A stretch of 64,000 bases of DNA from Globodera rostochiensis (lineage: Eukaryota; Nematoda; Chromadorea; Rhabditida; Heteroderidae): contig JAEVLN010000010.1 of the NCBI GenBank assembly GCA_018350325.1, positions 2,604,001 through 2,668,000 of the forward strand, written 5' to 3'. Made by a program: the position numbers and the translations under genes. Below the pieces are notes generated by a model. The model did no database searches, had not been told where the DNA came from, and was given only the letters and a program-made list of their open reading frames with translations. Positions 1-64,000 of this stretch are shown in pieces (within the stretch, counting starts at the first letter, position 1; each line of letters opens with the position of its first letter).

Positions 1-125
1 TGAGAGAGCAAATTAATCAAATTGACCCTTTTAAGAATGGGAATATCATTTTTTGAGTTAAAATATTCCATTATTTTAAAAACATTTTTTGTTGAAACAG
101 TTTAAGAATGATTAATGATAATATA

Positions 126-349
126 CAGGGGTGTGCACGGATACTAATTTTAGTATCCGTATTCGTCCGTCCTCAAAATCTCATATCCGTTATCCGTCCG
201 TATCCGTGACCTTCCAAAATCCCATATCCGGATATCCGCGGATAGACAACGGATATATCCGGATAAGTGGATTTTTCATATCCGTTATCCGCCCGTATCC
301 GGATATATGCGCGGATATCCGGATATCCGGATATCCGTGCACACGCCTG
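126..349. repeat. TATCCG-rich inverted-repeat element, copy 1
   Basis: The ends are inverted copies of each other (CAGGGGTGTGCACGGATA at the left, the reverse complement of CAGGCGTGTGCACGGATA at the right). The interior is made of TATCCG/CGGATA words that can pair with each other. It lies in intron 1 of the acid phosphatase-like gene. Related copies lie at 14989-15244 (with a clean 9-bp target duplication) and, more decayed, at about 25270-25500. This looks like a small non-autonomous DNA transposon. Confidence 0.7.
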
Positions 350-376
350 ATAAAATATATTAAAGTGATCATCGAC

Positions 377-641
377 CTCCCATGTCGCCGATGATGAAGA
401 AGGTCAGTTTGTCCAGCTTGTCAAAGTTGCTCTTTCTGCACGTCTCCGGGTTGTAATTGGGGTCAACATTTGGACCTTTGGAGCACATTACGCGCACTTC
501 CCACTGGGGGAACTGGAAAAGGCCTGCCTTGTCATTGGGCAACATTCGATGCCGACTCGAAGAATTTGTTGTGCCATCTTTGGCCAAGCAAAATGTTGTG
601 GCCAAATACAACAAAGACAGTTGTTGGATCAACAGCAGCAT
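377..641 (-). CDS. Purple/tartrate-resistant acid phosphatase-like protein, first exon (partial)
   Basis: This exon opens with a signal peptide (MLLLIQQLSLLYLATTFCLA) and, after about 65 residues, reaches FFIIGDMGG. In type 5 acid phosphatases the equivalent motif GDWGG supplies a metal-binding Asp, here preceded by a hydrophobic beta strand as expected. The exon ends at 377 before a GT donor (GGGAG|gtcgat); the frame stops a few bases later, so splicing is required. The rest of the enzyme (metallophosphoesterase core) would lie left of base 1. The Trp of GDWGG is Met here. Known family members hydrolyse phosphate monoesters and are secreted or lysosomal. The call rests on one motif plus the secretion signal, so another metallophosphoesterase is possible. 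Confidence 0.5.
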
Positions 642-1880
642 AAGAATCTTTTTTTTTGTAAGCGGTAAAAATTATTTTGATCAATTTGCATATTTGGTAG
701 ACAATTGTTGGTTGGTAAAATAATTTTGAATAGTTTAGATCGCAATTTTTGATTTGTTTTTCAAATTACTAGAGACTAGCAAACAAGATTTTTCGGAATT
801 GAGATGGGATCAAGGCAATCTCGACCCAATCGCTCGGGAGTTCGACAAATCTTGCCCTCCGGCAATCCGAATTCAAAAAAGGTTTGGTCGGGATCTTGAT
901 TTCGGAATCCCGAATTCAAGCCCATGGAATCACGAGAAAATTCGACGGGAGCCCGATTTTTTGATCAAATTGATGCAAAGCTTGCTTTATTATCCTAAAA
1001 TAAAATTGTTTTTAATTAAAATTTAACTTCAGCAAGGCTTCAAAGAATGAATGGCAAGTCAAAAACATTAAAAATAAATTTTTGTTTTTTCCTCAAGGTT
1101 AACCAAACAAACTATTGGTGGTGCAAAACAAAATCAAGATAATTTCCACAAAAATTATTGCCCGTATCGATGATGATCGTGTTCGCTTAATAGTTAGCAC
1201 TTTTTCACAAAAATATTTTTTGGAACCTGTTTCACAAAATTCCTCTACTCGCCCTTCAAATAATTAAAGTACGTGGTGTGTCTATCAAATGGTTACCGAT
1301 TCAGTGAATTGATAGCATTTTCGCTGGAGGGGTTGTTTGTTTAGTTCACGATGAGAGAGTTTCATTAATAAAGGCATTCGATGCGCAAAACAATTTTTTT
1401 GTAATGCCAATCCCAAAAAGAGCATTTGCATTTAGATCAGGATCAGGCTTTACAACGATTAAAAATCCTGTTTTCATGATATCCTGATCATGGTGCTCCG
1501 ACAATTTATTCTGAAATTATTTTTTGCCATTTATAAAAACAAAATTCGTTGTTCTATTTTTAAATAGCTTGAGTGTCAGGATTTTTTTAAAATATTTTTT
1601 TACATTTTTTTTGCAAATTTTACTTGAGTTTAAATATTTGTCGAAAATGTTTAAAATCAATTTAAATATTTTTTACGAGAACAAGCCCTAGCTGTTGCAA
1701 AGAATTGACAAAGTATTCAAAGCGAACTGATTCCATTTTTTATTTGGTAACAAAAGTTTATTAGTCACATATAAAACAAATTTTAACTTGTATGATAAAT
1801 TGTATTTACTAGCATTTGTTAATATGATTAACAATTAAGAGGAAATTTAAATTTAATAATTAGTCAAAAAAAAGTTCAAA
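642..1880. other. Intergenic stretch with one dispersed repeat
   Basis: No supportable gene. About 780-990 belongs to a dispersed family rich in CCCGA/TCGGG words, with a shared string like TCGGGAT..GAATCCCGAATTCAA; other copies are near 6700-6850, 50520-50720, 59100-59220 and 62030-62290. The rest is AT-rich sequence with no pattern I can name. Confidence 0.5.
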
Positions 1881-3476
1881 TTAAAGTGCAATGTCTTCAG
1901 TCTTCCGATTTCCATCTCCGACATCAAAATTGTTTTCATATTTTTTTACAAATAAATAGGCACGAAGGACGATGGAGTACAGCCAAATATTCAGGACCAT
2001 GCCCAAAATAAAAACAAGCACATAATATGCAATAAGAATTTCGACCGTTTTTGTTGCGCGCTGAGTCTCGTTGAATTCATCTTAAAATAATATTAAAAAT
2101 TTATTGCTTTTAAAAATTGAATTAAACAATAAATATATATATAATTTTTTATTTAAAATACTTTGTGTTCGATTTAATACAAGCTCCTTTTGCGCGTTTG
2201 TCAAATTCAACGAGTTTATTGATGTACACAATCGCTCATCCGATCCATCGTCGCAATCATTTTTGCCGTTGCATTGCCAAACCTTGTGAATGCATTGGCC
2301 ATTCAAACAGCTAAAATGGGCAAATTTAAAAGAAAAATGTTAAGAAAAAAATTACTTTTTCTAAAAAAGCATACCTAGATAGGTATTCTAAATAATATTC
2401 AGTTTAAAATTATTTTTTAAACATTAACATCTATTAAATGAAATCTTTACGATTTAATTGTTTTTGTATTTTTAAAACTTTTTAATCGTTACATAAAATC
2501 AGTTTCACTGTTGCAAATGCGATGATTTGTTTCATTCATTTTAAACGGAGGTAAAGTGGCCATTAGAGCAATATGATGCTTTGCTGAAAGTTATGAAAAA
2601 TGATTTTTATTGCATAAAAAATAAACTTTTACCTTGAATTAACCCTACGGACCCAATTATTCCTATAAATATTGAGTAAACAATGCCAATACCCTAAATG
2701 TAATTAAATTAAACGGTATTTAAATTAATTAAATTAACATACTAAAAAGATAAGCATTGGCAAATACATTTGATACGTTCGTTTCCCACGCATTTGGCCA
2801 ACAATTATTGGAATGCCAGTGAAGCACGACAAAACACTCTAAGAAAATTAATTAAATAATACTTATTTTAAAACAATAATTTACAAAAATTGAATCAGTT
2901 GAGTACAACAATGAGCGCGACAAATATATGATCGCAAATGGTAAACCAAGGATGCCAAATGCCACATAAATCCATGCGATGATGTGAGCACCCTTAAAAA
3001 AGCGTTTTTTAATATGTAAATTTTATTTCATTACAACAAAAAAGCCAAATTACATTTAAATCAAAGTTTTATATGTGGACAACAAACGGTCCGACTCAAA
3101 AAAGGTCTTTGTTCAAAATGCCTCCTAACGGAAAATCGTTCAAATTAGAGATCGGACCGAAAAGAAATTTGGCTCGACCGAGATTTTTCGAGATTAATCG
3201 AGTTCTCGATCGATCCTCAAGTCCGATCTCTAGTTCAAATGTCCCCCGACGGATAGTTCAAAATGTCCCCAAAAATTTGTCGGTGGAACTTTGTCCTTGG
3301 GACCATTTGTTCGAGTTTGCATTAGGGGACAATATTTTTTCATTAGGAAACATTTTTGTCCATAACTTTTGATAGCATGCCAATATGGAATTAAAATATA
3401 AATTTAATTTTTTTACTTTTGTCACATGACAGCCGCAACAGCAAGTCCACTTGTCTGAGCAACATTTGACACACAT
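1881..3476 (-). CDS. Multi-pass membrane protein with an LDL-receptor class A domain
   Basis: Seven exons: 3476-3417, 2992-2885, 2838-2743, 2693-2633, 2583-2493, 2310-2162, 2080-1881. They sum to 765 bases in one frame, giving 254 aa. The N terminus is a Cys cluster ([18 protein letters not shown]). Hydrophobic segments follow at about residues 22-40, 58-66/82-108, and a last one near 205-230 ([20 protein letters not shown]). Between the third and last lies a full LDLa module at about residues 127-165 with six Cys and the calcium motif [11 protein letters not shown], followed by N-glycosylation sequons. The plan resembles small nematode tetraspan proteins with a Cys-rich N terminus; an LDLa in the extracellular loop is not something I know for them. 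Function unknown; it is probably a surface or lysosomal protein. Intron 1 carries repeat sequence at 3062-3400. Confidence 0.75.
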
Positions 3477-4019
3477 TTTAATTGACTTATCTTAAATAAT
3501 AAAATTAATTAAAAATAAAATAAAAAAATGTGAAAGTGTATTTATTTCATTGTTTTTAAACCAACTTTTTTTACCATAAATTTGGTACCTTTTTCGCCAA
3601 ATGTCAGGCGTTGAATCAAATCTATCAAATACACATTTAACTAATTAAATCAAGTGACTGTCAACACCGGTGTCGGCGATGGAAAAAAATAAATCACCCA
3701 AAACAAAATTAATTCTTCATTACATTATCTATTTAATTTTGTAAAAATGTTTGGCTTAATTTACACTCAAAAAAAGAAGTCCATTATTTGATGGACGAGA
3801 AGCCATTGTGGTGCCATTTGTGGTCTTAATTTTTGGCATAATCGGCTATGAAAAGCATCATTTAAAAAATAATTTTACCAAATCCTATTAAGATAGCGTA
3901 TTTTTCTCCGAAAACGTTTTAATAACTGGCATGAATTCAATAATGTTTTACAAAAATTCATCAAGATTCGACCATTAATGGCAAAATTTGAAAAAAAACA
4001 AAAAATTGGAAATTGTTCG
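3477..4019. other. Intergenic sequence
   Basis: AT-rich. A short hydrophobic plus-strand frame near 3797-3875 (IVVPFVVLIFGIIGYEKHH) faintly echoes a membrane segment of the neighbouring tetraspan-like protein on the other strand, but it has no exon borders I can support. Confidence 0.3.
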
Positions 4020-4767
4020 AATTCAGGCCCGGGGTCGGAATGGCACCGGAGAAGGGCGTTGACATTGCCATTGAATTTGCGCTAAAATCTGACATAAAAT
4101 TAAAAATTGCGGCACAACTTGTGGAGGTGCACAAACATTCGATTCGTATTGCCAAAAACAAATTGAACCTCCCATAGAATTGAACAAAAATTTGGTGGAG
4201 TATATTGGGGAAATTGGCGGCAATGAAAAGGAGTTCGTTTAAACTATTTATTTTTTTAATTTTAAAACAATTTAATTTTTATATTTGGAATTTTAGCCGG
4301 TTTTATAATTTTTTAATTATTTCGTTTTTATGAGTGAAAAATTTATTATCAAAACCTACGGCTATAATATTAAAAAGAGGGATGAGAATTTATTTGGAAT
4401 TAGTCTTTGCCAAATCCAGTTAAAAATTGAACCAAACGGATATCGTTAGCTCGAAAAAATGAGTTTGAATAAAACGCAAAAGTTTATTTAAAAATTTTCA
4501 CTGAATGTTTTAAATTTGTTTAATTTTATTTTCCCATTTACAGCGACTTTCTTGGGAATGCAATGGCATTTTTGTTCACACTGTCCAAGTTGGTCGCAAC
4601 GGTTATGTGCTCGAATATGATGATCAGCTTGGGCTTGATCAGATTAAACAATTTGTGCATCTGATCAAAAAGGGTGTCCAATTGGATCGCTCAGTTGTTC
4701 GTGACACTGTTGAGCAACAGAGGTCATTGAAAAAAATGGCAGAAAACTATGAGGCCGGCCGTCTATA
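4020..4767 (+). pseudogene. Remnant of a bacterial-type family 4 glycosyltransferase
   Basis: Two separated pieces are readable. At about 4024-4245 the frame gives GMAPEKGVDIAIEFALKSDI then, after a frame change near 4120-4150, NLVEYIGEIGGNEKEF and a stop. In bacterial GT4 enzymes GR.(A/S)PEKG.D.AI and VEYIGE(I/V) are consecutive landmarks of the nucleotide-sugar-binding half. After an acceptor at 4543, bases 4544-4767 encode a C-terminal tail ending in LDRSVVRDTVEQQRSLKKMA, matching the usual LDR..VR...E.RFS..RMA..Y tail. The N-terminal domain and the catalytic EPFG...EA block are missing, and the first piece needs a frameshift. I read it as a decayed gene of bacterial-type ancestry. A spliced, truncated gene is less likely. 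Confidence 0.5.
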
Positions 4768-4974
4768 GCCAAATTTGACGACAAAGAGTAACAAAAATTG
4801 TGCTGCACAACAACAACAAGCAGTAGCAGTAATGAATGTAAATGATGGACAAAAAACAAAATCCCATTTAGCCAACCACCATTATATTAACTTCCCTTCA
4901 AGATTTTTTGAGCCTATTTTGGCATTTTTGGCGACTTTTTTGAACTTATGTGTATAATGTAAAACTGCCAAAAA

Positions 4975-5215
4975 TCGGGTTTTTTCGTGGGTTTCTGATC
5001 ATAACTTTTTAAACTTTGATTTACTGCTTTGTTTAGTTTTACAAATAGTTTCTATTCATATAGAGATTTCTATTGGTATAAGGTTTAAGTGATTTATTGC
5101 GGTGTGAATAAAGTTATGATGTCTTTAATTACTTCATAAAATACCTATATGTGGCGAATTTACGCAACGCCCATGGTAGCAGTTTTTACGAAACGACCCA
5201 GCATGATTTGGAAGG
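4975..5215. repeat. Dispersed repeat, partial copy of the element at 20137-20740
   Basis: About 200 bases here (for example CTGCTTTGTTTAGTTTTACA and ACGAAACGACCCAGCA) recur at 20580-20740. The terminal part also appears inverted at 20137-20225. The copy here retains the right end that is truncated in the other copy. Confidence 0.7.
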
Positions 5216-5413
5216 TGAAATATTCAAAGCGGATCAACTGCGTCTGACCAACTGCGTTTCACCCATACATTTTTTTCACTGTATAGAATAGCCTTTAAGC
5301 CTAGCTTAGCCTAAGCCTAGGCTAGCTTGGTTTAGACCTGAGCCTAAGTTCATGTGTATCACATGAAACCCAGACTCAACCGTCCAGCCTCAAACGATCC
5401 CTACCGCTCGATT

Positions 5414-5621
5414 GGCGGGGAGAAGTTTGGGCACCTGGAAGTTTGAGCACCGCAATACGTCATTAAAAAATAAAATTTTTGCCATCTTAGGCTCTCATTA
5501 AATACTTTGGAGCTTTTATCGAAAGCTTTCAAACAACAAGTCAAGAATGAATGCTTATTAATTAATTTTTTTTAAATTTGTATTGCGGTGCTTAAACTTC
5601 CCGGTGCCCAAACTTCATGGC
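5414..5621. mobile_element. Small inverted-repeat transposon with 10-bp target duplication
   Basis: The left end (AAGTTTGGGCACC..GAAGTTTGAGCACCGCAATAC, 5422-5457) and right end (GTATTGCGGTGCTTAAACTTC..GGTGCCCAAACTT, 5580-5614) are inverted copies over about 40 bases. The direct repeat CCGCTCGATT flanks it at 5404-5413 and 5622-5631. A 9-10 bp duplication and long inverted ends fit a Mutator-like miniature element. It has no coding capacity. Confidence 0.8.
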
Positions 5622-6811
5622 GCCGCTCGATTAGCCTGACGTTAGTGTTGGTGAAAATGCCATAAAAATTTGTCCACAGATTGTCTTTTGAAACAGTCAG
5701 TAGCAGAATTATTCTTATTTTTAAGAAATTAAAATTTATAAATATACCAAATTTAATGCTATCTTACAACTTTAATAAAAAGAAAATTGAAACAAAATAT
5801 TTTTAATTGCCCTTAAAATTGGTCATTCATTTTTGAATCTTTGCGTTTTTCCGCATTATAAATTTATAATTCCATCCGTTGGAAAGAATCATTAAAATGT
5901 TTAATACAACAAAATGATCGATATAAACTAAAGGTTTTTGGTCATGGTTGTTAGTCTTTCGGTGGATTGACAATTTAACTCATTGACAAACAATTTTTGA
6001 ATTTACTTTTCTACATAATCTCATTTTTAAATATTTAAACGCGAATTTGTAATTTTAAACATAATTGTTTAAATTTTATGTGTCCTAACTTTTTTATAAT
6101 TTTTATTTTTAAAATTAAAAAACAACAAAAATAGACATTCTTTCATTAAATTGATATTTTGTTCAAGAATTTTTTTTTAGTTTAGAATTTTGTACTTAAG
6201 ACGGAAAATAACAAATTTTCGGCAAATTGGTAAATTAATTAATATTTTTTATTAAAGAAATATAATTGATTGGTTTAAATAGCAAAATAATTTTTGTTAT
6301 AAATTTCCATTTGGCGAATAAAAGTGTAAAAGGCATTTTACCAATCTCGAGGTTTCATATGAAGGTGAAATAATCGAAAAAGCACAAATAAACCTGTTTA
6401 ATAATAACAATTTTAGTCCGCCCATTTTATAAAACCTCCAACTAAAGTTATGAATTTATTATTAATTAAAATAATAATAATAATATTTCAATAATAAAAA
6501 TGCATAATTTTGTTGATTCAACAAATTGAGTTAGGAAAAAAAATCCAATTTTATGGCCCATTGATGCTCTCGCGATCGCGCGAGCGCAAATATTCGATGA
6601 ACAGACTCAATCAAACTCTATACAACATTCAATTTCTCTTTATGGAGCAAATTTAATAATTTCGAAAAAAGTTTTCACTAGCGACCGGCCAAACCCGATT
6701 GCTCAATTTTGTTAAGAAAAGAAAGGTTAACCAACGATCCCGATTCCCGATCAATCCAGAACAATTCAAAATTCAAAAAAAAAATTCTTAGGCATACAAA
6801 TTTAATAATTG

Positions 6812-9800
6812 ATGCCCGGATCAATTAACCACGATCAAACTGATCGGAACAGCTGGGGAAGTTCTTGGCAATTTCTATTAGCATGCATTGGCTACGCAGT
6901 CGGCTTATCAAGTTTGTTTTAGACCATTTTGATTTACAGAAATACTTCATGCATTTTTAAATTTGCAGATATTTGGCGTTTTCCTTCTCTGGCATATGAA
7001 AATGGCGGGGGTTAGTTCTAATGTGTTTATGTTTGCTTAATAAATCTTTATTTATTTGTTATTTTGGCATATTTTTTGAAAATGACAACATTGGGCGCTT
7101 CTTCAAAATGCCACCAACTAAATTTGAATAAAACGTGTATATTTTTTGGTCAATTTTTAATCAATTTAATTTATACCTGGCCGTTTCTAAAAGTTATTAT
7201 TTTGGAATTCTGAGTTTCGATGAATTACCAAAAAAATCCTTTTATTTTTTAAATAGCTTATATTAATTTAAAACTGTGAAGTTTAATAAACGTACATTTA
7301 AAAGGTGCTTTTTTGGTGCCATACCTGACCTGTTCGCTGCTGATTGGATTTCCTTTGCTTTATCTGGAAATGAGTTTGGGCCAATTTTGCAAGGTTATTT
7401 CACTCCCGTTTTTTTGACAATTTTTTGAACAATATTTTGCCAGGCGGGTCCAGCTGTTGTGTACGGATGGATTCGTCCCGCCTTTCAAGGTTTTTGAAAA
7501 TTGGGTTGTTCCCCGAACCGTGCGACCCCGAATCCCCCCCCCCCCCGAAGAGTCGGGGAGCAATTGAAACAAAAAAAAAGACTAAAATTAAGGAGTTGGA
7601 TGGAGTATGGCGATGGTTTCTTTACTTGTTGGCATTTACTATAATGTGATTGTGGCCTGGTCTTTGATTTACATTTTTATTGTAAGTTAAAAAAAAATTA
7701 TTTTAATTAAAATCAATTTAATACATTTTATTAAAATAAAATTTCTCCATTTTTAGTATATTTCACATTTATTTTAAAAATTAAGATTTTAACTGGTCGA
7801 TATAGCGAAATAGCTTCTTGCAACAGCACCTACAATACAATTTGTAAATAATATAAAAACCATAATGTTATTTTATATAGGGATATTTTGAAAATTTTAA
7901 TTTTTAATTTCAATTTCAATTTTGATCAGATTGCGCATCATCACTTGAGAATGCGCGATGTGCTCGTGAGCTGAATGCCACTGGAGCATTTTTCTTCAAC
8001 AAAACATGCCATTTTGTGACGGATCGGTTGGCAATAGCGCTAAAAAATGAGACTTTCAATGCATTACCTGCAGTTAGTCCGGCCGAAGAGTTTTTTGAGT
8101 TTGTACTAAAAAATTTATATAATTTTTTCCATATTTACTTATATAAAATATTATTTAATTAAACTAAAAACGTAATTTTATTAAATAATTTTATATTAAT
8201 TCTCTCAGAAACTATGTGTTGGAAAAGACACAGACCATGGATAGTTTTGGTGGGCTTAACATGAAAATGGTCATTGCTTTGGGCCTGGCTTGGCTGATCA
8301 CTGTTCTTGTGTTGATCCGCGGTGTTGAAGTGATGGGAAAGGTAAAAACCCAATGTTTAAAGCAATTTTTGAAATAATTTTTTAAAACATTTTTTTAATA
8401 CGTTTAAAAGAAAATTGAATTTTAGATTTAAGATTAGAAAAATAATAAAGAGCTTCATTAGCAGAAGTTCCATTATGTTTCTCAAAATTCACATAACGCT
8501 GTCTGATATTAGCCGTGTTTATTACACAGATTGCTTGGCTAACAGGCACAACACCGTACATCATCATTGTAATTCTCTTCATACGGTAAGTTTAATTAAT
8601 TGAAAATTGATTACCCATTTACCTACCTACCTAATGGGTATAATAATCTGATCAATAAAATTCTAAATGATTCACAGTGCTGTAACATTGGATGGAGCAG
8701 ACATTGGCCTTGACTACTATTTGCTTAAACCGGATGTTAGCGCCATTTTCAAGGCTAAGGTTTGGCACAAATTAAGAAATTATATTTATTTTTTTAGTTA
8801 TCGCATTTTAAGTAAATTTAGCGCATTCATTTTGTATTGGTATTTTTTCCATTTTTACAGTAAGCATTTATCGGGTAATTAATTTTCTGAATTTTGCCTT
8901 TGGCGCCCAAAGTCAAAAGACAGTTAATGGGCCTAACTATAACCCCAAACCCCGATTTTTTGATCGGGGTTTTCGCCCCCGGACTCTGAAAATTTTAACC
9001 CCAAGGGTTGGGGGAGCAATCGTATTTAGAAGACGTAAATTTTCCCCGACATCGACTTGGAGGGTTAATTCAATCGATCGACGATCGGGTTTATATTAAT
9101 AAATGATTTTTTATAAATTTCATTTCCGAATTTTAACCATTTAAGACATGGCGTACAGCTGCAACTCAGGTGTGCTACAGCTTGGCAGTTGGCATGGGTG
9201 GGCTACTTTCACTGTCCAGCTTCAACAGCTTTCACAACGACTGCTTCAAGGACGCGTTCATCATTACGGCAGCAGATGCAATTTCGAGCATTTTTGGTGG
9301 CACAGCCGTGTTTAGGTTGGCATTTAGACTGAATAGAGACTATTTTTCAAATATTTCATAAATTTAGCACACTCGGCTTTATGGCCAAACAGCTGAACGT
9401 GTCCATTGACGCGGTGGTGCAAAGTGGCACCGGGCTGGCATTTATTGCATACCCGGAGGCGATGAGCCGAATGCCGGGCTGGCCATGGCTTTGGCAATTG
9501 CTATTCTTCCTGATGATTTTTATTCTTGGTGTGGCCTCACATTTTGGCCTAGCAGAAGTATATTTTTAGAATTTTAAAAATATAATTTTTTAAAATTTAA
9601 GGTAATGTGCACGGCATTGTACGATCAATTTCCCGCTTTCCGACAATACAAGAGTTGGCTTGTGATCGGCGTTTGTCTCAGTTGCTACTTAGCTGGTTTA
9701 TCAATCTGTTCCAGGGTAAGGGTGTTCGTTGTTAATTAAAATAAATAAATTAATTATTATTAATATTTTTTTTAATCGAAATAAAATTAAACAAATAAAT

Positions 9801-11168
9801 CGAGTTTTCTAACAGGCCGGCATATTTTACTTCAACATTTTTGACGACTATGCAGCTTCATTCTCGATGATGCTTCTTGTTTTTCTCGAGTTGATTTTAG
9901 TGGCTCATATTTACGGTAAAAACATTTAAATATTTAATTTTAGAGAATTAAATGTTTTAGATAAATTTTTTTACCAATTAAGAAAATTGACATATCTCGC
10001 CGGATTTGATTTAATTTCAAAATTACAAATAATCAAACAAAAAAGTTGCCGGTTTTTTATGCGTCGCTTCTCATGCATTTTTTTCAAAAAACCTTCAGGT
10101 TGGCACAATTACCGAAAAGACATCCAGGCAATGATGGGACAGCCCCGGAATTTGCTGTCCAAATTCTATGGGCCTTCAGGCTTATGCATCAAATACATTT
10201 ATTGCTACATTGCTCCTGTCCTATTGCTTGTGAGTTCTTTGGTTTTTAAATGAGTCCTGTTAAATTAATTTGTTTAAAAATTTCAAAAATGTTTGTTCAT
10301 TCAAATGCAATTAATTAAAGCTTATGTTTTATTAAAGTAATGGCGGGCAATGTTTAACATAAATTTAACAGATTTGCCTCTTACTCAATGAAAATTTTCG
10401 TAAATTTTTTTCATTTTGAAAATTCTAAAATAAGACTGGTCAAAACGGAGTCATTTTGTTAGGTAGACGATTTTGTGTTTAAGTTATATGCTTTCATTTA
10501 TTTCAATTAGAATTTTGTCTATTTTATCAATGTTAAATTTGTTCAGATCGTTTTCCTATTTGCGTTTGTCCAGCAAGTGTTCACAACTCGGGTCACCTAC
10601 GGAAGGGACAAACGGCTGTACGTGTTCCCCGTCTGGTCCATTGTTTTTGGATGGTTTCTGTCGCTGATCTCATGGATTTTCTTGCCTGGGCTGCTTCTGG
10701 CCAACATGATCAAATTCATGCGCCAGGGAAAGGTCGGCCCACCAATCTTTGGCAACCAAAAATGTGCCAATAATTAAAAACTCGTAAAAAGCCATTAAAA
10801 TTGGATAAGGCAAAATTTTTGCGTCATTCAATTTAATTGGAACAAAAATGTAATGGGCGTAACAATAAAGGGCTAAATGAGCTGAAACTTTCTAAACCGG
10901 AAAATTAGCCCAATGTTTTGGGAATTTTAGTGGTTCCTTAAGTTTTGTTGCTAAAAGCTCCAAAAGCTTATAAATTAAATTCTATTAAATTTTTTTTAAT
11001 AAATTTCAGCCTCTTAACGAAATGTTAAAACTTCAACCCAAATGGCCATCATATGAGCGGGTCAATAAGACAGTGAAGAAGTCAAAAGTTTCGAATAAAA
11101 TTGACACCGGCAGCAGAATGCGTACAAATAGCATAACAATGCGTGAATTCGTCCATGGGCAAACTTAA
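6812..11168 (+). CDS. SLC6-family sodium-coupled transporter (SNF type), 637 aa
   Basis: Seventeen exons (6812-6911, 6969-7010, 7305-7393, 7444-7489, 7593-7681, 7786-7843, 7930-8098, 8209-8341, 8530-8585, 8678-8759, 9146-9315, 9368-9557, 9602-9715, 9816-9915, 10099-10229, 10547-10732, 11010-11168) join in frame. TM1 carries the signature CIGYAVGLSNIWRFP; ENGGGAF and LEMSLGQF follow in TM2, SPAEEFF precedes TM4, and GLAFIAYPEAMSRMP begins TM8. The extracellular loop has the paired Cys (SCNST..TIYC) and N-glycosylation sites. Gly, not Asp, sits in the TM1 substrate position, which argues against a monoamine transporter and for an amino-acid-like substrate. The TM8 motif usually read as GLDS is GVAS here, so a Na2-site Asp is absent. 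The start is the first ATG after an in-frame stop at 6806. Reading through the last donor would give an alternative tail ending at 10776. Confidence 0.93.
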
Positions 11169-12574
11169 AAAGTGAAGCAAAATGTATTCAGTCAAATTTT
11201 CGATAATGTTGTTAAATTGTTCAAAATTCGTTTTTTGCCTATTTTTTGTTTTAATTTTACATTATTCAATTTGTTTTATGAACTCTCTTCTTCCGACCCG
11301 TCTGAATGGCCCGAGTGACAAATTTTGTATAACTTTTTAAAACGCAACCAATTAAGTCTTTTGTTTCATACAAATTAAAAGTGCACCTCCGGGCATTAAA
11401 AGTGCACCTCTGGCATTATGCACAAAAAATTCTGGCATTTTTAGTAAAAGGAAATATTTCTGAGACATTCTATGTGTATTCAATTATAAAGTATTGTTAA
11501 TAAAAGTTGCATAAATAAAATTAACCCAATAAAATTGAACAAAATTGGCTTAATCTTGTTAAAAATATTCGGTTTCATTTGTGCTCAATTTGTACACATA
11601 ATTAATATCTGTGAATAATGAACAAAATGATGCTACTTTGAATAGCCATCAATCGCTCAATAAATTAATGAGGACGAATAAATTGATATTAAAATATATA
11701 AATTAACCAAACAGCAAAATTTAGAAAAATATACGCTCAATTGAAGGTAAATGTGACGTCGAGACTAATCGAATAAAAATATTTAATTAAAAAAATTACC
11801 GATAAAATTTTAGAACCAAGCGCCAGCGTTTAATTCTAAAATGGGAATAACAAAAACAAAATTTTTAGTTGTCAAAACATTTCCATAAAAAATAATTAAA
11901 TTACAAAATCCCTTTTTTATTTCGGCATAATTTTTTTTCTTATTTTAATGCTGTTTTGTTGCTAAGGAAAAAAAGATCCTTCTCGGCGGCTGTATAATTA
12001 ATTCTCGCCATAATTATGAATATTAACTATTAATTAGTGTTTTTTACCGAATGTTAATTTTCTTGAAGACGAACAAATAATAGAATGAATAGCCGCCATT
12101 TGTAATTTAAAACACAATGTCATGAATTACTTTTTTTATATATTTATGAAAAAATAATAAAATGATTTAATTCTTTTAAATAAATTGATTCATAAATAAT
12201 AAACCTTTTTTTCGATAAATATTGGTCAGGTTACATCAAGTTTTTGCACACTGATGGCTATCAGATTTCAAAATATGCCGTCAATGTCTGGGAAATGTTA
12301 TTTTCTTACATCGTCGTCATCCAATCGGACGCAACATCCATTTTTTTGCGAGAAAATATCCTCAGAATGCAACAACCATATTTTATTAATAAAAAAGTTA
12401 TAATAAACAAAACAAAAAAGAATAAAACTTAAAGAATTTCCAAATTTTATTAGCACAACCGCCCTCTCTCATTTTTTAAAGAATTTTAAGTAAAGCTGTA
12501 AGCTTATCTTTTAATATAGTTAAAAAATTAATAAATGAATGCATTTTTTAACAAAAAACCATTTAATATAAATA
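11169..12574. other. Intergenic AT-rich stretch
   Basis: Nothing I can support as a gene. A duplicated string AAAAGTGCACCTCYGGGCATT occurs near 11380-11420. An open frame at 12244-12432 has no recognisable features. Confidence 0.4.
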
Positions 12575-13018
12575 ATGCAATCATTGCTGATGCGCTTTCT
12601 TATTTTTTTGTGTCCATTTTGGACGATCATTTTTACGACCAGCAGCCATGTTCAGCTTGGCCAACTTCAGGTACATTTTTAATAATTATTAATTTAAAAT
12701 ATTTTTAAATCATTTAAAATCTTTTTAAGGACAACGGCAACCAAAATTTGTTTACGGAATATTTGTCGCGAGGAATGTTCAGCTGCGGCACCAACTATGT
12801 TGCCTCACTGCGGAAACTGAACAAATTGATCTTGGCAAGAGCGTTTTTGATTCAAAAATTTATTTAAATTATTTTAAAAAAATTAATAATTTATTTAGGA
12901 GACGCACAAAGAATATTCTGAGTGCAAAAAAGTTCTTGCAAATGTTCACAGTGGAGAGGAGGAATCCATTACAAAGTTGGCCCTCGAATTGGGCATGTTC
13001 GGCGAACTTCTGCATTGA
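12575..13018 (+). CDS. Small secreted protein, unknown function
   Basis: Three exons (12575-12670, 12730-12834, 12899-13018) give 106 aa in one frame. The first exon is almost entirely a hydrophobic signal peptide (MRFLIFLCPFWTIIFTTSS). The mature part of about 80 residues holds two Cys and is otherwise charged. Intron 2 starts with GC (ATCTTG|gcaaga) and ends in TTTAG. I do not recognise the family. Its position among other secreted genes makes a secretory or effector role conceivable, but that is inference. Confidence 0.55.
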
Positions 13019-14616
13019 TTTATGCATTGATCGCATTTCAAAAATTCAATCAGTGAATAAAAAGTGTTAAAAGGCAACTCATTTCAATTAAATATTGGTG
13101 CTAAAGTATTTCGTTTAAAATTTTAAACACCCAAAAAAAACTAAAAAATTTCCGTACTTTTATTAAAAAAATTTTAAATTTGCCCAACTGCTTTACTTTT
13201 TACTTACTACTGATATAAGTCGTTTATTCTAAGGATGAAAACACAAAAAATGCCAAAGAGATAATAAATGGAAAAATTGTAATTTGATTAACCGGCACCA
13301 CCTCAGGGTGGATGGACACTTCAGTACCGGTCCCGGTCCCGTTAAACAAAAAGTTTTCCTTTTCTTTTCTCTACTCCAACCAATTTATGACCACAACATC
13401 ATCACTATTTAATTTATGCGTGGTGTAAAAGACACTTAGATGCCCTTCAAATTGCATATAAAATTGAAATTGAAATTTAAGGCAGAAAATTTTTATTAAA
13501 AGATTGATCACTTGAAAAAAGTAATTTCGCTGTTTTTATTGGAGTCTGGGATGTTATTATCGGAGATCAATCCCAAAACTTGATCCAAACTCGTCAGCGT
13601 TGGGGTCGGAGTGTAAAACCTAGTTAAAACTAAATAAATTTTATTTAATTTTTTTATGACGCGTTTGTTAGTGAACATAATTGGAAAAAATTAACAAATT
13701 TTACAAAACAATAGAATTAATCCCGTGCCGGGATTTGCTTTCGCACTGACTATTTAGGCAAAACATTGAGACATTTAAAAAACGGGTCAAACCACAAACA
13801 AAAAAAATAAAACCAAAGTCATGTCCCGGTTTCTAGGACCCGTTTCACGGTGCTACCTTTTTTTCAAATTGTACGAGAACGGTTGGCATCTCCGTTATCA
13901 GATTTTATTTTATTTTTATAAATAATATAGTAAAGTAAAATATATTTTATAAATATAAAAAGCAATCAATATAGTAAAATGAAATTGTACGCCTTTTTGG
14001 CATGCGCCATTTTTTTTTTGCCAAACCTGGACTGATTGTTGTGTTGGAAATATGTGCCAACAAGCATGGCGCTACATTCATAAAAAAAGTCGCCATTGTT
14101 AAGAGAAATTGTAAAATTTATGCATGAGAAAATCCTCCAATACATTATACAATCCATGGCTTCTATACATTATAGAAATCCATGGCTTCTAACCATTATA
14201 CACATACACATGAATCAATACAAGCGTTGACACTGGCACTGGCATAGTTGGCCAATTACACGTCAGCTACAGAGCGAAAGTTGGGCATTATAAATGTGGC
14301 TTGTCATAAGCCAAATCCATTGTTGGGCTTTCATTTATTTAATTCAATACAATAATTTTATTTTTCATTTCTCCCATTTTATGTTTTATAGGAGCAGAAA
14401 TTAGCTATTTGCTTTGAATATGGAAATTTAAATACTGCATTTCTGGGCCCAAGTCCAAAAAGCTCAGCTCAAATATAGATAGTCAAAAACTTACTTGGAC
14501 CAATTTTCTGGACCTAGGAATCCATGTCTGGTTGCAGATTCTTAGCTCTTCAGTTCCCAGTTAGGCTCTTATATTCACAATTTGGGTAAATAATTTTATA
14601 TTTAAAACAGCCGAAA
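13019..14616. other. Intergenic stretch upstream of the Gln-rich annexin-like gene
   Basis: No gene supported. A short direct repeat (ATACATTATA..AATCCATGGCTTCT) occurs twice at about 14148-14195. At 14601-14610 TTTAAAACAG directly precedes the start codon region of the next gene and may be a trans-splice acceptor. Confidence 0.4.
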
Positions 14617-17600
14617 ATGTTAACAATGAAATTGCTTTGCATTTGTGGCCTTCTTGCAACGTTGCAAAATGTGGCGGTGGCCATGAACAATCCATATCAG
14701 GGTTAAATTTAAACACAAAAAAGAGATTAAAAATAAATTTTATAAAATTCAACTAGGCGGAACAGCACCACCGGTCGATAACGAAAGCGGAAGTGAGGAA
14801 GAAGATGAGCAGGTGCCACCTCAACATGCAGGCGGATTCGGCACCGGCATGCATCAACAATCGAATATGATGATGCATGGCGGCGTTCCGGTGCATCCGT
14901 CGCAGCAATGGCCGCAACAATCTTCGGCTTTGACCAGTTTCAACAGCAACAACCCTGCTCAGCAGGTGGAGAATCAATTGTTACACACAGGCGTGGGCAC
15001 GGATATCCGCGGAGATATCAGGGATACGGACGGGTAACGGATATGGTTTTTTTGGAAGGTCACAGATACGGACGGATGACGGATATCAAAAACCCACTTA
15101 CCTATCTGGATATCCGCTGTATATCCGCGGATATCCGGATATGGGATTTTGGAAGGTCACGGATACGGACGGATAACGGATATGAGATTTTTTTGAGGAC
15201 GGACGGCCACTGGATATGAAAATGCGTATCCGTGCCCACGCCTGGTTACACACAAAGATTGAATAATGAATGCCCGTTGAGCAAAAGAAGAATGAATACT
15301 CTAAAAATATAATATTTTACTTAAGAGCTTAAGAGGTGCCGTTTAAATTGTCATTATCTTTTCTATTTAGCAGTACGGATCACAGCAGCATCCGGGCATG
15401 AACATGCCTTCGCCTACGGGCAGTTTCAACTCAAATCCCAATTCTATGGGCAGTTTCAACTCAAATCCCCATTCTATGGGCAGTTTCAACTCAAATCCTC
15501 AATTTGCCGCCAACCCTCAACAGGTGAATTAAGTGATTAATACATAAATATTGTTTACCGGAGCTCAGTGGCGATATTTCTTCTGCTATATAGTCAGAAA
15601 AAACTATCTTTTCAATTTAGTATAAAGATTGAATACCGGAGTTTTTGAAAATTGAACCTAAAAATTGACAAACTTGTTTACCCCATTCTTAGGGGGTGCA
15701 TATTTTTTCCGTTTTCCCCGTAAAAAAAGGGCATTTTAACGGAAAATTAAAAATGCCAAAGCTCAAGTTTGACGCACAAAATACACAAAGTTTCGCGAAG
15801 CTCGAGCTTAAAACCAGTTTTAAAAAACTTTCTGACGGAATTAAAAACGGAAATCCGGACCCTCTAAAATTTCGGATTTTCCATGCAAAAATCCACCGGT
15901 GGAAACAGAATGAGGGGCGGAGGTGGACCGGCGGTGCCGAATTGACCCTCAAATTTCATAATTTCATAATTTTGCGATTTTTTTGATTTTTTAAAAGCTG
16001 ATTGAATAAACCCCAAAAAAACTTATAGCCAGTGGCAAATGCCATATAAATAAGGTATTATCGACCACCTGCTGTTACAATAGCACGGGTTCAAGCCACC
16101 TGCGGTTGGTGTCACTCATTAGTCGGTATAAATCATAATTAGTAAAGAACGCACACAATTAGCACTATGTAACGAAACAATTTATGTGCCCGTTTAGCCG
16201 AATATGGGAATGATGCAACAACAGCCTAACAACCATTTGCCTCAACTGTTCCAATTGATGCAACAACAGCCTAACAACCCAATGGTCACTCAACTGTTCC
16301 AATTGGTGCAACAACAGCCCAACAACCCAATGATCAGTCAACTGTTCCAATTGATGCAACAACAGCCCAACAACCCAATGATCAGTCAAATGATCCAAAT
16401 GGCGCTACAACCGCCAGCAGTACCAGCAATGCCGACGATGATGCAACAAAACTCTTTGAACCGGAACATGAGCAGCAACCCGTCGATGTTGCACAGCTCG
16501 CCAAGCATGTCGATGCCCGGTTTCGTGAGTCAAAACACTGTCATTTTAATGATATATTTTAATTTAAAACTCTGTTACCAAAGGGCGGAGGTATCTGTTG
16601 ATGACCATAATGAGTAATTTGATTAATGACAATTTGTATATTTTTGCTTAAGCAACCGAATCCGGGCTATGGACCCAATCAGGGGCAAACTCCACCGAAA
16701 ACAACCGGTAGAAGAAACTCCAGAACTAGCAATGCTTCGGGTTTGTCAAATACAAATGTAATGCAGCCGCCAGCTTTTGTGGTGAACATTTAAAGGATGT
16801 TAAATAAATAATATTTTTTTTTGTAAATAATTTGAGTTAGGAAAAGAAAGAAAAGCCTGACAACATTTTTGTTTGTTATCTTTTTTAACAAATTCCATTA
16901 AAAAATTTAAAAATTTTTTCTCGGTGGCGCCTATTGGCACCGCCGCAAACGGATCCAAAACCTATGAAAAAGCCTGCCATTTTTGTAAATTTTCGGATCC
17001 TTTGCCAAAATGTCTGGACGGCATCTGGTTACATCCCTGGTTCAGACCAATTTTTTTTAGCAAAATCGGACAATAAATCGAATTTTTTTTTTCTGACGGT
17101 GCCTTTCGGCACCATCTGACATCCCGTCCCCAAAAGATTAACAATTAGCTAAAAAGATTCACTTTAAAATGGGTAAAATTCTTTACCAATACATCAATTT
17201 AAATATTTAAATAAAAATTTGCACCGGCACCTACGGACGGGACCAATTCTAGTGTTCGACAATGGATTCGATACGTTATTTCGATAAAAATATCGGTTCA
17301 AAAAACTCGAATTAATAGCTTTTTTTGGTATGATATTTCGATGAATGGCGTTTTTAATAAATCATATTATGCCGAACAGTAATATAATCTAGAGTTGGCC
17401 GGGATCGGGATTTTTTTTTTGGTAAATCGGGATCGGGATTGACCGGGATCGGGATCAGCATGTGTTGAACCGGGACCGAGATCTGCATTTTAACTCGATT
17501 AATTCCGATCTTACCGGGATCGGGTTTACAACTTTTCAAAAACCGGGACCGGGATCGGGATTCCAAAAACCGGGATAATCCCGCCTGATCCTGACCGGGA

Positions 17601-20600
17601 TACCGATCACGGCCAACTCTAATATATTAAACTAAGTTTCAGTCCTACTACGTCCACGAAGAGCGCGTCACCTATCCGGTCTCAATGAATCAGAATGGTG
17701 CGGATGTAATGCCATTTATGCTCGAGGCCTGCGTGGACATGGATTTACAGCGCAAACGGCTGTCACTTATGGATTGTGTAGAGAATCCGAAGTCTAAGAC
17801 TAAGAAGATACTGGCTGATAAAGATCCAGCGGCCATTGATTATGGCAAATTGGTGAAGAAGTTGTTGGAAGTTGAAGACTCAGAGGATACCTGGACAAAT
17901 CATATTCATACACTTCAAAAGGCTTGGGTTGGTTTATTGAATTTTGAACCGTGTGTTGTTGAGTTTGTTTGAAATAATAAAATTATTTAAACAGTAAATA
18001 AAAATAAAAAGATGTACTATGTATTTTTGGTACCTCTCTCCAAATTAAATTAAATTTTATATCAATCACTCCATTCACAACTAGAGCAAGGGTCGAGATT
18101 TCGATCGAGAATCTCGAAAAAATCTCGATTGACCTTTGCGCTAATTGCAATCTCTAATGCACGAATATAGCTAAAACCACTATGAATGGTGATAATACTA
18201 AATTTTTATTCATATTCTCGAGCATTAGAGGTTGTTTGGAGTTTATGAAATTTTGTTCAATTTGAAGAGGTATTTAAATGTTTTCCCATTTTTTTCACAG
18301 ATTACTGATGTCGACCAAAATCAAAGTCAAAAGAAGGCGGCGTCGTTTCCGTTTAGTGGTGGTCCAAAAAATCCGTATTTAAAGCAGCTCATTATCAATT
18401 CTGCCATGAATCGCGATGTATTATTGTTTCTGTCATTACACAACGCAACATTTGGACGGGTAATTATTAGAGCGTTTTCGTTGCGAGTTTGTCGAATCAT
18501 CAATTTGTAAAAAAAAAACAACTGAGATTTTCTTAAAATTCAATCAATTCAGTCGAGAATTCGACACTCGGGTCGAACGAAAACGACAAAACACGAAATG
18601 AAATTTTGTCCATGTTCATGATCAACAAAGTCATAAAAGGAATTGATTTTTTTTAAATCATTTGACCTAAGCGTGAAAACGGGTTATTAATGAATAACAT
18701 GGTTTTCAAAAAGATTTTACATGTAAATTCAAGATTCATAGCATAAAAGCCGTTTCTTATTTTTAAATAATTACATTTTTAATTAAATATAGCCAAATAC
18801 GGATTTTGCTGATCTGAACGAGATTATGGTGACCACCACAAATAAAGAGCGTGAAAACATGAGAACTCTTTACTCCAACATTAACCCCGACAAGAATTTG
18901 TGCACAGCTTTAAGGTAAGTTGTGGGCATTTTGATACGGCATCTACATATTAGAATACAGTAAAAGTCGCGTCGATTTTTTTACGGAAATCCCGCGGGAA
19001 CGGAAAATAATTGTTTTTCTATGGACTCTTATGTACAATGTGCATTTAACATTCTTTACAAAACATTTTTATCAACAAAAAAAAAGCTAAAATTGTTTAG
19101 AATGGAAGAAAGCAAGCTGAAACCCCATAAATATGGCTTAATCATTGAGTCTCTGTGCCAAACCAATCGTGATGAATATTTTAAACTATCGAACAACGAC
19201 AAATTGCAAGATATCAATCAGGTGGAATCGAATGTTTTTTAATTATAAAATAAAAATAAGACGAAATATACATGACAACGTTTTTTTTTGTTCATTTTTC
19301 AGGATGCACAAATATTCTTAAAATTATTACAAGTGAAGGATAATAATTCACTTGAAACATTTTGGATGAGAAAAGATCGAAGTCCAACTAACGGTAAAGT
19401 TATCATACAAATGTTGACGAAGGACAATTATGAGCGGTTGCGTTATGTTTTTAAACAGTGCGGAGACGATGTTTTGAAAAAGGTGCACAAGGCACTCGAT
19501 ACCGTGAAAGACGTCGTACTTCGTGCAATGATGGTAATTTTAAAAATATACAAATGCATTAAAACTTGATTAAATTATTCCGAATAACAACATCAAATCA
19601 AATAAAAAAGGCTAGTTGATCGTCCGTTCCGTAATTCCGTGTTCCGCTTTATTTTTTTTTGTTGACACGGACGACAGCCCTGGTTGGCACATTTTTTGTT
19701 TGTTTTTCTTTTTAGTCACTGCTCCGTTACATTGTGATCGATGTGGTCTACGGGCGACCCTACCTCATGGCAGTGTTGCTGCGCGAAAAGTTGGATCGTA
19801 TTTATCTGAACTTAACAAATACAAAAGAATTGCAAGACGCTTTCAATGACGCCACGCGCATTCTCTTGCTCCGTGGACCAGTCGATCTGATTGACATTCG
19901 TGATGAATACGGTGATGAAAAAAAACTTTGCCTGAAAAAGGAGGACATCGCAAAGGTCAAGCAAAAAGGCATAAAGTACGAAGACGCTGTCAAAGACAGA
20001 TTTAACTCAGATGAACATTTGAAAAAGCATCTGTACTCTCTTCATGATACATTTGCCAATAAAAAAAAAGACAGTGAAGCGTATGCTATTAGCGGGTAAT
20101 GTTTTTTGAATTTGGACTTTACCGGTGTCAAATAGTCGTGCTGGGTCGTTTCGTAAAAACTGACACCATTGGCGTTTTGTAAATTCCTATATTTTGTGAA
20201 GTAATTTTTGACATCATAACTTTATACTCGTGATCGGCCAGAAGGTTCGGTCGGTACTATTCGGTAAAGTATCGAAAAAATACCGTTACAAAAATTTTCG
20301 GTACTCAACTTTCTTCGGTCTCGGTACCTTCGGTTCTCAAAAAGTTTTGGTCACTTCTTTTCGGTAAAATACCGAAAAAGTACCGGTACCGAAAAGTATC
20401 GGTACTTTTCGAAAAAGTTCGGTCGGTACTATTCGGTAAAGTACCGAAGCCTGAGTACCGAAAGGTGCCGAAAAAGCGTCGGTACTTCCCCGTACCGACC
20501 GAACACTACTTTATACACACCGCACTAAATCAGTAAATCCTTATTATTATTCGAACTAAATGAGTAACTTTTTTAAAACTTTGATTTACTGCTTTGTTTA

Positions 20601-21407
20601 GTTTTACAAATAGTTTCTATTCATATAGAGCTTTCCAATGGTATAAGGCCTAACTGAATTAGTTCGGTGTAAATAAAGTTATGATGTCTAAAATTACTGC
20701 ATAAAATATATGTGGCAAATTTACGCAAACGCCCATGGTGAATTATTTTCTTTGCGTTTATAATTTTTTTTTTTTGTTTTAAACAAGCCGCCCCTCGTAT
20801 GTATCAAATGCAATTAATATCCTAATTAATGCGCAGGTATATTGATCTGCTGGAGTGGTTGGAAAAAAAGGAAGAGGGAAATGAAAATGTTAACTGGATG
20901 ATAATCCAGAAGGATGCCATTGAGGCCTTCACAGAAACTGATCTCCTCAAATGCATGACGGCCGATGAAAAACCACATGAACATGTGATCGTCCAAGCCA
21001 CTGGACAAATTTATCCGCTTGAAAATTCCCAAATGGATGCCGCCAACATGATGATGCCACCACAGATGCCTCCTCATCTGACGAACATGGCATCTTTTGC
21101 TGGTTATGGCATGCAGCAAGGCCTACCAGGCAATCAGGGCTTTGGCGGCAACATGCGATTTGCTCAACAACCACAATTTAACCCAAATGTGTACGGTGCA
21201 GGACTACCAGGCAACCAGAGCTTTGGCGGCAACATGCAATTTGCTCAACAACCACAATTTGATCCAAATGTGTACGGTGCAATGGCGGCACAATTCAGCA
21301 ACATGGGCATCCAGCCAGGCCAAAACCAATACCAACAACAAAACAACCAGCAGTATCAGGGTGGCATGACGCATCAAGGCAGCAATATGCCGCCGCCGAA
21401 GAAATGA
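14617..21407 (+). CDS. Secreted annexin-like protein with Gln/Asn/Met-rich arms, 915 aa
   Basis: Twelve exons (14617-14701, 14757-14965, 15371-15523, 16198-16524, 16653-16757, 17643-17927, 18301-18459, 18793-18914, 19101-19221, 19303-19533, 19716-20095, 20837-21407) stay in frame throughout. Residues 1-22 are a signal peptide. About 40-290 is low complexity, with GSFNSNP repeats and four QLFQLMQQQPNNPM-type repeats. About 390-720 is a divergent annexin core: DLNEIMVTTTNKERENMRTLY is the R..E...I...Y helix pattern of a repeat, LCQTNRDE matches the usual L..(A/G)NRDE link, and RILLLRGPVDLIDIRDEYG matches repeat four. Calcium-binding GxGT loops are not preserved. The C terminus (about 790-915) is again Gly/Gln/Asn-rich, with a tandem GLPGNQ.FGGNM repeat. 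If exon 5 is read through instead, the gene stops at 16793 as a shorter Gln-rich protein. Annexin-like secreted proteins are known effectors of plant-parasitic nematodes. Confidence 0.7.
14989..15244. mobile_element. TATCCG-rich inverted-repeat element, copy 2
   Basis: It lies in intron 2 of the annexin-like gene. The ends AGGCGTGGGCACGGATA and TATCCGTGCCCACGCCT are inverted copies. The 9-bp direct repeat GTTACACAC flanks the element (14980-14988 and 15245-15253), which proves it is an insertion. Same family as 126-349. Confidence 0.85.
16905..17125. repeat. GGCGCC-type dispersed repeat
   Basis: The words GGTGGCGCCTATTGGCACCGCC and GGTGCCTTTCGGCACC form short hairpins. Similar GGCGGCGCC/GGCGCTGCC hairpins occur near 29490-29515, 38805-38840 and 42205-42230, so this is a dispersed family. 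It lies in intron 5 of the annexin-like gene. Confidence 0.45.
17391..17620. mobile_element. GGGATCGG-rich element with inverted ends
   Basis: It begins AGAGTTGGCCGGGATCGG and ends CCGATCACGGCCAACTCT, so the termini are inverted repeats. The interior is repeated CCGGGATCGGGAT. It lies in intron 5 of the annexin-like gene, ending 22 bases before the exon 6 acceptor. I could not find an exact target duplication. Confidence 0.6.
20137..20740. mobile_element. Inverted-repeat element with nested GGTACCG tract
   Basis: The left arm (CGTGCTGGGTCGTTTCGTAAAAACTG.., 20137-20225) is the reverse complement of the right arm seen complete at 5120-5210 and partly here at 20655-20740. The interior 20239-20510 is a separate self-complementary tract of GGTACCGAAAA words with its own inverted ends (GGTTCGGTCGGTAC / GTACCGACCGAAC), so one element appears to have inserted in another. 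The whole lies in the last intron of the annexin-like gene. Confidence 0.65.
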
Positions 21408-22232
21408 AATGTGGCATTTCTTGGAAGCGTTTATTCTGTTCCTCGGGGATCTAAAAGAATTCATTCATTTATTTATATTGTTTTTTTTGGGTGTTTCCGT
21501 TATGCGAACCCTTCTAAAAAAATGGAACATTTAGTTTGCAATTGTGCCGCGGAATTCGTTTTTTTGAAAAGAACGACTTAACCGGAAATTGAATTAAGGT
21601 TCGGCATTCAAAATTTGGCATTAGAGATGATCATAATCGTGTTACTTGACCTCAAATGTTCGCATATGGAAAAGTACCAGACTTTTGGTGATCAATTCTG
21701 TCGTTGTTAGTTCGGACTTTGTGGTAAAGTGTACATTGATGTTCTTACATCGTTTAATTTTTACCGGTTGTCGGGATCGGAAAACCCGGGACCGTGACTG
21801 GAAAAATTCGTGGTCAAAAAAACGAGACTAATGGATAAAAAAAGACAATGATTGGTAAAAAAAACCCCGGGACCTAAAGGGTAAGGGAGTTTTGAAGGAA
21901 TTTTGAAAAACCGGGACGGCCAAAAGTTAAAGCTATCAACTTGAAGTGAAAAAATTTTTTATAATAATTAAAAACTTTTTAAAACCTTCATTTTAAAAAT
22001 AATTAATGCGTCATTCAGTACCTTTGAAAGAAGTTTACAAGTATTTGGGCTAAGGGTGAACAAAATTTCGTTTCGTTTTCGTGGGCTTTTGGGTTTGGTT
22101 TTCGTCCCAAAATTTTTTTTGTTTCTTTTTTGTTGGGTTAAAATTTTACGAAAAAATCGAAAAAATTTACACCCTTAAGGTTTTTGGAGATAATTTAAAA
22201 AAGGGTGGGTAATCTGGTGTTTCGGAACTTAA

Positions 22233-22300
22233 GGCATGGTGGCGTTAGGTGTTGTAGTTTTTCGAGTTAGCACTTGTCAGGTTCGATTCCCCGAACCTTT
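22233..22300 (+). repeat. tRNA-like (SINE-type) segment
   Basis: TGGCGTTAGGTG at 22240-22251 fits a polymerase III A box and GGTTCGATTCC at 22280-22290 fits a B box, at tRNA-like spacing. The acceptor-stem halves do not pair, so it is not a functional tRNA. A tRNA-derived SINE or decayed tRNA is the best reading. Confidence 0.35.
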
Positions 22301-23050
22301 GATTGTCTTGTGCTTTGTGCACAAAATGTTTTTTAGAAACAATTTAAATAAGTTTAAAATTACCTATTTACAATTTTTTAAATAAATATTTTAATGGGAT
22401 GGATTTTTAGGTTTTTACCTATTTTTTTCCTGAACGTCCCTTGCTCTGAAAAGCACTAAAATTATGTTTTTAGCTCAAACCTTAAGAAATTTGCAAAAAA
22501 ACCGAAAAATGAATTTTCAAAAAAATGCACCCCTAAAAATGGACTGTTTTCAAAAATTCTTCCCACCAAAAAAATGAACTTTTTTAAAACTATATTTAAA
22601 ATTTTTGTGACTGAATTGCTTTTGATTAGGAAATGTTATCACAAAAATAAATTTTGATTAATAAATATCGCGAAAAATTTTTTTGGCCAACTTACACCCA
22701 CCTAATTTTGGCACCTTTAGTACCTTAAAAAAAATCCCACCCCTAATTATAACTTACTCAAATCGTAATACTTCTTTGATTAATCTTTTTTTAAAAATCA
22801 AATTTTGGGCGATTCGAAATCCGTCACAAATGAAAAATTTTGTTTTTGTCCATCCCTACTGATTTTGGCATTGAGTCAATCTTTTGCAATTGGTGAGCAA
22901 ATAAAGAAAATTTGACTTTTTTTCCAAAGCTGGCGCCTTATTTCAGAGGATCTTCGGAAAAGTTTGTCCCCAGAAAAAGCAAAACTTTTGTTGCTTCACC
23001 ACACTTTTTAAATTAAAAATAATTTGGCATAAAAATTGTCGTGTGTTGAC

Positions 23051-23384
23051 CAGGGTTGCCATATATGTGCGGAAACGTGGAAATTCGCAAGTTTTGGGGT
23101 CCTTTTCCACGGGTTTTCTACGTTTCTTAAATTTCCACGGTTTAGAATGGACTTTCTCTCAATTTATTGGATAAATTTTTAAAATTTGTAAACTTTCGCC
23201 AATTGCGATTTGACTTGTCCCCAAGCCCATAATATTACTTGCTTACTCAACAAATTTTGCTCAAAATGGTGAAATGTGGTGATAAATATGCGAGCAATTT
23301 TTTATTAAATTAAAGGCTTAAAAAATTTACCACATTTTTGATAAAAATTTCCACGTTTTTGGCTTTTTGGGCATAGCAACCCTG
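23051..23384. mobile_element. hAT-like miniature element
   Basis: It begins CAGGGTTGCCATA and ends GCATAGCAACCCTG, inverted ends typical of small hAT elements and shared with the element at 38615-39211. GTGTTGAC occurs immediately before it (23043-23050) and again three bases after it (23388-23395), consistent with an 8-bp target duplication. Confidence 0.7.
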
Positions 23385-23692
23385 CTGGTGTTGACCTCGA
23401 AATTTGCAGTAATAATTGCCACTGCCATCTCCTTATCTATTTGGAGATCATCGACCACGAAATGTTTGTGCATTCTTCGTTCAAACGTCGATATTTTTCG
23501 ATGTGCACATACTGACTGAGTGAGTGAGTGAGTGAGTGGGAAAACAACAAATATTTTCATAGTTTTATGGACCAGAAAATCTATATATGTACGTATACTA
23601 TTCACTTTCTTTTTATGTTTTTTACTATTTAGAATAAAAGAATTAATTTTCAGCCAAATTCGTAAAAATTCATCAGAATCACTAAATTTGTG

Positions 23693-26600
23693 ATGGGTAT
23701 TTTGGGCACTTTGTCCATTGTTTCATCGCTCGTTTTTTTCGGCATCGCCGTTTGGTTTAGTGCCAACAATTTTTTGCCTAAGGAATATCAGTACGTTTCA
23801 ATTTTTTAATAATTAATACAATTTTAAAATATTATTAACATTTTAGCCTACCGCTGCCACCAGCGTTGACAGGCCCCCTAACAGTGAATAAGCCGAATGT
23901 TTTAGAAAAATTATTGGATGGCAAAATTCTCGGACCCGAATCGATTGTCGTCGAAAAAAGTGTTTTGTTAATTTTTTTATGGATTGATTTAATATTAATT
24001 AAAATACTTGCAAGAAAATTTTCGGAAATTGAAAAATTTTAATAATAGTTTACTAAAATGTCAGATGTGCTTTATACATGTACTCTGGATGGAAAATGTT
24101 TGAAAATTGTCAGCGGCCAAATAGAAAAAAGTATTCCGATGACGGCACATACAAATTGCGACGGTAATTATGCCATTTAAAAGTACAAATTATAATATAC
24201 TATAAAAAAGATTTTCAATTTTTCTCATTATTTTTTAAGGCAAACGACAAACAATTCCGTTTTGCGGACGCCCGCTTGGCATTCGCCGTTACAATGACCA
24301 GCAATTCATTGTTGCTGATGCCGTGCTCGGTCTTATGCTCATCAATTTTGATGAAGGTCCAAAAAAATGTTAACATCAAAACAATATTATTTTATAAAAA
24401 TAAAAGAATAAAAAATACTTAAAGTTTAGTACCAACTAAAAAATAATGTTTTAGAGACTAAAGAATTGTTGGTGCCAAGTATGACGATTGTGGAGAAGAA
24501 GCGTTTAGGCTTTCCGGACGATTTGGACATTGCGGCGGACAATGACACAATTTTTTTCAGTGATTTATCAGCTAAATATGGCTATAGCGATGTTCATTTG
24601 GCATTTTTGGAGCATGTCAACGATGGACGGTCTCCTCCTTTAATATTTTTATTCAATTTTTACTCAAAAATATAATAAAATTTTCAAATAAAAATTAATT
24701 AGCTAATTTTGCAGCTTAATCGAATACAAAATGTCAACTGGCAAATTGCGAGTTGTGATGGACGGATTGGTTGTTGCGAACGGCGTGCAAATGCATCCAG
24801 ACAAACAAGCGAGCTAATATAATAAACAAATTGCTTTTTAAATTTTATTTAATTTGCTATATTAAATTTTATTGACAGTCTGTTCTGGTTTGCGAAACGG
24901 CAATGGCTCGCATTCATCGGTAAAAAAAATAAAATTAAAAAATATTTTTTTTATAAATAAGTTAATATAAAAAGTTCTATTTAGGGTGTATAACATATTG
25001 ATACCCGAAATTTTTTAATAAAATTTATTTTTTAAATTCACCAAGATACAATTATGACTCAAAATATCTACCATTATGACCGATAAAATGTTGCCTTGTT
25101 CCTGGACGTATTATGTCCTCGGTCTGAGCTGTGAGCCCAAAACCCCTTTTTTTGAACCTGGTCTGTTTAGGACTCTATTTTTTCTTTAAATAACCTAAAA
25201 TTAGCGGTCTAGTTTGAGCTTCTAAAAAGCATAAACTGGGCCAGATTAGCTTCAAAGTCCCTGAGATAGGAGCAGGCATGATCATGGATTTAATTCTTTA
25301 AATCCGTGTCCCGGTTATCCATGCCTTTTGTATCCCTCATTTTTTCAAAATTCATATCATCCGTTATCCGGATACCCGCGGGTATACAGCGGTGTATCCG
25401 AATAAGTTGGATTTTTCATTATCCATCCGTGTCCGTCCCATTTTTTAAATTTTGTATCCGTCCTTATCCGGATTCCGGATAATCCGCGGAATCCGAATAT
25501 GCGGTAGTTATAATTTTTTAAATAAAAACAAATTTTGGGTATCAAAACTTATGTTACACCCTAAGTATTTAGTGATGATATTTGTTAATATTTTATTGTA
25601 TTTTACAGTTACTACTTTTCCGGCCTTAAAAAGGGTCGTCAACAAATTTTTGTGGACAATTTGCCCGGCTTTCCCGACAACATTCGTTTGTCGAGCAACG
25701 GCAAATCATTTTTTGTTGCATTGGCATTCCATCGAAGTGAAAAGAGTCCGCACACTTTTGACAAACTTGGCCCTTGGCCTTTTGCAAGAAAAGTTTTGGG
25801 CGAAGTAATGATTTAATTTTTTAAATTAATATATTAATTCGATACTTTTTTGATAACATAAAATGGACGGAGGACGATTCGTTCCCGGCCGATTCGTTCA
25901 CCCCCGATTCGTTCCCCTTTTCAACAGTTTTTTCGTTATAACTTCTTTCAAAGTTAACCAAATCAAACATTTTCGATATCATTCGAAAGCTTACAGTTAG
26001 TAGAAGCTTTCAAAAACAAAAGCTAAGCGATTGGCCAAATCTCAAAAAAGTTATGGCCAGAAAACGTTTTTTTGGCCATACTTCGCCATAACTTTTTTGA
26101 GGTTTGGCCAATGGCTTAGCTTTTGCTTGCTAATAGCTTCTCCTGCTCCTAAGCTTTCGAATAATACTAAAAATGATTGATTCGGTTAGCTTTGAAAGAA
26201 GTTATAACGAAAAAACTGTTGAAAAGGGGAACGAATCGGGGGTGAACGAATCGGCCGGGAACGAATCGTCTTTTTACCCATAAAATCATGGAGTAATTTT
26301 TTTTTGTTATAAATATTTAATTTTATTTTATCTAATTATATTAAAATTTATTTTAATTTGTTATGTTTTTAACCCTTTTTTATTTTGACATTTATTTTTG
26401 TACCACAATTTAATTTAAAACTTATTACCTAATTTTACTTTTAGTTTATAAAATTATTGCCCGACTCATTCGTCAATTACTTTTATGCCGGATCAGTGCA
26501 TGGCATAATTTTGGAATTGGATTTGAACGGTGTTATTGTGCGTTCTTGGCACGACCCGAATGGCTCAGTGATTTCTCACATTTCGGAGGTCCGCAAAAAT

Positions 26601-26725
26601 AAAATTCAACAATTTTTTTTGCTATAATATAAAAAATGTTGGTTTAGGCTGATGATGATGGCGGTGAATTTCTGTATTTGTCCAGCTTTGTGAACAACTA
26701 CATTGGACGAATGTCGAAGAAATAA
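23693..26725 (+). CDS. APMAP / strictosidine-synthase-like six-bladed propeller protein, 384 aa
   Basis: Ten exons (23693-23790, 23847-23959, 24065-24163, 24240-24356, 24455-24629, 24715-24808, 24879-24919, 25609-25804, 26445-26588, 26648-26725) sum to 385 codons in frame. Residues 5-23 are one hydrophobic segment ([19 protein letters not shown]), giving a type II anchored protein like human APMAP. Family landmarks in order: [64 protein letters not shown] and [10 protein letters not shown]. Length is close to the animal family (about 400 aa). APMAP proteins have lactonase/esterase-like folds; the nematode substrate is unknown. Intron 6 uses a GC donor (AAACAA|gcgagc). Introns 7 and 8 carry repeats. 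Confidence 0.9.
25270..25500. repeat. Decayed TATCCG-rich element, copy 3
   Basis: Dense TATCCG/CGGATA words (TATCCGTCCTTATCCGGATTCCGGATA) in intron 7 of the APMAP-like gene. It is the same family as 126-349 and 14989-15244, but the ends are too degraded to define. Confidence 0.5.
25873..26270. mobile_element. Long fold-back element in an intron
   Basis: The left end GACGATTCGTTCCCGGCCGA and the right end are exact inverted copies, and the pairing continues inward for nearly 200 bases per arm (AAGTTATAACGAAAAAACTG, GCTTTCGAA, CAAAAAAGTTATGGCCAG). The two arms nearly meet, so transcribed RNA from this APMAP-like intron 8 could form a hairpin of about 200 bp. Confidence 0.85.
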
Positions 26726-27212
26726 AATTCCATGGGCATTGGAATGCCACAAATAATTTTCGAATGCCATTTTAATATTATCTTTATGTAAATTTAACGG
26801 ATAAATTATCCACCAACCATTTGTTATCACAATTTTAAAAAAAATTATTTCATTTTAGGGAACCCAAAAAATTTAATAGAAGTTAAAATTAAAATATAAG
26901 GCAAAATTTTAATAATATAAAGAAAATTAAGCAAAAAAACGTATCGTTAAAGCTCCCAACCGAATCCAAACCGGCCCGAATATGTACAGACTGGATTTTC
27001 TGGCTATACTTTTTTTTTGAGTTCGGACTGATCTGGATTTGGTTCGTACGCCTTCTGTCTGATAAAATAGACATTTTGTTACTCGATTAAAATTTTCGTA
27101 AATTTTCATTTCGAAAAAAATAAACCGGTGAAAAGGGCTTCAGTTCTTATCTTTAAATGCTTTGATTTATTTCAATTAGAATTTTGGTCATAAATTTGTT
27201 CAGTTTGTTTTT
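26726..27212. other. Intergenic sequence
   Basis: AT-rich, no gene supported. TTGTTCAG at 27196-27203, nine bases before the next ATG, looks like a splice or trans-splice acceptor. Confidence 0.4.
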
Positions 27213-28467
27213 ATGCCTAATCAAGCAGGAATTCAAGGCGATACAATGCAGTCGCCTCAGCCAGACTTTCAACAATTCCAACAGGGAAGTTTCAACCAGC
27301 AGTCTCACACCAATGCCAGTGCGCCGCCAATGTATCCACAATTACCGTATTTTTCCTATTAGTAACCCCGGGGTTACTATTGTTCAAACCCCCCTCGAGG
27401 GGGGGTCACTATTAGAGAGGGGGTTTCAAATGGAGAGGGGGTTACTATTTTTCAATGTATTATTTTGAAAATTATTTACATGATTTGAAATTTTACATTA
27501 TTTTTCTGAACCAAAATAAATTTTTGTAATAACAAAAAGCATGTGGAATTTGAATTTTGATAAAATTTGGATAGGAAGCGCATTAGATATTGGTCAAATC
27601 AAGAGCAACCGCGGCTGTATTTGAAATAAAATGGAGTTACAAGTTCAGGGCTAGATTGCTTTTCGTTTTATTTTGTGCTTTTTGCATAATTTTGAGGGCA
27701 AATAATTTTTGGAATATAATTTTTGAAAAAAAGTTTGAATCCGAGTTCGGGGATCAAAACCGGTGTTGAAATGGAGGTCAATTTATGCAGAAAAATTTGT
27801 TTTCACGACTTTTAATAATCATTGACGCATTGTCCGGGAGGGAGCCCGTCCAGCACCGTCAAGTCTCTAACGTTTTCCATATTTTGATTCCCTACAAATT
27901 AAGAAAAAAGGAATCGGAAAGTTGCACTCAATTTTTTTTACAAATGACAACCAATCTCCCTGCAAAAAGAACAGTTTTGCTTTTGCTTTCACTATTCTCT
28001 GATGTTCTGACTATCCATTTTAAAGCATCGACTTGTTTCCTTTTGAATGGGATTTGATGAAGTTGCGATTTCGAAATTTTCGCCGATTCTTCGTCACTTA
28101 TTTTTTTATTAGTAAATACTAAATTTTTAAAGTACCTAAATAGTAAATGGCAAAAATACAACCTTATTTCGGTATCATGTGGTTTGTCTTTTTGCAAATC
28201 GGTTGTTGTATTGCGGGTTCGAATCCCGGGACTTATCACGGCTTGGAAGAGGGAGGGGGTCACAATTAGGGAGGGGGTTTCAAATGGAGAGGGGGTTACT
28301 ATTTTTCAAACCCCCCTCGAGGGGGGGTCACAATTAGAGAGGGGGTTTCAAATGGAGAGGGGGTTAATAGGAAAAATACGGTAGATTACGACCCGAATCA
28401 GGAGTTGATTCAGCAATACTCTGACATTACCAATCAGATGAGCGACATGAGCTTGCGACCGCAATAG
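27213..28467 (+). pseudogene. Short Gln-rich ORF split by a transposon
   Basis: 27213-27344 encodes 44 residues rich in Gln, Ser and Pro (MPNQAGIQGDTMQSPQPDF...), and 28384-28467 encodes 27 residues ending MSDMSLRPQ before a stop. They are separated by the element 27345-28381. Removing that element with one TA copy leaves the two parts in the same frame, so they were one exon of about 71 codons. Composition resembles the Gln-rich arms of the annexin-like gene. I do not recognise a family. With the element in place the frame stops at 27361-27363. The gene is either broken or the element is removed or spliced. Confidence 0.6.
27345..28381. mobile_element. TA-flanked inverted-repeat element (CCGTATTTYCC family), copy 1
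   Basis: The left end CCGTATTTTTCCTATTAGTAACC mirrors the right end GGTTAATAGGAAAAATACGG. TA flanks both sides (27343-27344, 28382-28383). Near each end are tandem G/C-rich blocks (CCCCCCTCGAGGGGGGG, AGAGAGGGGGTTTCAAATGGAGAGGG). No intact transposase is visible. The interior (27780-28265) has open frames on both strands without recognisable motifs. TA duplication suggests a Tc1/mariner-like relative. Confidence 0.8.
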
Positions 28468-29751
28468 CTTGCTCGAAGGAATGAGACAGTTGTTGGATTT
28501 CGGTGATCTAATAATCCCTCCTTTCCTTTATTTTTTGAATTGTAATTTTTTCGGTATTTCTACCTCATATGGTCCTGGAACAAAAACTGAGCAATTCACG
28601 AGTCCGCGAACAATTGTTTTATATCCGCATATATTTGTTATTCAAAAAATTAAGCTCAAAGCCATAGGGGGTTGGTCAAAATTTGCGCAAATATTTTTAG
28701 GGGGCAGGGATTTTCCCGCGGAAGACTCCCTCACATCAACCTTTTCTGGCCCCGACCGACCTAGCTTTTCACTCTGTCCGAGCGAATTTCTACAAAAGAA
28801 ATAAAAATTGCGAATGTTAGGGGAGGCATTTGGATGGCACGGGTTGAAATCGGCGGTGAAAGGAGCGAAAGGGCGCTAAGATTGTCCCCTGAATTTCTTT
28901 GCTATCAAGTCTTAGACCCGCTCAAACTTTTATCATTCCAATATTTTTTACCTTCACGTACGGAGACATAGAGGACGACGAACTCCTCGCCGTAGCTCTG
29001 CTACGTCGTCGACGGCCATGCTCCTTTGGGTCAGACTGTAGACCCGTCTTCGAACCCAGAGTTCCAAAGCGCACACGCCTCGCCAGTCTAATATTTAAAT
29101 CTAAAAAATTGCATTCTTTAAGCTTACTTTTTATACATGTGGCAATTTCATCACAGTAAAGCATAAGGTTCTCTCATATGCACTTAGGCATATAGGCACT
29201 TTTTTGCCAATATCCAATTGATTTTATTTGTAATCTCGCTCATAAATGAAGCGAAAGTGATGTCATTGTCATTGCATTTTGATTTCATCGTTTTTTAATA
29301 ATGTATAAACAGGGCGACCAGCAGATTACCTTATTTATCAGGGTTTTTCTGATTTTTGGATGTTTTCTTGCCTGATCTTTGAAATTTGCAAATTTTAATT
29401 AAAAGTTCACAAATTCTGGGAATATATTGGTCAAATTTCGTTAATTTTAGAACAATTTTCTTAACATATGTAAAACTTTCAAATAATTACCGGCGGCGCC
29501 TATTGGCCGCCGACTCCTCCCATTTCTAAAAAGTTTAAAAAAATGACCATTTTTTAACTTCGAATATTTACACGCCTAAAAACCATTCTTGATTTATGCG
29601 TAGGCTGACCCTGATTTTTCAGCGCTAATCCGTATTTTTGGGGTTTCATCTGATCACCCTGGGTATAAATAGTATTCATTTCATTGGCTTCACTAAAATC
29701 TTTGTTTTAGTATCAAATTAACTTTTATTTTAAATATAAATTTTTCGTTTT
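28468..29751. other. Intergenic stretch
   Basis: No firm gene. 28955-29100 is unusually GC-rich and encodes, on the plus strand, DIEDDELLAVALLRRRR, which faintly resembles the acidic-basic start of Harbinger-type transposases; too short to call. A GGCGGCGCC-type hairpin repeat lies near 29490. TTTTAG at 29705-29710, 42 bases before the next ATG, may be a trans-splice acceptor. Confidence 0.35.
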
Positions 29752-32700
29752 ATGTATTTTTTTCCCTGCAATTTTATTGTTACGCTAACAGTTTTTTGGT
29801 TGTATGGTTCTAACTGCGAAAATAATGGTATGTTTAAATTTGATAATATTTAAATATATATTTTTAATTTATATAAAATATTGTGCCCAAATCATCTGAA
29901 GCCGGTGGAATTGCGAGATGAATTTGCTTTTATTGTTCATTTGATCGAAAAAAAGTATGTTGGCCAGGAAAATGGATGGCGAAAATTTGCCAAATTTTTG
30001 ACGTTTTTGACACCCAAAAAACGTATGGAAACAATTGATGAATTTTGTGCTAAAATCAATCGCGAAAGTGATCAACAAAAGAGTCAATGGTTTTTTCGCA
30101 AGGTATTTTAAATGAAATTTAAAAAAAAAATCACAATTAAAATGCCCTTTATATTTTTTTTTACATTGAAATTTTTCCTTAGTAGTTGGGTTCCAACTCG
30201 GAAAAATCTCTGTTTTTAGGGGAGCTTGGACTCGATTCTCGGGTTCTTAGTCTTGGAAACCGAGACTTTTTACACCCTTAAAAGTTCTATTTTCATTAAA
30301 AACATCAAAAATTTCTTGGTTTTATGGTGCTCGGGCTCGAGTCTCGGGGTCAAAGTGGCCTACTCCCATTTTCTGTTTTCTCCATGCTTGAGTGAAAGTA
30401 TTAATTAATTAATTAAATTTTAGATGAAGCCTCCGTTAAACAAAAATGAACAATGCTTGCACAAAATTTTTTGGCCCTCCAATGCAGAGTTGGCCAAGCT
30501 AAAAGGCGCCAATTTTTTGACAAATTCGTCATACAATGAGGTGGCCAAAATGCTTGAAAGCATGCTTAAACCAAGGGCGCAATTGGTGGCTGAAATTCTC
30601 CACAACACTCTGACAAAAAAAGGTATACGGTACTTGAAAATATACAATACTCTGTCAGGCAGTGAAACTGTAACGTTTAAAACAATTTGACCACGGCCTG
30701 ACCCAATTAGTCTCAAAACATAATCTAGATCAGCTCATTTAGACTGGTATGTAACTTACTATTAAACGACTTTTAATAAAACCGGTACCCTTATATAAAA
30801 ATGATTATTTTTATAAATATTAAAACCTACATTAAAAAAATTTATTAGATCGTTCAAAAATTGAAGAAAAATTCGATGTTTTGGCGGAGGTTTTGTTTGG
30901 ACGTCCAAAACATGAACTGATTAGTGTAATCATTGACTATAATGAACGGTTCAATGATGGCCAACCAAAAGCGGCACAATCACAAATACTTTTATTAAGC
31001 GACATTCAACACAAATTTGATCAGCAAGTGAAGCAAAAATACGATTTCAAAATTTTGGTCAAAAGAGTAAATGCAATTCACAACGAGAGTTCAATTGATG
31101 AAAAAAGGGTATATTTAAATGTTCAACATCAATTAATCAAATAATAAAATATGTAGTAATAAAATTCCGAGTCTCAACAAGTAAAAACCGTTCATCATGT
31201 GTCAAAAACTGAGAAGTTCTTTATAAAATTCTCTTTATCAGAGTTGCCTTGAGTTTAGAAAAGGTCGAGTTACGAGTCTAAAAAACCTCGGGTTTCGATT
31301 TTTGGGTAATTTACTTAAACATTTGCTGTCCTTTTCAAGGGAAAATTGTGAAATGTTGAATCAATTTTCTTAACAAAAACGGACCAAAATAATTTTCGGC
31401 GGCTGAGCGGGATACGGGATCGGCATTACCATAGAACCCAAGCTGCATCCCGGTGTCCCTGAGGATCCCGGGGTCCCTGTGGATCCCTAGGTCCCTGGAT
31501 CCCGTGATCCCTGAGGATCCCGAGATCACTGGATCCCGGTGTCCCTGGGGATCCCGAATTACTAGTTCTAAAGGATTTAAAATTTTCCATTCAAGCTTTG
31601 AGTCTGCAAATTCGGCTTTCGAATTTCGAGCGGCACTGTTATATTCTTCTTTATTTTGTTAGTATTATTTAAAAAATGCATAATATTTAGTTGATTGCTA
31701 ACATATTAGAAAATTGTAAAAATTGGAAATGCGTTGGGAGTGATTGCACGCATGTTGAGGAGCAACAACAACACTTAATTTGGAGTGAAAACAAAATTGT
31801 GCTTCAAATGTCGAAAATGAATCAAATGCTAAAAAAATTTTTGGTAAAAAATCTTAAAACGCAATTTTAACTTACACGAAAATAGAATATTTTAAAAGAA
31901 AAAATTATTAAAAAGTTATTTTTTTAAAATCAATTTAGTTCAAATTCAAATATTAAGAACTTTTTGTACACAAACTTTTTCTTCACTTTGTACGCTAAAT
32001 TTAACGCATTCAGATATTTTTTGACTATAATTCATCGAACGCAACAAATTTTGCCGAAAACTTCAAGCTTAATTGTGCCGATTACATTAAATATATGCAA
32101 AATTCATCTAAACCACAGGCAGCAAAATCTAATGCATGGTTTAGAAGGTTCGGGTTTTTTTAATTATTTACTTTTTATATTATAGACGAAAAAAATACAA
32201 ATTATTGCATTTTTATAGGTTCAAAAAGGACAAACAAACTAATACTCAGAATACCGGTACCGTATCACTAGCACAGCAAGAAATCGTGTCAAGAAACAAT
32301 TTCTTTCAAATTTGGAAATTGTTGGGAATTTCGGGACTTTTGGAAATTGGCTCGGAATATGTGCATTTGGCCAAAACATTAAATGAAGCAAATTTGAGAG
32401 GAAATTTTGAAAGTAAATCTAATAAAAATCTTGTTTTTTTTTATTTAAAAAGTAAAATAAATATTTGTTAATTAATACTTTTATTTATTTGCAGCTGTAA
32501 GCAGAATAATTGGCATTCATGTTGGCAAAGATATGTTGAAAATTTTAGCAAAATTAAACGATAATAGTGCCAGATTGAAATTCAACGGAATGTTTCAAGC
32601 GGCATACATGGAGATTTTAAAGGACACTCAAGACAACTGTTATCGACTCGTTGAATCGGAAAACGGCACAAATTTTGGGCAAAATGAAAAGGTAAAGCAA

Positions 32701-35700
32701 AAAATAATGAAAAAATAATTTTTTATCTAAAATTTTAAAGATTTAATAATATAATTTCTTCATATTTCTTGAATAGTTAGTATTATTTCAGTACATATTT
32801 ACCGTATTTCCAATATTAATAACCTCCCCCCCCCCCCCCCCCTCCAATTGTAACCGCCCCTCGAGGGGGGTTTGCAAATAGTACCCCCCCCCCCCCCCCC
32901 CCTCTATTTGACCCCCTCCAAATGTAACCGCCCCTCGAGGGGGGTTGCAAATAAATAGGGTGTGTAGACATTTGCGGCTCAGACATTTGCGGCCCAGACA
33001 TTTTCGGCCCAGACATTTGCGGCTTAAGACAAAATAGACATTTGCGCCCCGACATTTGCGGCCCAGACATTTGCGGCTTAAGACAAAATAGACATTTGCG
33101 CCCCGACATTTGCGGCGCAGACATTTGCGGCCCAGACATTTGCGACCCGACTTTTGCGGCCCAGACACTTGCGGCCTAAGACAAAATAGACATTTGCGGC
33201 CCAGACATTTACGACCCAGACATTTACGACCCAGACATTTGCGGCTTTATATTACAAAAAAAAAACATTTTATCTAATTGTTGTGGCTGGGCCTCATCAG
33301 TACGGAAGACACAACAATTAGTGATGTATTTGCATAGTGTTTCGGCCCTTATCCGTAGACACGGCAAGCCACAGCAAAAAGCAAATTGACAAAAGCAATT
33401 GACATTAAGCAATTAATATTATAGAATATTTTTATTCTATTCTATTGCTTTCTAAAGACACATTTATGCCACTCTAGTTAGTTCGATAAATAGTTAGATG
33501 CTGCAAATAAAAAAAAGTTTTGTTCTGACCGCAATTTGCTATTTGCTGTGTTAGGAAAAATGTTTTTTTTGGTAATTGTTGTGTCTTCCGTACTGATGAG
33601 GCCCGGCCACAACAATTAGATAAAATGTTTTTTTTTTGGAATATAAAGCCGCAAATGTCTGGGTCGTAAATGTCTGGGTCGTAAATGTCGGGCCGCAAAT
33701 GTCTATTTTGTCTTAGGCCGCAAGTGTCTGGGCCGCAAAAGTCGGGTCGCAAATGTCTGGGCCGCAAATGTCTGGGCCGCAAATGTCTGCGCCGCAAATG
33801 TCTGAGCCGCAAATGTCGGCCAACCGCAAATAGTACCCCCCCCCCCTCTATTTGACCCCCTCTAATTGTAACCTCCCCTCGAGGGAGGTTTGAACAATAG
33901 TAACCCCGGGGTTACTAATAGAGGAAATACGGTTATGAGTTTTCTTATTTATAAATAAATTTGCTTTACTAAATTCATTACGTTTTGTTCTCCAAAAATG
34001 CATCACATCTAAATGAGCGAAAAGTGCAACTATAAAAATTAATTGTAATAAATAGACATTATTTATAATTATTTAAAAAACAAAATAGGATGTCCAACCC
34101 GTTCAACATTCTTCTGAACAAGGCCGGAAAATAAAATTTGAAAATCCAAATCATAAAAAAGAATTCTTACAATTTGCAAAACAAAAAAATTTTCAACAAA
34201 AAAGTCGCACCATTTTAATTAATAACAACACTCCATCGAATAATGTGCAAAAAATAGTCAAAAATAGCATACAAAAATTGCCTCCACATTCATCGGAAAC
34301 TGAGGACGAATTTTATAGTCCAGAAAATTTTGAAATTTATGAAACAGAAAAACTTTCAAATATAAATGATAAAAGATCTTCTAAATCTGTTGAAAGTAGT
34401 AGAAATTTGGAAGAAATTCAATCAGAAATTGAAGAAGAATTTCATAGTCCGGAATTTGTTGCTGAACCAGAAAATGCTAATGCTGTACAAGAAAATGGCA
34501 TTAATTATTTAAAATTGTTTAAAGAATTCACAAGTTCTTTTTTAAATGATGGTATTGGTGAAATGAATGGAAATTGGAAAAAATGTAATTAATTATATTT
34601 TAACAAAATTTATTCGAGATTTTTATATTACTAATATAACAATTTAGTTGTTTCAAAATTAACAAAAATATTATATGTAATTGGTAAATTTTTGAATTAA
34701 ATGATTTATTTTTTAAGTGATTGCTTCATTTAAAGCAACCGATCGATTTTTATTGTTTCTCACCGAAACAGTCAAAGAAAAAATATTGAAGCGAAAATGG
34801 AAAATTTTGGGCCCCAAAAAGAGGTGTAAGCCCCTGGAAAATAAACAGTTTGCCAATTTTTTGAGCACAAAGGCGGACAAATTTGGTCGACGTATTTTGA
34901 ACATTAAGTCCAAATGGATTCACACAATGCCAAACATTAATATGCATTTTTTCAAATCAATTGTTCTGTTTGGCATTAATTTGGCTGATCATCGTCTGTC
35001 AAAAATGGGAGAAAATAATAGAAATGACAGAAAAGCAAAGAAAAAAATGTTAAAAATGAAAACAACGCTTAGCAATGCATTTCACTGTTTCCCCTCAATG
35101 CAAATGGATTTGGGCGATAATCGCGATGTTCAAGAAGTTTTACACTAGTAAGTTAAAAAATAAATATGGTTAAAAAAAAAAAAAAAAAATAAATAATTTA
35201 AAATATTCGTCCACTTAACTGATCCATTACAAAATTTGTAGTTCTCTATAACTAGGTATCTTAATGACAAAATAAAACTTTGGTACCATCAGAGAACTTT
35301 AATTAAATAGAAAATATACAATTCAACATTTTTTTCGAAAATAATGTTGTGAAACTGCGAAAATTTGGGATTTTTGGAGTTTATTGATCTTTTCGAGTAT
35401 AACCCTAGAGATCGCTCCTTTTACAGTACAATTTGTCAAAATGCTCCCACGAAAATTGATAATTCCTAAACCGAAATGCATTAAAGCGATTTAGCACTTT
35501 TTTAACAAATTTAATTTATTTAAAAAAATTATAAGAAAATAACATAGATTGACCAATTGGAAGTTTTCAACACAAATTACTATTTTAACACATATTTGTT
35601 TGGCATTTTTTAGGTTTATATTTTTATAAATATTTCAATAGCACATAAATCTGAGCCCTCCCTATTTATAGTTTTGGAATATTAAAATTTTTATTTATTT

Positions 35701-35852
35701 AAAATTAATTTAGTGTAATGGCACTGGTTGCATTAGTTACTAAACATAGCACGGAAAAAAAGGAAAATTTCATAAACATTTATCAATTAGTTGAAAGAAA
35801 TGGAAGGTTGTATATAGATGATGATGATCTAGATGAAAGAACTCAAAGATGA
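29752..35852 (+). CDS. Secreted annexin-like protein A (possibly defective at intron 1)
   Basis: Exons: 29752-29827 (signal peptide), about 29878-30102, 30424-30622, 30849-31108, 31691-31843, 32014-32147, 32219-32412, 32495-32691, 34089-34584, 34718-35147, 35714-35852; about 830 aa. The first eight match gene B one for one, with the same intron phases. Annexin-like repeat patterns are seen in FLTPKKRMETIDEFCAKIN (exon 2) and VLFGRPKHELISVIIDYNERF (exon 4). A short Cys/Trp motif (NCKNWKCVGSDC) lies in exon 5. The C-terminal 355 residues are unlike B: a Ser/Glu-rich stretch, then a basic segment and an acidic tail (DDDDLDERTQR). The problem is intron 1: there is no AG between the donor at 29828 and base 29899, so the paralogous acceptor is missing. 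From exon 2 on, the frame is intact to the stop. Confidence 0.65.
31405..31556. repeat. GGATCCC minisatellite-like tract
   Basis: Repeated GGATCCC/GGTCCCTG words (TGAGGATCCCGGGGTCCCTG, then GGATCCC at 10-20 base spacing) in intron 4 of gene A. No inverted ends were identified. Confidence 0.5.
32802..33932. mobile_element. CCGTATTTYCC-family element, copy 2, with nested fold-back
   Basis: The ends CCGTATTTCCAATATTAATAACC and GGTTACTAATAGAGGAAATACGG are inverted, and TTA flanks both sides. Inside, 32960-33250 and 33645-33830 are inverted arrays of AGACATTTGCGGCCC, and an inner pair (TCTAATTGTTGTGGC..CGTACTGATGAGG) faces across the centre. G/C homopolymers of 10-17 bases lie near the ends. It fills intron 8 of gene A and is non-coding despite long repeat-derived frames. 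Confidence 0.8.
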
Positions 35853-36474
35853 TGAGTTTACCTACCTATATTTGTTTTATGAAATATTTTTATTTTTATT
35901 TTATTTATTGTTTTTATTTTTGTTTGCATTTTTTTCATTATTTATTTTGCTAAAAAAATTTGAGAAGTTGATAGTATCAGTAAACGCTGTAGCTTTACGT
36001 TTGGACAAAGCTTAAAAAAAGTTATGGCCTAAAAGTAAAAAAATCAAAAAGGCACTTTTTTGGGCTTCTCGTCCAAAGCCTTTGTCCAATCGCAAAACTG
36101 CAGTTTATAGCATTGTTTTTGCACGTTGCTATTTTACAAAATACGTCATTCTAGATAAAAAAAAATGATTTTAATAGATAAACAACATTTATACAAACAT
36201 TAACGTTTAACAAAAAAAAATTTGTTTTTTTTCATTTTTCCAACAAAAATTTACAACATTATAACGTGTAAAATATATTTGCAAAATAATATTAGGTCTG
36301 ATAAATCAAAATAAATAAATAAAGTTTTATTTCCAAATGGATAAAATTGTATTTTCAATTTTTACTGAATTCCGGTTTGATTACTCAAAATTTCGTGTTT
36401 TTTTACGTTTATTAAATTCGCTTTTTAGCAAAATTTCATAAAATTAAAATAATATTTTTTGTCTGCCCAATCAA
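35853..36474. other. Intergenic spacer between gene A and the HTH gene
   Basis: Very AT-rich; nothing recognisable apart from poly-T/A runs. Confidence 0.4.
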
Positions 36475-38039
36475 ATGATTTATATCCCTATAATAGTCGT
36501 CAACTTTCTTTGCTGGCACTTATTTGAAGTTAATGGAGGTGACGACAATGGACATGGCGGCATTTTTGCTAATTTATGGAAAAATGAAAATTTAATTGGC
36601 AAAATTTTAGAAATGAAAAATGATGTCGAATCTAGCTGTAATCAAAACATTACAAAAATTGCATTAAATCCCATTAAAATTGAAGCCAAAAACGACCAAC
36701 TATTCCTACAAAATCACGAACAAAAAATGCCAGCGAAGCATTTTGTCGATCAAAAATCACCAAAATTTGCGGGCGAATCAAATTTTAATGTCAAAGATGA
36801 AGGAATGTCTATGGATGATGTTCAAAAAATTTCCAAACTTGTAAAAGTGGAAGTTAAAGCCGAACAAGTTTCTGATGAATATTTACAAAATAATGGAAAA
36901 CAGAATGCAAAACAAATCAACGATGATCAGCATCAATGGTCGTCGCGTTCCGATCATGAGGACCAAGATTCAGATTCCGATCAGTGGCTTGGAACCCAAG
37001 AACAAAGTTCACAAGATAATTTAATCGATTCAAACGATGAAAATTTTGATAATGACAGGAAAGAAAAAGTGTTGACTATTCATGAATTTGACAAAATGAA
37101 AAAAGAATACCTAAAAAACAACAACAAAAATTGTCCAATTAAAATTGAACAAGAAATTGCGAAAAAATTGGGCACTTATCGAACAAACATTTATAAATGG
37201 AAGAAGGAATTGGGTTATTCGGGAAAAATACTTTCGGAGCAACAAAAATGTGAAAAAATTAATCGGTTTTATGAGTTAAAAAAAGAGTACATGTCCAAAA
37301 TTGAAATCAAAGGTAAAAGTCGGAAAAGCGCAAAAAATGAAAAATATCCCCGAGATATTGAAAATGGTATTGCAAAACAATTGGGAACAAGTCGTTCAGA
37401 GATTTATAAATGGAAGAAAAAATATGGCATAAAATGTAAGAATTTTAAAAAATTTTAGATTTAGTGTAACTTTGAAAAATGTAAATTTGCGTAAATATTT
37501 TTTGCAAAATAAAAAAACCTAACCTAAATAAAATTTGATCCAAATTTAAAGGACTTTAATTTGGGTTATTTACAAATTTTAAAAAATCTTCAATTAAAAA
37601 GATGTTAATAATTAAAATTGCAATATTTAGGCCCAGTACCAGCAAAGCGTAGTGAACAAAAAATGCAAGAATTATTTGAGCAATTGAATACATTTAAAAG
37701 CAATTTTGAGGCCAAATTCAATAGAAAAATGACCATTGAAATTGAAAGAAAAATTGCAAAAAAAATTGGCATTTCCGAAAAAACATTATATGAAATAAAA
37801 AAAGATCGCGGTCTAATCCGTAAATTTATTTTAAAACTAAAATAATTAAATTGTTTATTTAAATTTATTCCTTTCAAGGTAAGCATAACTACAATGCTGA
37901 AGGGAAACAACAATTAATAGAGCGCTATGACGAAATTCAACAAAAACATCCGGCACTCAGTGGTGCCAAAATTGCAAAAATGTTGAAAATCAATAGCAGA
38001 ACCATAAAGAGTTGGAAAAAATGTTTTAATGAATTTTAA
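36475..38039 (+). CDS. Secreted protein with four helix-turn-helix-like repeats, 436 aa
   Basis: Three exons (36475-37435, 37631-37819, 37879-38039) join in frame. Residues 1-21 are a signal peptide (MIYIPIIVVNFLCWHLFEVNG). Residues 22-200 are acidic and low complexity (SDHEDQDSDSDQW). Four repeats follow, each a charged helix, then IE..IAKKLGT.R..IYKWKKELG: about residues 204-247, 262-316, 330-382 and 386-435. This is the shape of a homeodomain-like/Psq-type HTH with a recognition helix ending in YKWKK; the last copy reads IAKMLKINSRTIKSWKK. Lys-rich stretches could act as nuclear signals. A DNA-binding-type module behind a secretion signal, between two secreted annexin-like genes, suggests an effector acting in a host nucleus, but that is inference. 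Confidence 0.75.
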
Positions 38040-39499
38040 AGAGAAGAAAACAAATTATAGAAAAAAGTTATGAAGTTTGATCATCTAAAAAAAGTTATTA
38101 ATACTTTTTTTGTTTGCATTTATTTAATTTTCATACATTTATGAAAATTACTTGTTAAATTAGGAACGGGGTTTTAAACGACAAAATACTCGGTTTTAGT
38201 GCAAATTAGTAGGTTCTAAAACCCTCGAAATAAGGTCTAAAAGCCAAAATCTGTGCTAAAAAAAGTGTGTCAATCAAATGTTCCAAAAACTTCAAAACAA
38301 TGAGAAAACAAATTATGCATTTTTCTTTTTTTGTTTTTTGCATTATATTAAAAATACTGTCCAATTTCTCAAAAAATTTTAGTTGCTGCCCAATTGGCCC
38401 AAACTTTCAGTCTAATTGTCTCACAATTCTGCTGCCACAAAAAAAAATTTGTTGTTGCCCCAATTGTCATTTTCCATTTTGGCACACAAATTTTTGTCGC
38501 CAGTTTGTCCCTTACCATCTATGTACATATGTTTTCATCATTTGTTATCTGCCATTTTGCCACATTTTGGCAGACAGAATGAGTGTGCATGGCTGGCATA
38601 TAATGGCATTAAAACAGGGTTGCCAACAAAAATTTTGCGAAATAAGGACAGTGAAGGTCAAAAAAGATTTTGCTGGCAAAAATGTATTTTTATTTTTTGC
38701 ATAAATCTGTTTTTAACCATATTTCTTGGACATCAACAATTTTTCTCAACTATTCAGGCAGCAATTTTTTGCCAATTCTGCTTTACTTTTAGGGGGGGGG
38801 GGGGTGGTGGTCGGCGGTGCCGAAAGGCGCTGCCGAGAAAAATTTTGAAATTTTGACTCAATTTGTTAAGAGCTTTTCAATCAAAATAAAAAATATGGTA
38901 CTTTTTTGAAGGTTTTTATTTTTGGAAGATTTTAACAATGTTTGTTAAGAAAATCAGACCAAAAACTATTTAGCCCAATTTTTCGTTTGTGAGGACTGGG
39001 TTTAAATAATTAAAAAGTTCGCTTCGAAATTTTCTCATTTTGATATTGGGTCAAATTATTAAAATCTTCACAAAATTCGAAAAATAAGGACAAAATAAAG
39101 ACGGAGGCCTCAAATAAGGGCAAATCTTACAAATAGGGCATTTTTAATTTATAAGATTTGCACCCTCCAAATAAGGACAAATCTTAAAAATAAGGACAGT
39201 TGGCAACCCTGCATTAAAATGATTATTTTTTATCTATTACAAACATTCCATTCACGCAAAGTGATGTCATATCACGTCATAAGTTATAACTATGACATTG
39301 GCATATTTTTCAATACTCCCCCCTCTCTCTGCACTTACTTGGATGTTAGCAAATTATTATTTTTCGATTTTATGAGTGAGCTTTTTCCAATAATATTTAA
39401 TAATTGATTTCACATAGATTTTTTTTATTGCTATATTTTTTTGTATACAAATAAATGGTTTTAAATGTAACAAATTACAATTTATTCGGTGTAAAAAAG
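38040..39499. other. Intergenic spacer holding a hAT-like element
   Basis: Apart from the element at 38615-39211 no gene is seen. A plus-strand frame at 38267-38704 is made of AT-rich low-complexity codons and runs into the element. Confidence 0.4.
38615..39211. mobile_element. hAT-like miniature element with 8-bp target duplication
   Basis: Begins CAGGGTTGCCAAC, ends GTTGGCAACCCTG, flanked on both sides by CATTAAAA (38607-38614 and 39212-39219). It contains a poly-G run at 38793-38804, a GGCGGTGCC hairpin and AATAAGGAC repeats. Same terminal family as 23051-23384. Confidence 0.9.
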
Positions 39500-42400
39500 A
39501 TGCAGAATAAACATATATTTTTATGTTATTCAATAACAATCATTTTGTTCACATTTTGCCTCGGAGCTGATGACGGTTGGTTTTGTTAAAGCTTTTATTT
39601 ATTTATTTAAAAATTTGTCATTTAAAAGAAACAATGTGTCCAAATCAATGGAAGACGAGTGAACTGAGAGGCGAATTTGTGTCCATTCTGCATTTGATCG
39701 AAAAGCAGGAAATTGGACAGGAAACCGGATGGCGAAAATTTGCAAAATTTTTAACATTTTTAACCCATGAAAAGCGTATGCAAACGGTGCACGATTTTTG
39801 TGTAAAAATTAATCAAGAAAAAGATACGCCGAAGAAGCGGTGGTTCCGCAAGGTTTCAAGAAATAAAAAAAAAATAAATAAATTTGTGCATAAAAAGGAG
39901 TTAGGGCGAATTGCTTTAACTTCTTTTAATCATTTAAGACGTTGGTTTAAATTGTCAAAAATTTTCGGTTAAGCAATCTGAAATAAATATCAAAAAAAGC
40001 CACGACTGAATACGACTGACATACCTAATTAAAAAAATATGTACTCCTACAGTGAATTTTCTAAATACCGGTTCCGGGATATCCATTTTCGAACAACTCT
40101 TACGCGTAAAATTGTTTATTTATTTTAAAAATATTGAAAAATTGTGTACATTTTTACATATTTTTAGGTCAAATCAAGCAATTACGAGGAGTGTTTAGAC
40201 AAAATTTTCTGGGCCGGCAACGCCGAGTTGATCAAGTTGAAAAGGCCCAACTTTTTCACCGGCCTCATTTACAACATGTACAGTGAAAATGCAAAAATGT
40301 TTGAGGGCATGTTGAAGCCCAGGGACCAGCTTTTGGCTGAAATATTTTACGCCACATTAAAGCCAGGTAGATTTGTTTTATTTTAAAATCGCAAAAAAGC
40401 TTTTTATATCAATTAAAAAAGGTTTAAAATAAATTATTTTTTTATTACCGAAGTTATTTAAAAAAAAAGTTTCAAAAAGTGCAAATGAATTTCTCCCAAA
40501 CGCTGCTAAAATTTGAATCCTTCTTAAAAAAATGCAAAATGTAAAATGTTAAAAGCAATTTATAATGTAAATTTCATAAATGTGGCTTTTTTGTCCATAT
40601 TTTAGCTTCTTTTTTTTGAGATTTTAGCTAGCCAGGGGCCGCATTTTATCATTTTGTCACTTTTTGAAAAAATGACATACCAGCTAATACCTTTTTGAAC
40701 GATAACCATGATGTTATGTACTAGTGCTGCACGAGAGTCTCGATATCGAGTATGGACTCGAGAAAAGTCTTGAGTTTTTTGGGTCTCGGGCTCGGGCTCG
40801 AGTCTCGAATATCGAGAAATTTTGGGTCTCGTGCAGCACTATTATGTACTGTGTAGGTCGTCATGGACAAGTGGACACCGGTGTGTTGATGGAAATTGTG
40901 ATGGGCCGACCTAAGCGAGAGTTGAGAGCCGCCATTTCCAAATACAATAGACTGTTCATTAATCGGCACAACAATTCGAATGAGCCCCAACTTTTGGTTG
41001 AGCTTAAAAATATTAGCAGAAAATTGACCAATGACTCAGCAACAAAAAATATCTACGATCTGTTGGAGGCCCGGATTGATGCAATTGCGCGAGAAGAGTC
41101 TCCGGATGCTGTAAAAGGAGAAAATATTTTAATTAATTATTTATAAAAACTATAAGTTTGTTGTAGATTAAGTTAAAAATTTTTATTTATTATCTTATAT
41201 TTTTTTTATGCAAATTTAATTTTATTTATTAAATGGTTCTGAACGAGCGATTAGAAAAAAAAATGAAAAATTGGTTTATGAAATATTTTTAAATTTATAT
41301 TTAGCTGATCAAAAACATATTTAAAACTTGTGAAGATTGGAAAAATTGGGAAAGACTTTGCTGTAATGAACATCATTGTGCAAATTGTGGACTAAATTCT
41401 TATACGGAAAAAGATAAACCGTACGTATGGGCTGATGACCGGCTTGTAAATCGAATAAACAAAATGAACAATTTGCTAAAAGAACTTCTGGTAAACATTT
41501 ATTATTTGATAATAATTAGAGTTGGCATTTATGCACTAAAAAGAGCGTCAAAATATGTGCATTTTAACAATTTTTTTTGCAAAAATATCCTTTAAAATTC
41601 TTAAATATGAAAAATTTTGTTTTTGCACTTTTTGTTAAAGAATTTTTTTAGTCAAAAAGTGCCAAATATTCATTTTCAAATGGTCAAAAAAGAAAAGGAC
41701 CGAACTTACAACACCCTTTTTTGAGCTAATTTCATAGAACTTATTGGGATACAAATGCATATAAATCACAGAAAATTTATTTAATATTTTTCATTTAATT
41801 CTGTAAGAATACAATGAAATCAAAAAATTATTCTTTGTTAAATTTAAAATAATTAATAATTATTTGAAATTTAAAAATCAGCAGAATTTTCACACCAAAT
41901 TCAGGTATTGTCTAAGCAGGATTCGATGCTTGACAAATATTTTTCCCAAAAATTCCAAGAAAATTGTAAATCATTCATTAATTATATGCACAATCCAAAC
42001 AAATCCAAAAAACATCATCATCAACAACAATTATCCCCAAATGCTGGGTCAATTAAGAAAACTTCGTGGTTTGAAAGGTCTGCCTGGTTAGGGGGGTTCG
42101 GTAGCTGAAATGCCGAATTTTTGTCTACAAAAATAGTAAGCTAAATTTTTACCTAAACGAAAATTTTGCAAATTGAGCATTTTTGGTGGTCCAATTTTTT
42201 CTTAATCCCGGCGGCGCCATTGCCCCCGGACTTTTTTACAAACTTTTGATTAGAACATAAAAAAACAAGTTAAAGGAAGAAAAACCCTAAAAATAAAAAT
42301 TTTAAAAAAAACAAAAAATTAATAAAAAATCGGGCATTTAAGCTCTCATTAACGCACAATTCAAACCAATTAAAACACTGTTTAAGGCTAAAAAATGTCA

Positions 42401-45400
42401 AAACTGAAGCCAATACCGAAACAGCCTTCGCAGAAATTGTGCCAAGAAGAAAATTCGGCACAATTAAGGAAATGCTAAAAATTGCTGGGCTTTTAGAACC
42501 TGACTCAGAATATAAGTATTTGGCACAAAAATTGAAGGAGGCAAATTTAACTGGAAAGTATCAAGGTCTAAAAAGAAAATTTTGAAATAGTTTTTATCAA
42601 TTAATAATCATAAAATAATTAAAAAATAAACTTATTAAAATGTGTTGAATTTAAAAATTAAATTTAATAGCATTAAAAATCGTGGATTTTTTTTCTATTT
42701 TTTAATAATATTTAATTCATATTAACTTAGTAATAAAAAATTTTTTTTTGTTTTTTTCGGCAGAAATGAATTGAATAAAAATATCAATTGAATAATTTTT
42801 TCAGCTGTTCAACGCTTTGTTGACATTCATGTTGGTGTTGATATGCTGAAAATTTTGGAACATTATGTGGGAGGTGTGTCCGGAATTTTAAAGGATTCGA
42901 CCATCAAAAATGGTCGCGCAACAACATTTAATGCAATGTTTACGGCAGCCTATTTGGGCATTATGAACAACACGAGCAGCAAATGCTATAGGGACGTTGA
43001 ACATGGAGCGCTGCAACGAATTGGCGTACTGTTCTTTTGTTACACAACTCTCTAGGGCTTTCACTTTTAGGCACAAATAATTGCAAAATAGGCGTCTAAA
43101 TAGGCACAAAAAAAAGTTCTAAAATAGGTATGAAATAGGCACAAAAATCCTCAAATAGGCACAAAATAGGCAAATTTTTACAGAAGGTTTTAACAAAAAA
43201 GAAAAAATAAGCGATCATTTCTGCTTATTGCAGTTACAAATCATAAATTTTTCAAGATTTTCCTGAGTAAAGCTCATCCGATTGTCGGCTAAAATGTTTT
43301 TGTATGCCGAAAACGAACGCTCCACTTCGCACGATTACAATTAACATATTTTCCAACCAAAAAATCTGATCAAATCCCGAGTTATTTCACAAAACAGTGT
43401 TGAACTTTTCTTGCATTGGTCCAGTCCTTCATCCAACTAGCTTTTGCCTTTATTTTTGGCATTTTTTGCAAAATATCTCAAAATCCTAAAAAAAAAGTCG
43501 CCAAAAATGTCGAAATAGGCACAAATAGGCATTAGGCACAAAAAACCCAAAATAGGAATTATTAAAATTTATTTATAATTTAATATGCCATAAATATGCA
43601 TTTTTTGTTTAAAAAATATTTACTAGCTACAGTATTTCCTGTAATAATAGAAACCCGGGTCGATTATTGTTTCCCCCCCCCCCCCCTCCAAAGGTGTCTA
43701 TTATTAGAGGGGGGTCTTCTAATTTAGGGGGGTTTATTATTATAGGAAATACGGCAATTATAATATTTGAAAAATTATTTTAAGGATGGTATAAAACAAA
43801 AGAAAGTGCGTTTCGCTAAACTCGAAGGAGGCGAGCCAAGACCGGTTTATTTTCTTGAAATTAATATTTAAACTGAAAGGTTTTTACATAAACTTCAGAC
43901 ATTACAAAGCATTGGATCAAAGCGTCCTGCACCAATGGAAGAGGCGCATTTTTTTAAATTAAATTTATATTTTTATTTAACATAAATTTAATAAAAAAGC
44001 TTAATTAAATAAATAGGTTATTAAATGATTTTTTGGTTGATTTATTAAAATATTTAAAAAAATAAAAATTTATTTATTATTCAGGAAGAAATTGATATTG
44101 AAAATTCTTTGGTAAAAAGCCTGGAATTTCTTATGAGCAAAGTTCAGAGTCAAATAAATTATTTGATCAAAGCACAGCTCGAAGGTTTGCGGCCAGCCGA
44201 TCGTGCCAAAGAAATGGCCGTAAATTGTGAGGTGGATGACGAATTGTTTGGCCAATTTTTAAATGGAATTGAAATTGGACCAAATTTACTACACCGAGGA
44301 GGGGCAAACTGTTTGCAGGGGATTTATGACAATTTGGCCGAACGTCGTTCAAAAATTGTAATTTTAAGGGAGGATTTTAATTATATGTGTGAATAATATT
44401 AAAAAAATTTAAAATAAAAAGATTTAATTTTAATTTCATTTTTTTGTTAATTTTTTAAAAAGATTTTCGGTGAAGATGGTCAGTTGGGAATTCTTCCGCC
44501 ATCAGCTGAACCCAAACTAAACCTGGGACCGAATGCCATTAAAAGAAACAGAACGCCAAAAAGCGGCAAATTGGAAATAAGAGAACCACAACACGAAAGC
44601 AATACGAGCAAAAATATTGTGAAAAGTCCAAAACTAATTCAAATGCCCCCAACAAAAGAAGGAAGAAATATAATGGACAATGCGCATAAAAGTGCCAATA
44701 TGCCTACAAAAGACAATGCGAAAACATCTGAGATTATTGAATTGGAACATCAACCAAATAGTCCAAAACCAATTCAAATGCCAAATAGCCCAACAAAAGA
44801 AGGAAGAAATAGCAATGACAATGCACATAAAAGTGACAATATGCCTACAAAAAATAATGCGACAAAATCTGAGATTATTGAATTGGAACATCAACCAAAT
44901 AGTCCAAAAGCAATTCAAATGCCAAATAGCCCCGCAAAAGAAGAAAGAAATAGCAATGACAATGCGCATAAAAGTGACAATATGCCTAAAAAAGACAATG
45001 CGACAACATCTGAGATTATTAAATTAGAACGTGAACCAAGTCTAAAGAGCATATCAAAAAGTCCTCAGAAAGAGGAGAATGGTAATAATGAAAGGTAATT
45101 TTTTTAAATCGAAAAAATATTGATTTAAAATATTGTGTATTTGGTTATTAGAAGCAACCATATCTTTTTAAATAAAATTTCTAAAAATAACTCGATTAGT
45201 CCTTTTTTAATTCTTATTTTTATGACTAATACCTCGTTTTGGCGTTAGATGGATGGTGGTGACCCGTCCAATTTTGCCGCTCAATTTTTATTTTTTAAAT
45301 AGATTTTATTTAATTTTAACAAATATTTACATAAAATTTCAGATCAAAAAAACTGATCAATGCATATTTATGTTTTTATTTAGTTTCAATGTAATTGTGG

Positions 45401-48400
45401 CGTTGGATGATTTGATCAATTTGTTCCGCAAGGCTCGGGACAACTTATTGCTTGCCGAAGTTGAATTGGAAGTGCCCCACGTGGCGTATAATGACAATAG
45501 TGCATGTTGGGTGGACGACCAACTTTTTAAACAATTTTTGAATGGCGAACCGATCGGACAATATTTGTTGCCGAATGGTGATGCCAACAAAATGGGGACA
45601 ATTTTGGACTATTTGCATGACCGTCGCGACTATTACGTAAGAATATAATAATTCGGCAATGTTGAAAATTAATCCTTTTTTTGTTAAAAATGCGTTACTA
45701 AATTAGCCAAAACTTCCGGTTCGGAAAATCGATAGTCGGGTTTGTTTGGCTTTTGAATGAGATTTACCGGGAATTTGGAAAAGCTATCCATTCGGGAGTC
45801 CCGTTCGCGGGTTTGTTGAATTTTTTTTTTGTATTTTGACCGCGACTTTCAAAATCCAGGCCAATCCCCATTCAGCAAGTCTCTATTAAATATATTTTAG
45901 AATTTTTTTTTTGAATTTATAGGCACAGTATCAGCCTTTGGACGAATCGAGGCTAATGATCAGGCTTAATTCACTGATTAATCGTGTTGATAAGGCCCAA
46001 AAATATTTGGCAAAAGCCGAGGGGCCATATTATAATCCAAAGGCTCGCACCAAAACGCGTACCAATGAATTTGACAATTTGTTTAAGCAATTTTTGGACG
46101 GCAAAAAAATTGGACGCAAATTTCTGCCGAAAGGAGGCTCAAATTGTATGGACTCATTTTTGGACAATTTGATTCAACGCCGAGAAAATTTGGTAAAATT
46201 CCTTTAAAAATTCATCCATAATTAGTGATTTTATGTGGGGTTGATTTTAAAGTGTATCGGATTTGAAATCAATTCAAATAGTTTTAAATGATAAAATCTG
46301 ATAAAAAGTTACTGATTCATTATGAAAATAAAGTTATTGAAATAAAAATTTATTAAAATCTATAAAAAAATCTTTAAAATAAAAACATTGAAGAAAAATT
46401 TTTATGTCTTACTGTTTTTACTATGTTTGTACCCCGATCCCGAATCTCCGGCATTTTTGCTCAGGGGGTTTCCCCCCCCCCCCCACCCCAAACTTTTCGA
46501 AATTTCGGAGTGTTTAATGAAAACCATTAAACCCCCGACATTTTTGGTCAGAGTTTTTCGCTCCCGTAGGCGCAGAGAGCAACCACCCCTGAAGGCTTAA
46601 TGTATTCAGAAAAATGGCGGCGACGGCCTTTTGGGTGAACAGCCAGTTGTCGAAGAACGGCACAACGGAGAAAAATATGGCAAAACGCGCAGTATGCCAA
46701 TAAACGGCAGTTTGGTGCCACATCATTCAAAAGACATTGATTACAACAAATCGCACAGCATGCCAACCACAGAGAAAGAATATAAACGGACAAGCTCAGA
46801 GCGATCGCGATCATACGGCCGGCCAAGGGACAATGAAATCACCAGCAGTGTGCCAGCACCGGCAGATAACGGTAGAAAATATTGGGAATTTTATACGTCT
46901 TCTGTTCACGATCAAAATTTTAAATGATCAGATCAACTTGAAAGATCAAATATTGATTGGATCAGTTAGAGATAACATTTTAATGATTAGAGGATCTGAT
47001 CATTTCTGAATAAGCCGGCACATTTTTAGAAAGCCAGAACAGTGAATCACCGCCGCCATCTTGGCTTGACACAGCACGGGAATGGTCTGGATGGATGGTA
47101 ATTTTTTTATTAAATTTTTTATATAAATAAAATAAAATTTTAGAAGGATAAATTGAATCCATTTAATACTGTGAATAAAGCAGAAACTGTGAAAAAATCG
47201 TTGACAAATGAAACGATAACACCGCAAAAAATAACAAGAGAAATTTCGCCGAAAAAGAATGAGAAAAACATCGTACTATTTATTTATATTTTTTTATCTT
47301 GATTTCATTAGAAATAACAAAATGAAGACATTTTTAAAATAAAGTTAATGTCACAAAAAAAAATTCCATTTAAATAGGAAAAAACTCGTTAAAACCCATT
47401 AAATAATTTTATTAAATATGTAAATTCAGAACGATGAACATTTTGCCAAACCAAAAGAATCTCCATCAAAAAACAACGTTGTCCATGTCAATGCTTCAAC
47501 AGGACGAAATACAAACAAAATTTCACCGCCACGTGATCAACCCAGTACACCTGGACTTGCGCCAAATCAACGTCCCAAAATTGTATGTTTTTTAAATGAA
47601 TTTTGTTTAAAAATCATTTTTAAAATTTAGACAGTAAGTCCTGATACACCGATCAAAAGCAGCCCAAAAAGTCCAAAATCGCCAACAGAAAGTCCATTGA
47701 GCGCAAATTCAGACAGTTCAAAAACAACAACTTCAAGCAGTACATCAGACGATGACATTCAACATCAAGCACAACAGCTTAACATTCGAGCACGCATTAC
47801 TGCCAAAACACCTTACGGCTCAAAAAAATTTGCCGCAACAAATGTTCCTGTTAAAGATGTGCCGGAAAGTAGTAGGAGTCGAGCAGTACCGACACACTCA
47901 AGTGATTCGGCATTGTTAAGAAAAAACTTACAGAAAAATGTGCCCAATTTCATGAAGAGCAAATCGCTTGGTCATAAAAATGTGCAAAATAATTTTGCAC
48001 GCAGTCCAAAATCGCCAACAGAAAGTCCATTGGGCTTAATGAGTTCGAGCAGTTCAGCAACAACAAGTCCAAAATCGCCAACAGAACGACCATTCGTGGG
48101 CGTAATAAATTCAAGCAGCAGTTCAGCAACAACAACAAGTTCAAGCGGTACATCTGACGATGACGTTGAACATCAAGCACAACAGTTTAACATTCGAGCA
48201 CGCATTACTGCCAAAACACCTTACGGCTCAAAAAAATCTGTCGGAACAAATGACGCTGTTAAAGGTGTGCCGAAAAGTAGTCGAAGTCGAGCAGCACCAA
48301 CACGCGCAAGCAAAGCGGAACTGTTGGGGAAAAATGCCGAAAGAAATGTGCCAAATTTCACAAAAAGCAAATCATTTGGCCATAAAAATACAGAAAATAA

Positions 48401-49132
48401 AATTGGAATACGACAAGCAGCACCGGCCAAAAGTGATGTGGCGGAAAGTAGTCGAAGTCGAGCAGCACCAACGCGTTCAAGCAATCCGGAATTGTTGAGA
48501 AAAAATGCCGAAAAAAGAAATGTGCCTAATTTGATGAAGAGCAAATCGTTTGGCCATAAAAATGCGCCAAATACAATTGGGACGACAAGACAAGCAGCAC
48601 CGGCCCAAAGTGATTCTGAGGACGATGTTCGTCTTTTGTCCACCGGCGTGAGGGATTTGGCCGGGAACTTTGATTTATTGGTTGAAGATAATTCTTCAAA
48701 AAATAAGAAATATAATAATTTAAACAAAACTAAATAATTGGGTAGAAATTTTTTTTTAGAAAATTGGCGCAAAATTAAGCCCAATTTTTTTTTTTGGGAA
48801 TGTACACTATTTTTTGCAGAAAATTTTAATATAAAAAAAATAATTTTAAACGGGAGAAAAAATACTTTTTATGATTTATTACTTTTTAGACAAAAATTTT
48901 TGAATTTCAAACCAAGACCCATTAAAAGTAACATTTTGTCACATGTTTACAGAACCAAGGGAATATTACGAACAATACAATGAACCACAACCATGATGTA
49001 CAACTTCGTCCAATTGTCTCCAGAAATGGGCGAAAGTCGAGCCGTGCCAGAGTTAGTCCACGAAAACTTCCTACACGACCTCCACCACCCCCACCAGCGC
49101 CAAGAAAGGTTTTTAAGGATAAAACAAAATAA
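39500..49132 (+). CDS. Large secreted annexin-like protein B with triplicated domain and repetitive tail
   Basis: Nineteen or twenty exons, all in frame: 39500-39575, 39629-39852, 40168-40366, 40857-41110, 41305-41490, 41905-42077, 42387-42565, 42805-43025, 43785-43844, 43899-43943, 44085-44357, 44463-45094, 45384-45636, 45923-46192, 46610-46871, 47030-47097, 47144-47272, 47430-47582, 47631-48737 (stop; 1587 aa), or the last exon spliced from 48647 to 48953-49132 (1617 aa). Residues 1-23 are a signal peptide. About 26-504 is annexin-like (GVLMEIVMGRPKRELRAAI shows the repeat pattern) with a Cys-rich insert (LCCNEHHCANCG). Exons 11, 13 and 14 each encode one copy of an unknown domain, core DDELFGQFLNGIEIG. 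Exon 12 has three 46-residue repeats. The final third is Ser/Pro/Lys-rich with duplicated KSKSFGHKN blocks. Intron 10 has a GC donor. Confidence 0.75.
40722..40841. mobile_element. TCTCG-rich miniature element abutting a splice acceptor
   Basis: The ends TAGTGCTGCACGAGA and TCTCGTGCAGCACTA are inverted. TTATGTAC flanks both sides (40714-40721, 40842-40849), an 8-bp duplication. The acceptor AG of gene B exon 4 is only 15 bases downstream. A related copy with its own 8-bp duplication lies at 49287-49450. Confidence 0.88.
43215..43335 (-). pseudogene. hAT transposase C-terminal fragment
   Basis: The minus strand reads SCEVERSFSAYKNILADNRM followed by SFTQENLEKFM and a stop. E.ERSFS..K.I....R..(L/M) is the hallmark of the hAT dimerisation domain at the C terminus of these transposases. 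Only about 40 codons remain, inside intron 8 of gene B, in a region (43045-43560) full of TAGGCACAAAA repeats. Confidence 0.75.
43630..43754. mobile_element. CCGTATTTYCC-family element, short copy 3
   Basis: Begins CAGTATTTCCTGTAATAATAGAAACCC and ends GGTTTATTATTATAGGAAATACGG, inverted ends like 27345-28381 and 32802-33932, with C and G runs inside. It lies 30 bases upstream of the exon 9 acceptor of gene B. Confidence 0.7.
44640..45050 (+). repeat. Three coding repeats of about 138 bases
   Basis: Exon 12 of gene B contains three near-identical tandem units encoding (N/P)KEGRN..DNAHKS.NMPTK followed by SEIIELEHQPNSPK..QMPN. The copies differ by few substitutions and keep the frame, so they are recent internal duplications in a hydrophilic linker. 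Confidence 0.85.
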
Positions 49133-51011
49133 AAATTGGACAAAATAATTGAAAATAAATATTGATCGATCACCTTATGGGTTCGGGGGTCAGTTTGGCG
49201 CCGACAAGTGTGAAACGTCATAACTTTTTTGCCCAAATCAAACCATCTTAGTGTTATTTGAATGAAAGCACTATGTCTGTAGATGCAAGTGTTGCACGAG
49301 ACCCAGAATTCCCCGATACTCGAGACCGAGACTTGGCCCCAGACTTGATACCGAGACCGAGATTTGGCCCCGAGAGTCGGTACCGATACCCAAAAAACCA
49401 CAGACTTTTCTCAGGTCAATACTCGATGCCGAGACTCTTGTGCATCACTAGTAGATGCTGTAACAGAAAATAGCTAGTCGATATGGTTTAAACCAGGGAT
49501 GCCAAACGAAAATAAGCTATAACTTTTTTTGTGAAAAAAAGATAAGCTATAACTTTTTTGTGAAAAACGAATTGGTTAGCTTCGCTTGATTAAAGGTTCA
49601 ACAAACGAAGAGCTTACAAATGATATAAATTTTGTTTGTTGAGTTATGACTGATCGCGCCAAACTGTCCGGATCCGTCGTTCGCGATGATCAAAATCCCG
49701 GGTCTTTTCATCTTATTTGTGCTTTTAAATTTTTAGGTTTACAAAAGCATTGGTTTTATCATTAACAAATAAAAAAATTTCAGTGAAGTCAACTAAGTGA
49801 AGTCGGTACTAATTGATTGGCCACAAACGTAGTGAGAAATAGATTTGTTGCATTTTGGAACGGGGCTAATAGAAATACCAAATTTGATCATTTATTACAA
49901 TTACCTATGCCCATTTACATTCAAGAATGAACATTTTAATTGTTTAAAAGAGTTTTTTGAGCATATAAATCCGTTTATGTTTTTGTTACTAAATATGTTC
50001 AAAATTTATGACCGATTTTAAATTTATATGAAATTCGAAACCCATTAAAAAAATATTGAGGCTTCAAATTTGTGTGTAATTTTAAGTGCACAAATTTTAA
50101 AAATATTTATTAATAAGCATTACATTTAAATGATAAACGAAAATTGAACATAATAAAGGTCACATACAAATTATGTACGTAACACCAAATGAGGTGAATA
50201 TGGGTGAAAAAAATGAGTGGAATTTACATAAAATGTAAAAAGTATATTCAAAATTAATCATTGAAATAAAATGAGAGATAAATCGGTAATTTAACAGTTT
50301 CACCATTTTTCAAATTTTTTAAAGAAAAATAAAATAATTAAATTTATTATTTATTAAATATACGAAAACAAATGCAACAGGTAAACTGTAAAATCACTGA
50401 TGAGATCAAGCCCCTGAGAAGAAGCAGATAAGGACGGACGACAAAACATAAAATGCAAAGTCAATTAATGAAATCATATTTTTAATTTTTATTTATTAAA
50501 GTAGAGAGAGACTGACCAAAATGTTTTTCGGGGAGATTTGGCTAAGTCCTGATCCCGGCCTAATCACAAAAATCCTCCAAGTGATCGTCAAGATGCCGAC
50601 AACTACCGATCTCAATCAATCCTGAACTATTCAAAAATGCCCGGTCGTGATCCCAAGATCCCAAATTCAATCCCGTAGAAGCATCCCCCCCCCCCGACGG
50701 GATCCCGATCCCGTCCGGTCTTTAATTAAAAGTTTTGATTTTGCATCAATAAAAGCGTTAAAATAAAAAAAAAAATGAGTTGGAAGGCACACCGGGATGA
50801 GTAAAATAATGTGAGGAAAATAACAAATTTACTAAGGTTACTGTTGTCCAAATTTTCCAAAATTTTTGAATTTCGGATTTAAGGAAATATTAAATTTTTA
50901 GACCAATTTTTAAATAGGAAAATGCAAAATTTGGTGAAAATTTTCCATAAAATTCAGCAACCTCAGAAAAAAATATTACAAAAAAAATCTACTAAATGAG
51001 CTTTTCGTGCT
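49133..51011. other. Spacer between gene B and the convergent semaphorin
   Basis: No gene supported. 49170-49690 is an element with inverted outer segments (GTCAGTTTGGCGC / GCGCCAAACTG) into which the 49287-49450 element has inserted. 50520-50720 is a CCCGA/TCGGG-family repeat with a poly-C run. Confidence 0.5.
49287..49450. mobile_element. TCTCG-rich miniature element, copy 2
   Basis: Inverted ends AAGTGTTGCACGAGA and GACTCTTGTGCATCACTA; GTAGATGC flanks both sides (49279-49286, 49451-49458). Same family as 40722-40841. Confidence 0.8.
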
Positions 51012-54000
51012 TCACAGGTACACTTTTTTGACCCTGTAATCCCGGGGCAACGTTGCGCCAACACTGGTCTGGAATCGAGCTTCATGCCGAGGTGTCACGA
51101 AGCCGGAACCGGCACGGGAGGCGCCAGTGGAGATCGACGTTAACGGCACTAATTGTTGTATACCGTTTCGTTGACTCATCACCAGGCTCACTGTATCGCC
51201 GCCGCCTGTACTCCTTGGGCCGACCTGCTTGAAATATTCGCATAAATTCAAAAAAAATTTTTTGAAATTTCCAATACAATTTTAATTTAAAAAATGTTTA
51301 CCGAGTACACGTTGGCCGGCTCGAACACCATCATTTTGTTAGCCGAGTCCTGGCTGGCCAGGCGTGCACGAACGCCAGCTGATCCACCACCGCCGCCCAG
51401 CGGGCCCAGACCGTCGGCGTAGTCAGAGCTGTGTGAAGATGTGCTGCTGCCTGAAAAAAAAGCAAAAAAAGGCAATTTTAATGTTTAAAATATTTTAAAA
51501 TGTTTGGCACTATTTTGTGTGTGCCAAGAGCACGACACTTGCCTGAAGATGCGTTTCGTGTCAGCTCGCTGAGCACTCGCCACTTTGAAATTCGCCAGCC
51601 GATCTGACAAATATATTTTTTAAAAAAAAGTTAAATGCCAAAACCGTCAATTATTTTGAATTGCCAAAAATCTTACTACTAATTGGTAAAAAAAATAATT
51701 AGTAATTCACCAAAAATCCGAACAGCGTTCCAACCAGCACGACAAGTGCTAACACAGAAAGTCCACCGGCTGCGGAATAAACCGAATCCAGTCCACTTTG
51801 CATGGGCTCATCGGTCATTGAATTTCCCCTCGGGTCATCATCAATTGCGTTGAACAGACCTTACAAATTAGGGTTAGTTTTTAGATTAATTTTATTAAAA
51901 TAATGTTTTAAAAATATTATAAAAATCCTTGTTGTTTTCTTTCTGATCACGGACCATGCAATTCTGGTGTTCTGCTAATGCAATAATGTTGCTGATCATT
52001 GTTATGATCAGTTGGCACCAAAAGCATCTTTACCTCCACCCAAAGGGACTGCCGCTCTTCCATCAGAATTGCCCCCGCCGGCGACGTCCGACGACACATC
52101 CTCGTCAATCACATACGCGGCACCCCCCTCGGCGCCGAGCAGTTTGGTCGAGCCGGGACACTGCTCGGAGACGCCGAACAGCACATTCTGCACAAAGGAG
52201 CCGCTGCTCCAATCTCTGAACATTGATAATTGGACAATTATAGTGAGAAAGTTTTTTAAATTAAAAAATATATATTTTAAAAAAATAATATTTATATAAA
52301 TTATTTTGCAAAATAAATAGTTTCTTCACCTTTTGCTGACGCATTTTCTAAGCTCAATGTCCCATGCGCAGTGCTAAATGTCAATTAATTGAATTAAACT
52401 AAATTTTGAACAAAAAATAAAATTTAAAATTAGAGACTTTTTTTGAAAAACAATATCAAAGGTTTTTATAATAAGAACGGAAACTTGGACCCAAAATCCA
52501 AAACCCAAAAATTTTTTGGTCATTTTTTTTGGTTTTTTTGGGTTTTACTCCAAGTTGACCCAAAACCCAAAACCAAAAAACTTTTGGTCCAATAAATTGG
52601 CAAGACAACAAAAGAAACGGCAGGCTTTTTTTAACTGGGCTTTTTGAAATTTCCCCGGAAGAAAAAAAACAAAATTGTTTTTTTAAAGTTTTGAAATTAT
52701 TTTTTTTTAAAGAATTTTTGTGGTTGACGGGAGATCGGACCCTTTTGTACAAATTCAAAAAATTTTTTGGTTTTGGGTCCGGTCTATATTATATATAATA
52801 AAAAATTAAAAATGGTAATGCGTGCCGGGTCGCGCAATGCCACACAGCGTGCGCAGCTGTCCGCCTGCGAGCAGTGGTGCAGTGGCACGCGCGCAAGCTG
52901 TGCAAGTGTTGCAACCACAAGCGCCGGCGGTTCCGATCCATGAAGAACATGAACACCAACAATTGCGTGCTGAGCAAAACCGGAATTGCCGGTGGTGGTG
53001 GCGGCAAAAACGCGGACAGTTTCAACCAGAACGGCACTCCCATTCAGTGACGTCTCGACCAACTGGAAATAAAAAATATAATAATTTTTTAATTTTAAAG
53101 TTTTTAATTCGGTTTTATAACATTCTAAGTTTGTAATCAGAAAGTGCATGTTTTAAAGATGTTTGTTATTTAAGTTTTCTGACAAATAATGATTAATAAT
53201 AATAATATAAAAAAAACACATTATTTTCCACCTTTAAAATAGTTCCGTCTGTTTTGCCCACAAAAATGACATTGTACTGCTGTTTTCGGACAGATTCAAT
53301 TTGTGAAGCGACTGTAAGCGAAGTCATCTCCGCACGATTTGGTCCTTAAAGACAAATATTTCAAAATATACAATATTAAAATAAAAAATAAATTAAATCA
53401 TCGGCATAGTAAAAAATATAAAAATATGCCAATTTTATTATATTGTGTAAAATGGAAATGATTTAGACATAAATTTCTTAACTAAAAAAAAATTTAAATA
53501 ATTTATTTTATTTTACTAATTTAATATTTAAATTATAGAAAATTTAAAAACCTTCAATAAGAAGTGGTCGGTTGCCCACCGACGGGATCGGATCGTACAT
53601 AAATGGATATTTGCTGATCATCACCAAATCCGACAGTCGTTTTGAGTCGTCCACACAGCGTCCAGGCCGTTCGTCCGGATTCTGGTAGAACTTTTGGAAC
53701 GGTGTCCACAACGAACTGGCCGTTCGCTGTGTCTGTGCCAAAATTGGAATTTTAAATTTTGGCGTTTCGTTTAATTCAATTATAAATAATATAATTGCTA
53801 CGGGAATTTTTAATTTAATAATGAATTAATGCATTTGCCACCTTAAATCTGCCATGGTCAAAAACGGCATCAATCTGGCTCATTCGAAAGGAACAAATTG
53901 CAGACATTGGCAGTGCCCGTGAAGTTTGAAAGACGGCATAAACAACCGCATCCAAACCGCCTTCAACCGGCACTGGTGCCGAAATGGCTTCTTAATGAGT

Positions 54001-56481
54001 GAACAATGGCATTTTTTGATTAATTTGATCAAATTGAAAGGTCAATAAAATCAAATTAATAACAAAAAATTTAGACTTTGTATAAAATAAATAGAAATAT
54101 ATTTACGTATTTCGTTGAAATAAAACGGCGCCATTTCGCCCGGAATGGAGCAGTTCAGCCGCGCCTTCAGAAAGCTTGACCACCGATCTTGTGCGGGCGA
54201 CGGGCCGCCCGGGTCGTCCGCGCACACGCGTCCCACTCGCGCATAGTATTGTGCCTCGCGGTTGTTGTCCTGCGCGTCCGCCGCCCGCTCGCGGTACCAG
54301 AAGTAAACAAATGTACGGTAGACGAACGAGCCCACAAAATGTGGATCTGGGAATGATTTTGGTAAATTATGTAATTATTCTGAAAATAAAATTCACTTAA
54401 AAAATAAATTCATTTGACAAATTTTAATTGTCTCGTTACAGTTGTCCAATTTTTTTAGGTTGTGTTATATTTGCTTTAGCTAATTTGTCAAATTTTTGAT
54501 TTTGTTTATTAAAATTTTCAAATTTTCAACCGTCTAAAACTCGATCGTCCTTTTGCGTTCGCATAGTTTCCCCCTTTGAAAGCTTTCTTCGATAAATCAA
54601 CGGATCAGTGGCACTGAAATCCGAGATGGCACCAATAAAAATGGCATTCATTTCGTCCGAATATGCAAATGTGGCATTTTGTCGTGGGTCGTACGGTGAA
54701 ATTCCCTGCAAATGTTTTTATTTAATTTTATTAGAAATGATTTCCACTTTTTAAGTAAAATCAATCAAATGGGCCACATTAAATTAAAATTTATTCATTT
54801 ATCATTTTAAAGCTTAAACGATTTAAACTTACTTGGCCATTGAACTGGGACCTCTCCACGAAACGACTTTCTGTTTGGCTGAATTCATATTCCCGACATT
54901 GTGGTGAGAAGGCGTGCGTTCCGCAGACCAAAACTTGCCCGTTGCTAAGCTGGGCAGCCACCCTAAAAATATTTTTTTGAATTTAAAAATGGAAATCAAA
55001 TTTTTTTAAGTGTTTCAAATTGACTCAAACTTTAATTAGAAATAATTTTATTATTTATATTGCATATGTTCCAGTTTTAAACTTGCCTGATGAAGTTGTG
55101 GCATTCACTCTTTTTGGAAAAGAAAAAATATTAATAATTTAAAAAATTTAAGAATTTACCTCCGATTTGCCTTTCATATGGCATTCCTCGATGGTCTGAC
55201 CCGGTGCCTTCCAATGTATACTCTTAAAAATGTGATTTTTTGTTAAAATAAATTTAAAAATATTATTGGGTAGTTAGTTGATTTGTAAATAATATCACTC
55301 ACATGACGTGATTCAAGCTTTGTCGAGCTGAGATTGAAGAGAGCATCTCTTAAGAGCAATACAATTAATTAATTTTGAAAATATTTGTAATCTAATAAAC
55401 AATTTAAATTTTAAAATTTATTGAGTTTTTTATAATATTTTATTTGCAAAATTACAACCTGGCCCCAACCAGAATAGAATTTGCATTAGCATCGATCAAC
55501 AAAAATTGGTCCTGGCTTCTGCTTGGGCTTTGGAATCGTGGCGTACTCCCGACTGAATATGTAGTGTTGCTTTTATACATTAAACAAATTAATTTAATTA
55601 ATTATCAGTTTGGGTCCCATATTTGGGTCAAATTTTCAAAGATTTTTAAAACTATTTTAGAAAGTCATAAGAATGCGTTTTTAGAGGATGTCGGGGGGGG
55701 GGGGGATCCGAATCTGTCCCAATTTTGACCATTCCTAAGCCTGGACCGAATTCGAACATTTTTTGAAAAATTAAAATTATCCAAAAAGACCGCATTGTTC
55801 AAAAAGCACAAAATTACAAGCAAATAATGACCGAATTCATGATTTTTGAAAAATTTTGAGGCCAACAGTGATTTTGAAATTTTTAATTTTTGAACAAATG
55901 TTCGAATTCTGGAAACAAAGGTCAGCTTCGGGTTCTACGCCCACGACATAGAAATGCTTTCCTAAAGACTTTTTAAACAATTTAAAAAAAATTGGATAAT
56001 TTGACCCAAATATGGGAAATACAAACTACCTACACTAGTAGCAAATTGTCATAACTTTGAGGAGGCTGAATCTATTTTTTTGTGTTAAAAATATTAAGAG
56101 TAAAAAGAATTAATTATTATTCGCCTTGAATTATTATCAAAACAGATAAAAGAAGAACAAGAAGAGAAAAAAAAGTTTAAATGTTTGCGCAAGCTAAGAA
56201 TAATCAATCTAGGCTTTTCTTTAGAATGGGTTTCATAGAAATTGTTGGAGGTAAAAATAATCAAAAATAGTTATGGGTAAAGGAGACCCTAAAAACAAAA
56301 ACACAAAAAAATGTATATTTTTTATTGTCAAAACATTAATATTACCTTCATTCACAATTTGTCGAGGTCTTGGATTAAGGTTATCAACCGCAATCGAAGG
56401 AGCGTGAAGAGTTGAGATCATTAACAGCAAAAAGAAATGTGCAAGAAATTTGGCGGCGGCGGCGGCAAAAAATGTTGGCAT
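51012..56481 (-). CDS. smp-1: Transmembrane semaphorin, 795 aa
   Basis: Eighteen exons from 56481 down to the stop at 51012 (56481-56346, 55552-55459, 55348-55303, 55222-55160, 55109-55087, 54962-54833, 54705-54531, 54346-54107, 53990-53842, 53732-53552, 53344-53232, 53062-52826, 52373-52330, 52215-52034, 51859-51711, 51603-51543, 51450-51302, 51227-51012) are in frame. Order: signal peptide; sema domain ([98 protein letters not shown]); PSI domain at about 511-545 ([16 protein letters not shown]); transmembrane helix at about 637-654; cytoplasmic tail of about 140 Ser/Gly-rich residues. A single helix and no Ig domain fit class 1 semaphorins, as C. elegans SMP-1/SMP-2; MAB-20 is secreted. 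The symbol is by analogy only. Semaphorins signal through plexins in axon and epidermal guidance. Introns 5, 12 and 16 use GC donors. Confidence 0.9.
55612..56022. mobile_element. Fold-back element in semaphorin intron 1
   Basis: GGGTCCCATATTTGGGTCAAA-type sequence near 55612-55635 is mirrored by TTTGACCCAAATATGGGAAA near 55999-56020, with further inner pairing and a 13-base G run at 55686-55698. No coding sequence. Confidence 0.55.
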
Positions 56482-59400
56482 TCTGTCGCTTTGTTTTTTG
56501 TTGTTACTTGGCGTTTTGTGTCAACTTTAAAAAAAAAGAAACTTTTATAATAATTTTCATTTCATCTTATAAAATTTGATTTTTTAAATAATCAATATGC
56601 TAATGCGCGGACCCCATTTTGTGCCCCAAGCAAAGTTTTCACTAGGACTCAGCTGGTCGGAGTCATTTGTGTAAAATTAAAGCGATCAATTTTCGTCAGG
56701 ACTCAGCGAGTCGCGGGACTCATTTTGTCGCTCCCTTACCCTTCACAGAAGCGGCACGGCACAGTTTGGAATTCGAATTTGAATTGATGAATAAAGTGCC
56801 GTTGTTGTCGTTGTCCTCGCTGAAGATGGGGCCAATTTCATTTGTCTGTCGCTTAAATTGAGCAAAAGCGATAAATTGAATGCAATGAAATAAGCCCAAA
56901 TGCAATTAAAGGGTGGGATGGACTCAAAATTGCAGAATTAAAAAGAGGGGGGGGGGGGGGGGCTCAACACGCGCAGGGCAATTTATTAGGGGGTTAGGGG
57001 GTTAGGGGGGGGGGACGAGGAAAGGCCAACATTGCGGCATAAATGGGCAAATGAGTAAAATGGATTGAGTATAAATAAATTTAAATTTAAGAGGAAAATA
57101 TTTTTTTACATTTTTAAATTAAAAAAATAACTAAAATATTAAAAATTAAACAAACAAATCAATAAGACTAAGGAAGCTTCATTAACAGAGTTTTATTGTT
57201 ATTAAAAGATTAAAAACATGTAAATTTAATTAAAAATGTTGGAAAAAAGGTAATAAAACAATATTTTTTTATAATTTCAAAATCATATGTATGGGAGTAT
57301 AAAAATTAAGAAACTTAAGAAAATGAATTTTATACTTTGGACTAGAGAAAGGATGGATCGAGATTCTCGAACGAAATCTTGGTAAATCTCGGTCGAGATA
57401 ACAATTTTAATTTTTTTTAAATAGACTTATTATCCAGATATTTAAAGTTAATTAAATATGCTAAAATTAGCGATAAAAAATTAAAATTATATTGATGTGT
57501 TTAAATTGTAAAATAAAAATTGAAGTCTTATTAGAATGTAAAAAGCGAATGAATGTTTCGAATGGACAACATTTACATATTCAGCTCCGATCAAAAGAAT
57601 GAATGTAAATGGAGGGTGAAATTTGAATTTTCGATGGGCATTAAACGGGAAAAGGACATTTTTTCATATTTTTTTTGCAGCGGTCCGAGGACCTTCCGAT
57701 GGAATCGTTTGGCTCACTCTGACCATTGCCCCGTTACAATGGACAGACGGATCGCCAAATAATCAATTTTAAAGCTTCCATTTAAAAATTGAATGTCGGC
57801 TTTTCAATTTTTAGTTAATTTTAAAACTAAAGATTTTTAATTCCAATAGTTCCATAAGTTTAAAATTTGTCATATTTTTAAGGTGTGTAAAACTGTGTTT
57901 AAAAAGGCCCAGAAATTTTACTATTCACTTTTTTATGTCCTATAAAACTATGCAATTTTTCAAAAAAAAAACAAAATTTTCAAACGGAATTTCCATAAAT
58001 TGGAAGGGTGGGGGAGTGGGTGGGGGTGACCTTTACCTCCGTACACATCGATGGTTTGTTCGTCCTCCTGCTGCTAGTGGTGGACAACACAGAACGGCAA
58101 AAAAGAGGGGTGGTTTTGGGGCGGAGGATGTGATGGACATACTTCCCATTCCCCCCCCCCCCCCCCCATTCCGTTGATGATGAATGATGGGGAAGGAATA
58201 TAAAATATATAAATCGATGTTCTTCAGGGCGAACAGAAAGCAGAAAAAAGCCAGCCAGCCAGCAGATTTTGGATTTATTGGAGCGTTCAGAGCCGAAAAT
58301 CGCCCCCATATGGTAAAATTGGCAAAAAAAAAACGATGCAAATTTTTTTGTTGCTGAAAAAAGTGCGAGCGATTTATCGAACGGAAAAATTGGCGTAGGC
58401 AGGCAAAATGATTTTTGAAAATAAACAGCAGGGGAAATAACATTGAAAAAAGGAAATAATTAATTGTAAAGAAAAAACAACAGTGAATTAATTTAAATAT
58501 TGTTAAATTGCATATTTTGAATACAAATTTATTAAATTAAATATGTTTAGTTCATTCAAATTAGTAAATTTATTTCTAAATTATTTTTTGTTATTTTATC
58601 TTCTTATTTATTAAAGACACTTTTATTTCCCTCTCTCATTTTTCATTTTATTTTCCCAAAATGCCACAAGTTTTTGTGTGCGGCGCATCTTCTCCCCTGC
58701 CATTCTCACGCTCAATTAATTGTGGGTTGGCTGTCGTCGGTTCCATTGTCCGAATGCGTCGTCGAACAACGGACGGCGGGCGGACGGACGGACGGACGGA
58801 ATACAACTTTTGTGCCCTATAATTTGGCAGCACTTTTGTTCATCGGGCGTATGATAATTTGGGGACGGACAAATGCCACAGTAAAAATGTGCGGCCGCCG
58901 CTTTGCTCTGACCGCCATCGCTGGCGGGGATTATTGGACGGATTAACGGGATTTGTCGGGTGGGGGTGTGGTGGGGTGCAAAATTCGGATTGGATTTTTG
59001 TAAAAATATGAACAACAAAAATAGCAACACAATCAATAACTCTTGGAACATTGACAATTTTTTAAAACAAAATTATCGGAAGTGGTAGTTTTGAGCATTC
59101 ACAAATTAAAGATGGGCCAACTCGATTTTTCGAGATCAGAATTTTGGTTAAATAAATCCCGACCAATCCCAAAAATCACTTAAATGGTCGGTCGGGATCC
59201 CGGAAAAGTTTGGAATGAATGCATAAACACCTAAAACAAAAAATCATCGATTAAAGTGTGGGCCAAAAAATCAAAATAATCAAAAATAAATCAAAAGGGT
59301 TGGTACAAAAGTTCAAAATTAAATATAACATATAATGTTGGACGATGAAAAGATTGGAAAATAAATGAGAAAACCTTAATACTAAAAACCTCGAGAACCC

Positions 59401-62400
59401 ATTCCAGAAAAAAAAGCCCAGAAAAACCCACTTAAGAAGTCGTAATTAATTACAAAAAGTATCAAAAAACAATTCTTGGCCTCCAAAAAATTGTTCTTCT
59501 AATCGGTTGACTTTATGATAGAAATAAATCACGTCTCGGGTAAACATTGATCAGATCAATCACTTCTTCCATCGTGTCGGGATGAAAAAAATGGTCGGAA
59601 GGTGACAGCGAAAAAAAAAACTCAGGGGCAAACTTGTACAGATGGATCCGCGATGTTATCGCAAAAAATCATTTCAGGATTGGCTAACAGAGGTTGTGTG
59701 TAGCAAATCCAACACATTAAATTCCAGGCAAAAAAATATTAAATTAAACAAATTATTTTAAATTGGAACAAAAAGCTTCTAAATTATACTGAGGACAATT
59801 TTAATGTTCTCATAAAGCATTCTAATAAAAGATAAAATTTAAAAATTCTAAAATTACAAAGGCTTTTTTAGACCTAATAAAAGATTAAAATTAAAATACA
59901 AAAATAAAAGCTTTAGACCTAGTAAAAGATTAAAAATACAAAAAATTCTGTATATTATTATAAAAAGGCTTTAAACCTAATAAAAGATTACAATTAAAAT
60001 ACAAAAAATTCTGTATATTAAAAAGGCTTTAGAATTTCAAATTAAGGAAAGCAAATTTTTGCCCCTAAATAATCGATTTGAGGCTGCAAATATTTCTTAC
60101 ATTTTTATGACACGACAATAAACAGAACAGCAGAGATGAAAGTGTGGTTGGGGGAAGCAACAAGTTTTGCCCCAATTGATTGTGGATTTTAGTCAAGTTT
60201 TTTTTGTTTCATAGATTGTGTGTTTGTATATATTTGCACAAATCGCGCGAATGGCCAAGCCGGTTCTGTCCCGCTGCTCTGCTGATGGTTTTCTATTCTC
60301 TCTAAGCCTTTGCTTTCAGCTGCTGGCCATTCTTCGTGGCCCAATGTGGGTGGGCAAAAGATGCTGGGGGGGGATTAGTGTTAGGGATAATCTGTGGTAG
60401 TTTAGTTGTTTAATTTTGAACATTTGCCCCGTTTAATATTCTTAAATAATAGAAGTTACGGTAATTTCCTTTATTAAAGCGCCCCGGGGGGCTCTATTGT
60501 TTAACACCTCTCAAAATGATTATATAGAGGGGGGGGGGGATTTATTAAAGCCCCGTGGGGCTCTATTGTTTAACACCTCTCAAAATGATTAGGTATATAG
60601 ACGTGGGGGGGGGGGGCTCTAGAGAGGGTATACGGTAATGACATCTTTTAAATTGCGTTCACGTTTTTTATCTCGATTTTAACAATTCTGGTTTAGAGTA
60701 AAGAAGTCTAAAAAATATGGAACACGTGAAGAAACAAGAAGACAAATTGACATTTCAATAAAATTGATTTTTTAAAAAATAAAAATAAATCAAAAAAACC
60801 CCAATCCAGTATAAAAAAAACACAAAAAAGAGGTTTCTCCGATCAATGTGATTCAACTCCGGGGAGAAATGCGAAGGTGTAGAAAATGGTGTTGTTGGTG
60901 TTGGTCTTGGGGTGAAAGAGATGGATTTCTTTCTTCTCCCCCTAATTCGAATTGAAAGGAGGGGGGGGGCAAATTGTTTTCGCATCGGAGGAGCAATTTT
61001 AATTCGATCGATCTATTCATCACACATTTTATCTGAAAATTATGGCGTACTACATATAAAACTACAGAAATAATTTAAAAAAATAAATAATAATTTTTCA
61101 AAATTCCTAGAAAAAAAAACAATAACCCCACACATTCCTCTCACATCTTCAGACCAAAGAAACATAAATAAATACGAAGCCAAAGCAATTCATGGCCAAC
61201 AATAAGAGCCGACATTTAAAATGACTAAAAACATTAAATATCATTTAAAATATGGACTAAAAATTCCCAAAATATGGGCCAACACACCAAAAAGTAGCAC
61301 ATATTGATTAAAAATGTGCTGAAACTGACCAAATCCAGTAATTTATGCGTAAAATATCGATCTTTAGGGGTGCATTTTGGTCCAAGAAAAAGTCATTTTT
61401 TAAAATTTTCGAAATAATCCAATTTTTGGGCTTCTCTCGTCCAATTCGCAAAAAACATGTAAAACGTAAAAACAGGAAAGTCTCGGCTCTAATCATATCA
61501 GCAAGCATCCTCAAATAACACTAAAAAGTGTTTACTAAATCCGGGGGGTCGGCACAAAATCGAAAAGTACAAAAAGTCACAATATTTTTTTTAATTAAGA
61601 AATTTACCGACTTAAAACGTTATACATTTAATTGAATAAATCAGCAGCAACTCCGGTCACCGCTCATTGCAAAAGCTTTTGCAAAGAAAGTGATGGAATA
61701 AAGGAAAGAAATCCACCGAAAATGGCGGGATTTTGCAACCCATCAAATTCCGCTAGGGACGTCGCGTAATAAACCCAACTATTGGCGGGGGGGGATGAAA
61801 GGTCGTAAAAGTGAATTTTTAGTCGGAGCGGAGCGCTGTTGGAAGCAATCTTTGAATTTTGTACTACATATTTATTTGCAGACTTTGAAGACTATTTTAA
61901 ATGAAAAAAGCCGTTCTGGATGAATATAAAATTTTGACAAAGATTTATGGGAGTTTCAAAAGATCAGAGCATAAAACATTTTTATATAATGTTTTAATTT
62001 ATATAATTAAACAATCTAATTTTGAACTTGAAAAATTCTAAGAAAACATTCGAATCCCGGTAATTTTCAATCCCGACCCAATCCCAAAATCGCCCAAAAA
62101 TAGTTGGTTGGGACCACGACAAATCCTGGTTCCGATCAATCCCGAAAAATTCAAAAACAGGCTCGGTCGGGATCACAATGTCGAATCCCGAATTCAATCC
62201 CATTGGATCCCGACAACAATGAGTCCGATTCCGGCCCCTTCCTGAAATTCCCCAAAAATGGTCGTTCGGAATCCCTGCTCGGGATTTTCACTGCCATTTG
62301 ATTTTTACATTTTCAGAATTATTTTGCAAAATGGGCATTTTATGTATTCCGAAAATCTTTAGCTAACTATAAGTAATTTGTCTTCTCAATTCTTATTTTA

Positions 62401-63511
62401 CTACTATTTGCTCAATGCCATTTTTTGTGCCCGATTCCTTCAACAAAGAAGACACACAAAAATAGGTCACAAATGTTTGATGTATTTGAATTTGCACAAT
62501 GATTAATTGACTTACTAAATGTACTAACGTTTTGTATGGAGGCGGGAGAACGGACAACGGCAAATGAATTATGCTTATCTTTTTGTCGGATCTTTGCAAA
62601 AATGGAGGAACAAAATTGTTAATGGGAATATGGGGGTACAAAGTCGAACAGTGAAGCAAAAATTAGAAATTATTGGATAAAAAGATATAGGATAAATTTA
62701 TTTACCTATATATTTCCTTATTTTTTAAGAGACGAATATTAAACTAATAACTTAAAATTGAAATTTATTCAGGGGAATTAAAAAATTAATAAAATCGGTT
62801 TTATTCACCAAAGGATCTTTACAACTCATGACAAAAGACCAATGAAATGAGTAAAATACGTTAAAGAGCAAAAGCATTAAATATCGCTTAAACAAGAACA
62901 AGACTGGTACTAAAAATTCTATTTTGGGACCCAAATTGTCAGTTTTTTTTTCAAAACTTTTTATATGGGTCCCAATTTTTGTTACAAAAACCCTTATTTT
63001 GATCTATTAATTCCGACATTTTTGAGCATGGTTTATTGCTCAACATTGTTCGGGTTTTGTTCCCAAATCCCGGTCTCACTCTGCTCCAAATAAAAGTAGG
63101 AAAATGCACAGATTTTAGACGTTTGGGAATGGGTGTAAACAAACAAATGCAAATTGGCGGACAATGATGGACAAAAGAGCCGTATTTAAGAAGACGGGAA
63201 GGACGGGGCGTACTTCTCGCGCTGGACTCCGTAGAAAAAGGGGCACTTGACTTATTATACATACCACAAAGCCCCCCCCCCCCCGGGGGTATCCATTCGG
63301 CGGCCAACTCGCGAATTGATTACATTAGCGGGAGGGTCCAGGCCACTTCGCTATGCAAATAGGAGGGCGCGGGGTGCTCAGATGTGACCGAAACTGAACT
63401 GATGAACGACAGGGGCACAAAATGCCGTTCTGTGCTGGGCCCACATGGCCCATCCACATGCCCAAATTGTGCCCCCGAATCTTGAAGCACAACGCTAATT
63501 AATATGACCTT
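56482..63511. other. Gene-free upstream region of the semaphorin
   Basis: I see no supportable gene in about 7 kb. It contains poly-G/C runs (56947-56962, 57007-57014, 58150-58167, 60600-60616, 63273-63285), GGGTTAGG-like words near 56990, a GGAC microsatellite near 58778-58800, a GC-richer island at about 58670-58980, a CCGTAT-family-like segment at 60457-60636, and CCCGA/TCGGG repeats at 59100-59220 and 62030-62290. The island may be regulatory sequence for the semaphorin, but nothing in it proves that. Confidence 0.45.
60457..60636. repeat. Possible CCGTAT-family element with internal duplication
   Basis: GGTAATTTCCTTTATTAAAGC at the left and GGGTATACGGTAA at the right are loosely like the family ends. 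Inside, a block of about 75 bases (TTTATTAAAGC.CCC.. CTCTATTGTTTAACACCTCT.. CAAAATGATTA..) is present twice, each followed by a G run. Confidence 0.45.
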
Positions 63512-63514
63512 CGC

Positions 63515-63522
63515 TATAAATA
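63515..63522 (+). promoter_or_regulatory. Possible TATA box
   Basis: TATAAATA sits in a locally GC-rich setting (TTCGCTATAAATAGCGGCGG), which stands out from the AT-rich background, and an octamer-like ATGCAAAT lies at 63353-63360. It could drive a plus-strand gene to the right. The downstream gene is not proven. Confidence 0.4.
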
Positions 63523-63862
63523 GCGGCGGGTTGAGTTATAAGCAAAAAAAACAACAACAACAGCAGAATTGGAAATTAGGCTTAATCTTTAATTTGGCAT
63601 CATGTCAGGGGTAATTGAGCCAATTAAACAAAGAATGTTATGGCTAAATTGGCACTTTTTTTTTGTGCGCGATCCGCGACACGGCAAATTTTAAACAGCA
63701 ATCCGGAAGAGAACACGGGTTTGAGGAGCGCGTGCCGGCTCAAGTCTATGTGGGCGAAAAAAAAATTTCTAATTCCAATAAAAATATTTTTGGACTCGAT
63801 GTCCAAGCTAAAGCACCAATTAACTACAAAAATGCATAAAAAAAATAAAATGGAAAAAATGT

Positions 63863-63982
63863 ATGGCACGAGAAAAGCATAGGCCGACCATTTTGTTCAT
63901 TGTCTTTTTTCTGGCTGTGCCCAATTATCCAACCAAATGGCCACAGAGTCCGCCCGGCACGTTTATCTTTATAACAATTTGA
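63863..63982 (+). CDS. Possible start of a small secreted protein
   Basis: A 39-codon frame begins MAREKHRPTILFIVFFLAVP, a plausible signal peptide, and stops at 63980-63982. It lies about 340 bases downstream of a TATA-like sequence. A signal-peptide-like frame this short can arise by chance, and the window ends before a continuation could be seen. Confidence 0.25.
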   Translation: MAREKHRPTILFIVFFLAVPNYPTKWPQSPPGTFIFITI

Positions 63983-64000
63983 CCATTGCCATTGTTTTAA

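Follow-up and report, generated by a model that had tools for sequence, protein, structure and literature searches.

The 64,000-nt window of the Globodera rostochiensis genome analysed here carries four genes for secreted-type proteins, and these fall into three kinds. Gene 1 appears from its sequence to be a highly divergent annexin relative, genes 2 and 3 form a pair of paralogues, and the fourth gene is a divergent outlier in an HTH family of several hundred genes, which is constrained overall and shows fast change at recognition-helix positions. An earlier note on this DNA had proposed an expanding effector-type locus of three annexin-like genes, with the HTH protein figuring in its title only. 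The expanding element is the family of the HTH gene. There is no support for an effector locus made of expanding annexins, because the relatives found for gene 1 sit on other contigs and not in tandem, genes 2 and 3 are a separate pair, and DOG boxes, the promoter motif of the dorsal gland, are not enriched. The interval is probably a chance neighbourhood of three unrelated kinds of secreted-type gene, namely an annexin relative, an orphan pair and an HTH family member. Neither Rfam nor a tRNA scan gave a match in the window. The genome is consistent with that of a cyst nematode, including a pectate lyase PL3 and an SPRY expansion.

N-termini and upstream regions

All four genes lie on the + strand, in agreement with the single strand given in the note, and the three peptides that it quoted are present. 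Hydrophobic, signal-peptide-like N-termini were also recovered, with best 11-residue hydropathy values of 2.65, 2.05, 2.55 and 2.42 at 14617, 29752, 39500 and 36475 (the HTH gene), respectively. The score alone is weak, as 16.3% of 398 background Met-started ORFs of at least 26 aa reach 2.0 and 5.8% reach 2.5. The 500 bp upstream of genes 1, 2, 3 and the HTH gene contain 1, 0, 1 and 0 DOG boxes (ATGCCA), compared with 0.63 per 500 bp across the window.

Gene 1, a predicted divergent annexin relative

The first exon of gene 1 (14617–14701, + strand, as are all features below) encodes the signal-peptide-like N-terminus identified by translation and hydropathy, and is followed by GT at 14702. Low-complexity exons rich in M, Q, N and P and containing 30-bp and 48-bp tandem repeats occupy 14759–16530. 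As an in-frame stop at 16792–16794 is followed by AATAAA, 14617–16794 may be a separate gene and the span of gene 1 is uncertain. The core extends from 17640 to 20096. Three of its exons, one at the position of annexin repeat 1 (17640–17933), one at the end of the repeat 1 region (18301–18459) and one between repeats 2 and 3 (19105–19224), match no Pfam family. The exon at 18796–18915 corresponds to helices A-B of repeat 2, and is the only one of seven gene 1 exons matched by Pfam Annexin (E 0.021, 15.3 bits, under the cut-off of 25). Repeat 3 is assigned by position to 19306–19533, which occupies the place of annexin-matching exons in two paralogues, C80 and C10, and repeat 4 is assigned by paralogy to 19719–20096, which has DLIDI in the position of DLADI. 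The last exon (20835–21407) encodes a low-complexity tail rich in M, Q, N and P and includes an 81-bp tandem repeat.

Repeats 2 to 4 are supported mostly through the paralogues. C80 and C10 were found in a genome search with a single gene 1 exon (19719), which shares 50–51% identity with their exons over approximately 63 residues. The counterparts of the repeat 3 exon are at L016:6601-6843 in C80 (Annexin E 1.3e-5) and L017:3571-3780 in C10 (E 2.8e-5); the former scores 25.6 bits, above the cut-off of 25, and two more of the 8 paralogue exons tested reach 24.5 and 15.0 bits. The C80 counterpart of the repeat 4 exon matches Pfam Annexin with E 0.027. In a PDB sequence search, all 48 matches (E up to 10) to the C80 repeat 3 exon are annexins, the best being annexin XII and annexin V, at repeat 3. 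Taken alone, the repeat 4 exon of gene 1 has no annexin match in Pfam or PDB, the repeat 3 exon has none in Pfam, and profile searches with the repeat 1 exons of this family returned nothing annexin-like. In a search of 1594 ORFs and 1594 decoys using an annexin model built without gene 1, the repeat 4 exon ranks first (E 0.061) and the repeat 2 exon fourth, with E 1.9 and a decoy placed above it; the repeat 3 exon is absent among the best 22 listed. Some 160 bp 5′ of its core, one of the two paralogues encodes a signal-peptide-like stretch (L016:5683-5757). C10 includes a Q/P/H-rich stretch (L017:1180-1347) with a weak match (E 0.03) to one of the low-complexity exons of gene 1.

The gene 1 family resembles annexins (PF00191) in the ordered succession of A-B helices from repeats 2, 3 and 4 and in the DLxDI stretch of repeat 4, but differs in the low-complexity flanks and signal-peptide-like start of gene 1, in a repeat 1 that escapes profile detection, and in the calcium loops. 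The note's statement that canonical calcium loops are not evident holds, with no G-x-G-T/S motif in 6 gene 1 exons or in the 10 exons of genes 2 and 3 tested; a single GIGS among the 8 paralogue exons lies after the repeat 4 helix pair, outside the loop position. Some true annexins lack some of their calcium loops, so missing type II loops do not alone exclude an annexin fold.

Excerpts from PMC4388550 describe annexin effectors of cyst nematodes, 4F01 of Heterodera and Ha-annexin, with members in H. schachtii and H. glycines that carry signal peptides; these have four conserved annexin domains, whereas gene 1 is far more divergent. For G. rostochiensis, excerpts from PMC9956659 give 17 annexin-like proteins by BLASTP and an annexin, GROS_g03104, recruited to a role in the eggshell. 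The latter is set apart from gene 1 by its description there as recognisable, calcium-responsive and, according to those authors, not secreted, with a short insertion. The 32 genome matches to the Pfam Annexin model include neither gene 1 nor its paralogues, and the repeat 4 exon obtained no match at E ≤ 1 among 31 short and 193 long protein database candidates. Gene 1 would be described as a secreted-type annexin that may have kept its helical repeats, lost its calcium loops and gained low-complexity flanks, and its product would most likely be a calcium-independent scaffold that binds membranes or proteins outside the cell.

Genes 2 and 3 form a separate pair

Gene 2 (29752–32694) and gene 3 (39500–43055) each consist of a signal-peptide-like exon and six further exons, at 29881–30105, 30424–30630, 30851–31114, 31691–31849, 32220–32414 and 32497–32694 in gene 2 and at 39631–39858, 40171–40368, 40859–41119, 41305–41493, 42331–42570 and 42807–43055 in gene 3. 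The gene 2 model is uncertain, as no AG acceptor is seen just 5′ of 29881. Identities between the paired exons are 64% (29881/39631), 62% (30424/40171) and 35% (30851/40859), and, at E up to 0.001, genome searches with gene 3 exons 39631 and 40859 returned only the query exons themselves and gene 2. The region taken earlier as the tail of gene 2 contains unclassified open frames (34089–35148). The tail of gene 3 (44085–46195) includes three similar exons (44085–44369, 45340–45645 and 45923–46195; 37–53% mutual identity) and an exon with a 141-bp tandem repeat (44463–45098).

The interpretation as three tandem annexins was rejected because gene 1 and genes 2 and 3 have separate relatives. It is rather unlikely that all three genes are annexins, genes 2 and 3 having diverged beyond detection by sequence. 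By eye, gene 3 does resemble an annexin repeat (MLKP...LKPG...LMEIVMGRPKRELRAAISKYNRLF), and one of its exons has four predicted helices, two of which pair tightly, but the model has a pLDDT of 62 and none of its 16 Foldseek matches, all with E above 6, is an annexin. With a model of canonical annexins only, an exon at 40712–41143 ranks fourth (E 1.5), above gene 1 exons (E 3.2–5.5), all of these values being insignificant; this exon ranks under a decoy, and with the wider annexin model no gene 2 or 3 exon is among the best 22 listed. In an all-against-all comparison of 27 exons, the best match between gene 1 and the pair (exons 19719 and 40859) has 22% identity and E 0.035. However, this is one of many exon comparisons, and the alignment is out of annexin register, placing the repeat 4 A helix of gene 1 against the helix pair of gene 3. 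Genes 2 and 3 have no annexin match in Pfam or NCBIfam, and a PDB sequence search with exon 40859 gave no relevant match. The divergent annexin-like core that the note had assigned to all three genes, and for which it had proposed a comparison with annexin folds, is thus retained for gene 1, through profiles and paralogues, and not for genes 2 and 3, which would be a pair of orphan secreted-type proteins.

A large family of tandem HTH proteins

The HTH gene (36475–37458) is a single open frame that predicts a secreted-type protein of 327 aa with two HTH modules. It matches Pfam HTH_28 (E 1.5e-6, 28.6 bits, above the cut-off of 25), and the best AlphaFold model (mean pLDDT 77) has two three-helix units. 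A Foldseek search with this model gave nothing significant (best E 0.73), and a PDB sequence search with the HTH part gave no relevant match.

Codons for the family motif FDEIFG(K/E)GW have 503 exact DNA matches in the 92.6-Mb genome compared with none for the reversed-pattern control, and a chance origin was rejected. These are motif matches and not a gene count, as two listed matches are less than 100 bp apart, some genes could hold a pair, and broken copies are included. Three queries gave 1471, 1705 and 1946 first-look candidates, with 150, 150 and 107 of these scored, and the positions of the family matches among those listed are clustered. A 40-kb cluster includes 17 ORFs that match the HTH model, 7 of them seemingly complete. 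Further loci (L024–L072) are the top-scoring or first-listed copies and not a random sample; there are 49 besides that in the window, 41 of which begin, as judged by eye, with Met and then a hydrophobic stretch, and 8 were dropped as they had no usable start. At least one HTH was found in 38 of the 42 start-bearing members, which include that of the window, and 2–7 HTH in 36. Genes in the sample consist of one open frame that encodes a signal-peptide-like start, an acidic linker and, in most cases, 2–7 tandem HTH modules.

The only three relatives found in the protein database, which come from G. pallida (two) and G. rostochiensis, are named 'hypothetical protein' or, for one member in UniRef, 'Transposase'; so small a number could mean that the database is partial or that the family is smaller there. 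It is quite improbable that the 'Transposase' label is right and that the family is transposon-derived, its copies having spread as mobile DNA. Copy number is high, and a Pfam scan of ten further proteins gave HTH families in every one, with HTH_Tnp_1, HTH_23 and HTH_28 among the domains; an IS630 transposase model also matches one locus (L026), far under its cut-off. The Globodera family shares the HTH module with those Pfam families but differs in carrying it as tandem arrays behind a signal-peptide-like start, and no transposase catalytic domain was found in any of the ten proteins, which gave only HTH-type and other small-domain matches at E up to 0.001. The hydrophobic starts and clustered positions also argue against mobile DNA, as do a median omega of 0.55, with none of 41 pairs above 1, and a crude check for flank-to-flank 14-mer inverted repeats, which gave none at three of four loci and two at the fourth.

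No paper on a secreted HTH family in Globodera was found in a search of titles and the start of abstracts in the open-licence literature. A 474-gene family of G. pallida, described in PMC4054857, fits in size and divergence and may be the same one; sequence similarity to HM147943.1 would mark membership of it, and the comparison here is by size only. Its main text includes no word beginning 'helix'. SPRYSEC is likewise a large secreted Globodera family but has a SPRY domain instead of the HTH. Published figures are 60 and 99 SPRYSEC variants for two lines of G. rostochiensis (PMC8359618) and, for G. pallida, approximately 300 SPRY proteins (PMC4901422), compared with 503 HTH motif matches here.

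Change at the recognition helix

Omega was calculated by NG86, a simple method with no codon-bias correction, and the 7 seemingly complete ORFs from the 40-kb cluster were added for the recognition-helix tests. Over 19 pairs, omega is 0.50 for the whole ORF, 0.16 at buried helix-3 positions and 1.62 (bootstrap 1.27–2.30) at five recognition-helix positions, which were chosen after variability had been seen and then fixed for a replicate. The recognition helix is faster in 15 of the 19 pairs and slower in 4 (sign test p 0.019). The replicate used new loci, all best matches to one subfamily; of the 20, L077 lacked a clean frame and one of the other 19 had no partner. The resulting 9 pairs give an omega of 1.47 (0.78–3.63, an interval that includes 1) at the recognition positions compared with 0.40 across the remainder of the HTH; among the five positions, -2 is slow in this set (2/18). 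Positions -20 (omega 2.06) and -13 (omega 1.81), outside helix 3, are also fast.

That this speed reflects relaxed constraint and gene conversion, and not selection, is possible and somewhat doubtful. Exposed helix-2 positions (-20 and -16) vary too, the replicate interval spans 1, and the whole recognition helix had an omega of 0.85 before positions were picked. However, constraint is strong at the neighbouring buried positions of this helix (0.16 and 0.09), and both sets give a point estimate above 1 for the recognition positions. The family is constrained overall, with fast change at its recognition-helix positions.

Possible roles of the HTH family

The third helix of each HTH module would bind nucleic acid, composite sites would be read by arrays of 2–7 modules, and diversification would supply many specificities acting outside the cell that makes them, either in the nuclei of the host or in some other setting, extracellular or male. 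We infer that the proteins may be secreted, bind DNA and be delivered into plants. That several hundred secreted proteins with 2–7 HTH, their contact residues under diversifying selection, form an exported library of sequence-specific DNA-binding proteins is a speculative and, in our estimate, unlikely reading. Such a library, built from HTH units, would be a functional analogue of the bacterial TAL effectors.

A serious alternative, which we rate as plausible while short of probable, is that the proteins are secreted but are not plant effectors, being associated with males, digestion or eggs and diversifying by sexual or microbial conflict. For the possibly identical 474-gene family, excerpts from PMC4054857 give male-only expression of some members, expression of others in the digestive system and, in the small number tested, none in gland cells. 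The 500-bp upstream regions of 42 HTH genes together contain 21 DOG boxes where 16 are expected, which is no enrichment; 5 of them have two or more. However, the two families are likened by size and divergence only, the DOG box, in the sources excerpted, marks one gland type only, and the effector figure legend of PMC4054857, also seen in excerpt, has dorsal-gland-like genes expressed in J2.

The gene 1 lineage would represent a secreted-type annexin without calcium loops that is overlooked when the genome is scanned with the Pfam profile for annexins. If the HTH proteins exit the worm and bind DNA, a family that ranks with the largest of this major potato pest would be an exported DNA-binding repertoire, and its targets, whether host genes or parties to a conflict inside the worm, would be directly testable. 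Even if this does not hold, the family is large, constrained and diversifying at one helix face.

Gene 1 and its paralogs

Gene 1 (14617-21407, + strand) is most likely a member of a divergent annexin lineage that numbers at least three genes, because exons of its two paralogs, on contigs C80 and C10, match annexins and its own repeat-4 exon ranks first under an annexin model built without it. When gene 1 was put exon by exon to the whole Pfam library, the exon at 18796-18915 matched Annexin at E 0.021, and none of the other 6 exons gave an annexin match. In the genome (92.6 Mb, 80 contigs), where the window is C2:2604001-2668000, the repeat-4 exon has two relatives, at the C80 and C10 loci, with 50-51% identity over ∼63 residues. 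The repeat 3 exons of C80 (E 1.3e-5; 25.6 bits, cut-off 25) and C10 (E 2.8e-5) and the repeat 4 exon of C80 (E 0.027) match Pfam Annexin, and the remaining 5 of the 8 paralog exons have no annexin match there. All 48 distinct PDB sequences found with the C80 repeat-3 exon at E ≤10 are named annexins, and the best match falls on the annexin third repeat (E 2.4e-6).

A wider model of canonical and paralog repeats, with gene 1 left out, was run on 1594 ORFs and 1594 decoys. The gene 1 repeat-4 exon ranked first (E 0.061) with an unrelated ORF close behind (E 0.07), the repeat-2 exon, outranked by a decoy, took fourth place (E 1.9), and that of repeat 3 fell outside the best 22. Canonical calcium loops were not evident to the earlier note, and indeed no G-x-G-T/S was found at the annexin loop position in 6 gene 1 exons or 8 paralog exons. 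Upstream of the C80 core lies a stretch resembling a signal peptide (L016:5683-5757). Downstream of the C10 core is a Q/P/H/Y-rich low-complexity stretch (L017:1180-1347, − strand) weakly resembling that of gene 1 (E 0.03, exon comparison), and such tails may therefore be an old feature of the lineage.

Between gene 1 exons, at 14990-15242, a short element with inverted repeats (GGCGTGGGCACGGATA and the complement), read by eye and bordered by the direct repeat GTTACACACA, looks like an intronic MITE. Two further open frames are both on the − strand. That at 369-671 has LTFFIIGDMGG near its end, presumably resembling the start of a tartrate-resistant acid phosphatase, and that at 2082-2339 includes a 16-residue stretch that we take to be LDL-receptor class A like.

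Genes 2 and 3

Gene 2 (from 29752) and gene 3 (from 39500) are clear paralogs of each other by exon alignment, and a genome search with two gene 3 exons found matches outside gene 3 in gene 2 only. That they too are annexin-like, as the earlier note had it, is possible but unsupported. Under a canonical-only annexin model one of their exons (E 1.5) scored better than the gene 1 exons (E 3.2-5.5), but it was fourth, beneath a decoy, and the wider model placed no gene 2/3 exon within its best 22. Their exons gave nothing above cut-off in Pfam, and neither the two compared with NCBIfam nor the one compared with PDB had a match; the best alignment with gene 1 has E 0.035. The predicted structure of one exon is helical at low confidence (pLDDT 62), but none of its 16 Foldseek matches, all weak, is an annexin.

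Gene 3 includes one exon type, reading LFxQFLxG-x-x-IG, in three similar copies (44085-44369, 45340-45645 and 45923-46195; exon comparison). It also contains a 141-bp tandem repeat (44648-45039). Within gene 2 as first delimited, a 15-bp unit, AGACATTTGCGGCCC, forms two oppositely oriented arrays ∼400 bp apart, at 32966-33245 and 33648-33817; the pair may represent a mobile element whose ends are the arrays.

The HTH gene and its family

The HTH gene (36475-37458, + strand; 327 aa, single open frame) matches Pfam HTH_28 at E 1.5e-6. The best of five single-sequence AlphaFold models (mean pLDDT 77; others 62-68) has two modules of three helices each. A search with the HTH region of this protein produced 1471 first-look candidates; the 150 that were scored yielded 156 matches, and the best relatives among these share 40-46% identity across most of the region. 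Sampled members run from a hydrophobic start through the signature FDEIFG(K/E)GW and an acidic linker to the HTH modules, with at least one module in 38 of 42 and 2-7 in 36. The signature, which follows the signal-peptide-like start of sampled subfamilies and is absent from the window's gene, was searched as a degenerate DNA pattern and gave 503 genome matches (motif matches, not a number of genes) versus 0 for the reversed control. All 10 further family proteins match HTH families in Pfam, and none has a transposase catalytic domain there. Three outside relatives were found, two of them named G. pallida and the third G. rostochiensis.

Among the matches listed, family positions cluster on C45, C2, C3, C5, C18, C33, C78 and C10. 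SPRY domains are also strongly expanded (at least 150 matches; 429 candidates, all 150 scored ones matching), and a dense SPRY run at C45:2.4-3.3 Mb, among the matches listed, adjoins the HTH cluster at 3.4-4.6 Mb, making two expanded families neighbours on one contig. Pectate lyase PL3 was matched by 9 of 11 candidates in a profile search. Together with the SPRY expansion and the names of the outside relatives, this points to a potato cyst nematode, most likely G. rostochiensis.

Selection and predicted role

Across 42 close pairs, the HTH scaffold had an omega (dN/dS, NG86) of 0.41, the linker 0.52, the signal region 0.68 and the recognition helix 0.85, and overall omega exceeded 1 in none of 41 scorable pairs. 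In 19 non-overlapping pairs, helix 3 varied at positions -7, -6, -5, -2 and -1 relative to the invariant tryptophan; we take these to be close to the classical base-contact positions. Omega there was 1.62 (1.27-2.30), or 1.31 (1.11-1.52) using HTH-wide dS, versus 0.16 at buried positions. Some helix-2 positions are also fast. With these positions fixed beforehand, a replicate of 9 pairs from 18 of 19 usable new members gave 1.47 (0.78-3.63) or 1.28 (0.92-1.71), with 0.40 for the rest of the HTH and 0.09 at buried positions; position -2 was slow (2/18). The fast rate at recognition positions replicates, and omega >1 there is suggested, not proven.

Two observations count against these proteins being simple plant effectors. 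DOG boxes (the dorsal-gland promoter motif of PMC4901422) are not enriched in 42 HTH family promoters, and PMC4054857 describes a 474-gene G. pallida family, with some members expressed in males only and some in the digestive system, if it is the same family. A figure legend of PMC4054857, on the other hand, mentions dorsal-gland-like genes with expression in J2. We favour the reading that the family consists of predicted exported nucleic-acid-binding proteins whose recognition helices have diversified.
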